Origin: an uncultured Selenomonadaceae bacterium
Lineage (GTDB): Bacteria > Bacillota > Negativicutes > Selenomonadales > Selenomonadaceae
Reading direction: 5' to 3'
Assembly: GCA_905234045.1 (NCBI GenBank)
Contig: CAJOGS010000005.1
Location: 1-35,473, forward strand
Length of the DNA stretch: 35,473 bases
The notes below the pieces were generated by a model that saw nothing but the letters and a program-made list of their open reading frames with translations, did no database searches and was not told the DNA's origin. Shown here piece after piece: positions 1-35,473 of this stretch. The position numbers and the translations under genes are program-made. Position 1 is the stretch's first letter, and the number at the start of each line of letters is the position of its first letter.

Positions 1-86
1 CTTTAGTACTTTTTTTGCTTCGGAAAAAAGAAAGTACATTTAAATAAATTTCATCAGTAAAATTTGATTTTTTTAACACGCCTTAG
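1..86. repeat. Partial intergenic repeat element, right end
   Basis: This is the truncated right half of the dispersed element family of this window. It holds an imperfect GTACTTT...AAAGTAC hairpin at about 6-38. It ends at 70-86 in a terminal repeat that reads TAAGGCGTGTTAAAA on the minus strand. The first TAA of that end is the stop codon of the flavoprotein gene at 83-85, so element and gene meet exactly. The left end lies outside the window. Confidence 0.6.
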
Positions 87-619
87 CAAGATTTTCCGAG
101 TTCAAAAGATTTTTTCAAGGCAGAATGGTTTTTAATTTCGCCCGCACCTGTAACACCGCCGACAAAAATTTTTCCTGCCAATTTTGCTTTTTCAAAACAT
201 TCAATCCAGCCTTCAAGACCGTTTAAAGCGCGTTCAAAAATTTCATCACCTTCCTCCGCCGCCGTCGCAAGCATATAAATTTCACGAAAAGCATAATCTG
301 AAGGGTACAAAGGGTTTGCTCTATCCAAAACAGTTTTAAGTTGTCCGCTCATTTCGTAGTAATAAATCGGCGTGGCGAAAACTAAAATGTCGGCAGTCAA
401 CATTTTTTGAGTAATTAAATTTGCATCGTCTTGAATCACACAGCGCAAACTTTTTTGGCAAGCAAGGCAACCGCGACAAAATTCAATTTTTTTATCACGC
501 AATGAAATAAATTCTACTTCGTTACCTGCAGATTTCGCACCGTCTGCGAATGATAAAGCCAATTTTTCGGAATTACTGTTTTTTCTCAAACTCGAAGAGA
601 CAATTAAAATTTTTTTCAT
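83..619 (-). CDS. Iron-sulfur flavoprotein / NAD(P)H-dependent FMN oxidoreductase
   Basis: This 178-residue flavodoxin-fold protein is of the FMN-reductase / iron-sulfur flavoprotein type. It has the N-terminal KILIVSSSLRKNSNSEK phosphate loop for FMN and a TPIYYYEMSGQLKTVLDR segment typical of the family. The cysteines C48-x2-C51-x2-C54-x5-C60 fit the compact CX2CX2CX4-7C motif that binds a 4Fe-4S cluster in Isf-type proteins. It is probably a cytosolic two-electron carrier or reductase; its substrate cannot be read from the sequence. GGGAGG lies 8 nt before the ATG. It follows the cyclophilin-fold lipoprotein gene by 18 nt, so the two are probably co-transcribed under the divergent LysR regulator. 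The TAA stop is also the first triplet of a repeat-element end. Confidence 0.85.
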   Translation of the reverse strand: MKKILIVSSSLRKNSNSEKLALSFADGAKSAGNEVEFISLRDKKIEFCRGCLACQKSLRCVIQDDANLITQKMLTADILVFATPIYYYEMSGQLKTVLDRANPLYPSDYAFREIYMLATAAEEGDEIFERALNGLEGWIECFEKAKLAGKIFVGGVTGAGEIKNHSALKKSFELGKSC

Positions 620-637
620 AAAGCCGACCTCCCAAAA

Positions 638-1093
638 TTATTTTTCAAATCTTACAGAAATATTTCCGCGTCCAACGGCGTCTGACAAATTTTCAGCATT
701 TAAAATTTTTCCGAGCCGCGTATAACTGTAGCCGCTTGAAAAATTTTCGTAAAAAAGTACAACAGTATTTGAACTCCATAACATTAAATCGCCCGCGTTA
801 ATCGTGCCGACGCGCTTGTCATTCGACGGCAAATTTTTTCCTAGTCTGTGATATTTTTCATTGCCGTTCAATTCGTTCATCGTAATTTCAAGCGGCAACA
901 TTTTATAAAAATTCTGCGCCGCGTCGTTATTTTCTAAAATCGCATCAAAAATTTTATTTCCGACGATAATTTTAATTTGCATAGATTGAATTTCACTCCC
1001 GACGGGCTTTAAATTATTTTCGGCTGATTGAGTTTCTCCGCAACCTGTTGAAATGGTTAAAATTAAAATTGCGACAAGTACAAGAATTTTCAT
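638..1093 (-). CDS. Cyclophilin-like fold lipoprotein
   Basis: This 151-residue protein has a lipoprotein signal (MKILVLVAILILTISTGC, lipid-modified Cys18). The rest matches the small cyclophilin-like domain common in Firmicutes: IKIIVGNKIFDAILEN, then LPLEITMNELNGNEKYHRL, NAGDLMLWSSNTVVLFY and YSYTRLGKI. It should be anchored to the outer face of a membrane; no catalytic role is established for this family. I chose ATG 1093 because GGGGTGATT precedes it at normal spacing. A start at 1126 would add 11 residues and spoil the signal peptide. It is first in a two-gene unit with the iron-sulfur flavoprotein. A probable promoter lies at 1129-1158. Confidence 0.8.
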   Translation of the reverse strand: MKILVLVAILILTISTGCGETQSAENNLKPVGSEIQSMQIKIIVGNKIFDAILENNDAAQNFYKMLPLEITMNELNGNEKYHRLGKNLPSNDKRVGTINAGDLMLWSSNTVVLFYENFSSGYSYTRLGKILNAENLSDAVGRGNISVRFEK

Positions 1094-1128
1094 TTCAATC
1101 ACCCCAAAATTTTTTATCTTATGCATAA

Positions 1129-1158
1129 ATTTTACAGGATTTCCGAGTTATTAGCCAA
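1129..1158 (-). promoter_or_regulatory. Probable promoter of the lipoprotein-flavoprotein unit
   Basis: On the minus strand TTGGCT (1158-1153) and TAAAAT (1134-1129) are separated by 18 nt. Transcription would start near 1122, 29 nt before the ATG at 1093. The LysR-type palindrome is centred about 66 bp upstream, the normal place for a LysR recognition site. Confidence 0.5.
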
Positions 1159-1179
1159 TATTTAAATTACATAATTTGA

Positions 1180-1196
1180 TATTCCAATTCAGAATA
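1180..1196. promoter_or_regulatory. LysR-type operator
   Basis: TATTC-N7-GAATA is a perfect 5-bp inverted repeat with the T-N11-A architecture of LysR-family sites. It sits between the divergent lipoprotein gene and the LysR gene, centred near -66 of the predicted promoter. Autoregulation and activation of the divergent unit are inferred from family behaviour. Confidence 0.6.
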
Positions 1197-1230
1197 ACAT
1201 TTGATAAAATTTTCGGCGAGGTGTTGAAAA

Positions 1231-2100
1231 TTGGAAATTCGACTTGCAAAATATTTTTTGGCGGTTGCACGAGAAAAAAACTTTACAAGAGCGGCGGAAA
1301 TTTTGCACGTTTCGCAACCGTCATTATCAAAACAAATCAAGGAACTTGAAGAAGAATTTGGAAAAAAATTATTTGTTCGCCAAAGTTCGGGAATAAAATT
1401 AACTGAAGAAGGAATTTTCTTTAAAAATCGTGCGGCGGACTTAGTGGAATTGCATGAAAAAATTGAATCTGAAATGAAAAATTCAGAAATCGGCTACGGA
1501 GAAATTTTTTTCGGCTTGGCTGAATCGTTTCAGATAAAATTTGTGGCGCAGGCGATAAAAAATTTGAAGACATATTCAGATTTAAAATTCAGCGTAATAA
1601 GCGGCGACACCGAGCAAATTATTGACAAATTGGACAACGGCATTTTAGATTTTGCGGTATTGGCGGAAAATCCTGACTTTCACAAATATAATTTTTTGCA
1701 ATTTCCGGAAGCTGACGAATGGGGCTTAATAATTCCTGCTGATGACGAAATTGCACAAAAAAAATTTATAACATTTGAAGATTTAATCGGCTTGCCGTTA
1801 TTTTGTTCGGGACAATCTTGGCGGAAAGAAATTTCAGAATGGTGCGGCGGACAAACTGAAAAATTAAATTTGGCAGGTTCATTCAAATTATCTTACAACG
1901 GCGCAGTTTTTGTGCGGGAAAAATTGGGTTACCTGCTGACATTTGACAAGCTGATAAATTTTGAAGAGTTGGTATTTCGCCCACTTTATCCGAAATGCGA
2001 AACAAAATTATATTTGGTCTGGAAAAAATTTCCGAAATTTTCACCTGCAGCCGAAAAATTTTTGGCGGAAATAAAAATTTTATTTGCCGAATCAAATTGA
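1231..2100 (+). CDS. LysR family transcriptional regulator
   Basis: This 289-residue protein has a classic LysR winged helix-turn-helix at residues 1-60 (YFLAVAREKNFTRAAEILHV, then SQPSLSKQIKELEEEFGKKL). A linker helix and a two-lobed periplasmic-binding-like effector domain follow to the end. The start is TTG at 1231, preceded by GCGAGGTG with 7 nt spacing; no ATG is better placed. It is divergent from the lipoprotein-flavoprotein pair and very likely regulates it through the TATTC-N7-GAATA site. The ligand is unknown. Confidence 0.9.
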   Translation: MEIRLAKYFLAVAREKNFTRAAEILHVSQPSLSKQIKELEEEFGKKLFVRQSSGIKLTEEGIFFKNRAADLVELHEKIESEMKNSEIGYGEIFFGLAESFQIKFVAQAIKNLKTYSDLKFSVISGDTEQIIDKLDNGILDFAVLAENPDFHKYNFLQFPEADEWGLIIPADDEIAQKKFITFEDLIGLPLFCSGQSWRKEISEWCGGQTEKLNLAGSFKLSYNGAVFVREKLGYLLTFDKLINFEELVFRPLYPKCETKLYLVWKKFPKFSPAAEKFLAEIKILFAESN

Positions 2101-2204
2101 AAATTTATTCGTAATCGACAATTTTTTTTTCGAACAAATAAGGCGTATTGAAAAATTATTTTAACTGCAAAAACTGCTGATGAATAATAAATTAAATTTT
2201 GCTG

Positions 2205-2532
2205 ACTAAGGCGTGTTGAATAATAGAAACTAAAAAATTTTGAAAGTTGGAATTACTTAACCTTCAGCAAATGTCTTTTAGCAAGATTACCCGCGCCCCA
2301 GCCCGTCTCTGTTTTTGCCTGTTATTAAAAGTGGTGTAAAAGGTGGAACGCGGCTGTACTGCTGACCTGTTACCGCGCCTAACGCGAAAAACCTTGCAAA
2401 TGCGATGAATAAGAGCATTTGCTGGCAGAGCGTCTTTCTTGCAAATGCGACGAGTAATTTTGTCAAGACAAAGAAAAAGTACGTTAAATATATGAAAAAA
2501 TATTAAAGTTGAATTATTCAACACGCACTAGC
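2205..2532. repeat. 330-bp inverted-end repeat element, copy 1
   Basis: The ends are inverted: TAAGGCGTGTTGAATAAT at the left (2206) and its near-complement, read from the other strand as TAGTGCGTGTTGAATAAT, at the right. The roughly 220-bp core (about 2227-2448) is clearly homologous to 18270-18490, with only scattered substitutions and small indels by eye. No conserved reading frame is apparent. The right arm carries the AAAGAAAAAGTAC half of the element hairpin. It has the form of a non-autonomous mobile element; no transposase is present. Confidence 0.65.
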
Positions 2533-2707
2533 AAAGAAAAGTAAGTTTAATATAAAAATATTAATTTGAAAACAGATTTATTCAGAACCACCTATCAATG
2601 AAAAAGCACATTTAATATATAAAAAGATACGAGTTTGCAAACAAACCTTAACAGCTACAAAAAATTTTAATCAGTAGAAATAGAATTTTTAAATTGCCCC
2701 AAAACTA

Positions 2708-2735
2708 TAAAAAGCCTCGCCAAAACTGCGGGGCT
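2708..2735 (-). terminator. Rho-independent terminator after tRNA-Ser
   Basis: On the minus strand AGCCCCGC pairs with GCGAGGCT (one mismatch) around a 7-nt loop and is followed by a T run. It lies 15 nt past the CCA end of the tRNA. Confidence 0.75.
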
Positions 2736-2749
2736 GAAAATTTCTAAAA

Positions 2750-2838
2750 TGGCGGAGGGGGTGGGATTCGAACCCACGGTAGTTATTAGCTACACTTGAT
2801 TTCGAGTCAAGCACCTTCAACCACTCGGACACTCCTCC
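2750..2838 (-). tRNA. tRNA-Ser (anticodon CGA)
   Basis: The minus strand folds as a class II tRNA. It has a GGAGGAG acceptor stem, a GAGTGGTTGAAGG D-arm, an anticodon stem CTTGA/TCAAG around loop CTCGAAA (anticodon CGA, reading UCG), a long variable arm of about 17 nt and a GGTTCGAATCC T-arm. Discriminator G and an encoded CCA follow. The acceptor stem has one A-C mismatch at pair 6-67. A terminator follows at 2708-2735. Confidence 0.95.
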
Positions 2839-2856
2839 ATAACGCGCTAAAGGTTA

Positions 2857-4152
2857 TCACAATTTTTTTTCGCTGTCAACTTTTCTTGTAACGAAAATTT
2901 TATCAATCCTTGCGCCGTCCATTCTTTCAACGCGGAATTTAAATTTATTCCATTCTCTAAACTCTCCAACTTTCGGAATGTAGCCGAAAAGCGAAGTTAA
3001 AAAGCCGCCCATTGTATGAAAATGATCTCTTTCCTCGTCCGGCAAAGTTTCAAAATTAAATTGCCGCTTAAAATCTTCAATATCATAAAGACCGTCAACA
3101 AGCCAGTTATTATCTTTTTTCAGTGAAAATTGCGGCTCTTCAGGTTCTTCCAGTCCGACTATTTCCTGTGCAATATCGTCAAGCGTGATAAAACCGACAA
3201 CGCCGCCATATTCGTCATTGACAATGGCGACAGAATCGCCGGACGCTTTAAATTTTTCGACAAGGCGGAAAGTCTCCATAGTGCGCGGTACAAAAATCGG
3301 CTTTTTGATAATCGCTGACAAATTAATTTCTTCAGATTTTTTATCTAAAACGGCGTCAAGTAAATCTTTTGCGTAAATCACGCCGCGACATTCATCTAAA
3401 CTGCCGTCACCGACGGGAAAAATATTTTGATTATGGGAGCGAATAATTTTCAAATTTTGTTCGATACTGTCAGAAATATCAAGCCAAATCATTTGAGTAC
3501 GCGGCGTCATCAGCGAATACGCCGTTAAATCGCTGAGTTGAAAAATTTTGTCAACCATTGCGCGTTCTGATTGTTCAAAAGTGCCGTCTTCAGTGCCCTG
3601 TTCAATTAAATCTTTAACTTCATCTTCGGTAACAATATCGGAAGTTTCGGCGTTCATTCCAAAAATCATCATAAAACCGCCGGTAATATTTGAAATAAAA
3701 ATAATCGGCGGGCTGAAAATTTTTAGAATCAATCTGAAACTTTTGTAATGTTCAATTAAAGTTTTTTCAGGCGATTGTTGAGCGACACGCACGGGCAAAA
3801 ATTCGCCAAACGTCAGCATTATAAAAATTACAAAGGCAACAGCGATTATCACTGAAATTATTTGCGCATTTTCAAAAAAATTTATTTGTTCAAAGATAAA
3901 TTTTGAAATTGGCAACGCGCAGAATGACGATAAAATTAATGCGACGGTTGAGCCGGCTTTTGTGACTAACAGAGGAATTGCGGGCGAATCTAAAATTTGC
4001 ATTGCCGCCGCCGCGTTTGTATTGCCGTCATTTGAAAGTTTTTCAAGGCGTCCATGCAAACTTTCTGACAGTGCAGTTTCCATTAAAGCGAAATAGCCGC
4101 TTACCAGTGCAAAAATCATTAAGACTGCCGGCGGCAAAAGTGACGAGTACAA
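2857..4152 (-). CDS. CNNM/CorC (HlyC)-family membrane protein with CBS domains
   Basis: This 431-residue protein has the standard order of the family. An N-terminal DUF21/CNNM transmembrane domain covers about residues 1-185 (hydrophobic segments near 8-26, 60-85, 97-120 and 140-165). A CBS pair covers about 205-325 (LMTPRTQMIWLDI; VVGFITLDDIAQEIVG). A C-terminal CorC_HlyC domain covers about 345-425 (DGLYDIEDFKRQFNFE; HTMGGFLTSLFGYIPKVGE). Relatives act in Mg2+/Co2+ efflux or Mg2+ homeostasis; the ion here is not provable. The start is TTG at 4152 with AAAGGA about 10 nt upstream. It is a single gene between the hup terminator and tRNA-Ser. Confidence 0.88.
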   Translation of the reverse strand: MYSSLLPPAVLMIFALVSGYFALMETALSESLHGRLEKLSNDGNTNAAAAMQILDSPAIPLLVTKAGSTVALILSSFCALPISKFIFEQINFFENAQIISVIIAVAFVIFIMLTFGEFLPVRVAQQSPEKTLIEHYKSFRLILKIFSPPIIFISNITGGFMMIFGMNAETSDIVTEDEVKDLIEQGTEDGTFEQSERAMVDKIFQLSDLTAYSLMTPRTQMIWLDISDSIEQNLKIIRSHNQNIFPVGDGSLDECRGVIYAKDLLDAVLDKKSEEINLSAIIKKPIFVPRTMETFRLVEKFKASGDSVAIVNDEYGGVVGFITLDDIAQEIVGLEEPEEPQFSLKKDNNWLVDGLYDIEDFKRQFNFETLPDEERDHFHTMGGFLTSLFGYIPKVGEFREWNKFKFRVERMDGARIDKIFVTRKVDSEKKL

Positions 4153-4220
4153 AATTTCACAGTCCTTTCAAAAAAGTTAAGAAATTGTAACAAGTAACCT
4201 TTTGAAAGTCAACGCCAAAC

Positions 4221-4255
4221 AAAAACAGAGCCGAACAATTTCTTGTCCGACTCTG
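4221..4255 (-). terminator. Rho-independent terminator of hup
   Basis: On the minus strand CAGAGTCGGACAA pairs with TTGTTCGGCTCTG: 13 bp including two G-T pairs, with a GAAA loop. TTTTTGT follows. It lies just after the HU gene. Confidence 0.9.
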
Positions 4256-4267
4256 CGAAATTTCAAA

Positions 4268-4543
4268 TTAGAAATTTACAGCCTCTTTAAGACCTTTGCC
4301 CGCCTTGAATGACGGAAGTTTTGATGCCGGAATGTCGATTTCTTCGCCGGTACGAGGGTTGCGACCTTTGCGCGCACTGCGAGTGCGGTTTTCAAAAGTA
4401 CCAAAACCGATGATTTGAACTTTGTCGCCTTCGATTAAAGCCTTTTTGATTGAGTCAAAGACTGCAACAACAGCTTTGTCAGACTGTTTGCGATCGAGAC
4501 CGGATTTTTCAGCAACATTTGCTACTAATTCTGCTTTTGTCAT
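4268..4543 (-). CDS. hup: DNA-binding protein HU
   Basis: This 91-residue protein is the normal length for HU. It has the N-terminal [20 protein letters not shown] helices, the [20 protein letters not shown] beta-arm with the DNA-intercalating proline region, and the C-terminal [14 protein letters not shown] helix. It binds and bends DNA as a dimer in the nucleoid. AGGAGG precedes the ATG. A probable promoter lies at 4579-4607 and a strong terminator follows, so it is a monocistronic unit. Confidence 0.97.
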
Positions 4544-4578
4544 AAAAATATAACCTCCTAATATTTAAATACCGCCAA

Positions 4579-4607
4579 ACTTTAGCAGAAAGTTTAACAA
4601 AAATCAA
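4579..4607 (-). promoter_or_regulatory. Probable promoter of hup
   Basis: On the minus strand TTGATT (4607-4602) and TAAAGT (4584-4579) are 17 nt apart. The start would be about 30 nt before the hup ATG. Confidence 0.45.
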
Positions 4608-4612
4608 GTACC

Positions 4613-4792
4613 TTAGGCAATTATATCAACATTATTGCCAAGATTCGGATCCAAACTGTCCAATTCTTGTAAAACTTCCTCTGCTTGTTCGGTAGTGGTT
4701 TCCATTGCCATTTTCATAACAGCAACGCCAAAATCTTGTTGTGTTTGTGCCAAATGCATATCGACTGATAAAGCCGCAATGCTCATATCCAT
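4613..4792 (-). CDS. YjfB-like putative motility protein
   Basis: This 59-residue protein begins MDMSIAALSVDMHLAQTQQD and continues FGVAVMKMAMETTTEQAEEV, the pattern of the short YjfB family, which is annotated as putative motility protein. A precise function is not established. GGAAGGAG precedes ATG 4792 with about 8 nt spacing. An upstream in-frame GTG at 4801 overlaps the ribosome site and is unlikely to be used. It sits alone between hup and dxr; no flagellar gene is visible in the window. Confidence 0.7.
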   Translation of the reverse strand: MDMSIAALSVDMHLAQTQQDFGVAVMKMAMETTTEQAEEVLQELDSLDPNLGNNVDIIA

Positions 4793-4901
4793 AGCCGCCA
4801 CTCCTTCCCTGTCGCGCGTATCTTACCACAGGTCGCGCCACTATGCAATATTTTTGATAAAATTTTTTGAAAGATTTTTAAATTATTTTTCAGCCGCGCC
4901 G

Positions 4902-6056
4902 TTACGCCATATTTTTAATAAATTTTTCAGATAAATTTCTGACGATTTTATCTTCGTCAAGTAAAATTTCAAGCGTCGGATTTTTGATAACTGTGCGAGA
5001 GTTCATGGCGTTTTCAATCACGTCATAAATTTGCAGGAATTTAATTTTGCCCGCCAAAAATTCTGCAACGGCAACTTCATTAGCCGCGTTGAAAATACAA
5101 GGCATCGTTCCGCCAATTTTGCCCGCCTCGTACGCAAATTTTAAACCTTTGAAAGTCTCCATGTCAGGTTGTTCAAAAGTCAAATTTTTTATCTGCCAAA
5201 AGTCCAACTTTTTAATCGGAGAAATTTTTCTGTCGGGATAAGTCAGCGCGTATTGAATGGGAAGGCGCATATCAGGCGCGGCAAGTTGTGCAATAATGGA
5301 GCCGTCGCAAAATTCAACCATTGAATGAACAATACTTTGCGGGTGTACGACAACTTGAATTTGATCGTATTCGACGCCGTACAAAAATTTTGCTTCAATG
5401 ACTTCTAAACCTTTGTTGACGAGTGACGCCGAATCGACGGTAATTTTTTTGCCCATGTTCCATGTCGGATGCGCCAAAACTTCCTTGACAGTTGCATTTT
5501 GTAAATCTGCGCGCGTTTTACCTCTGAAAGGACCGCCGCTTGCAGTCAGCAAAAGTTTTTCGATTGATTTATAATTTTCGCCCTGCAGACACTGGAAAAA
5601 TGCGCCGTGTTCGCTGTCCACAGGCAAAATTTTAACGCCGTATTCATCAGCCAATTTTGTAACAATTTCGCCCGCAACTACGAGAGTTTCTTTGTTGGCA
5701 AGGGCGATATTTTTTTTGCATTTAATGGCTTTAATCGTCGGCTCAAGCCCCGCAAAACCGCTCATTGACGTTAAAACAATTTCCACGCCGTCGAATCCTG
5801 CCGCGTCGATAAATGCTTGACGCCCGCCCGCTGTTTCCGTGCCGTCAAAATGTTTTTCCGCCAAAATTTTATAGGCGTCTTCGTCGGCAAGTACCGCCAA
5901 TTCAGGTTTAAATTCTTCAATCTGTTTTGAAAATAATTCGACGTTGGAATTTGCCGCCAATACCGAGACTTTAAATTCGTTCGGCAAATTTCGCACAACG
6001 TCCAATGCTTGAGTTCCTATTGAACCGGTTGAGCCGAGTATTGCTATTTTTTTCAT
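4902..6056 (-). CDS. dxr: 1-deoxy-D-xylulose 5-phosphate reductoisomerase
   Basis: This 384-residue enzyme converts 1-deoxy-D-xylulose 5-phosphate to 2-C-methyl-D-erythritol 4-phosphate with NADPH, in the non-mevalonate isoprenoid pathway. It shows the GSTGSIG nucleotide loop at the N-terminus, ANKETLV, the metal-binding PVDSEH, ASGGPFRG, the flexible-loop HPTWNMGKKITVDSASLVNK, and HPQSIVHSMVEF. Family members start at MKKIAILGSTGSIG, here ATG 6056. The only AAGGAG (6097-6092) is 35 nt upstream, but a 7-bp hairpin at 6064-6086 lies between and could bring it close. A GTG at 6092 overlaps the ribosome site. No other isoprenoid gene is adjacent. Confidence 0.95.
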   Translation of the reverse strand: MKKIAILGSTGSIGTQALDVVRNLPNEFKVSVLAANSNVELFSKQIEEFKPELAVLADEDAYKILAEKHFDGTETAGGRQAFIDAAGFDGVEIVLTSMSGFAGLEPTIKAIKCKKNIALANKETLVVAGEIVTKLADEYGVKILPVDSEHGAFFQCLQGENYKSIEKLLLTASGGPFRGKTRADLQNATVKEVLAHPTWNMGKKITVDSASLVNKGLEVIEAKFLYGVEYDQIQVVVHPQSIVHSMVEFCDGSIIAQLAAPDMRLPIQYALTYPDRKISPIKKLDFWQIKNLTFEQPDMETFKGLKFAYEAGKIGGTMPCIFNAANEVAVAEFLAGKIKFLQIYDVIENAMNSRTVIKNPTLEILLDEDKIVRNLSEKFIKNMA

Positions 6057-6063
6057 TAAAATT

Positions 6064-6086
6064 GGCGCAAAATTTTTAATTGCGCC
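6064..6086 (-). promoter_or_regulatory. Hairpin between the ribosome site and start of dxr
   Basis: On the minus strand GGCGCAA, a 9-nt loop and TTGCGCC form a perfect 7-bp stem. It begins 5 nt after AAGGAG and ends 7 nt before ATG 6056. Folded, it would shorten the effective spacing from 35 to about 12 nt. Confidence 0.5.
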
Positions 6087-6125
6087 GTTCACTCCTTTTA
6101 AAAAATTTTTTTATATTTTTATTCT

Positions 6126-6466
6126 TAGAGCGCGTTAAATAATTAAAGTTTCAAATCTTCTATTTGCTAGTGCGTGTTGATTAATTCAGTTTTAAATTTT
6201 TTTATATTAAGATTTACTTTTCTTTGCTGCTCCAAAGAAAAGTAACAAAAGAAAAGAGCTTTAGCGGCGTTAATTCGCTTCACGCTCATTCGCACGCCGC
6301 CCGCGCCGCACGTCCTGTGCGGCATCTTAGTTTTTCGTGTTTAGTCAACAAAAGTTAGTTCGCTAATCATCAGCAGTTTTGCAGTTTAAATATTTATTCA
6401 AAAATCCCTAGTGCGTGTTGAATAAATCAGAAATATTTTTCCAAAATCCCAAAGTGCGGACTGTTT
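6126..6466. repeat. Mosaic of intergenic repeat elements
   Basis: The gap between dxr and the DUF2314-like gene holds three same-direction element ends: TAGAGCGCGTTAAATAATT at 6126, TAGTGCGTGTTGATTAATT at 6168 and TAGTGCGTGTTGAATAAAT at 6409. Between them lie a perfect 13-bp hairpin at 6214-6245 (TTACTTTTCTTTG, 6-nt loop, complement) and a second hairpin at 6305-6323 (GCCGCAC, GTCCT, GTGCGGC). The second hairpin is repeated with its flanks at 20465-20485. No gene is seen. Confidence 0.6.
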
Positions 6467-6529
6467 GTAGTGCGATAGTGCGATAGCTATAACACTAACA
6501 CACTATAACACTATCCAACTACCGCACTA
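6467..6529. repeat. 8-bp TAG/CTA tandem array at the stop of the DUF2314-like gene
   Basis: Read on the minus strand, TAG recurs exactly every 8 bp from the stop codon at 6529-6527: TAGTGCGG, TAGTTGGA, TAGTGTTA, TAGTGTGT, TAGTGTTA, then TAGCTATC. After this the unit switches to the opposite orientation (two CGCACTAY units). The first TAG is the stop codon itself. Confidence 0.85.
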
Positions 6530-7150
6530 ATGCCAAATTACCGCGCAAATATTTTCGCCGTTAAAATCGGCAACACCGAAATTAATTTTATCGCCGCTGT
6601 GAACGCCAAAATCCTGCTGTAATTCGTTTAAAAGCGTCCCTGTCAATAAATTACCCTCAACGCTCGTACAACGTACCCACGCCTGTTCAGGTTGCAAATT
6701 TTCGCCGTGAAAATAAACTGCCACATCGTCAGGAAAATTTGGATGGCGCAGGCTGTCAATCGTTTTAATGTAGCGTGTTTTTTCTTTGCCCTTATCGAAA
6801 GCGAAATTGTCTTCAAGAATTTTAATTTTGTCAGTGAAGGCGGAGGCGTATTTGTCAGGCAAAATTTTAATTTCAACGTCTTCAATTTCTGCGCGCCGAA
6901 ATGCAACAACTTTTTTGTAGCTTGCAGAAAAAACTTTGATTTTATCGCCGTCAATTTGCGCGCTTGCCAAAATTTTAAATTTAAATCCTGTTTCCTCGTC
7001 AATGTAGCCGTAAGTTAAAAAGCCGTCCATTTTCTCTTCAACGGGATAATCAAAAATATCGCGCAGATTTACCTTTGCAAGAATTTCTTCGCCTGTCAGC
7101 AGACAAATTTGTTTGTAAGTTTCACGGAAATTTGTTTCATATACTTTCAA
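6527..7150 (-). CDS. Unknown protein with DUF2314-like C-terminus
   Basis: This is a 207-residue soluble protein with no signal peptide. The C-terminal 60 residues (EQAWVRCTSVEGNLLTGTLL, then NELQQDFGVHSGDKINFGV) resemble the DUF2314 pattern of a W-V-x-V beta strand, G-x-L-x-N-E and a G-D-x-(I/V)-x-F end; I hold this loosely. The N-terminal 140 residues are not recognised. I chose TTG 7150 because GGAG lies 8 nt before it; the upstream GTG at 7186 has no ribosome site. It is divergent from engB with about 70 bp between. Its TAG stop is the first unit of an octamer array. Confidence 0.6.
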   Translation of the reverse strand: MKVYETNFRETYKQICLLTGEEILAKVNLRDIFDYPVEEKMDGFLTYGYIDEETGFKFKILASAQIDGDKIKVFSASYKKVVAFRRAEIEDVEIKILPDKYASAFTDKIKILEDNFAFDKGKEKTRYIKTIDSLRHPNFPDDVAVYFHGENLQPEQAWVRCTSVEGNLLTGTLLNELQQDFGVHSGDKINFGVADFNGENICAVIWH

Positions 7151-7200
7151 AATATCAGCTCCAAAATTTTTTTTAGATTGTAGCACAAGCCGCGCAAAAG

Positions 7201-7209
7201 TGCTATAAT
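7201..7209 (+). promoter_or_regulatory. Extended -10 promoter of engB
   Basis: TGCTATAAT is a perfect extended -10 (TG-n-TATAAT). No good -35 is present 17 nt upstream. Transcription should start near 7216, only about 3 nt before the engB ATG, and no ribosome site is present, so the message may be leaderless. Confidence 0.6.
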
Positions 7210-7218
7210 CGCCGCATT

Positions 7219-7839
7219 ATGGAAATTAAAATTATTAAAGCTGATTATATCGCATCAGCGGTAAAAAGTTCACAGTATCCCGAAGAAGTTTTGCCGGAAA
7301 TCGTTTTTATAGGGCGTTCAAATGTCGGCAAGTCTTCATTAATTAATTCTCTCTGCAACAGAAAAAATCTTGCGCGTACTTCGCAAGTGCCGGGTAAAAC
7401 TCAAACTATCAATTTTTACAAAGTTACTCTGAAAATTTTAACTGCCGACAATCTGACAATCTATCCATCTGTTCATCTGGTAGATTTGCCCGGCTACGGT
7501 TACGCCAAAACTTCAAAGACTAACCGCACTGTTTGGGCTAAATTTATTGACGAGTATTTGAAGAAAAGCCCGCAAATTAAATTTGTCTGTCAACTTGTCG
7601 ATATGCGCCACGCGCCTATGGATTCTGATTTGCAAATGTTTCAAAATATACTTGAAAAAAATTTGCCCGTACTGATTATCGCCACGAAGTCCGATAAACT
7701 TTCTAAAAATGAACGCGCAAAAAATTTAGCATTAATTAAAAAATCTTTCGCTATTGATGAATTGCCGATACTTCCTTACAGTTCCAAAAATTATGAAGGT
7801 ACTTCAGATTTGCTTGACGTTATTGCCGATTCTTTGTAA
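7219..7839 (+). CDS. engB: Ribosome biogenesis GTPase YsxC/EngB
   Basis: This 206-residue TRAFAC GTPase acts in large ribosomal subunit assembly. It shows G1 GRSNVGKSSLINSL (about residues 32-45), the switch segment TSQVPGKTQTINFY, G3 DLPGYGYAK, G4 TKSDKL and a G5 YSSKN. The length fits the family. There is no Shine-Dalgarno sequence; an extended -10 ends 9 nt before the ATG. It is followed after 50 nt, across a hairpin at 7843-7873, by the siroheme decarboxylase genes. Confidence 0.95.
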   Translation: MEIKIIKADYIASAVKSSQYPEEVLPEIVFIGRSNVGKSSLINSLCNRKNLARTSQVPGKTQTINFYKVTLKILTADNLTIYPSVHLVDLPGYGYAKTSKTNRTVWAKFIDEYLKKSPQIKFVCQLVDMRHAPMDSDLQMFQNILEKNLPVLIIATKSDKLSKNERAKNLALIKKSFAIDELPILPYSSKNYEGTSDLLDVIADSL

Positions 7840-7842
7840 AAT

Positions 7843-7873
7843 ATCTGAAATGAATACGTTTCATTTTTCAGAT
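7843..7873 (+). promoter_or_regulatory. Hairpin between engB and ahbA
   Basis: ATCTGAAA...TTTCAGAT, with additional pairing of TGAA to TTCA inside and a small bulge, forms a stem-loop. It ends directly before AAGGAG of ahbA. There is no clear T run after it, so it is more likely an RNA processing or translation-control element than a full terminator. Confidence 0.4.
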
Positions 7874-7889
7874 AAAGGAGAGTCAGACA

Positions 7890-8345
7890 ATGGAGCTTTC
7901 AATTTTCGACAAAGAATTATTGAACTACCTGCAGGGAAATATTCCAATTTGCAGCAGACCTTTTGCGAAAATGGCGGCGGAACTCGGCACGGACGAAGAA
8001 ACAATTATTTCAAGAATCCGCGCATTGAAGGCGGAGGGTTATCTTCGCCGTATCGGAACTTTTTTTAATTCAAACAATCTCGGTTACGTCGGCACTTTGG
8101 TTGCGTTGAAAGTTTCGCCGAATGAAATTGCGCCGGTTGCAGAGGCAGTTAATAAATATCCTGAAGCAACGCACAATTACGAACGCGAAGGCAAATATAA
8201 TTTGTGGTTTACACTTTTGACGCGGGATAAAAATCACGAATCAGATATTTTGAATGAAATTCGCAATTTGCCCGGCGTTGAGGATATGCTCAAATTAAAA
8301 TCTAACAAGAAGTACAAAGTCAATGTGCAATTCAAACTTAACTAA
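7890..8345 (+). CDS. ahbA: Siroheme decarboxylase subunit AhbA
   Basis: This 151-residue Lrp/AsnC-like protein has an N-terminal winged helix (FDKELLNYLQGNIPICSRPF; LGTDEETIISRIRALKAEGY) and a ferredoxin-like ligand domain. RRIGTFFNSNNLGYVGTLVA and the ATHNYEREGKYNLWFTLLTR segment match siroheme decarboxylases rather than amino-acid regulators. With AhbB it should decarboxylate siroheme to 12,18-didecarboxysiroheme, the first step of the alternative heme / heme d1 route. AAGGAG lies 9 nt before the ATG. It overlaps ahbB by 23 nt. No ahbC or ahbD is in the window. Confidence 0.8.
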   Translation: MELSIFDKELLNYLQGNIPICSRPFAKMAAELGTDEETIISRIRALKAEGYLRRIGTFFNSNNLGYVGTLVALKVSPNEIAPVAEAVNKYPEATHNYEREGKYNLWFTLLTRDKNHESDILNEIRNLPGVEDMLKLKSNKKYKVNVQFKLN

Positions 8346-8805
8346 AACCGACGAAGAAATTATCAAGGCGTTGCAGGAAGATTTTCCCTTGTGCGAGGAG
8401 CCTTATAAAGTTTTGGCGGAACGCGTAGGCGTAACCGAAGAAGAATTTTTACAGCGCGTTCAAAAATTTGTTGCAGAGAAAAAAATTCGCAAAATGGGCG
8501 CGGTACTTCGACACCGTGAAGTAGGATTTAAATTCAACGCGCTGTGTGCGTGGGAAGTGCCGCCTGAAAAATTGGACGACGTGGCAAAAATTATGTCGAA
8601 TCACCCTGCAGTTTCGCACTGCTACGACAGAAACACCGCGCCGAATTGGAATTATAATCTTTATACTATGATTCATGCCAAAACCCGCGAAGAGTGCGAC
8701 GCCATTATTTTAGAATTGGCGAAAATGGCGGGCATTGAAAATTATCAAGTGCTTTATTCAAAAAAAGAATGGAAAAAAACTTCCATGAAATATTTTAAAG
8801 ACTAG
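8323..8805 (+). CDS. ahbB: Siroheme decarboxylase subunit AhbB
   Basis: This 160-residue paralogue of the preceding gene has an N-terminal winged helix and a C-terminal AsnC-like domain. KMGAVLRHREVGFKFNALCA carries the conserved RHR-x-x-G-F signature of AhbB, and HPAVSHCYDRNTAPNWNYNL corresponds to the active-site loop. The start ATG 8323 lies inside ahbA with only a weak upstream AGAAG, which suggests translational coupling and a heterodimer. The TAG stop at 8803-8805 opens a heptamer TAG array. Confidence 0.82.
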   Translation: MCNSNLTKTDEEIIKALQEDFPLCEEPYKVLAERVGVTEEEFLQRVQKFVAEKKIRKMGAVLRHREVGFKFNALCAWEVPPEKLDDVAKIMSNHPAVSHCYDRNTAPNWNYNLYTMIHAKTREECDAIILELAKMAGIENYQVLYSKKEWKKTSMKYFKD

Positions 8806-8844
8806 GATTAAAGGGCTAGTGGTTAGTGGTTAGGTTTTAGAAGT
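8803..8844. repeat. 7-bp TAG tandem array at the ahbB stop
   Basis: TAG occurs at 8803 (the stop codon), 8817, 8824, 8831 and 8838. The 8810 unit is degenerate (AAAGGGC). This is an exact 7-bp phase over six units. Confidence 0.8.
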
Positions 8845-8968
8845 TGCAGATGATTATCGAAAAAATTTACTGACTAAGCAAAAAAGCGTCTTTATTTTTT
8901 TCTTTGACAAGACAAAGAAAAAGTTCGTTAAATATAAAAATAATTTTTAAAATAATCTTCAACAGCAA
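8845..8968. repeat. Short degenerate repeat element
   Basis: This stretch holds the AAAAAGCGTCTTT module and the TTTCTTTG-ACAAGA-CAAAGAAA hairpin (about 8900-8930) found in the other elements. It lies between a TAG array on the left and a CTA array on the right. Clear inverted ends are not visible. Confidence 0.45.
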
Positions 8969-9010
8969 CTAATTACTAACAACTACAAAACTATACCACT
9001 ACCACACTAC
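8969..9010. repeat. CTA tandem array upstream of the MFS gene
   Basis: CTA occurs at 8969, 8976, 8983 (7-bp steps), then 8991, 8999 and 9007 (8-bp steps). This is the opposite orientation to the array at 8803-8844 and closes the same intergenic region. Confidence 0.75.
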
Positions 9011-9053
9011 ACGGATATTAGCTTTTAAATCTAAGAATAGGAGCAAAAATTTA

Positions 9054-10265
9054 ATGACAAAAAAATTTCCATTTCATTATGGTTACATTGTGGCGGCGTG
9101 TTGTACCCTCGTTACAATGTTTAATATCGGACTGGTGCTCAGTTGCGCCGGTATTTTTTTTGTACCGATAAGCGAAGAGTTAGGCGTTCCCGTCGGCAAA
9201 GTTGCAATGTACCTTTCATTCAATTTAATTGCGTCGTCGATAATGCTTTCATTTTCCGGAAAACTTATGGAAAAATTCGGCGCACGGCTGATGATGACAA
9301 TTTCCTCAATCATTATGGGCATAACTTTAATAACAATGTCGAAATTTACCGCGCTGTGGCAATTTTACGCGGCGGGTACAGTTTTGGGCATTACATTTAC
9401 ATTTTTAATGTATTTGAGTTTCCCGACGATTATACCGCGTTGGTTTAATAAAAAAGTCGGCTTAATGATTGGAATTGCGGCGGCAGGTTCAAGCATTGGT
9501 GGCGCAATTTTTAATCCTGTTTGCGGAATGTTGATAAACAATTACGGCTGGCGAACTACTTATATAATTTTGGGCGCGGTGATTTTAATTGTAGTTTCGC
9601 CGATAATTGGAATTTTTTTGAGAAATAAACCTGCTGATGTCGGATTAAAACCTTACGGCGATTCAAATATTTCTGCGCGACAAAATAAAAATGACGGTTA
9701 CGAATACCGCCAAGTTTTGAAAATGCCGATGTTTTACGGCTTGTTTATGTTTGGTTTTCTGATGAGTACGATTGCAAGCGTTTTCCATTTTGTGCCGAAA
9801 TACGCGGCAACTTTAAATTTTAGTTTGGAAGAAGCGGCAATGGCGGCAAGCGCGGCAATGATTGGCTCAACAATCGGCAAAGTCGGACTCGGCTGGATTA
9901 ATGATAAAAGTTTGAAACTCGGCGTACTTGCCACTATAGGACTTGGAATTTTTGGACTTGCTTTAATGTTTTTGGGAAATTCCGGACTGACATTTTTAAT
10001 TGGCGGCGGCTTTTTATTCGGCTGGGCTTATGCCGGCGTATTTGTACAAACGCCGCTGCTTGTTCGCGCAGTTTTCGGCAACAAAAGTTATTCGCAAATT
10101 TATTCCAACATTTCAATCGGCTTGACAGTCTCGGCGGCAATAGCAATGGCGGCATGGGGATATTTGGCGGAAATTGGCGGCTACAGCGCAGTTTTCAGCG
10201 TCGCAATAGTTTTACTTGCAATTTGCGGCGTGATTGGTTTCAGAGCTTTAAAAACGGCTAAATAA
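9054..10265 (+). CDS. MFS transporter, oxalate/formate antiporter (OFA)-like
   Basis: This 403-residue integral membrane protein has 12 predicted helices in two six-helix halves. The opening FPFHYGYIVAACCTLVTMFN and the GWRTTYIILGAVILIV after helix 5 fit the OFA branch of the major facilitator superfamily; KPADVGLKPYGD ends the first half. Family members exchange organic acids; the substrate is not deducible. AGGAG lies about 9 nt before the ATG. It is a single gene between an array-filled gap and a bidirectional terminator. Confidence 0.82.
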   Translation: MTKKFPFHYGYIVAACCTLVTMFNIGLVLSCAGIFFVPISEELGVPVGKVAMYLSFNLIASSIMLSFSGKLMEKFGARLMMTISSIIMGITLITMSKFTALWQFYAAGTVLGITFTFLMYLSFPTIIPRWFNKKVGLMIGIAAAGSSIGGAIFNPVCGMLINNYGWRTTYIILGAVILIVVSPIIGIFLRNKPADVGLKPYGDSNISARQNKNDGYEYRQVLKMPMFYGLFMFGFLMSTIASVFHFVPKYAATLNFSLEEAAMAASAAMIGSTIGKVGLGWINDKSLKLGVLATIGLGIFGLALMFLGNSGLTFLIGGGFLFGWAYAGVFVQTPLLVRAVFGNKSYSQIYSNISIGLTVSAAIAMAAWGYLAEIGGYSAVFSVAIVLLAICGVIGFRALKTAK

Positions 10266-10281
10266 TTTGCAAATTTCTTTA

Positions 10282-10311
10282 AAAAACCCTTCCAAACGGC
10301 AGGGCTTTTTT
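10282..10311. terminator. Bidirectional terminator
   Basis: AAAAACCCT and AGGGCTTTTT pair around a 10-nt loop with one A-C mismatch. T runs follow in both directions. It lies between the convergent MFS gene and the membrane-anchored unknown, whose TAA stop overlaps the T run. Confidence 0.7.
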
Positions 10312-10798
10312 ATTCGCTTGATGGATATACAAATATACAAGAAAGTTTGTTTTCATAAAATTTATTTAAACTTATGCCGCCGATGCCATAAAGAATAGCT
10401 CCCTCGTTACTTTGAACGAATTTTTCTATTTCATCAAATTCCAATATATGAACCTTGTTAATACTGAATAAAACTTTTTTGCACGTAGTTTCAAAATCTT
10501 TAATTGAAAAGTCGTTAGGCTCGTTAACTGCAATCATTAACAATTTTATTCTGCCGTTCAAATCATCTGTATAAGCCGCAATGTGCATACCGTTATCTAA
10601 CGAATATATAATTTCGCCGCTTTTTTCATTTTGGGTGTAGATTATTTTTGCGCCTGATACAAGCGAGTTGTTATAAGCGTCTCTAAATTCTTCAGGCGTT
10701 CCAAAGTCTTTTTGCAGACTTAAGGCGTTAAGAACTGCAATACATATTATTACTGCCAAAATTGCACTTGCAATGATATTCTTCTTAGTGTATTCCAT
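10310..10798 (-). CDS. Membrane-anchored protein of unknown function
   Basis: I do not recognise this 162-residue protein. One hydrophobic segment covers about residues 9-27 (IIASAILAVIICIAVLNALS) after a short positive N-terminus, so the rest is probably outside the cytoplasm. The soluble part is mixed alpha/beta, with YTQNEKSGEIIYSLDNGMHI and two cysteines (FETTCKKVLF and KLSCIFVYP). There is no lipobox. The ribosome site is weak (AAGAGA about 10 nt from the ATG). The upstream region is the short 10829-10990 repeat element. Confidence 0.65.
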   Translation of the reverse strand: MEYTKKNIIASAILAVIICIAVLNALSLQKDFGTPEEFRDAYNNSLVSGAKIIYTQNEKSGEIIYSLDNGMHIAAYTDDLNGRIKLLMIAVNEPNDFSIKDFETTCKKVLFSINKVHILEFDEIEKFVQSNEGAILYGIGGISLNKFYENKLSCIFVYPSSE

Positions 10799-10828
10799 AT
10801 CGTATAATTCTCTTAAATATTTTTCGGT

Positions 10829-10990
10829 CGTGTTGGTAAAATAGATTTTAGACTGTTTGTAAAATATTTTTTATAAATTAAATGTACTTTTTCTTTGCTC
10901 GTCCAAAGAAAGGCGGCGGCGGGCGTCCATGACCGCCGTTTCCTAAACTTGCAAACGTTACACTATTTTTAACTTTACCAACACGCCCTA
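10829..10990. repeat. 162-bp inverted-end repeat element
   Basis: The ends CGTGTTGGTAAA (10829-10840) and TTTACCAACACG (10974-10985) are perfect 12-bp inverted repeats; the right end continues to CCCTA. The interior has the GTACTTTTTCTTTG / CAAAGAAA hairpin (about 10884-10912) and a GGCGG...CCGCC stem. There is no reading frame. It separates two minus-strand genes. Confidence 0.7.
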
Positions 10991-10996
10991 ATCTGT

Positions 10997-11977
10997 TCAA
11001 GTAAAATTTTTAAAAATTTCCAGTAACAATTTATCAATTTTTGCATAGTCGGGACGATCCGGCAAATGTGAATTTTTATACGCCGACAAAATTTTTGCGT
11101 CGTATTCATCAACCATTTTGAAAACTTCGTCAAGCGTAATTTCACCAGTGTGAATTTTTCTTAAAATCGGCAAATCTTTTTCACGGTAAGTTATAATTCC
11201 GCGCCCTTCCAAAATATCAATTCCCGTCATATACAGGCGAATTAAATGCATTGCGTGCTTGTGCAAATGGTTATCATCTTTCTTGCGGTTGCGGTGATTC
11301 AATTTTGCGTAATTATTTAGCATTGTACCGAGACCCGCATTCATGGCAAAAAATTTTTTCAACGGCAATTTTTGGGCGTCAACCGAAATTAAAATTTCTT
11401 CGCCGAGTTCAAAATTTATTTCGGCATGATTTAAGCCGTATTCATTCTGACAAGCAAGCATCATTGATTCGATTGATTTAATAATGTGCAAATTTTTTTC
11501 ACGTTGCGGGTAACTGTCATTAGCCAACGCATTTTGCAAGCGTCGAAGTTGCGCCGTAGCATAACCGACAAATTTTTTGTACGCCAATTTTGACAAAAAA
11601 ATTTCCGCGTTATCACGGATTTTTTTGCCAACGGCATTCATATACAAAATATCTTGTTCCCGCGTGCCGAGCATTTCAATAACGTTGGGATTACATTCGG
11701 CGCAGAGTTTGAAAAATTTTCGCAAGCTGTAAATTACTGTATCAGTTTCAGAATCTTCAATTTGCTCAAAACTTTTGTCAATCAAAACAGAATCTACCGA
11801 CTCAAGCGCAATTCCGCGAATGTCTGTATCGGAATTTTCATTGTTCGTGCCGTAAGCCCTTGAGCCGGCAAGCGTCAAATAAATAATATTTTTTCCGAGC
11901 CGCTTATCTTCAGTTAAAAATTTATACGCGGGCATTAAAAGCGGCGAATTATTTTCAAAAATATTTTCAGTGTTCAT
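10997..11977 (-). CDS. RlaP-like nucleotidyltransferase
   Basis: This 326-residue protein has the polymerase-beta-type nucleotidyltransferase signature LTLAGSRAYGTNNENSDTDI, with GS and the paired acidic D-x-D metal ligands. VIYSLRKFFKLCAECNPNVI follows, as in the predicted nucleotidyltransferase family that includes RlaP. A helical C-terminal half follows (LHKHAMHLIRLYMTGIDIL). The substrate is unknown; a tRNA or other RNA end is possible by family analogy. I chose ATG 11977, which lies inside the end of rpiB (11-nt overlap), because the upstream ATG at 12028 would place 17 extra residues deep in rpiB. Confidence 0.75.
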   Translation of the reverse strand: MNTENIFENNSPLLMPAYKFLTEDKRLGKNIIYLTLAGSRAYGTNNENSDTDIRGIALESVDSVLIDKSFEQIEDSETDTVIYSLRKFFKLCAECNPNVIEMLGTREQDILYMNAVGKKIRDNAEIFLSKLAYKKFVGYATAQLRRLQNALANDSYPQREKNLHIIKSIESMMLACQNEYGLNHAEINFELGEEILISVDAQKLPLKKFFAMNAGLGTMLNNYAKLNHRNRKKDDNHLHKHAMHLIRLYMTGIDILEGRGIITYREKDLPILRKIHTGEITLDEVFKMVDEYDAKILSAYKNSHLPDRPDYAKIDKLLLEIFKNFT

Positions 11978-12416
11978 TATTTTCAAGTGCAGACATTTTT
12001 GCAAGGCGGCGGTTATGGCGTTCATCATTAGAAAAATCTGTAGTCAACCACGCCTTCACAATTTCGCCCGCAACGCCAAAACCTAAAACGCGACCGCCCA
12101 TTGCCAAAACATTTGCATTGTTGTGTTCGCGGCTCATCTTCGCAGAAAAAACATCATTGCACAAGGCGCAACGAATACCCTTGATTTTATTTGCGGCGAT
12201 TGAAATACCGATGCCCGTACCGCAAAGTAAAATTCCGCGCTCCGCCTTGCCGCTGACAACTTCGGCGCAAACTTTTTCCGCAATATCGGGATAATCTACC
12301 GAATCATTTCCGAAAGTGCCGACATCATTAATTTCAACGTCAAAATTTGCCAAAACTTTTTTAACTGCGTCCTTCAATTCAACCGCGCCATGATCACTGC
12401 CAATAGTAATTTTCAT
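11967..12416 (-). CDS. rpiB: Ribose 5-phosphate isomerase B
   Basis: This 149-residue LacAB/RpiB enzyme interconverts ribose 5-phosphate and ribulose 5-phosphate in the pentose phosphate pathway. MKITIGSDHGAVELK starts the fold. Cys65 in LLCGTGIGISIAANK is the catalytic base position, and His98 in SREHNNANVLAMGGR matches the family. GGGAG lies 8 nt before ATG 12416. TTGACG-N17-TAAAAT lies just upstream. The unrelated nucleotidyltransferase gene overlaps its end. Confidence 0.95.
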   Translation of the reverse strand: MKITIGSDHGAVELKDAVKKVLANFDVEINDVGTFGNDSVDYPDIAEKVCAEVVSGKAERGILLCGTGIGISIAANKIKGIRCALCNDVFSAKMSREHNNANVLAMGGRVLGFGVAGEIVKAWLTTDFSNDERHNRRLAKMSALENNEH

Positions 12417-12441
12417 TTCAATCACTCCCAGATTTTTTTTG

Positions 12442-12470
12442 ATTTTATAATGATTTAAATTTGGCGTCAA
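12442..12470 (-). promoter_or_regulatory. Promoter of rpiB
   Basis: On the minus strand TTGACG (12470-12465), a 17-nt spacer and TAAAAT (12447-12442) form a strong sigma-A type promoter about 20 nt before the rpiB ribosome site. Confidence 0.7.
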
Positions 12471-12475
12471 GATAG

Positions 12476-12504
12476 TTGCAGAAATTGCGGCGCGGCTTTA
12501 TAAT
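12476..12504 (+). promoter_or_regulatory. Promoter of yaaR-holB
   Basis: TTGCAG (12476-12481), a 17-nt spacer and TATAAT (12499-12504) make a sigma-A type promoter. The start is near 12511, 20 nt before the yaaR ATG. It is back to back with the rpiB promoter. Confidence 0.7.
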
Positions 12505-12530
12505 TTGCCGATGAAAGAGAGTGATTTTAA

Positions 12531-12986
12531 ATGGCTGTAAAAATTGGGACAATGACGACGCCGACTTCTCCATTTGAATTTATTCACGGGAAAAGCGACC
12601 GCGTACAAGAAAAAGATACAAGTTTTGCCGAAGAACTTTTCGACCAACAAAATGAAGGCGTTTCGCATGAAGAAATGGAGGCTATGCTCAAAAAAATTGA
12701 CGAGCAAGCCGGAAAATTAAGCAGAACGCCGACATATGAAGAACTGCGCGAATATCGCACGATGATTAAAAATTTTATAGGCGCGGCTGTCGGCAGTATG
12801 TACGAATTGAACGCGCAAGCCGGCTGGGACAGAATGGGGCGTCAGCGCGTTTATACGACGGTTAGAAAAGTTGACCGCAAACTGGAAGAAATGGCTGAAA
12901 AAATTCGGCTGGGACAATCTGATAAACTGGACATTATCGCAAGTCATGACGCAATACGCGGTATGCTTGTCGATCTGTATATGTGA
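12531..12986 (+). CDS. yaaR: YaaR family protein (DUF327)
   Basis: This 151-residue mostly helical protein is of the YaaR family. TSFAEELFDQQNEGVSHEEM, RTPTYEELREYRTMIKNFIG and GRQRVYTTVRKVDRKLEEMA are typical, and so is the location directly before holB. The biochemical role of the family is not settled. Its TGA stop overlaps the holB ATG by 1 nt. Transcription is from the promoter at 12476-12504. Confidence 0.85.
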   Translation: MAVKIGTMTTPTSPFEFIHGKSDRVQEKDTSFAEELFDQQNEGVSHEEMEAMLKKIDEQAGKLSRTPTYEELREYRTMIKNFIGAAVGSMYELNAQAGWDRMGRQRVYTTVRKVDRKLEEMAEKIRLGQSDKLDIIASHDAIRGMLVDLYM

Positions 12987-13978
12987 TGAATAAATTTAGT
13001 TGGCAAAATATTTTTGGTAACGCGCCGCGTATTGAGCATTTGAAAAAAATTTTGTCTGAAGAAAAATTTCCGCACGCTGTAATTTTTTCAGGCGTTGAAG
13101 GTATCGGCAAAAGAAAAATCGCCGAAATTTGCGCGGCGGCTTTACTTTGTGAAAATTCAAATGTTGAGGCTTGCGGCGTCTGTGAAAGTTGCCGAATGTT
13201 GGCGGCGGGCAGTCACCCTGATTTTTATATTGTGGAGCCGGAAAAATCTAAATCTGCGCCGAATATCAAAATTGGACAAATTCGCACTCTTCAAAATGAA
13301 GTTTCATTACAGCCGAATCATTCAAATTGCAGAGTTGTCATTATTGACGGCGCGGAACTGATGAACAACGCGGCGGCGAATTGTCTTTTGAAAACTTTGG
13401 AAGAACCGACGGGGCAAACGATTTTTATTTTGACTTCCGCCAATCGCGCAGGGCTTTTAATGACTTTGCGCTCACGTTGCGGCACGATTAATTTTGAAAA
13501 AATTTCATCGGAACAAATTCAAAATGCGTTGGAAATGCGCGGCGTTGAATCCGAACGCGCCGAAACTGTTTCACTGATTGCCGACGGCAGTTTTGGACGC
13601 GCTTTAAAATTGGAAGAATCAGGCGGCTATGAAATTCGTGAAGACGCCTTGAATTTTCTGGAAAATCTTTTGGCAAAAAAAATTACCGTCGAAGAAATTT
13701 TCAATCGCGGCAAAAATTTTTCTGACGGTTCAAGGGAAAATTTTTCTGACTTCGTTACATATATTCAAAAAATTCTGCGCGATGTTTTTTTACTCAATCA
13801 AGCCGAACTTTATAATTCTGATTTAAAATTGCGTCTTGAAAAATTTAAAATCTCGGAAAAAACTTTGTACGAACTTTTTGACGAAGGCAAAAAAATTCAG
13901 CGCAAACTTGCTTCAAATGCAAATCTGCGCCTTTTGGTTGAATCTTATTTTATAAAACTAAAACAAATTGCTGATTAG
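12986..13978 (+). CDS. holB: DNA polymerase III subunit delta'
   Basis: This 330-residue AAA+ clamp-loader subunit begins WQNIFGNAPRIEHLKKIL and has the P-loop SGVEGIGKRKIAE. A zinc finger of four cysteines follows (LCENSNVEACGVCESCRML), then the sensor region VVIIDGAELMNNAAANCLLK, TLEEPTGQTIFILTSA and RSRCGTINF. It helps load the beta clamp at the replication fork. The start is ATG 12986 in a TGATG overlap with yaaR; a GTG one codon earlier is possible. The TAG stop is the first unit of a heptamer array. Confidence 0.92.
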   Translation: MNKFSWQNIFGNAPRIEHLKKILSEEKFPHAVIFSGVEGIGKRKIAEICAAALLCENSNVEACGVCESCRMLAAGSHPDFYIVEPEKSKSAPNIKIGQIRTLQNEVSLQPNHSNCRVVIIDGAELMNNAAANCLLKTLEEPTGQTIFILTSANRAGLLMTLRSRCGTINFEKISSEQIQNALEMRGVESERAETVSLIADGSFGRALKLEESGGYEIREDALNFLENLLAKKITVEEIFNRGKNFSDGSRENFSDFVTYIQKILRDVFLLNQAELYNSDLKLRLEKFKISEKTLYELFDEGKKIQRKLASNANLRLLVESYFIKLKQIAD

Positions 13979-14044
13979 GCAGTAGGCAAGAGGCATTAGG
14001 CAGTAGTACTATCACACTACACCACTACCACACTACCCAACTAC
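13976..14044. repeat. TAG (7-bp) and CTA (8-bp) arrays abutting, after holB
   Basis: From the holB stop codon, TAG occurs at 13976, 13983, 13997 and 14004 (7-bp phase; the 13990 unit is GAGGCAT). The sequence then flips, and CTA occurs at 14009, 14017, 14025, 14033 and 14041 (exact 8-bp phase). The junction TAGTACTA is palindromic. No element lies between the two arrays here. Confidence 0.85.
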
Positions 14045-14058
14045 AAGAGGTGTAAATC

Positions 14059-14589
14059 ATGAAAAAACTTCTAAAAATCTTTGCAGTTATTGTATCGTTG
14101 CTGACAATTTCAATTTCGGCGGCGTCGGCAGAAAGTCCATATCCTGCCACTTTGGAAAATGGCGTTTTAATTTGTGTTGACGGCGGAATGGGCGTTGGTC
14201 GCTACGCTGATAAAGATTCTGTGAGCGTCGATAAATACGCGCCGCCTTTCTATGAACTTTCGATTGATATTTTTACAGTTAATTTTTCTGAAGAATATTG
14301 GAAAGAACACGGCAATTATATTTACAGTCCCTATAATATCAGTAATACTGTAAGATTGTATTTTCGATACAACTGGGATACAAAAACAATTTTCCATAAA
14401 CAAAACGACGTTTGGAAAGTTTGGGATTTAAACCGCCATTACAGCCACGCTGACGGCAACCCCTTAATCCCGTACGCCGCCGAAGTTGCATTTGTTTCGG
14501 CGTATCATATGAAATTTTTTGACGATAAAACAGGTTACGACGGTTACCGCGTAATTGACAAAGTTTTATATGACGCGCTCGGTATTTAG
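14059..14589 (+). CDS. Secreted protein of unknown function
   Basis: This 176-residue protein has a clear Sec signal peptide (MKKLLKIFAVIVSLLTISIS, with cleavage after ASA at residue 24) and no lipobox. The mature part is rich in aromatic residues (YELSIDIFTVNFSEEYWKEH; VRLYFRYNWDTKTIFHKQND) and ends AYHMKFFDDKTGYDGYRVID. It is probably periplasmic or secreted. I do not recognise the family. AGAGGTG precedes the ATG. Its TAG stop at 14587-14589 opens a heptamer array. Confidence 0.7.
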   Translation: MKKLLKIFAVIVSLLTISISAASAESPYPATLENGVLICVDGGMGVGRYADKDSVSVDKYAPPFYELSIDIFTVNFSEEYWKEHGNYIYSPYNISNTVRLYFRYNWDTKTIFHKQNDVWKVWDLNRHYSHADGNPLIPYAAEVAFVSAYHMKFFDDKTGYDGYRVIDKVLYDALGI

Positions 14590-14610
14590 GGGCTAAGGGC
14601 TAGAGACTAG
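14587..14610. repeat. 7-bp TAG array at the stop of the secreted protein
   Basis: TAG/TAA triplets occur at 14587 (the stop codon), 14594 (TAA), 14601 and 14608 in exact 7-bp phase. The last one is also the first triplet of the inverted end of the next repeat element. Confidence 0.8.
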
Positions 14611-14855
14611 GGCGTGTTGAAAAATTAAAAAATCCGCAAAGTGCGGACGGAAATTACTTGCTAAGGGCGTACGGTAACGTTCGTGCGACCAAAAGGAGCT
14701 TACCTACTAAGGGCGTGCGATAATCTAGCAGCTTTGCGGATTCGTTACCGTCTTTTCTTTTGGTACTTTTCTTTGGACGAGCAAAGAAAAGTACATTTAA
14801 ATAGAAAAAAATATCTGCAAATTAATCTTAAAATTGACTTTTTCAACACGCTCTA
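14608..14855. repeat. 248-bp inverted-end repeat element
   Basis: The left end TAGGGCGTGTTGAAAAA (14608) and the right end, read from the minus strand as TAGAGCGTGTTGAAAAA (from 14855), differ at one position. The interior has a perfect 13-bp hairpin at 14763-14794 (GTACTTTTCTTTG, loop GACGAG, complement). It also has AATCCGC / GCGGATT modules. There is no reading frame. Confidence 0.75.
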
Positions 14856-15122
14856 GGAGTAGCTTTGCGGATTTGATAACGTCCTTTCTTTTTGGTACTT
14901 GCAAATTCGATGAATAATTTGACAAGACAAAGAAAAAGTACTTTAAATATAAAAATTTAAATTTGAAAACCAATTTATTCAACTTGCCCTAGGTGCTGTT
15001 TAACAATGCAAAATTTTTTTAAATGTACCTTCTTTTTTCCAAAGCAAAAAAGGAGCAACGCTCCTACTCGTCGCCTTGCAAGTAACAAAAGAAAAGTGCT
15101 TTAAAATGAATCCGCAAATCTG
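14853..15122. repeat. Two further repeat elements tiled end to end
   Basis: A second element starts at the CTAG of 14853-14856 and ends at 14989-14992 (TTATTCAACTTGCCCTAG). A third starts with TAGGTGCTGTTTAACAAT at 14990 and runs to the array at 15123. Neighbouring elements share the palindromic CTAG. They carry the TTGACAAGACAAAGAAAAAG hairpin half and the CTCCTACTCGTCGCC module, which appears inverted near 18441-18465. No gene is seen. Confidence 0.6.
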
Positions 15123-15164
15123 CTACCGAAAACTACCCAACTAACAACTAACCACTAGCCACTA
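15123..15164. repeat. CTA array at the stop of the OppF-type ATPase gene
   Basis: On the minus strand TAG recurs from the stop codon (15164-15162) in 7-bp steps (CTA at 15162, 15155, 15148, 15141), then at 15133 and 15123. It faces the 14587 array across the convergent intergenic region. Confidence 0.8.
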
Positions 15165-16109
15165 AACAGGATAATGACAGGCGATAAAATGATTTGGCTC
15201 GATTTCTTGAAAATCGGGCTTTTTTTGTTGGCAAAGTTCCTGACAATGCAAGCAACGATTTTGAAACGGGCAACCTTTGGGAATATCAAGCGGGCTGGGA
15301 ATATCGCCCGGCAAAATTTCAATATACTGATTTTTTTCTTGCTCGGTAGAAAAAACCGCTTTTAAAAGTGCTTGCGTATATGGATGCCGTGCGCCGTCCA
15401 ATTTATCGCCGTCCAGTTGCTCCATCATATTTCCCAAATACATTACGCAAATTCGGTGAGCAAACATATTCACCAACGCCATATCATGACAGATGAAAAT
15501 GTAGGTTATGCCCTTTTCCTGCTGAAGTTTTACCAAAAGTTTTATAATCGTGTCTTGAACAGAAACATCAAGCGCAGAAGTTGCCTCATCGCAGGCGATA
15601 ATTTCAGGCTGAAGTGCCAACGCCCGCGCTATTGCAACTCTTTGACGTTGCCCGCCGCTCATATTGTGCGGATAACGATTCACAAAGTCCGGCGGTAAAT
15701 CTACCTGCGCCAAAAGTTCCCGCGCTTTATTTTCCACTTCAGATTTTGAAATTAAATCAAAATTTAAAAGCGGCTCGCAGATAATATCTTTGATTTTCAT
15801 TTTTGGATTAAAAGCGGCGGTAGGGTCTTGAAAAACCATTTGAATATTTCTGTAATTTTGGCGTTTGTCTTCGCCGCTAAGTTGCGTTATATCCACGTCG
15901 TGAAAAATAATTTTGCCGCTTGTCGTTTTTTGCATATTCATAATAGTTTTTAACAGCGTAGTTTTTCCGCAACCACTTTCGCCGACAATGGCAACAGTTT
16001 CGCCGCGTCTGACATTGAAAGAAATATCATCACACGCGGTTAAAAATCTGCCGCCGCTTACAGGAAATTTTTTTGTCAAATGTTCAACGCGCAAAATTAT
16101 TTCAGACAT
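15162..16109 (-). CDS. ABC transporter ATP-binding protein, DppF/NikE type
   Basis: This 315-residue ATPase has Walker A GESGCGKT (residues 43-50), a Q-loop QDPTAAFNPKM, the signature MSGGQRQ (about 150-156) and Walker B IIACDE (170-175). A C-terminal oligopeptide-transporter domain (HPYTQALLKAVF) ends in a cysteine cluster, CPFQNRCLHCQELC. It powers a peptide/nickel-class importer on the inner membrane face. GGAGG lies 8 nt before ATG 16109, which overlaps the end of the partner ATPase by 8 nt. The TAG stop heads a CTA/TAG array. Confidence 0.9.
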   Translation of the reverse strand: MSEIILRVEHLTKKFPVSGGRFLTACDDISFNVRRGETVAIVGESGCGKTTLLKTIMNMQKTTSGKIIFHDVDITQLSGEDKRQNYRNIQMVFQDPTAAFNPKMKIKDIICEPLLNFDLISKSEVENKARELLAQVDLPPDFVNRYPHNMSGGQRQRVAIARALALQPEIIACDEATSALDVSVQDTIIKLLVKLQQEKGITYIFICHDMALVNMFAHRICVMYLGNMMEQLDGDKLDGARHPYTQALLKAVFSTEQEKNQYIEILPGDIPSPLDIPKGCPFQNRCLHCQELCQQKKPDFQEIEPNHFIACHYPV

Positions 16110-16893
16110 AGCGACGCCCTCCAATTTCCGGCACTGACTCCAATAAACTTTTCGTGTATTCGGCTTGAGGATTATTTAAAACATCGGCAGTTTTGCCGTA
16201 TTCGACAACTTTGCCTTGCGACATTACCATTAAATTATCTGAAAGGTAACTTGCAACGCCCAAATTGTGAGTAACCATAATCATTGCCGCGCCCGTGCCG
16301 CGTGTGATAAACATTAATTCGCCGACAATTTGCGCCTGTGTCGTAACGTCAAGCGCGCTTGTCGGTTCATCTGCCAATAATAATTTCGGCTGAAAAGTTA
16401 TCGCCATTGCAATTCCGACACGTTGACGCATACCGCCTGAAAGTTCAAATGTATAGGAGTTCATAATATTTTCGGGATTCGGTAAATTCATCAGTACCAA
16501 TTTTTCAATCGCCATATCATACGCGGCTTTTTTATCCAAATCGCTGTGAACTTGAATATATTCTACAAATTGTTTGCCGATCGTGTGTACAGGGTTCATC
16601 ATGTTGCCGCTGTCTTGAAAAATCATTGAAATATCTTTGCCGCGCAATTTCCGCCAGCCGTCGTTATCGAGTGCGCGCAGATTTTTATTTTCAAAAATCA
16701 TTTCGCCTTTTGAAACTTTGCCGCCGCCCGGTAAAACATTCAAAATCGCACGAATTACAGTAGTTTTGCCGCTACCGCTTTCGCCGACTATTGTTAAAAT
16801 TTCGCCTTCATTGAGTTCAAAATTTACGCCTTGAACCGTCGGCGCGGTACTTTTTGCGTATGAAATTTCTAAATCTGAAACTTTTAACAGCAT
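16102..16893 (-). CDS. ABC transporter ATP-binding protein, NikD/DppD type
   Basis: This 263-residue ATPase has Walker A GESGSGKT (37-44), the signature LSGGMRQ (151-157) and Walker B LLLADE (171-176). It is short and lacks the long C-terminal domain of DppD/OppD, as NikD does, which slightly favours a nickel/cobalt-type system. It starts 7 nt after the stop of the SHMT-like gene and overlaps the next ATPase by 8 nt, so the three are translationally coupled. The cognate permeases and binding protein are encoded farther upstream in the same direction. Confidence 0.9.
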   Translation of the reverse strand: MLLKVSDLEISYAKSTAPTVQGVNFELNEGEILTIVGESGSGKTTVIRAILNVLPGGGKVSKGEMIFENKNLRALDNDGWRKLRGKDISMIFQDSGNMMNPVHTIGKQFVEYIQVHSDLDKKAAYDMAIEKLVLMNLPNPENIMNSYTFELSGGMRQRVGIAMAITFQPKLLLADEPTSALDVTTQAQIVGELMFITRGTGAAMIMVTHNLGVASYLSDNLMVMSQGKVVEYGKTADVLNNPQAEYTKSLLESVPEIGGRRYV

Positions 16894-16899
16894 ATAAAA

Positions 16900-18186
16900 T
16901 CACATTCCATAGATCATACTTTTCATAATTAATTCGGCGTCGCGTTCGCGGATAATTTCTTCAGCCGGCAACCAGTCTTCAGAAAAGAGAGGCAAGCCTT
17001 CAATAATTTCTTTGACAACTTGTTCAACTTTTTTTATCGCCCTTGAATCTTGCGGCGATTTCAAAAATTCGCCCAATGTTGCGCCGACTCTAAATAAATC
17101 TTTTTCATTAAGTGCGCGGGTTGTCGGGTCTAAACTCGACAATCTCAAAATCGGATATGAAATATTTTCGTCGGAAGTCATAAGCGTTTCGGCTTTTACC
17201 AAAAGTCCCGCCTGTTCCAATTTTGCCGCAACTGATTTATTGTCAACATTTTCAGGCATTTTCGGCAATACCAAATGATTTTCAGTTTTCTTCCAGTAAG
17301 TTTCAATTCCCGCCGAATTTAAACCGTTTTCAAGGGCGCGGGCGTTGTCCATAACCGCCTGCGCGTATTCTTTAAATTCAGGACAAGAAACCTCGTTAAA
17401 AGTTATTGCCAACGCCGCCATAACATTTTTTTTCAGTGAGGCGTGTCCTGTTTCAATAACAGCTTTTTCCAACAAGTCGGCAAATTTTTTTCTGCATAAA
17501 ATAATGCCGCTTTGCGGACCGTGCAAGCCGTCACTTCCCGCAAAAGTTAAAATATCTGCATAAGGCACGGGCGAAGGGATTTTACCGGCGGCAACAAGTC
17601 CCGCGTTTTGTCCCAAATCTACCCAAAGAATTGCGCCGGATTCTTCCGCCATTTTTTGCATTTTCAAATAATCGATATTGTGCGGGTAATTCGTCGGCGA
17701 AAAAATTATCAACTTTGGTCTATTTTTCAACGCCAAATATTTTACATTTTCATAATTTAATCTCATATCGTGCGGATCAATCGCAAATTTTATGAAATTA
17801 TATTTCATCTGTTCGCCGGTGCAATGTTCTTTTTTGCGAAGGTTGAACGACAAAATAGTATCGCCTGTTTGAGCCAACGCCAATAAAACGACGCGCGATG
17901 CCGCAACAGGGTTACCCAATCTCAAAATTGCGTGTTCGGCGTTGAAAAGTTTGCAAGCGCGTTTAACTGCAAGCTGTTCAATTCGGCTGTAATGTTCCAG
18001 TGCGTTATGTCCGATGAAATCGTTGCCCAGCGCACCGCCTTTTAAATATTGAGACAACGGCGATGCCGCGCTGTCAGTCGGAATTAATGACAGCGTGGAA
18101 AGCTGTCTGTCCAGTGAAAATTTTAGAACTTCGCACAATTCGGGGTCAAATTTTTGCAGTTGCTTGAATAATTTATTGGTTGCCAT
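16900..18186 (-). CDS. Serine hydroxymethyltransferase-like protein lacking the PLP lysine
   Basis: This 428-residue protein is homologous to GlyA over its whole length: RQLSTLSLIPTDSAASPLSQ at the N-terminus, IEQLAVKRACKLFNAEHAIL, LWVDLGQNAGLVAAGKIPSP and EFKEYAQAVMDNARALENGL. In GlyA the PLP-binding motif is TTTTHKTLxGPRGG; here it is TFAGSDGLHGPQSG, so the Schiff-base lysine is Asp219 (codon GAC at 17532-17530). The PLP-stacking His near 121, Asp190 and a substrate-type Arg348 remain, but the His after VD is Gln193 and the YYGG loop is altered. Normal SHMT catalysis is unlikely. AAAGGAG precedes the ATG. It lies 6 nt upstream of the transporter ATPase genes. Confidence 0.85.
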   Translation of the reverse strand: MATNKLFKQLQKFDPELCEVLKFSLDRQLSTLSLIPTDSAASPLSQYLKGGALGNDFIGHNALEHYSRIEQLAVKRACKLFNAEHAILRLGNPVAASRVVLLALAQTGDTILSFNLRKKEHCTGEQMKYNFIKFAIDPHDMRLNYENVKYLALKNRPKLIIFSPTNYPHNIDYLKMQKMAEESGAILWVDLGQNAGLVAAGKIPSPVPYADILTFAGSDGLHGPQSGIILCRKKFADLLEKAVIETGHASLKKNVMAALAITFNEVSCPEFKEYAQAVMDNARALENGLNSAGIETYWKKTENHLVLPKMPENVDNKSVAAKLEQAGLLVKAETLMTSDENISYPILRLSSLDPTTRALNEKDLFRVGATLGEFLKSPQDSRAIKKVEQVVKEIIEGLPLFSEDWLPAEEIIRERDAELIMKSMIYGM

Positions 18187-18206
18187 TTAGTTAGCTCCTT
18201 TCGGTG

Positions 18207-18248
18207 TAGTGGCGTAGTTTCGTAGTCGGGTAGTGTGATAGTGATTAG
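18207..18248. repeat. 8-bp TAG array upstream of the SHMT-like gene
   Basis: TAG occurs at 18207, 18215, 18223, 18231 and 18239 (exact 8-bp phase) and at 18246. The last is the first triplet of the element end TAGGTGCTGTTGTAAAAA. Confidence 0.8.
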
Positions 18249-18578
18249 GTGCTGTTGTAAAAATAAACAATGCTACAACTAAAAAATTTTGAGAGTTGGA
18301 ATTTCCTAACTTTTAGCAAATTTCTTTCTGTTGGACTACCCGCGCCCCAGCCCGTCTCTGTTTTTGCCTGTTATTAAAATTTGTGTAAAAAGTGGGACGC
18401 GGCTGAACGGCTGACTTGTTACCTCGCTAAACGCGAAAAACCTTGCAAAGGCGACGAGTAGGAGCGTTTGCTGGCAGTAGCGTCTTTCTTTTTGGTACCT
18501 TTTTCTTTGACAAGACAAAGAAAAAGTACATTTAATTAGAAAAAAATTAAACAAGAAATATTTTACAAACAGCCCCAA
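18246..18578. repeat. 330-bp inverted-end repeat element, copy 2
   Basis: The core at about 18270-18490 matches the element at 2205-2532 nearly end to end, including ACCCGCGCCCCAGCCCGTCT and TAACGCGAAAAACCTTGCAA-type blocks. The ends are a different variant (GGTGCTGTTGTAAA left; GGGGCTGTTTGTAAA on the other strand at right). It contains the TTTTTCTTTG-ACAAGA-CAAAGAAAAA hairpin near 18500-18530. It is flanked by a TAG array on the left and a CTA array on the right. Confidence 0.7.
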
Positions 18579-18626
18579 GCAAAGAAAAGTAAATTTAATA
18601 AATAAAAAAGCAATTAAGTAATATGA

Positions 18627-18656
18627 CTACCGCACTATCCCACTATCACACTACTA
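18627..18656. repeat. 8-bp CTA array at the GntP gene stop
   Basis: On the minus strand the stop TAG (18656-18654) is followed at once by a second TAG (CTA 18651), then by TAG every 8 bp (18643, 18635, 18627). It closes the intergenic region that the 18207 array opens. Confidence 0.8.
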
Positions 18657-20084
18657 CGCAATTCCTGTCAGCATATAAAACACGATGCACAGGAACGGTA
18701 TAAAAAATTTTATTCCCAGCAAAACAATAATATCAAAATAAGAGTCTTTGTGAGTAAGTCCGCAAATCGCCAAAAGTGTAACGAGTGCGCCGCAATGTGG
18801 CACGGGGTCAATACCGACTGACGCAATAGAAATTATTCTGTGCAACGCCTCCAGCGAAATTCCTTGAGCAGTCGCCATTTGTGCCCATTGTTCGCCGAGC
18901 ATTGAAAGTGCGATTGTCAAGCCGCCTGACGCCGAGCCGGTAATTCCGCACATTATATTTGTCGTGACAACCGCCGCAACCAAAGGTCCTGCACTTTCCG
19001 CAATTACTGTTAAAATCGCTTTTATTGGGAAAAATCCCGGCATTGTAACCATAACGCTGCCAAATGCAAATCCCGACGCTACATTTAAAACTGCCGCGCA
19101 ACTTGACGCCGCGCCAAAATTTATTGTTTCAAGTAAATTTTCTCTTTTGGAAGTGTAACGCTTGCGCCCGATATAAGCCGCCGCAAAACTGCTGATAATC
19201 AAGGCAACGCTGATTGACCAAATTGCTTGAACTTTGCTGACATTCGGAGTTATTAAACTTAAACCGAACGGGGCGAACGGCTCCAAACTGCTTTGGCTCC
19301 AATGAAAACCCCATGCCCAGTTGAAAGGATTACTCAAAATAATATTTATCACGATAACCATTAAAAGCGGAATTAGTGATGCTTGCCAACTCGGCAAAGT
19401 TCTGTCGCGTTGCTGTTTCTGTGCAATTTCGCCGCCGTAACCTTCGCCTTTGGCTTTTAAAGATTTTGCGCGGAATGAAAGCCAGCCCATTGCAGAGCCT
19501 AAAAATAAAACTGTGGCAAATAAACCGATTCCGACGCCCGCCCAAGTCGAAGTTCCGAAATATGACGACGGTATAATATTTTGAATTTGCGGAGTGCCGG
19601 GCAATGCGACCATTGCAAATGAAAAAATTCCTATCCACATTGTGGCAGGCAATAATTTTTTCGGTATGTCAGCTTTTCTGAAAATTTCCGCGCCGAACGG
19701 GTACATTACGAACGCTACAACAAAGACGCTCAAACCGCCGTAAGTCAAGGCGGCACAGCCTAAAATTACTGCCAATAATGCGCGTTGTTCGCCGAGCAAT
19801 GAAATTATTTTTCCTGCAATGGCGGACGCCAAGCCGCCTTTTTCCATTAATCTTGCGAATACCGCGCCGAATAAAAATACAGGGTAATAAGTTTTGGTGT
19901 ATTCAGCCAGCCGAGTCATGTAAAGTTCGGTATACGTCGGCATTATTCCAAATTCGCTGAGAATTGCTGCGATAATTGCAAAGAATGGCGCAATTAAAAT
20001 TATCGACCAGCCGCGATACGCCGCGAACATTAAGCCGATTATTGCTACGCCTATACAAAATGTATCCAAATATAAGACCACCAA
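18654..20084 (-). CDS. GntP-family permease
   Basis: This 476-residue hydrophobic protein with about 12-14 helices resembles gluconate/organic-anion:H+ symporters. LTYGGLSVFVVAFVMYPFGA, FSFAMVALPGTPQIQNIIPS and MCGITGSASGGLTIALSMLG are typical of the family, as is the late ASVGIDPVPHCGALVTLL. The substrate is unknown. The start is uncertain: TTG 20084, the adjacent GTG, or TTG 20069 after GGTGG are all possible, and no strong ribosome site is seen. It lies between the binding protein and the SHMT-like gene but is separated from both by repeat-filled gaps. Confidence 0.82.
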   Translation of the reverse strand: MVVLYLDTFCIGVAIIGLMFAAYRGWSIILIAPFFAIIAAILSEFGIMPTYTELYMTRLAEYTKTYYPVFLFGAVFARLMEKGGLASAIAGKIISLLGEQRALLAVILGCAALTYGGLSVFVVAFVMYPFGAEIFRKADIPKKLLPATMWIGIFSFAMVALPGTPQIQNIIPSSYFGTSTWAGVGIGLFATVLFLGSAMGWLSFRAKSLKAKGEGYGGEIAQKQQRDRTLPSWQASLIPLLMVIVINIILSNPFNWAWGFHWSQSSLEPFAPFGLSLITPNVSKVQAIWSISVALIISSFAAAYIGRKRYTSKRENLLETINFGAASSCAAVLNVASGFAFGSVMVTMPGFFPIKAILTVIAESAGPLVAAVVTTNIMCGITGSASGGLTIALSMLGEQWAQMATAQGISLEALHRIISIASVGIDPVPHCGALVTLLAICGLTHKDSYFDIIVLLGIKFFIPFLCIVFYMLTGIA

Positions 20085-20263
20085 TCTAAAAATTTAGTCG
20101 AGACAAAATAAAGCCCTACAACATTTTCAATTTCTCTAATCTAAATTAAAATCCTGCTTAGAGTCTTGAAAATATAGAGCTTAAAAAATTTTTTGATTTT
20201 ATGAAAATAATATTAACAGCGGCATTTTGAATATCTCAGTATTTTTATATTAATTACCAAATA
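20085..20263. other. AT-rich gap upstream of the GntP gene
   Basis: This stretch is AT-rich. I see no gene, clear promoter, terminator or element ends in it. A small CTAAATTTTTAG palindrome lies near 20086-20097, just before the GntP start region. Confidence 0.4.
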
Positions 20264-20556
20264 TGTACTGTTGAATCAATCTGTTTTAAAATTTTTCTTG
20301 AATTATTTTAATTGAACGTACTTTTTCTTTGTCTTGTCAAAGAGCAAATCCTCCTACTCGTCGCCTTTGCAAGTACCAAAAAGAAATACGCTTATTGCGG
20401 TGCTGTTTTTTCGTCCTCGAAAAAAACGCACCTGCCTGCAAATGCGAGGAGTACGAGCATTTGCTCCGCACGTCCTGTGCGGCATCTTAGTTTTTCGCTC
20501 TCATCGAACAAAAATTTTTTCGCTATTTTTTTACAATAGTTTACCAACAGCCCCTA
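20264..20556. repeat. Inverted-end repeat element
   Basis: The left end GTACTGTTGAATCAATC (20265) and the right end, read on the minus strand as TAGGGGCTGTTGGTAAA (from 20556), are related variants of the family. The interior has CTTTTTCTTTG-TCTTGT-CAAAG, the CTCCTACTCGTCGCC module and the CCGCACGTCCTGTGCGG hairpin with GCATCTTAGTTTTTCG after it. That block is shared with 6305-6340. There is no reading frame. Confidence 0.65.
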
Positions 20557-20570
20557 GTCTCTAGCCCCTA
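20554..20570. repeat. 7-bp CTA array at the binding-protein stop
   Basis: CTA occurs at 20568 (the TAG stop on the minus strand), 20561 and 20554, in exact 7-bp phase. The third triplet is the first triplet of the adjoining element end. The unit content matches the array after the secreted protein at 14587. Confidence 0.75.
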
Positions 20571-22136
20571 TTTAGCAGGTTTAATCAAATTCGTAATCCA
20601 ATAGTAATCCGACGGGTACATTTTAACGCCGTCAACATATTTTGCATTGATGATATTTGTTTGAGGATAACCGAAGAATAAAGCCGCGCCGTCATTCAAA
20701 AGAATCTGTTGCAGTTCAATAATTAAATCGCGGCGTTTATCTTTGTCAAATTCCATTGAAAGTTGCTCAAGTTTTGCATCGTATTCGGGATTTGAATAAC
20801 CGCTGCCGTTTTGTTGGTTACTGCCGTCAACATTTGTTTGCCAGTACCAGCGCAAGAAAATTTCGGGGTCGCCTGTGTTCGCCGTCGTAATGTTTGAAAT
20901 AATCAAGTCGTATTCGCCTTTTATTCCCATGCTGTCAATCAAATTATAATCGACGGTGTTAATTTTTATGTCAAAGCCGAGTTTCTTTAAATCAGATTGA
21001 ACAGCCTCAGCATAAAGCGGCAATTCTGCGCGAGAATTATAAACTACAAAGTCAAGCGTTAAATTTTTGCCGTCTTTATCTAAAATTCCGTCACCGTCAG
21101 AATCTTTCCAGCCCGCCTCGTCAAGAAGTTTTTTGGCGCGTTCGGTATTGTAAGCATTTGGATCAGTCAACTTGTCAAAGCCGTAATCGAGGGACGGCGG
21201 CACGGGAGATTTACCGGGTATAAATGTACCTTTCAGCAAAATATTATTGTAAGTTTCTCTGTCGCAACCGCAAATTAACGCGGCACGAACTTTATCATCA
21301 CTCAAAATGTGGTCGGGATTTTGATTCAATCTTGCAAGTACAACGCGCAATGATGAAATTTCATCAACGTTGAATTTGTCATTATTTTTGAAAATATCAA
21401 TATCGCCCGCCGCAATATTAACGGCAACGTCAACATCGCCGGCTTGCAGAGCCATTGCGCGGGTATTCGGGTCATCAATCGAAGGAATTTCTACAGTTTG
21501 ATATGGAACTTCGCCGCCCCAGTAATTTTCATTTTTCTTCATAACGGCGCGTTCTTTAACGAAACTTTCAACAGTGTAAGGACCTGTACAAATTGGACCT
21601 TGTTTTGAAAAATCTCTGTCTTTTTCTGCGGCAACGTCAACGATTATGAAAAGCGGATCAGCCAAATAACCGGGCATACCGGGCAACGGCTTTTTAGTTT
21701 GGATAATTAAATTTTGTCCGTCCGCCGTGATTGATTCGTATTCAAAGAAAGTTTCAGCGCGGTTATTTTTTGCAAAGGCGCGCTCAATGGATTGTTTAAC
21801 GGCGTCGGCGGTAAGTGCGTCGCCGTTGGAAAATTTCACGTTGTCACGAATTTTGAAAGTCCACGTTAAATGATCGTCGCTGACATTCCAACTTTCGGCA
21901 AGCCATGGCTGAATGTTCATTTTTTCATCAAATTTGGTTAAACATTCGCCGAGACCGTAGCGCATAACTACCCAGCCGAAAAAGTTTTGCGTAGGTTCAA
22001 GCGTATCTGCAAAATTTGTAACGCCGACTTTTAAAACATTTGGGGCGCCGCCTTTTGCGTTATCGCCGCCGCAACCTGTAAATAACATTCCTGTTGCCGC
22101 TACTGCCGCCAAAAGTTTTTTCCATTTAAAAAGCAT
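20568..22136 (-). CDS. Extracellular solute-binding lipoprotein, family 5 (peptide/nickel type)
   Basis: This 522-residue lipoprotein (signal ending LFTGC, lipid Cys22) has the full SBP family 5 fold: LGECLTKFDEKMNIQPWLAE, SWNVSDDHLTWTFKIRDNVK, FSNGDALTADAVKQSIERA, TGPYTVESFVK and a DSDGDGILDKDGK loop. It would capture a peptide, metal or metal-chelate for the NikB/NikC-like permeases encoded at 23365-25136. GGAAG precedes the ATG. It is separated from those permeases by an opposing HsdR-N gene. The specificity cannot be told from the sequence. The TAG stop heads a heptamer array. Confidence 0.88.
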   Translation of the reverse strand: MLFKWKKLLAAVAATGMLFTGCGGDNAKGGAPNVLKVGVTNFADTLEPTQNFFGWVVMRYGLGECLTKFDEKMNIQPWLAESWNVSDDHLTWTFKIRDNVKFSNGDALTADAVKQSIERAFAKNNRAETFFEYESITADGQNLIIQTKKPLPGMPGYLADPLFIIVDVAAEKDRDFSKQGPICTGPYTVESFVKERAVMKKNENYWGGEVPYQTVEIPSIDDPNTRAMALQAGDVDVAVNIAAGDIDIFKNNDKFNVDEISSLRVVLARLNQNPDHILSDDKVRAALICGCDRETYNNILLKGTFIPGKSPVPPSLDYGFDKLTDPNAYNTERAKKLLDEAGWKDSDGDGILDKDGKNLTLDFVVYNSRAELPLYAEAVQSDLKKLGFDIKINTVDYNLIDSMGIKGEYDLIISNITTANTGDPEIFLRWYWQTNVDGSNQQNGSGYSNPEYDAKLEQLSMEFDKDKRRDLIIELQQILLNDGAALFFGYPQTNIINAKYVDGVKMYPSDYYWITNLIKPAK

Positions 22137-22198
22137 TAAAACATCTTCCTTTCAGTTGAAAAATATATTAAAATCCCCAATTAGAGGAGTGATTTTCT

Positions 22199-23368
22199 AT
22201 GAGTCAAGATTTTATGAAATCGAAATTGCCGAAAGTTTATAAAAAAGCAGGACAAGACGCATATTTAGACCCTATCAGACAGAAATTAATTTATGTTACG
22301 CCTGAAGAAACTGTTCGCCAGCATTTAATTTCTTATCTGATTGAAAATTTGCAAGTGCCGAAAAATTTAATCAGCGTCGAAGAACCTTTATCACATTACG
22401 AAATTAAAACACGCGATAGAGCCGATATAATCATTAATGCTTACGATAAAACGCAAGAAAATTTTTATCCTGTAGCCGTTATAGAGTGCAAAGCTCCTGA
22501 AATTTTTCTTGACGAAAAGGCTTTTAATCAAGTTGCAAATTATGCAGATAAACTTTGTTGCAATTACTGTTGGTTGACGAACGGCGCGGATAATTTTTGT
22601 TATTGCTTCGATGAAGGTAAAAATGATTATGTAAAAATTGAAGAATTTCCGAAATATCCTGAACTTTTGGAAGGTGAATATTTGCCTGCACCTGTCGAAG
22701 ATCCGCCGCCACGAATTGAATTTGACGAGTTGGAAAAATTTTATTTGAATTATGTTGACGAAGGCAGCATTGGCGAAAATACGCCTAAAAAATTTGCCGT
22801 ACCAATGGTAAATTTTTTTGAATGCTTGCTTGACGTTAGTCATAAACTGCCGAATCAACAGTATAAAATTTTTGAACTCGTTGAAGATTATGGAATCAGG
22901 CTTTTATCTGTTGGTAATAGTAGCGGCGGAAAATTTGACAGTGCATATCGTTCATTCATAATCAATTACAACGGAGACGAAAAATTTGTTTCTATAAGCA
23001 TTTCAAGTTACTGCACTGAAAAAAATCCAACTCTGAAAACTGTAATAAATGTGGCTATTGACAGAGAAACTGATTCTCACCACTCTTTGGAATGTGTTGT
23101 TGACAATAATTTTGAAGTTATCGGCAATAAAATAAAATTTTATCACAACGGCAGAATTACAAAAGGTCAAGGGGCTTTAAAAGTTGACGACTTGAGAAAA
23201 CTGGTTTCAGAAAAATATCCTCCAATAATCGACGGCAAAAAATTTTATCTTGGAACATTAACGCATAATCGCCTTTGGTATTTAGATGATCCTGAAGTTA
23301 TGCAAGTCATTGAAAATTTAATTTCATATGCTTTAATTCGTGACGACTACAGAGAAATTTGCAGTTAA
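22199..23368 (+). CDS. Orphan HsdR N-terminal-domain protein (PD-(D/E)xK nuclease fold)
   Basis: This 389-residue protein has residues 33-160 matching the N-terminal domain of type I restriction R subunits: TPEETVRQHLISYLIENLQV, TRDRADIIIN (Asp76) and AVIECKAP (Glu96-x-Lys98). These supply the D...ExK nuclease triad. Helicase motor domains are absent, and no hsdM or hsdS is nearby. The C-terminal 230 residues are not recognised. GAGGAG precedes the ATG. It is divergent from the binding-protein gene (62 bp) and its TAA stop overlaps that of the permease gene by 3 nt. A defence or DNA-repair role is possible but unproven. Confidence 0.75.
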   Translation: MSQDFMKSKLPKVYKKAGQDAYLDPIRQKLIYVTPEETVRQHLISYLIENLQVPKNLISVEEPLSHYEIKTRDRADIIINAYDKTQENFYPVAVIECKAPEIFLDEKAFNQVANYADKLCCNYCWLTNGADNFCYCFDEGKNDYVKIEEFPKYPELLEGEYLPAPVEDPPPRIEFDELEKFYLNYVDEGSIGENTPKKFAVPMVNFFECLLDVSHKLPNQQYKIFELVEDYGIRLLSVGNSSGGKFDSAYRSFIINYNGDEKFVSISISSYCTEKNPTLKTVINVAIDRETDSHHSLECVVDNNFEVIGNKIKFYHNGRITKGQGALKVDDLRKLVSEKYPPIIDGKKFYLGTLTHNRLWYLDDPEVMQVIENLISYALIRDDYREICS

Positions 23369-24183
23369 TTTTCTTGTCGCGGGTCTAAAACATCGCGCAG
23401 GGCATCGCCCCACAAATTAAATATCGCTACTACAATAAAAATTGCCATACCTGGATAAATCATCAGCCACGGCGCAGTTTGTATATATTGGCGTCCTTCG
23501 TTTAACATTAAGCCCCATTCAGGCGTCGGCGGTTGTGCGCCGAATCCCAAAAACGACAACCCCGCAATTTCCATCATCATTGTCCCGATATCCATTGCGC
23601 CCGTTATTACTACCATTGGCAAAACATTCGGCAGTATGTGCCGACGCAAAATATTTATTGTCTTCGTGCCGTTGACTTGTGCCGCAACTATAAAATCATT
23701 GTTACGCAATTTTATTACCAAACTGCGAACGAGCCGCGCATATTTCGCCCAGCCGACTATTAAAAGCGCAATGATTGTATTTGCGATTGAGCCGCCCAAA
23801 ATTCCGGCTATCGCTATTGCCAAAACGACGCCGGGAAATGATAACATCATGTCTGCAAGCCGCATTAAAAACATTTCGATTTTGCCGCCGAAATATCCCG
23901 ATGCAATTCCTACCACACAGCCGACAATCGCCAACAAAATTACAAGGCATATCGTCATAAACAGTGAAACTTGAGTACCTGCGATTATTCTTGAAAAAGT
24001 GTCGCGCCCCAATTTGTCAGTGCCGAGTAAATGCTCTGCCGACGGCGTTTGTAAAACATTTCTCATATTGCCGTCATACGGGTCTTGCGGCGCAAGGTAC
24101 GGCGCAAATATTGCCACGAACAATACCATAATTACCAGCAACGTATAAAATGAAAATAATTTGTGACTTTTTATAAATTCCAT
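23365..24183 (-). CDS. ABC transporter permease, NikC/DppC type
   Basis: This 272-residue protein has five to six helices, the N-terminal DPYDGNMRNVLQTPSAEHLL-GTDKLGRD segment of DppC/NikC proteins, and the EAA loop GLSFLGFGAQPPTPEWGLML that docks with the ATPase. The ATG overlaps the stop of the NikB-type gene (TAATG). It is the second gene after the cobalamin riboswitch. It ends convergently with the HsdR-N gene. Confidence 0.9.
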   Translation of the reverse strand: MEFIKSHKLFSFYTLLVIMVLFVAIFAPYLAPQDPYDGNMRNVLQTPSAEHLLGTDKLGRDTFSRIIAGTQVSLFMTICLVILLAIVGCVVGIASGYFGGKIEMFLMRLADMMLSFPGVVLAIAIAGILGGSIANTIIALLIVGWAKYARLVRSLVIKLRNNDFIVAAQVNGTKTINILRRHILPNVLPMVVITGAMDIGTMMMEIAGLSFLGFGAQPPTPEWGLMLNEGRQYIQTAPWLMIYPGMAIFIVVAIFNLWGDALRDVLDPRQEN

Positions 24184-25136
24184 TACTGCGCCGCTCCTTT
24201 TCTAAGTTTCGGATCTAAATAAGTGTAGGACAAATCTACCAAAAAATTTATAAACATGTAGGCAATGGCTATCCAAAGTACAAATCCTTCAATCAGCGGA
24301 TAATCTCTCATCATTATTGCGCGTACCGCCATATTTCCAATGCCCGGCCATGAAAAAACCATTTCAATAACTGCCACGCCGCCCAATAACCAGCCGATTG
24401 ACATTCCCAGTAATGTTATCAGCGGCAAAACTGCATTTGGCAAAATGTGTCGCCAAAGTATTCTGCTTTCACTCAAGCCGCGCGCCCGCGCTCCAATTAC
24501 GTAATCTTGATGCAGTTCGTCCAAAATTACCGTGCGAACTTGCCGTACATATTTTGTTGATTGATATATTGCCAAAGTTACCGCCGGCAAAATTACGCCG
24601 TTTAAAGTTACTGTTGAACTTGCTATCGGGAACCAGCCTAATTTTAAACCGAAAATGTACAGTAAAATTAATCCAAGCCAAAAATTCGGCATTGAAACGC
24701 CGATGAATGAAAAAAATCTAACCAAATAATCTTGCCACTTGTTTTGATTGACTGCTGACCAAATCCCCAGCGGCAATGATATTATCAGTACAAAAATTAT
24801 AGTTGTGAACGCCAAAAGTAACGTGCCGACGAATCCTTCAGAAAGTTTTTCAAATACAGGTTTTTTCGCCGAGTATGACATTCCCATATCGCCGTGCAAA
24901 ATTCCGACTACCCAGTTACCGTATTGCACTATGAAAGGTTTATCAAGTCCCAATTCTTCACGTGTTTTTTGTAAAGTTTCTTCAGAAACTATTGTGTCTG
25001 CAGACTCCAAAAGCATTGCAACGGGGTCGCCCGGGGCAAGGTACGCAAGGCAAAATGTTAAAAAACTTACGCCAATTAATGTTATCAGCATTTGCAGAAA
25101 TCTGTTTGCCAAACGATTCAATTTTTTCACCACCAA
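24183..25136 (-). CDS. ABC transporter permease, NikB/DppB type
   Basis: This 317-residue inner membrane permease has six helices. LTLIGVSFLTFCLAYLAPGD-like opening, ALQxxDYVIGARARGLSESR-type EAA region (here HQDYVIGARARGLSESRILW) and AVIEMVFSWPGIGNMAVRAI are characteristic. The start is TTG 25136 with AGGAA 7 nt upstream; the GTG next to it is possible. That ribosome site lies in a hairpin (25144-25162). The adenosylcobalamin riboswitch upstream indicates repression by B12, so cobalt or a cobalt-related compound is a reasonable substrate guess. Confidence 0.9.
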   Translation of the reverse strand: MVVKKLNRLANRFLQMLITLIGVSFLTFCLAYLAPGDPVAMLLESADTIVSEETLQKTREELGLDKPFIVQYGNWVVGILHGDMGMSYSAKKPVFEKLSEGFVGTLLLAFTTIIFVLIISLPLGIWSAVNQNKWQDYLVRFFSFIGVSMPNFWLGLILLYIFGLKLGWFPIASSTVTLNGVILPAVTLAIYQSTKYVRQVRTVILDELHQDYVIGARARGLSESRILWRHILPNAVLPLITLLGMSIGWLLGGVAVIEMVFSWPGIGNMAVRAIMMRDYPLIEGFVLWIAIAYMFINFLVDLSYTYLDPKLRKGAAQ

Positions 25137-25143
25137 AAAAAAA

Positions 25144-25162
25144 TTCCTCTGCGAAAGAGGAA
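25144..25162 (-). promoter_or_regulatory. Hairpin hiding the ribosome site of the NikB-type gene
   Basis: On the minus strand TTCCTCT, loop TTCGC and AGAGGAA form a perfect 7-bp stem. AGAGGAA is the only ribosome site for TTG 25136. It may be part of the riboswitch output, or a separate translational brake. Confidence 0.6.
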
Positions 25163-25170
25163 CAGATTAT

Positions 25171-25231
25171 TAGTGGAATAGTGCGGTAGTGTGATAGTTG
25201 GGTAGTTATTTGCTACAAAACTATCACACTA
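25171..25231. repeat. 8-bp TAG then CTA arrays inside the riboswitch leader
   Basis: TAG occurs at 25171, 25179, 25187, 25195 and 25203, then CTA at 25213, 25221 and 25229. Both are in exact 8-bp phase and inverted to each other. They lie between the aptamer and the permease gene, so they are transcribed as leader RNA that can pair with itself. Confidence 0.8.
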
Positions 25232-25268
25232 CAAAAATCTCCTCCCCATCACTCGCAGGTCAAACGGC

Positions 25269-25431
25269 GATTGTTAATTAGGCAATTCTCCTGGCTTCAG
25301 GTCTTCGCTCCTCTGCGCCTTCTCAAGTTTTCACTCAATGACATAATGCAGATTTGCTCGCTGTTACAGTGGCGGGACCGCTTCGGCTTGTACCGAATTC
25401 CTTATTGAGTCTTCCGACACCTAATCCAATC
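25269..25431 (-). ncRNA. Adenosylcobalamin (B12) riboswitch
   Basis: On the minus strand the aptamer has a closing P1 (GATTG / CAATC plus ATTAGG / CCTAAT), the P3 hairpin TTCGGTACAAGCCGAA, the core CGGTCCCGCCACTGTAA and the 3-prime B12 box AGCCAGGAGAATTGCCT (25296-25280). These match the conserved cobalamin riboswitch parts. It lies in the leader of the two permease genes, with a strong promoter just upstream. No classical terminator follows the aptamer, so control of translation is more likely than transcription termination. Confidence 0.9.
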
Positions 25432-25455
25432 AATATTCAATTTTCAATAGCTGAA

Positions 25456-25484
25456 ATTTTATCAGCCGCTTTAATCCTTGTCAA
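25456..25484 (-). promoter_or_regulatory. Promoter of the riboswitch-permease transcript
   Basis: On the minus strand a perfect TTGACA (25484-25479), a 17-nt spacer and TAAAAT (25461-25456) would start transcription near 25449, 18 nt before the aptamer P1. Confidence 0.8.
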
Positions 25485-25571
25485 CGCAATTTATATTGAA
25501 CTGCCAAAAAATTTTTTAAATTTATTATTAAATCAATCTTCAAAATTAATCAGTGAATTAAGCCGGAATTT

Positions 25572-26474
25572 TTATTTAAATGCAACTGCGCTGAATTTTT
25601 CAATCAATTTGACGGGGCGGTAAGATTCTTTGGCTTGTCGCAAGCCTTCAAGTCCCATATCTTCTTCACGGTTTATGTAAGTCATATTCGCCCATTCATT
25701 GGCGATAAAATTTTGATTAATGGCGGCATACGCGCCGCGAATTTCTGGATCAGCTTTTTCGACGTGTATAACGGCAGTATCTGAATTTAATTGTTCGCCG
25801 TATGAAAACGCTATAATTTTTCCGCCCAATGAAATTGCGCCGCCTTTGAGTTTGAAGTCGTCGAAGTTGTCAAAAATTTCATGAATCGCCGCCTGTTCGT
25901 AATAAAGAAATTCATCGTTAGGATTTTCGGCGCGGCGAATTTCATACCAATTAATTAAAACTTCTCGACACTGCGGAATAATTTCACAAGTTATGGGCAA
26001 ATATTCAGCCGTCGGATAATCTTTGTAAAATTGATTCAAATGATTTTTCTTGCCGTGAAATTTTCTGCCGGACAAATTTATTAAATCCTGCGCGAGGTAA
26101 ACATAATCAGAATTATCTCTGTCAGATGAAATTTCAAATTCGGCGTCTGGATATTTTGCCAATTCCTCAATAAAAAATTTTTCAAGTCCTGAAAAACGAA
26201 TTTCATTTTGCCCGCACGCTTGAAACATTTCAATAGTTTTAGAAATTGCGGCAGGAATTTTTTCAGGCTCACAGAGCGGCTGAAATGCCGAAAATTTGCC
26301 GTTCCACTCCGCGCAGATATAAATTATATCGTCGTCTATTGCCCAGCGCGTATTGCTCCAATTTCGCCACATATAAAGCCCCGTGAAACAGGCGTAGGCG
26401 TTTTCATAATAATTTTTTTTGTAAAATTTATCGAAAATCGGTTTATCTGCTTTTTCAAGTTTTTTAAAATTAAT
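25572..26474 (-). CDS. DUF2156 (phosphatidylglycerol lysyltransferase C-terminal-like) protein, ATT start
   Basis: This 300-residue protein has the double acyltransferase-like fold of DUF2156. DKPIFDKFYKKNYYENAYAC then TGLYMWRNWSNTRWAIDDDI form the usual N-terminus. YVYLAQDLINLSGRKFHGKK-NHLNQF and INREEDMGLEGLRQAKESYR match the conserved core and end. The first ATG (26372) would cut off 34 conserved residues. No ATG, GTG or TTG is in frame before it, but ATT at 26474-26472 lies 9 nt after AAGGAG. The frame is open from there, so initiation at ATT is likely. It follows the Asn-rich gene by 13 nt. Confidence 0.75.
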   Translation of the reverse strand: MNFKKLEKADKPIFDKFYKKNYYENAYACFTGLYMWRNWSNTRWAIDDDIIYICAEWNGKFSAFQPLCEPEKIPAAISKTIEMFQACGQNEIRFSGLEKFFIEELAKYPDAEFEISSDRDNSDYVYLAQDLINLSGRKFHGKKNHLNQFYKDYPTAEYLPITCEIIPQCREVLINWYEIRRAENPNDEFLYYEQAAIHEIFDNFDDFKLKGGAISLGGKIIAFSYGEQLNSDTAVIHVEKADPEIRGAYAAINQNFIANEWANMTYINREEDMGLEGLRQAKESYRPVKLIEKFSAVAFK

Positions 26475-26487
26475 GGTGTCCCTCTCC

Positions 26488-26748
26488 TTAATCTCCGTCG
26501 CCGCCGTCAGAATCTCCGCCGCCGTCGTCGTGGCTGTCGTAATCGTGATGACTGCTGTAACTGTTGGAGCTGTAATTGTTATTGTCGTAATTGTTATTGC
26601 CGTAATTGTTATTGTTGTAACTGTTTGAGTGGTAACTGCTGCTGTAATCGTCGTCGCTGTCGTAATCTCTGCCGCCGTTGTCGGAATTATAAGGGCGTCG
26701 CTGATTCGGTTGCTGATTCTGATTTAACGGTTGTCTAAAAATTCCCAT
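26488..26748 (-). CDS. Asn/Tyr/Ser/Asp-rich low-complexity repeat protein
   Basis: This 86-residue protein has no globular domain that I can see. The N-terminus is MGIFRQPLNQNQQPNQRRP. The middle has five-residue repeats of the form (N/G/D)NNNY, encoded by 15-bp tandem repeats at 26572-26616 with weaker flanking copies to about 26646. The end is Asp/Gly-rich with histidines (HHDYDSHDDGG), which might bind metal. GGGAG precedes the ATG by 9 nt. The TAA stop is part of the ribosome site of the DUF2156 gene, so the two are coupled. I do not recognise the family. Confidence 0.6.
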   Translation of the reverse strand: MGIFRQPLNQNQQPNQRRPYNSDNGGRDYDSDDDYSSSYHSNSYNNNNYGNNNYDNNNYSSNSYSSHHDYDSHDDGGGDSDGGDGD

Positions 26749-26769
26749 TGCTATTAGCTCCCTTCTTTG

Positions 26770-26793
26770 TAGTGGTTAGTTGTTAGTGGCTAG
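26770..26793. repeat. 7-bp TAG array upstream of the Asn-rich gene
   Basis: TAG occurs at 26770, 26777, 26784 and 26791, in exact 7-bp phase. Confidence 0.7.
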
Positions 26794-26796
26794 TTG

Positions 26797-26900
26797 AGTT
26801 GTGAAAAATGCTGACTAAGCACGAAAAATCAAAAAGCGTTTTTCTTTTTGTTACTTTTCTTTTTAAAAGAAAAGTAATTTTAATTAGGCAGTACTGATTA
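26797..26900. repeat. Short repeat element with a perfect palindrome
   Basis: This stretch contains the CTGACTAAGCACGAAAAATC module and a perfect 26-bp palindrome at 26851-26876 (TTACTTTTCTTTT and its complement). It lies between the TAG array at 26770 and the CTA array at 26904. Confidence 0.55.
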
Positions 26901-26903
26901 ACA

Positions 26904-26954
26904 CTACCCCACTACTCCACTACTCCACTACCCCACTACCACACTATAACACTA
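26904..26954. repeat. 8-bp CTA array next to the purL stop
   Basis: CTA occurs at 26904, 26912, 26920, 26928, 26936, 26944 and 26952: seven units in exact 8-bp phase. On the coding strand of purL the first TAG follows the TAA stop after one nucleotide. This is the longest regular array of the window. Confidence 0.85.
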
Positions 26955-26955
26955 C

Positions 26956-29900
26956 TTAACTAAAATAATTAACGCCTGCTTCAAATAAATGCTGATTCTT
27001 GTTGCCCGGTACATTTTTGCAAACATTTTCGCCAATGCGTTCAGAATGTCCCATTTTGCCGAAAATGCGCCCGTCTGCACTGGTAATACCTTCAATCGCC
27101 AAAGTTGAGCCGTTCGGATTGAAAGGCAATTCGCTTGTAGGTTCGCCGTTCAAATTTACATACTGCGTCGCAATTTGCCCGTTCGCAATTAAATTTTTCA
27201 GCACTTCATCAGTAGCAACAAATCTGCCTTCGCCGTGTGAAACTGCGATTGTATGAATGTCGCCGACAGAATTATTTGCAAGCCACGGAGATAAATTGCT
27301 TGTAATGCGCGTTTGTACCATTTGGCTGACGTGCCGCCCCAAAGTGTTATATGTCAAAGTCGGCGAATCTTTTTCAAGGTCTCTGATTTCGCCGTAGGGT
27401 AAAAGTCCCAATTTTATCAACGCTTGAAAACCGTTGCAAATTCCCAAAACTAAGCCGTCACGATTTTTAATCAGTTCCATAACTTCATTTGCAAGGCGTT
27501 CATTTTTGAACATTGCCGCAATAAATTTACCGCTGCCGTCGGGTTCATCGCCGCCTGAAAATCCGCCCGGGATCATAATAATTTGAGAATTTTTAATTGC
27601 GTCAACCATTGCGGAAATACTTTCTTCAACTGCCGCCGCCGTCAAATTTCTGATAACAAAAACATTCGGCACTGCGCCCGCGTTGCGCCAAACTTTCGCA
27701 CTGTCATATTCGCAATTTGTACCGGGAAAAACAGGAATGAAAATGCGCGGCTTTGCAATTTTAATTTTCGATTTATGGCGAAATTCCGCCCTGTAAAATT
27801 TTGTAGGCAAATTTTGAGTTTCAGAATTTAAATTTGTCGGGAAAATTTTTTCAAGCGGTTCAGTCCAAACTTTTTTAATTTCGTCCAGAGAAATTTTAAC
27901 GTCGCCAATTTCAATTTGCGGCGCGGAGATTGTTTCTCCCAATTCGGGAAAATCTAATTCAACGCCGTCCGCCGCTTCCAAAATCAAACTGCCGTAATTT
28001 TTTTCAAAAAAGCGCACTTCTTCTTCAAATTTAAATCCAATGTCGTTGCCAATCGCCATTTTTGAAATTGCCTCTGCAATGCCGCCGTTGCCAATGCTCA
28101 TTGCGGCAACAACTTTTCCCGCGCTGATATGACTGTTTACCGTTGTAAATTTTTTTCTGAGTGCGCGGAAATCAGGCACGTTAAATTCATCGCGGGGACA
28201 ATCGACGATATAAACTTTGTGCCCTGCCGATTTAAATTCAGGCGAAATAATTTTATCCGCGTCAACCGTCGCCACTGCAAAACTTACCAATGTCGGCGGT
28301 ACATTCAAATTTTCAAATGTGCCGCTCATTGAGTCTTTGCCGCCAATCGCCGCTACTCCAAATTTCATTTGCGCTTTAAACGCGCCTAACAACGCCGCAA
28401 AAGGTTTTCCCCATTTGTCGGGATTTTTTTCGAGACGTTCAAAATATTCTTGGAAAGTCAAATAAGCCTTTGAGAAATCCGCGCCCATTGCCGTTAATTT
28501 CGCCAAAGACGAAGTTACCGCGTCAATCGCTCCATGATACGGACTCCACGCCGAAATTTTGGCGTCAAATCCATAAGCCATAACTGTTGCGGTTTTAGTT
28601 TCGCCGTCAACCGGCAATTTTGCCGCCATACCTTCAGCAGGTGTAAGCTGATTTTTTCCGCCGAACGGCATTAAAACAGTTCCCGCGCCGATTGTCGAAT
28701 CAAATCTTTCAACCAAACCTTTTTGACTGCAGACATTTAATTTTTGCAAATTTTTAAGCCACGCGCTTTTCACGTCTTCAGAAAGATTTTGACGCTGATA
28801 TTTTTCAACCTGTGCGACGTTTACGCTTGTATGTTGTCGGACGCCGTTTGTATCAAAAAATTTTCTGCTGACATTCACAATTTCTTTGCCGCGCCACGTC
28901 ATCACCAAATTATTTTTGTCGGTAACTTCGGCAATTTTGTAAGCCTCCAAATTTTCTTCGTCGGCAAATTTTATGAAAGTTTCAACGTCGTTTGGATTTA
29001 AAACAACCGCCATTCTTTCCTGCGATTCTGAAATTGCCAATTCTGTACCGTCTAAGCCTTCGTATTTTTTCCGTACGGCGTCGAGATTTATAATCAGCCC
29101 TTCGGCAAGTTCGCCGACTGCAACGGCAACGCCGCCCGCGCCGAAATCGTTGCAACGTTTAATCAATTTCGCAACATTTGGATTTCTGAAAAGGCGTTGG
29201 ATTTTTCTTTCAGTAGGCGCGTTACCTTTTTGAACTTCCGCGCCGCTCTTCGTCAAACTTTCTGACGTGTGAATTTTACTGGAACCTGTCGCCCCGCCAA
29301 TGCCGTCTCTGCCCGTGCGTCCGCCCAAAAGTACAACGACATCGCCCGCAACCGGTTTCAGTCTTACAACATTTGCACTTGGCGCGGCGGCTATAACTGC
29401 GCCGATTTCCATTCTTTTTGCCATGTAGCCTTCGTGGTAAATTTCTCTTACATAGCCCGTAGCAAGTCCAATTTGGTTGCCGTAGGAGCTGTAACCTTGA
29501 GCCGCTTCACGTACAATTTTTTTCTGTGGAAGTTTGCCCGGCAAAGTTTCGGCAAGTGATTTTCTGGGATCAGCCGCGCCTGTAATTCTCATTGCCTGAT
29601 AGACGTATGAACGTCCGCTCAATGGATCACGAATTGCGCCGCCGAGACAAGTTGCCGCACCGCCGAACGGTTCAATTTCGGTCGGGTGGTTATGCGTTTC
29701 ATTTTTGAACATTACCAGCCAATCTTCAATTTGTCCGTCAACTTCTGCCTTGACTTTGATACTGCAGGCGTTAATTTCTTCGCTTTCGTCAAGATTTTTC
29801 AAAGTGCCGTCTGCCTTTTGCAGTTTGGCGGCGATTGTTCCCAAATCCATTAAAGAAATTACTCTGTCAGAGTCGTCGTAAAGTTTTTTTCTGCCGTCAA

Positions 29901-30666
29901 GATATTCATTGTAAGTTTTTTGAATTTCCGTGCAATATTTGCCTTCGTCAAAAGTTACTTTGTCAATCGCTGTTGTAAAAGTCGTGTGGCGGCAATGGTC
30001 GCTCCAATATGTATCAATAACTTTCAATTCGGTAATTGTCGGCGGGCGTTTTTCTTCGTCGCGGAAATATTTTTGACAAAATTTTAAATCGTCAAAACTC
30101 ATTGCAAAGCCGCGCTCATTCAAGAAAAATTTTAATTCGTTATCAGAAAAATTATTGAAGTCGTTCAAAATTTCAACGTCTGCAACTTCTTCAACCGAAT
30201 CTTTTAAAGTTGCGGGAAGTTTAAAATTTGCCTCCTGCGTTTCAATCGGGTTAATTACATAGCGTTTTACTTTTTCAAATTCTTCTTCAGAAATTTTGCC
30301 GTTTAATGAAATAATTTTAGCCGTGCGAATTAAAGGGCGTTCCTTGCCTGTAACAAGTTGGCAACATTGCGCGGCACTGTCTGCGCGTTGGTCAAATTGC
30401 CCGGGCAAATATTCAACCGCAAATATACGCGCCATATTTAAATCATCAGGCAAATTTTCAGTAATTGTATCGACGTTTGATTCTCCAAAAACTCTGTCGC
30501 AAGCCTTTGCAAAATCTGCGTCTTCCAAGCCTTCAACGTCGTAGCGCACAAAAATTCTGACGCTTTCCAAATTTTGCAAATTCAAAGTTTCACGAAAATC
30601 TGACAGCATTTGTCGCGCAGGGATATTAAAACCTTCACGTTTTTCTACATAAATTCTTTTTACCAT
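26956..30666 (-). CDS. purL: Phosphoribosylformylglycinamidine synthase (single-chain PurL)
   Basis: This 1236-residue enzyme makes FGAM from FGAR, glutamine and ATP in purine synthesis. It has a PurS-like N-terminal domain, then IDTYWSDHCRHTTFTTAIDK with the catalytic histidine, the GGAATCLGGAIRDPLSGRSY region, two AIRS-like ATP-binding halves (FGGKNQLTPAEGMAAKLPVD) and a C-terminal glutaminase. The glutaminase carries Cys1077 in GICNGFQAL and His1207/Glu1209 in MGHSERIGE. The size matches the Clostridia-type fused enzyme rather than separate PurS/Q/L. GGAGG lies 7 nt before the ATG. It follows the RgpF-like gene by 14 nt; no other pur gene is near. Confidence 0.96.
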   Translation of the reverse strand: MVKRIYVEKREGFNIPARQMLSDFRETLNLQNLESVRIFVRYDVEGLEDADFAKACDRVFGESNVDTITENLPDDLNMARIFAVEYLPGQFDQRADSAAQCCQLVTGKERPLIRTAKIISLNGKISEEEFEKVKRYVINPIETQEANFKLPATLKDSVEEVADVEILNDFNNFSDNELKFFLNERGFAMSFDDLKFCQKYFRDEEKRPPTITELKVIDTYWSDHCRHTTFTTAIDKVTFDEGKYCTEIQKTYNEYLDGRKKLYDDSDRVISLMDLGTIAAKLQKADGTLKNLDESEEINACSIKVKAEVDGQIEDWLVMFKNETHNHPTEIEPFGGAATCLGGAIRDPLSGRSYVYQAMRITGAADPRKSLAETLPGKLPQKKIVREAAQGYSSYGNQIGLATGYVREIYHEGYMAKRMEIGAVIAAAPSANVVRLKPVAGDVVVLLGGRTGRDGIGGATGSSKIHTSESLTKSGAEVQKGNAPTERKIQRLFRNPNVAKLIKRCNDFGAGGVAVAVGELAEGLIINLDAVRKKYEGLDGTELAISESQERMAVVLNPNDVETFIKFADEENLEAYKIAEVTDKNNLVMTWRGKEIVNVSRKFFDTNGVRQHTSVNVAQVEKYQRQNLSEDVKSAWLKNLQKLNVCSQKGLVERFDSTIGAGTVLMPFGGKNQLTPAEGMAAKLPVDGETKTATVMAYGFDAKISAWSPYHGAIDAVTSSLAKLTAMGADFSKAYLTFQEYFERLEKNPDKWGKPFAALLGAFKAQMKFGVAAIGGKDSMSGTFENLNVPPTLVSFAVATVDADKIISPEFKSAGHKVYIVDCPRDEFNVPDFRALRKKFTTVNSHISAGKVVAAMSIGNGGIAEAISKMAIGNDIGFKFEEEVRFFEKNYGSLILEAADGVELDFPELGETISAPQIEIGDVKISLDEIKKVWTEPLEKIFPTNLNSETQNLPTKFYRAEFRHKSKIKIAKPRIFIPVFPGTNCEYDSAKVWRNAGAVPNVFVIRNLTAAAVEESISAMVDAIKNSQIIMIPGGFSGGDEPDGSGKFIAAMFKNERLANEVMELIKNRDGLVLGICNGFQALIKLGLLPYGEIRDLEKDSPTLTYNTLGRHVSQMVQTRITSNLSPWLANNSVGDIHTIAVSHGEGRFVATDEVLKNLIANGQIATQYVNLNGEPTSELPFNPNGSTLAIEGITSADGRIFGKMGHSERIGENVCKNVPGNKNQHLFEAGVNYFS

Positions 30667-30680
30667 TTATAAACCTCCAA

Positions 30681-32585
30681 TTATACGTTGAAGCCTAATT
30701 TTTCAAATAAACTTTTGAACGGCTTGAATAAAACCCAAAAACTTGGCGGGATTCTCGATTGCATAAAAAATTTTAAAATCTGCAATGAAGTTAAATTCTG
30801 GAAATACTGAAACATTAATTGAGCGTTCGGGTCTTTCTGTTCAACAGTTTTAAAAATGTCTGTGTTAGGATAAGCCGCATTTGGATTTTTTACCAGTGAC
30901 AAGAAATTTTCCAATTCGTCTCTGGCAAATTCTGAATTGATAACCTGCCCTGTATAAAATCCTGCCGCTTGCGCCGCAAACGGGAAAATTCTTTCTAAGG
31001 CGTGGCTTATTGTACCGTCAAGCGGCATCGGTTCTTCAGGAAAATCTTCTACAGTCCAATTTTTGGCGGTAAGTTTTTTTAAAGCCTCTGTACGACACCA
31101 AAAAGCACTGCCTATAGCCAACGGTTCATGATCTTCGCTGATTAAATCTTTTGATATTCCCAACTCTTCAGCCAATTCTATAGTTTTGTCCAGACAATCG
31201 CCCGACCAATATTTTTGAGTAAAAAATAAAATTTTATAGCCGCCGTTGTACGGACGCGGTGGAGCCAACAAGCCCAATTTTGAATCAGATTCAAACGTTG
31301 CCAAAATATTTTTTATAAAATTTCTGCCGCCCAAATTATTTTCCCACAAAATTTTGAAAAACGCATCGCCAATGGCTACAGATTCATTTGGACGCATTGA
31401 TTTTTTATCGTGGACAAAGCAAAGATATTTATATTTTTTGAAAGCGTCGGCACAACCTACCAAAAGCGCGGAAAGGTCGCGCCCTCTTGCCGCAACCAAA
31501 CGCACTTCAACTTTTCTGTTTGCCTCTTTGAAAAGTTTTTCGACAAGCGATTTTTTCTTTTCGTTGCCGGTAGTAACAATAATTGAAATTTCCGGCGGCG
31601 CGTTCAAAAGATATTCCACGCATTGCGGAATTAAATCTTCGTAATACAAATGGGCGATTATGACGGAATTTTTTAAAACTGTTTCGTCAACTTCCGCGCT
31701 CAATTCATTTGTCAGTATATAATTTAATCCCAAATTTTCTTTTATCAGCGTGATATTTTGAGTTCTCAATAAATTTTGGAAAATTAAATCTATGTCATAA
31801 TTTGTGCAATCTTTAATAAAATTTAAACTTTGGCGCGGCACGTCTCCATAATTTTCTTTTACATAATCTTTTCTTTCAGCCATGAAAACTTTTCGCCGCA
31901 AAATCGGGCATTTATATTCCTTCAGCAATCTTTCGGCGTTAATGACGTCCTGATCTATGTTTAAATCGTATTCCCGCTCTAAAGCGCGTGTATCGCAGTA
32001 TATGGCGTAATCAAAACCTTTGTGATAAAAAATTTTTGTCAGACAAAATCTGCGACGCTTTAAAGTTAATTCCGAATCAAGATTATTTTCTTTAGTCTGC
32101 CAATACTCCAAAAATTTTTGACTGTGCAACATTTTTTGACGAAAAACCAAAAAATAAGGCTGAATATATTCGGGAATGTAACCATATGGCGAAATTCCAT
32201 ATTGATCCAAAATTTCGCCGTGAACTGTCAAGCCCCAAAAATCTGCGTCGGGATTTTTTTTATTCATTTCGTCAAAAATTTCGGCGAACGGTCTGAAAGG
32301 TCCATAAAAGGAATCGTTAAATAAAATTAATTCGTCGTAGTCAGCCAAATTTGTTTGTAAAATTTTTTGCCGCCATGCCTCCATGTCGAAGCCTTGATTT
32401 TCTCTTACAGTTATATCATCAGTAATTTTTTCCAAACGGCGGCGACTTTCTTCAGTCAATTCACCGTTACACACTACCGACAAATGAGTTGAAATTTTCT
32501 TCATCTCTTGGAGCAAAAAAATAATGTAATCATCGGCAATGCCTTCACTGTCGTACATACAAAATATGCCCAATCGTTTTAGCAA
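30681..32585 (-). CDS. RgpF-family (rhamnan synthesis protein F) glycan protein
   Basis: This 634-residue protein resembles RgpF: MYDSEGIADDYIIFLLQEMK at the start, ITVRENQGFDMEAWRQKILQ, ELILFNDSFYGPFRPFAEIF, then a second half with VRLVAARGRDLSALLVGCAD and YLCFVHDKKSMRPNES. RgpF proteins take part in cell-surface rhamnose polysaccharide synthesis, probably as glycosyltransferases. AAAGG lies 8 nt before TTG 32585; the GTG at 32594 overlaps that site and is unlikely. It sits between a GT2 gene (27 nt gap) and purL (14 nt gap). Confidence 0.82.
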   Translation of the reverse strand: MLKRLGIFCMYDSEGIADDYIIFLLQEMKKISTHLSVVCNGELTEESRRRLEKITDDITVRENQGFDMEAWRQKILQTNLADYDELILFNDSFYGPFRPFAEIFDEMNKKNPDADFWGLTVHGEILDQYGISPYGYIPEYIQPYFLVFRQKMLHSQKFLEYWQTKENNLDSELTLKRRRFCLTKIFYHKGFDYAIYCDTRALEREYDLNIDQDVINAERLLKEYKCPILRRKVFMAERKDYVKENYGDVPRQSLNFIKDCTNYDIDLIFQNLLRTQNITLIKENLGLNYILTNELSAEVDETVLKNSVIIAHLYYEDLIPQCVEYLLNAPPEISIIVTTGNEKKKSLVEKLFKEANRKVEVRLVAARGRDLSALLVGCADAFKKYKYLCFVHDKKSMRPNESVAIGDAFFKILWENNLGGRNFIKNILATFESDSKLGLLAPPRPYNGGYKILFFTQKYWSGDCLDKTIELAEELGISKDLISEDHEPLAIGSAFWCRTEALKKLTAKNWTVEDFPEEPMPLDGTISHALERIFPFAAQAAGFYTGQVINSEFARDELENFLSLVKNPNAAYPNTDIFKTVEQKDPNAQLMFQYFQNLTSLQILKFFMQSRIPPSFWVLFKPFKSLFEKLGFNV

Positions 32586-32612
32586 ATTTATCACCTTTTA
32601 TTTTTCAGAGTT

Positions 32613-34259
32613 TTAATTAAAAAATTTATTTTTCCAATCAAGAAATTTTTCAAATGCTGTCTTTGGTTTCGGCGGCAATTCGTCAACATTTTTAACCAAA
32701 ACAACAGATTTTTCTTTCATATCTTCCTTTGTCAAAACAACGTCTTTTTTGTCTATCTTGTCTTTATCTTCGTCTTTATTTTCGTCTTTGTTATTTTCCT
32801 TATCGGTTTCGATTTTTTCAACATTTTCGGTTTTTTCTTCGTCTTCGTCTTCAGTATTAGCTTTTACAAAAATAACGTCTTCGATATTTTGAATATCCGG
32901 CGGGAGTTCGGTTTTAATAATTCCGGTAATTTCAATTAAAGTTCTTCCTGCGGGAAATTTTTTCTTAATCGTGAAAAAAGGATCCGATTTCAGAAAATAA
33001 AAGCTGCCGTTTTCAACTTGAAAAGCATTTGAATCGAAATCTTCGATATTTTCGCCGTTGACTGAGATTTTTAAATTTTTTATCGCCGTAACAGAATTTT
33101 CGTCAGGATCGAAACGAAATTTTTTAATTTTTTTGTCGGCTTGAAAATCAAAAACCGCCTCAAATGTGTCATCGGGATATATAAAAATTCGCTGATTCAA
33201 AGTATTTTTTTCGTTAAATTCGTTGCCGTAGTCAAGATATAAGCGACCGTTGAAAGACTTGAAAGTATATTGTATATTGAAAATATCGAAATTTCCGTCG
33301 TCTCGAATAAAATTTTTGTCGTCATAATCGTACAATTTTTTTAATTGTTTGCAAGTAGTTTCATTATGAATTAAATTATACAATATTTCAAGGGCTAATT
33401 TTTGAAAGGCGGGAGATTTTTTTTCAAGACACAGTTTTGCAAATGCAAATTCAGTATTTATTTCTCCGTCGATTAAAAATTTTTTAGATTCGGGAAAAAC
33501 TTTCAGAAAGAAATCTTTATCTTGCAGAATCGGCAAAAATTCCCGCGCAACGAAATATTCTTCGTTGTTGACACGAATTAATTTTTTCACAGTCCTTGAA
33601 CTGACAGAATTTTTATTTCCGCTCCTCAGCCGAAATTGAATTAATTCATCTTCCAAAACATAAATATTTTTTTTCTGCAGGAGATTTACCCATGTAAAAA
33701 AATCCGGCAACTGAAACAAAAATGGATTATGTACAAAATATTGAGGATTATTCCGCGCCAATATGCTTGGGTGGCAAAAACAATTTCCATTCCAAAATAA
33801 ATGATTCAGCCATTCCTCGCGGGAACGATTTTTTTGATTGAAAGTATTTTTGTAGTGATGATTTTCAGGCAAAATAAAAATTTCGCCGCTCTCGTCAATA
33901 AATTTTGCTTGAGTGAAACAAGCCGCATATTCGGGATTGTCTTCAAGAAAATTTATCTGCTTTTCCAATTTGTCAACTTCCCAAATATCGTCGGAATGAT
34001 GAATTGCGATATATTCGCCTTTAGAAATTTTAACGCCTTCCTGAAGCATTTGGACGGCTCCGGTATTTTTTTCATTCAAAAATGATTTTATACGCGGGTC
34101 TGTAAAACTTTTTATAATTTTGTGACTGTTATCGGTTGAGCCGTCGTCAAAAATTAAAAGTTCAAAATCTGAAAAAGTCTGATTCAACGCACTTTCAATG
34201 GCGGCGGAAATATATTTTTCGTGATTGTACGAGGTAAGAATAATGCTGACTTTCGGCAT
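32613..34259 (-). CDS. Family 2 glycosyltransferase with extra C-terminal domain and acidic tail
   Basis: This 548-residue protein has a GT-A domain of family 2 at about residues 1-230: VSIILTSYNHEKYISAAIES, LLIFDDGSTDNS (Asp38-Asp39), and a metal-binding DD near 90-91 in IAIHHSDDIWEVDK. A helical stretch follows. Residues about 325-460 look like a beta-sandwich (GRLYLDYGNEFNEKNTLNQR; KKFRFDPDENS). The last 80 residues are a Glu/Lys/Asp-rich low-complexity tail ending FEKFLDWKNKFFN. It probably adds a sugar to a surface glycan. AAAGGAG precedes the ATG by 7 nt. Confidence 0.85.
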   Translation of the reverse strand: MPKVSIILTSYNHEKYISAAIESALNQTFSDFELLIFDDGSTDNSHKIIKSFTDPRIKSFLNEKNTGAVQMLQEGVKISKGEYIAIHHSDDIWEVDKLEKQINFLEDNPEYAACFTQAKFIDESGEIFILPENHHYKNTFNQKNRSREEWLNHLFWNGNCFCHPSILARNNPQYFVHNPFLFQLPDFFTWVNLLQKKNIYVLEDELIQFRLRSGNKNSVSSRTVKKLIRVNNEEYFVAREFLPILQDKDFFLKVFPESKKFLIDGEINTEFAFAKLCLEKKSPAFQKLALEILYNLIHNETTCKQLKKLYDYDDKNFIRDDGNFDIFNIQYTFKSFNGRLYLDYGNEFNEKNTLNQRIFIYPDDTFEAVFDFQADKKIKKFRFDPDENSVTAIKNLKISVNGENIEDFDSNAFQVENGSFYFLKSDPFFTIKKKFPAGRTLIEITGIIKTELPPDIQNIEDVIFVKANTEDEDEEKTENVEKIETDKENNKDENKDEDKDKIDKKDVVLTKEDMKEKSVVLVKNVDELPPKPKTAFEKFLDWKNKFFN

Positions 34260-34272
34260 AAATTTTCTCCTT

Positions 34273-35473
34273 TCAATTAATGTATTCTACTTCATAAATG
34301 AAGGTTGGAGAATCACTGAAAATTTTTTTAATATTCGTGTTTGCAGTAGAAAAATTTTCTAAGTCTTCTCGACGCGCAAGAATATATTTAATTTCAAAAA
34401 TTTTTAAATCGTTCGTATTTAAATCCAATCCAAAATTATCATCGCCCGTGAAAATAAATTTAGTCGGTTCATTTTGAAGATTAATTCTTATGTGAGCATA
34501 GCGATTATAAATTTTAAAATTTTTGCCGTCAGGATCAATTTTTTTCCAACGATCCAACGCGGGATAAATATTGACGCTGTTAATTGTAGGCGCGCCGAAC
34601 ATTATCGGAAAATCATTAAAGCCAATGTCATCAACAACCAACCACAAAGAATTTTTTTGACCTGCGGAAATTTCGGATTGAACAATTTCAGAAATTTTTT
34701 GACCGACAGGCATTTTATAAACCACATCGACGCCGGAACTTACGGGATTTACAGTTATTCCAATGATAAACATCATTAACGCCAAAATTGCGGCGCGGAT
34801 TTTATTTAGCGGGCTTAAAAAAATAATAATTGCGCTTATTGAAAATAAAATTATAAAAATTGCAGTTTCGATTGAAAAATCTTCAGGCAAATAATAATAA
34901 ATTGCGAACGCGGAGACAAGCGAAATAATTACTGCGATTGTCAGCCGCTTAAGCGGCGAAATAAAATCTGTGATGAATTTAAAACTGCGAAACAGCAAAA
35001 TCAGTTGCGCCAAATCTATTGCCGTTTTTAATCTTAATCCCGTAACGTTGCCTATAAAAGTTATTTTTGCAAGCCAATTTGGAAATTCGATTGTCTGAAA
35101 AATTGCAAAAAATAAAATCACTGCAATCAAAAAGCAATTCATTTTATCGAAAATTTTACTCTGCAACTTCGCAAGGCAAGCGGTTATAAATCCCAATGGA
35201 GCCATTGAATAAAAAGTTGCCATTCCGCAATTTCCGGGAAATTCTTGAATATCTTTGAAAGGCAGCAGCGGACAAATTAAATCTGTCAAATGAACATACA
35301 GAGGAATATCGCCGCAGGTTGTTAAACGCCGCCCGGGGTATTCCGTGTTCAGTTGTAATTGAATCATATCTTGTGAAATATAAAGCGCGTGCAAAATTGG
35401 CGCAATCATAATTGCAAAGCCTGTTATCCAGAAAAATTTATCGTGCCACAAAATTTTTAATGTGCTTTTTTCA
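34273..35473 (-). CDS. Large polytopic membrane protein, C-terminal part (runs off the window)
   Basis: The frame is open from the window edge to the TGA at 34273, so at least 400 C-terminal residues are present and the start is missing. About eight hydrophobic segments lie in the first 245 residues. A 150-residue hydrophilic domain follows (SLWLVVDDIGFNDFPIMFGA; YNRYAHIRINLQNEPTKFIF). This resembles large membrane proteins found in surface-glycan loci, but I cannot name the family firmly. It precedes the GT2 gene by 13 nt, so it belongs to the same unit. Confidence 0.65.
   Translation of the reverse strand, partial: EKSTLKILWHDKFFWITGFAIMIAPILHALYISQDMIQLQLNTEYPGRRLTTCGDIPLYVHLTDLICPLLPFKDIQEFPGNCGMATFYSMAPLGFITACLAKLQSKIFDKMNCFLIAVILFFAIFQTIEFPNWLAKITFIGNVTGLRLKTAIDLAQLILLFRSFKFITDFISPLKRLTIAVIISLVSAFAIYYYLPEDFSIETAIFIILFSISAIIIFLSPLNKIRAAILALMMFIIGITVNPVSSGVDVVYKMPVGQKISEIVQSEISAGQKNSLWLVVDDIGFNDFPIMFGAPTINSVNIYPALDRWKKIDPDGKNFKIYNRYAHIRINLQNEPTKFIFTGDDNFGLDLNTNDLKIFEIKYILARREDLENFSTANTNIKKIFSDSPTFIYEVEYIN

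Follow-up and report, generated by a model that had tools for sequence, protein, structure and literature searches.

The DNA analysed here, a window of 35,473 nucleotides, comes from Quinella, an uncultured rumen bacterium, many of whose intergenic gaps carry irregular repeats of 7 or 8 bases in which TAG is constant and the first TAG is often the stop codon of a gene. The question that this locus raises is what such arrays are and how they come to be associated with stop codons. The tests cover 763 kb of Quinella genome and 1.04 Mb of G050, the relative closest to the genome studied. The arrays look like spreading, rapidly changing repeat elements, and a safety device for translation termination is not favoured.

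Arrays in the Window and Their Abundance

The arrays occupy small intergenic gaps, from the stop codon of one gene to the ribosome-binding site of the next. The features of the window are the following.

6468..6486, plus strand: TAG array of octamers, 3 anchors
6487..6529, minus strand: TAG array (CTA on the plus strand) of octamers, 6 anchors; the outermost TAG serves gene 6527-7186 (minus) as its stop codon
8803..8840, plus strand: stop codon (TAG) of an ahbB-like gene (8803-8805), followed from 8817 by a TAG array of heptamers
8969..9011, minus strand: CTA array upstream of the MFS gene at 9054, composed of heptamers and then of octamers
13976..14006, plus strand: heptamer TAG array (TAGGCAG units) opening at the holB stop
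14009..14045, minus strand: octamer CTA array facing the holB-stop array, upstream of gene 14059
14587..14609, plus strand: heptamer array from a TAG stop (TAGGGGC TAAGGGC TAGAGAC TAG, unit 2 beginning with TAA, not TAG), continuing into a MITE end
14607..14854, no strand assigned: MITE of 248 bp, inverted ends TAGGGCGTGTTGAA ... TTCAACACGCTCTA
15133..15164, minus strand: CTA array terminating at the TAG stop of gene 15162-16124 (minus)
18207..18248, plus strand: TAG array of octamers before the start of gene 16900-18186 (minus), leading into a MITE-type end TAGGTGCTGTTG
18627..18656, minus strand: octamer CTA array beside the TAG stop of gene 18654-20084 (minus), 3 bp out of phase
20554..20570, minus strand: heptamer array from the TAG stop of gene 20568-22136 (minus), then a MITE-type end TAGGGGCTGTTGG
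25171..25205, plus strand: octamer TAG array within the leader of gene 24183-25136 (minus)
25213..25231, minus strand: CTA array facing the array at 25171..25205; centre TTATTTG
26770..26795, plus strand: TAG array of heptamers in the gap that follows purL
26904..26962, minus strand: octamer CTA array that has 8 anchors and overlaps the stop of purL (TAA within unit TAGTTAAG)

A first-pass annotation of this DNA held that an array opens at each of seven TAG stops. All seven stops (6527, 8803, 13976, 14587, 15162, 18654, and 20568) are real, and an in-phase chain is present at 6527, 13976, 14587, 15162, and 20568, but not at 18654 or at 8803, where the following TAG lies at 14 bp, i.e. one anchor is absent. 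CTA arrays do close most of the gaps that hold TAG-stop arrays, and purL, which had been named as a TAA exception, is a genuine one. Many arrays start at stop codons, as had been supposed, but others precede gene starts (8969-9011, 14009-14045, 18207-18248, and 25171-25231).

The 763 kb of Quinella genome contain 254 TAG arrays at 7/8-bp spacing, 95% of them intergenic, against about 2 under a Markov null; intergenic chains of at least three TAG/CTA number 233, where a first-order Markov model predicts 1.6. Evenly spaced TAG triples number 201 at 7 bp and 416 at 8 bp, and 0-3 each at 5, 6, 9, 10, and 11 bp. The excess of chains, together with the concentration of triples at 7 and 8 bp, excludes chance. 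Of the 64 triplets, long chains are numerous only for TAG/CTA and their shifted copies ACT/AGT.

Relationship to Stop Codons

The arrays had been proposed to act as an all-frame stop cassette, in which selection favours TAG every 7 or 8 bp as a trap for readthrough or slipping ribosomes. A count of stop codons in the 763 kb upholds the association behind this proposal, since TAG recurs at +7 or +8 after 69 of 131 TAG stops, i.e. 53% of them open an array, and the 3' ends of genes have a TAG array nearby about twice as often (83/397) as the 5' ends (39/399). However, TAG at these positions is rare after TAA (6/275) and TGA (3/147), so that genes with these stops are nearly without arrays; arrays also occur upstream of starts and within MITEs; and the orientation of the elements relative to genes is random, with the centre itself oriented. 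The 13 broken anchors among 308 octamer anchors read CAG (7), TAT (4), TGG (1), and TTG (1) but never TAA or TGA; among broken heptamer anchors, 5 of 12 are TAA. Also, the same gaps in G050 hold arrays that are not TAG-based but of AGG, CAGG, and GGTTCCA types. A stop cassette is therefore highly improbable.

Structure of Arms and Units

The plan of an element is a TAG array, a centre of 0-7 nt, and a CTA array, an oriented and imperfectly palindromic arrangement. Inward-facing TAG/CTA pairs (TC) number 70, as against 12 of the CT order, and the centres are short. The octamer consensus is TAGTKBKR, TAGT being near-invariant and the rest of the unit degenerate, and units are almost independent draws: there are 78 different octamers and 71 heptamers, the distinct-unit fraction is 0.88, and no array is identical to another. 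The earlier statement that units vary while TAG and phase are kept was right, and the effect is stronger than first stated. The arms differ in sub-dialect at position 7 (G versus T, r = -0.60) and can be very unequal in length, e.g. 4 versus 18 anchors. In repeat copies with 88% identical flanks, the central units have been replaced and the outer units conserved.

Satellite-like growth alone, by 7/8-nt replication slippage from a stop-codon seed with mutation of the units and without insertion, is an unlikely origin for these features. Slippage in bacteria commonly involves heptamers, according to literature cited in PMC4679880, and neighbouring units are slightly similar (53% versus 47% at variable positions). 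However, the near-independence of units, with identical neighbours in 10%, counts against slippage, which also cannot produce facing inverted arms with different sub-dialects, and no seed array is present at empty sites.

The facing arms could alternatively represent a selected RNA hairpin or terminator, and 7 of 8 tested pairs do fold better than dinucleotide shuffles. Arms from the same locus (-24.3) are nevertheless no better than arms swapped between loci (-25.4, sd 0.7), and because swapped arms fold equally well, the stability of the fold can be ascribed entirely to the TAGT/ACTA anchors. Complementarity between facing units is below that of random ones (38% versus 46%), and the wide differences in arm length also argue against a hairpin, which we regard as very improbable.

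It is conceivable, although doubtful, that the arrays are written rather than copied, by a process that lays near-independent units by a degenerate rule, often from TAG stops, and rewrites the centre. A rule of TAGT-K-B-G-R in one arm and TAGT-K-B-T-R in the other forms part of this reading and is equally tentative. Continual rewriting of the centre would then give each Quinella species its own dialect and leave no two arrays alike.

Comparison with G050 and the Genus

In G050, orthologous gaps either measure 12-15 bp and are empty or contain arrays of the same layout but a different dialect. The ahbB-like gene has a TAG stop there, with an entire gap of 12 bp, and holB also has a TAG stop, with a 15-bp gap that contains no array. 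The counterpart of the 14587 stop is a TAG followed by heptamers of different sequence, and that of gene 20568-22136 (minus) likewise ends in TAG, with a heptamer array of CAGG type. The orthologue of gene 6527-7186 (minus) has a TAA stop, one codon earlier, and the counterpart of gene 15162-16124 (minus) also ends in TAA. A gain in G050 is seen at L048 4167: the stop there is TAA and overlaps the next start, and its counterpart in G050 is TAG with an array. Among genes whose stop is the first TAG of an array and whose C terminus has not changed, 7 of 11 already end in TAG in G050, the background being 4 of 59. Since G050 often has arrays of its own, the TAG stops common to the two species may in part go back to an ancestral array and not to a bare TAG stop. 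Across the genus, units and array classes are species-specific; an autocorrelation period scan was too blunt for species comparison, 3-bp signals being dominant.

These comparisons bear on a further possibility, that TAGT at every 7-8 bp is a putative site for a nucleoid or regulatory protein whose binding selects TAGT. The invariance of TAGT within an otherwise degenerate unit is consistent with this, and comparable paired sites in Geobacter metallireducens have been proposed to be IHF/HU sites (PMC2700814). On the other hand, placement is independent of promoters and gene orientation, the repertoire of units and classes changes with the species, and orthologous gaps in G050 are empty. Protein-binding arrays thus appear rather improbable.

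Relationship to Mobile Elements

A MITE family that starts with TAG and ends with CTA is often nested with the arrays, and heptamer arrays abut its ends. The nested GCGTGTTGAA elements have terminal inverted repeats; 69 of 78 end cores are preceded by TA, and paired ends lie 145-672 bp apart. The array elements themselves have empty sites in G050 and one possible target-site duplication (TAGGA, at ahbB), and their copies are never identical. The alternative originally offered to the stop cassette, that the arrays extend mobile-element ends which target stop codons, fares better than the cassette did, in view of the abutting MITE ends and of the first-position stops that are often already TAG in G050.

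We consider the chances somewhat better than even that the arrays form the arms of an intergenic element that is dispersed and non-coding, resembles both MITEs and satellites, settles at TA(G) in minimal gaps, and has its centre rewritten. Insertion or nucleation would occur at TA or TAG, and because insertions in genes are usually harmful and the gaps are tiny, the tolerated TA(G) would often be a stop codon. A pre-existing TAG stop would be retained as the outermost anchor, a TAA stop could be converted to TAG by the element, and where an array overran the gene end, one unit would provide the stop. The link with TAG stops would then be a by-product of the few places where elements can land, as opposed to a translation device. 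The centre may be renewed through recombination or template switching among the dispersed arrays, which number in the hundreds and have the TAGT register in common; species-specific dialects would result. It should be noted that the lack of identical arrays contrasts with the copies of an active transposon and counts against the MITE-like reading, as does a target-site duplication visible at one locus at most. Also, drift and exchange alone do not explain the invariance of TAG(T) when positions 5-8 are free; candidate causes are a recognising protein or a homology requirement for exchange.

Several candidate writers or carriers were rejected. The presence of a RAYT/Y1 transposase does not track array content, Y1 (PF01797) being absent from the incomplete MAGs of array-bearing G050, G041, G065, G067, and G015; the same is true of a reverse transcriptase or diversity-generating retroelement, PF00078 being absent from the incomplete MAGs of array-bearing G050, G002, G065, and G015. 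Phage carriage was discounted, as TAGT octamer arrays of viral contigs are mostly plain microsatellites, with a facing partner in 3 of 153; in the same comparison, L239 does have the paired degenerate layout. Transposon excision footprints (TA plus 5-6 nt) would be palindromic, and the keto-rich strand asymmetry speaks against them as a source of units.

Relationship to Known Repeats

In Geobacter metallireducens, the "global regulator binding sites" of classes 1-3 and the TWGTTGAY octamers are paired tandem octamer/heptamer sites (PMC2700814). Like the Quinella arrays, they are tandem degenerate 7/8-mers, mostly in opposite-strand pairs at variable distance, many of them intergenic and with insertion sequences nearby; the pairing of tandem octamers on opposite strands is seen in Quinella in the 70 TC pairs, as against 12 CT. 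However, the consensuses given there (GTTGCTYN, TCTCCGTS, and MTYCTGA) are not TAG-anchored and do not fit TAGTKBKR, whose overlap with TWGTTGAY is only partial, and stop-codon phasing, arm dialects, and central turnover are features of Quinella that the available text does not describe for the Geobacter sites (PMC2700814). The TAACTGA direct repeats of Beggiatoaceae and cyanobacteria are also intergenic, lineage-patchy heptamers whose forward copies stop three frames, some overlapping the stop of the upstream gene, but they use one fixed unit and lie mostly toward start codons (PMC4679880), whereas in Quinella the unit is degenerate around a TAG anchor, measures 7 or 8 bp, and occurs in arrays paired inward. 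The TAACTGA unit is absent from the Quinella unit lists.

The short tandemly repeated repetitive (STRR) heptamers of cyanobacteria form short dispersed arrays; their fixed head-to-tail unit differs from the 78 octamers and 71 heptamers of Quinella. The nested elements of about 200-480 bp, with ends NGCGTGTTGAA and TA(G) flanks, resemble MITEs with TA-flanked inverted ends (IS630/Tc1-like or IS5-like targets), but the arrays themselves are without fixed ends or identical copies. REP/BIME elements mobilised by RAYT (Y1) transposases are likewise dispersed, intergenic, imperfectly palindromic, and multi-copy, but the Quinella arrays have no conserved hairpin and do not follow the Y1 transposase.

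Degenerate short heptamer and octamer arrays have been described from several bacterial groups, with no account of how they arose or what they do. Quinella is a tractable case, offering dozens of species with differing dialects, orthologous gaps both empty and filled, a two-arm grammar, and renewal in a visible order, the inner units being new and the outer units old; the generating process is therefore directly testable by comparison of strains. Its arrays also illustrate that repeat invasion, and not translation, can yield a genome-wide bias in stop codons: TAG accounts for 24% of stops in the Quinella genome and for about 13% once array-bearing genes are removed.

Results

The MAG that holds the window (2.66 Mb in 332 contigs, with an estimated completeness of 84%) belongs to a rumen member of the Selenomonadaceae, and the relatives of its HolB, including a match named Quinella sp. 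2Q5, place it in the genus Quinella. We take its arrays, in which TAG (CTA on the other strand) recurs at 7 or 8 bp, as MITE-like, satellite-like intergenic elements. A 763-kb sample of the genome contains 254 chains of at least three TAGs at this spacing, 13 of them inside ORFs; intergenic chains number 233, as against 1.6 under a Markov null. Counts of equal spacing peak at 7 (201) and 8 (416) only, besides the multiples 14 and 16.

The seven TAG stops that the first-pass annotation named in the window are all genuine, and five of them open a chain in phase; at 8803 an anchor is missing, and the stop at 18654 abuts a chain out of phase. In the sample, a TAG lies at +7 or +8 downstream of the stop in 69 of 131 genes ending in TAG, 6 of 275 ending in TAA, and 3 of 147 ending in TGA. 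The count on which that annotation had staked its observation, namely that TAG stops might be as common without arrays as with them, therefore favors the observation. The stop codon is the first TAG of its chain in 37 cases, the second in 19, and the third in 3, where thirds are expected for a random frame (p = 5e-6).

Neighboring arrays face inward, as TAG array, centre, and CTA array (70 pairs, versus 12 in the opposite arrangement), with centres most commonly of 0, 6, or 7 nt. The octamer consensus is TAGTKBKR, in which TAG is fixed by the search itself, T follows it in 597 of 649 units, and positions 5-8 are nearly independent of one another; adjacent units share the same sequence 10% of the time, versus 4% for independent draws. 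The arms have a grammar, in that the two members of a pair differ in sub-dialect, position 7 being G on one and T on the other (r = −0.60, 41 loci), and the centre also has a direction, TAAAAA or YAAATTA when read from the G arm to the T arm. A hairpin role for the facing arms was considered and rejected: facing units show no complementarity beyond the anchors, agreeing at 38% of variable positions versus 46% for arms from different loci, swapping arms between loci did not weaken folding, and covariation is lacking.

Some heptamer arrays continue directly into MITE ends (TAG-N-GCGTGTTGAA...TTCAACACGC-N-CTA). TA precedes 69 of the 78 end cores of this MITE family, and TAG is present at −7 or −8 of 32 of 145 MITE ends, always at −7 among the 30 cases listed. 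A complete member of the family, at 2206-2529 of the window, has no adjoining TAG array. A second repeat, flanked by CGAAGCAAAAG and AACCGTCCGCACTTTGCGG, holds arrays internally, with a core that may be octameric or heptameric (13 candidate copies seen, 11 compared). Its left flanks are 88% identical, and the identical fraction of paired units falls from 0.49-0.65 at the outermost positions to 0.05-0.10 at the innermost; the outer units are thus kept while the inner ones differ among copies, which indicates turnover at the centre. Such renewal from the centre would draw on dispersed copies that exchange sequence with one another.

Among relatives with good synteny, the nearest is G050 (PurL 86% identical). 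Since four-fold sites are only 60% identical between the two genomes, the unit-by-unit difference of shared arrays is unremarkable by itself. Arrays are confined to the present genome in 26 of 94 orthologous gaps (median length 230 bp versus 100 bp in G050), and the clean empty sites in G050 are 12-15 bp long, for example GATTAGGAGAAAAAATTAATG after ahbB. Other G050 gaps hold an array with the same layout in a different dialect, and one gap, 94 bp in both genomes, has octamers here versus TAGGT/CAGGT heptamers in G050; at L048 4167 the case is reversed, the array having been gained in G050. The G050 gaps matching L040 10089, L043 4111, and L037 13172 carry period-7 arrays of AGG or GGTTCCA words (AGGAAAG AGGATAA AGGAGGA; GGTTCCAGGGTTCCA); the layout therefore does not depend on TAG. 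The elements probably settle where gaps permit, often flanked by a stop codon's TA(G) at one end and, at the other, by the space ahead of a ribosome-binding site.

One array pair in the window (25171-25231) is in the leader of the gene at 24183-25136 on the minus strand, between a cobalamin riboswitch (25264-25439) and the terminator-like hairpin of that riboswitch. G050 has a short ACACGC...GCGTGT hairpin at this place instead, and the array may have taken the place of some of the expression platform.

Discussion

The history of the stops was examined with 175 reciprocal-best orthologues. The G050 orthologues of 32 genes with TAG and an array end in TAG (14), TAA (15), or TGA (3); those of TAA and TGA genes end in TAG in 12 of 125 cases. 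For first-position stops with an unchanged C terminus, G050 also has TAG in 7 of 11 cases versus a background of 4 of 59, and TAG is therefore often older than the present array content. Most stops in second or later position (6 of 8) have a changed C terminus, which is what one would expect had the array provided the stop. TAG usage, 24% here and 15% in G050, is calculated to be 13% and 11% when array-bearing genes are removed, indicating that arrays also add TAG stops. The comparison rules out that arrays supplied TAG wholesale, but it should be noted that it does not alone prove targeting, because the numbers are low and ordinary, array-free TAG stops are similarly conserved in G050 (6 of 18).

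The first-pass annotation also proposed that the arrays act as all-frame stop cassettes. Selection for stops would predict TAA and TGA at broken anchors, but those of octamers are CAG (7), TAT (4), TGG (1), and TTG (1), never TAA or TGA; broken heptamer anchors include TAA (5) and TTA (3). Arrays also occur at 5′ ends and inside MITEs, and pairs are randomly oriented with respect to genes. The one point in favor of a cassette, an approximately two-fold excess of arrays at 3′ ends, is also expected if start regions are less tolerant of insertions, and this role is unlikely.

The arrays resemble the “putative global regulator sites” of Geobacter metallireducens, tandem octamers and heptamers paired on opposite strands (PMC2700814), and the TAACTGA repeats of Beggiatoaceae, some of which overlap stop codons (PMC4679880). 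The excerpts of those accounts do not describe phasing to stop codons on such a scale, dialects specific to each arm, or turnover from the centre outward. The Quinella genome paper (PMC9585023) does not mention intergenic repeats in its full text.

The heptamer TAG class is present in 52 of 60 Quinella genomes, with species-specific units (TAGGAAT, TAGCTGT, TAGGGAC, TAGTGAG, and others); G067 has by far the most hits in the genus to a four-anchor heptamer pattern (about 2,565). The octamer class is nearly restricted to three genomes: that of the window, with 1192 pattern hits, and those of two close species, G050 (167) and G041 (52). Across these incomplete genomes, neither Y1 transposases nor reverse transcriptases correspond to array content. 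In twenty other genomes of the Selenomonadaceae the number of heptamer hits never exceeds one, and a few genomes from other parts of the class have numerous hits. TAG heptamer arrays with their own words, TAGTGACTAGAGAC and TAGCAGATAGCCGA, were found in the class survey in another genus (G132, G145, and G177; family f15, genus g42), and a viral-database contig (L239, 7672-7760) has a paired, degenerate layout like that of the Quinella arrays, with TAGTC words.

What the first reader, a model, noticed from the sequence alone, without database searches (positions are those of the whole stretch)
16900..18186. SHMT homologue with aspartate in place of the PLP lysine, coupled to metal/peptide transporter ATPases
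The TTTTHKT motif is replaced by TFAGSDG, giving Asp219 instead of the Schiff-base lysine; the His stacking near the VD motif is Gln193. The rest of the fold, including VD, LVAAG and PVPYAD, is well kept and the frame is intact. A conserved but lysine-less SHMT suggests a new role, for example binding a PLP-like or metal-bound ligand, or regulating transport. The gene lies 6 nt upstream of the ATPase pair.
Basis: partly seen in the sequence, partly recalled or inferred. Interest (0 to 1): 0.75.

Follow-up and report, generated by a model that had tools for sequence, protein, structure and literature searches.

The report
Lysine-less SHMT paralogue beside organic-anion carriers
Rumen and other Selenomonadaceae bacteria carry, beside their normal serine hydroxymethyltransferase, one or more conserved look-alike proteins that have lost the lysine needed for the vitamin-B6 chemistry and sit next to organic-acid membrane transporters, so they are very probably a former enzyme re-used for another, unknown, transport-linked job.

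Summary
The gene at 16900-18186(-) is an intact 428-aa SHMT homologue with Asp219 at the Schiff-base lysine position (Bacillus Lys226). The genome has a separate, complete GlyA. The protein is not a one-off. It belongs to one clade (73 sequences aligned; SH-aLRT 100) found in 16 of 30 genera of one family (Selenomonadaceae), often in two copies per genome. No member was found elsewhere in the class and phylum genomes sampled. None of the 73 has the lysine (67 Asp), no lysine lies nearby, and dN/dS is 0.04-0.19, so this is a maintained pseudo-SHMT family. Folate, phosphate-loop and most ring-contact residues have gone too. A new Arg117-Lys118 pair is invariant, with Arg89 and Arg98 nearly so; Asp190 and the carboxylate-binding Arg348 are kept.

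The ABC-ATPase link is local (2 of 73 loci). The conserved partner is a secondary carrier directly upstream in 63 of 73 loci: a CitMHS-like carrier, DASS anion symporters, or (twice) GPH. Lysine-bearing sister paralogues sit near glutamate/dicarboxylate symporters.

I infer, unproven, a PLP-independent organic-anion-binding protein serving the adjacent carrier. A PLP-independent enzyme is the main rival. The closest described analogues are the inactive Plasmodium PfSHMTm and the lysine-less LCB1 subunit.

The parts
16900..18186 (-). Lysine-less SHMT paralogue (pseudo-SHMT), 428 aa; Asp219 at the Schiff-base position (codon at about 17530-17532), Gln193 for bsHis200, Asp190 and Arg348 kept, family-specific Arg89, Arg98, Arg117, Lys118 and C-terminal PLFSEDWLP
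18654..20084 (-). Secondary carrier (476 aa, TTG start as called), weakly CitMHS-like; the conserved upstream partner, 66-84% identical in the loci of this subclade; 468 nt gap here, usually 0-300 nt elsewhere
16102..16893 (-). NikD/OppD-type ABC ATPase, 6 nt downstream; locus-specific neighbour
15162..16124 (-). OppF/DppF-type ABC ATPase; locus-specific neighbour
20568..22136 (-). SBP family 5 (NikA/Opp5A-like) substrate-binding protein of the surrounding Opp/Nik operon
23365..24183 (-). Opp2C (nickel/peptide) permease of the same ABC operon
   Evidence: 340 bits, over the curated cut-off
24183..25136 (-). Opp2B permease of the same ABC operon
   Evidence: 395 bits, over the curated cut-off

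Best explanation
The gene encodes a member of a Selenomonadaceae-specific family of pseudo-SHMTs. SHOWN: an SHMT-derived protein lacking the PLP lysine forms one clade, is kept under purifying selection beside a normal GlyA, and is mostly encoded directly behind a secondary carrier, usually of an organic-anion type. INFERRED: it no longer runs PLP chemistry. Its old active-site cleft, which keeps the carboxylate-binding Arg348 and Asp190 and has gained an invariant Arg117-Lys118 pair and Arg89/Arg98, binds a carboxylate-rich metabolite. Through that binding the cytosolic protein serves the adjacent carrier, as a substrate sensor, modulator or acceptor of the transported anion. The ABC ATPases downstream in this window are incidental neighbours.
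For: Lys absent in 73/73 (67 Asp, 1 Asn, 1 Glu, 1 Gly, 3 gap), no replacement Lys nearby. One clade, SH-aLRT 100 (quick tree). dN/dS 0.036-0.19 in 13 pairs. Normal GlyA in the same genome. Asp190, Arg117, Lys118, Arg348 and Asn254 invariant, Arg89, Arg98 and Trp405 at 96-99%. Secondary carrier directly upstream in 63/73: 36 CitMHS-like (ST1), 25 DASS, 2 GPH, plus one with ST1 directly downstream (tested DASS and GPH examples over NCBIfam cut-offs). Lysine-bearing sister paralogues lie near SDF or GltS symporters in 4 of 5 loci. Less related DASS homologues of the same family sit with genes that read by eye as Na+-decarboxylase beta/gamma subunits, which suggests dicarboxylate substrates.
Against: No ligand or interaction has been measured. 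The carriers are not all related (GPH differs), and close carrier homologues occur without the pseudo-SHMT, so the carrier does not need it. Eight loci show no recognised carrier next to the gene. Asp at the lysine site is 92% conserved, which could mean catalysis. The AlphaFold model is poor (pLDDT 60, four-row alignment), so the cleft geometry is unknown.
Confidence: 0.42

Rival explanations
1. PLP-independent enzyme: the cleft, with Asp219, Asp190, Arg117-Lys118 and Arg348, catalyses a reaction (for example lyase, hydrolase or isomerase) on the imported organic acid.
For: Asp at 92% at the old lysine site and further invariant polar residues; co-location with importers of organic anions.
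Against: Asp219 is replaced by Asn, Gly or Glu, or falls in a shortened segment, in 6 of 73 that keep the other invariants; no conserved His/Cys/Ser catalytic set is evident beyond Asp190 and the Arg/Lys pair.
Confidence: 0.28
2. PLP-binding protein without a Schiff base: it holds PLP, PMP or a PLP-amino-acid aldimine non-covalently, as a carrier, sensor or half-reaction enzyme.
For: Asp190 (pyridine-N contact) and mostly His121 kept; K226M and K226Q Bacillus SHMT crystal structures with serine and glycine exist (entries 1yjy and 1yjs listed).
Against: bsHis200->Gln, bsSer172->Val/Thr, the S-G-A phosphate loop->GNxxA, Tyr51, Glu53, Tyr60 and Tyr61 all lost.
Confidence: 0.1
3. Regulatory subunit that pairs with GlyA (or a tandem copy) in a heterodimer, like LCB1/LCB2 of serine palmitoyltransferase or the proposed PfSHMTm/PfSHMTc assembly.
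For: Precedents: PMC3014972 for PfSHMTm; SPT heterodimer PMC3794620. Tandem pseudo-SHMT copies in L083 and L088.
Against: The segment that in SHMT completes the partner's active site (bs 51-61) is the most degraded part; gene context points to carriers, not folate genes.
Confidence: 0.09
4. The Schiff-base lysine has moved: invariant Lys118, just before the stacking-His position, forms the aldimine and the protein is an active PLP enzyme of new specificity.
For: Lys118 and Arg117 are invariant in 73/73 and absent from GlyA and from lysine-bearing paralogues.
Against: Phosphate loop and ring contacts lost; no structure of adequate quality to judge distance.
Confidence: 0.06
5. Decaying duplicate with no function.
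For: Several canonical motifs lost; faster change than the partner carriers (37-50% against 65-80% identity).
Against: Open frame in essentially all copies, dN/dS 0.04-0.19, dozens of nearly invariant columns across 16 genera.
Confidence: 0.02

Closest known systems
Bacterial serine hydroxymethyltransferase GlyA (Pfam PF00464)
   Same: Same homologous domain end to end, about 31% identity to Bacillus SHMT; Asp197 and Arg357 (Bacillus numbering) kept
   Different: No Schiff-base Lys, no Glu53, Tyr51, Tyr60, Tyr61, His200 or Ser172; added invariant Arg-Lys pair and C-terminal PLFSEEWLP; far below the NCBIfam cut-off (222 against 335 bits)
Lysine-bearing divergent SHMT paralogues of other Negativicutes families (L107-L111, STQKTLRGP/STHKTFRGP type)
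   Same: Share FDPE-like start, SP after the SEN region, Trp before the VD motif and the PLF-type ending with EW; near acid symporters
   Different: Keep Lys, Glu53, His122, His200; have a DUF3870 gene upstream in 4 of 5
Plasmodium falciparum PfSHMTm (PMC3014972)
   Same: SHMT paralogue described as lacking most conserved active-site residues and inactive, beside an active SHMT
   Different: Single eukaryotic organellar protein; proposed to assemble with the active isoform; no carrier link
LCB1/SPTLC1 subunit of serine palmitoyltransferase
   Same: PLP fold-type-I subunit lacking the PLP lysine (general knowledge; SPT heterodimer described in PMC3794620)
   Different: Different family; obligate heterodimer with a lysine-bearing subunit and a shared active site

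Membership tests
Active serine hydroxymethyltransferase (GlyA) | SHMT domain homology | tested here: met
   PF00464 177 bits over 397/399 positions; top PDB matches all SHMT
Active serine hydroxymethyltransferase (GlyA) | Schiff-base lysine (bsLys226) | tested here: not met
   Asp219; 0 of 73 clade members have Lys
Active serine hydroxymethyltransferase (GlyA) | Folate/hydroxymethyl residues Glu53, Tyr51, Tyr60, Tyr61 | tested here: not met
   Gly, Phe and gaps at these columns in the window protein
Active serine hydroxymethyltransferase (GlyA) | PLP ring contacts Asp197, His200, Ser172, His122 | tested here: inconclusive
   Asp and the His122 position kept; His200->Gln, Ser172->Thr
Active serine hydroxymethyltransferase (GlyA) | Serine-glycine activity, PLP absorbance | not testable with these tools
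   Needs purified protein
Pseudoenzyme (PfSHMTm-like, lysine-less SHMT) | Homologue of an enzyme lacking essential catalytic residues, kept beside the active enzyme | tested here: met
Pseudoenzyme (PfSHMTm-like, lysine-less SHMT) | Demonstrated lack of activity | not testable with these tools
   Inferred from sequence only
LCB1-type regulatory heterodimer subunit | Keeps the residues that complete the partner's active site; pairs with a lysine-bearing paralogue | tested here: inconclusive
   Partner-side segment bs 51-61 is lost; pairing itself not testable
   Only the window and L039 among 73 loci
Secondary-carrier partner protein | Conserved same-strand adjacency to a secondary carrier | tested here: met
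   63 of 73 upstream, 1 downstream

The most novel reading that the evidence does not exclude
A whole SHMT lineage gave up PLP chemistry and became a dedicated organic-anion-binding cytosolic partner (sensor or gate) of secondary carriers, recruited next to at least three carrier families in Selenomonadaceae.
Probability: 0.35. Interest if true: 0.75.

Novelty: new variant of a known kind. Interest (0 to 1): 0.55.

Why it matters
SHMT is a near-universal one-carbon enzyme, and automatic annotation would probably label these genes as SHMT, which would mislead metabolic models of rumen and other Selenomonadaceae. The clade is a natural experiment in how a PLP fold-type-I enzyme loses its cofactor: a lysine-bearing divergent paralogue exists, copies survive in many genera, and a cultured strain (Selenomonas ruminantium TAM6421, identified by a 100% plasmid match) has two copies, so it is directly testable. 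If the carrier link is functional, it would be a new type of soluble partner for DASS/CitMHS-type anion carriers.

Tried and rejected
Tested and dropped: misalignment or a nearby lysine (none); this being the genome's only SHMT (no); pseudogene (dN/dS); general coupling to the ABC ATPases (2 of 73); presence outside the family (300 class and 398 phylum genomes: the next-best hits, at 336-374 bits, are lysine-bearing paralogues or GlyA). A genome-contig scan with the single protein returned only three close relatives, named uncultured Selenomonadaceae. Paper searches found no description of this clade; the library is open-access only. The careful maximum-likelihood tree did not finish; the quick tree is reported. 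Whether the ABC operon exists uninterrupted in close genomes could not be settled (only 36% identical SBPs, in two of three genomes).

Full report
OBSERVATION. The ORF at 16900-18186(-) is intact, 428 aa, and matches Pfam SHMT over the full domain (177 bits). NCBIfam's GlyA model gives 222 bits against a cut-off of 335, so it is a clear homologue but not a member of that subfamily. In the alignment with Bacillus SHMT and with the same genome's GlyA, the gap-free motif TTTTHKTLRGP becomes TFAGSDGLHGP; Asp219 stands for the Schiff-base Lys226. Glu53, Tyr51, Tyr60, Tyr61, His200, Ser172 and Arg233 equivalents are also gone. Asp197 (Asp190 here), the His122 position (His121) and Arg357 (Arg348) remain.

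NORMAL GLYA IS PRESENT. The genome (332 contigs, 84% complete) holds one further SHMT, on C94 at 575.8 bits, with HKT and the canonical residues.

A CLADE, NOT A ONE-OFF. In 189 genomes of the family, a profile of the lysine-less proteins separates sharply: full-length members score 544 bits or more, and the next full-length matches (GlyA) 327 or less. Members occur in 16 of 30 genera, with one or two copies in most carrying genomes. In samples of 300 genomes of the class and 398 of the phylum no member lies outside this family. The only intermediate scores come from lysine-bearing paralogues in two other Negativicutes families and one GlyA. Relatives are named uncultured Selenomonadaceae from rumen, sheep and red deer, and G143 is Selenomonas ruminantium subsp. 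lactilytica TAM6421 by a 100% plasmid match. In 73 aligned members the lysine column reads D 67, N 1, E 1, G 1, gap 3, with no lysine from -8 to +3. A quick maximum-likelihood tree makes them one group with SH-aLRT 100. Pairwise dN/dS is 0.036-0.19, so they are under purifying selection.

WHAT IS CONSERVED INSTEAD. Arg117-Lys118 (Ser118/His119 in Bacillus) are invariant in 73/73 and absent from GlyA and from lysine-bearing paralogues. Arg89, Arg98, Asn254, Ser350 and Trp405 are 96-100% conserved and differ from GlyA; Trp405 is shared with the lysine-bearing paralogues. Asp190 and Arg348 are invariant. Asp219 is common but not obligatory. The cleft therefore kept a carboxylate-binding arginine and gained positive charge; that it binds an anion is inference. 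The AlphaFold model was too poor to place these residues (pLDDT 60), though the nearest structures are all SHMTs.

ORIGIN. The lysine-bearing paralogues (L107-L111) share the FD-x-E-like start and the C-terminal PLF/EW ending with the lysine-less clade. They keep Lys, Glu53, His122 and His200, already have an altered phosphate loop and Tyr60/Tyr61 replaced, lie near SDF or GltS acid symporters in 4 of 5 loci, and have a DUF3870 gene upstream in 4 of 5. A plausible path is GlyA, then a lysine-bearing acid-linked paralogue, then the lysine-less clade. This is inference: the tree is rooted at its midpoint only.

NEIGHBOURS. The ABC ATPases downstream (NikD/OppD and OppF type) accompany the gene only in the window and in L039, where the carrier plus pseudo-SHMT pair lies inside an Opp/Nik operon. 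Across 73 loci the gene directly upstream on the same strand is a secondary carrier in 63: 36 homologues of window 18654-20084 (ST1; no Pfam family above cut-off, CitMHS at E 0.018; weak profile similarity to DASS), 25 DASS sodium-coupled anion symporters and 2 GPH symporters. In two of these loci a second, tandem pseudo-SHMT copy lies between the carrier and the gene counted. One more locus has ST1 directly downstream (L073). The carriers also occur without the pseudo-SHMT; some DASS relatives there sit beside genes that read by eye as Na+-translocating decarboxylase beta and gamma subunits, which points to dicarboxylates (not profile-tested). The dependency is thus one-way: the pseudo-SHMT follows carriers.

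MECHANISM. Best supported: a PLP-independent, anion-binding cytosolic protein serving the carrier (0.42). The main rival is a PLP-independent enzyme acting on the imported acid (0.28). PLP binding without a Schiff base, a GlyA heterodimer, a relocated lysine (Lys118) and decay are less likely. None can be settled without protein work.

KNOWN OR NEW. Lysine-less or inactive relatives of PLP enzymes are known: PfSHMTm is described as lacking most active-site residues and inactive (PMC3014972), and serine palmitoyltransferase pairs two related subunits (PMC3794620), of which LCB1 lacks the lysine (general knowledge). I found no description of a bacterial lysine-less SHMT clade, within an open-access library only. 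Hence a new variant of a known kind.

Noticed in passing
L107:7910-9190, L108:7818-9098, L109:7697-8971, L110:7754-9193, L111:8387-9784: A second divergent SHMT paralogue family that keeps the lysine but has Tyr60/Tyr61 replaced and an altered phosphate loop, with a DUF3870 gene just upstream (4 of 5) and SDF or GltS symporters nearby; possibly an aldolase for a dicarboxylic hydroxy-amino acid.
   Followed up: partly
window 22199-23368 (+): A 389-aa gene of opposite strand sits between the permease and binding-protein genes of the ABC operon; it looks like a restriction-enzyme-type N-terminal domain protein; absent at this place in L039.
   Followed up: no
window 18187-18653: 467-nt gap between carrier and pseudo-SHMT, unusually long compared with relatives (mostly 0-300 nt), with short repeat-like stretches (tagtgtgatagtgggatagtgcggtagt) after the carrier stop and a similar stretch before the SHMT start.
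   Followed up: no
L138, L139, L140, L141, L142: DASS carriers repeatedly arrayed with genes that read as Na+-translocating decarboxylase beta and gamma/biotin-carrier subunits, in tandem duplicates, in Selenomonadaceae without the pseudo-SHMT.
   Followed up: no
L083:7687-10458, L088:7237-10124, L082:6562-11016: Two diverged pseudo-SHMT copies (about 37-42% to the window protein) in tandem or nearly so behind DASS carriers.
   Followed up: partly
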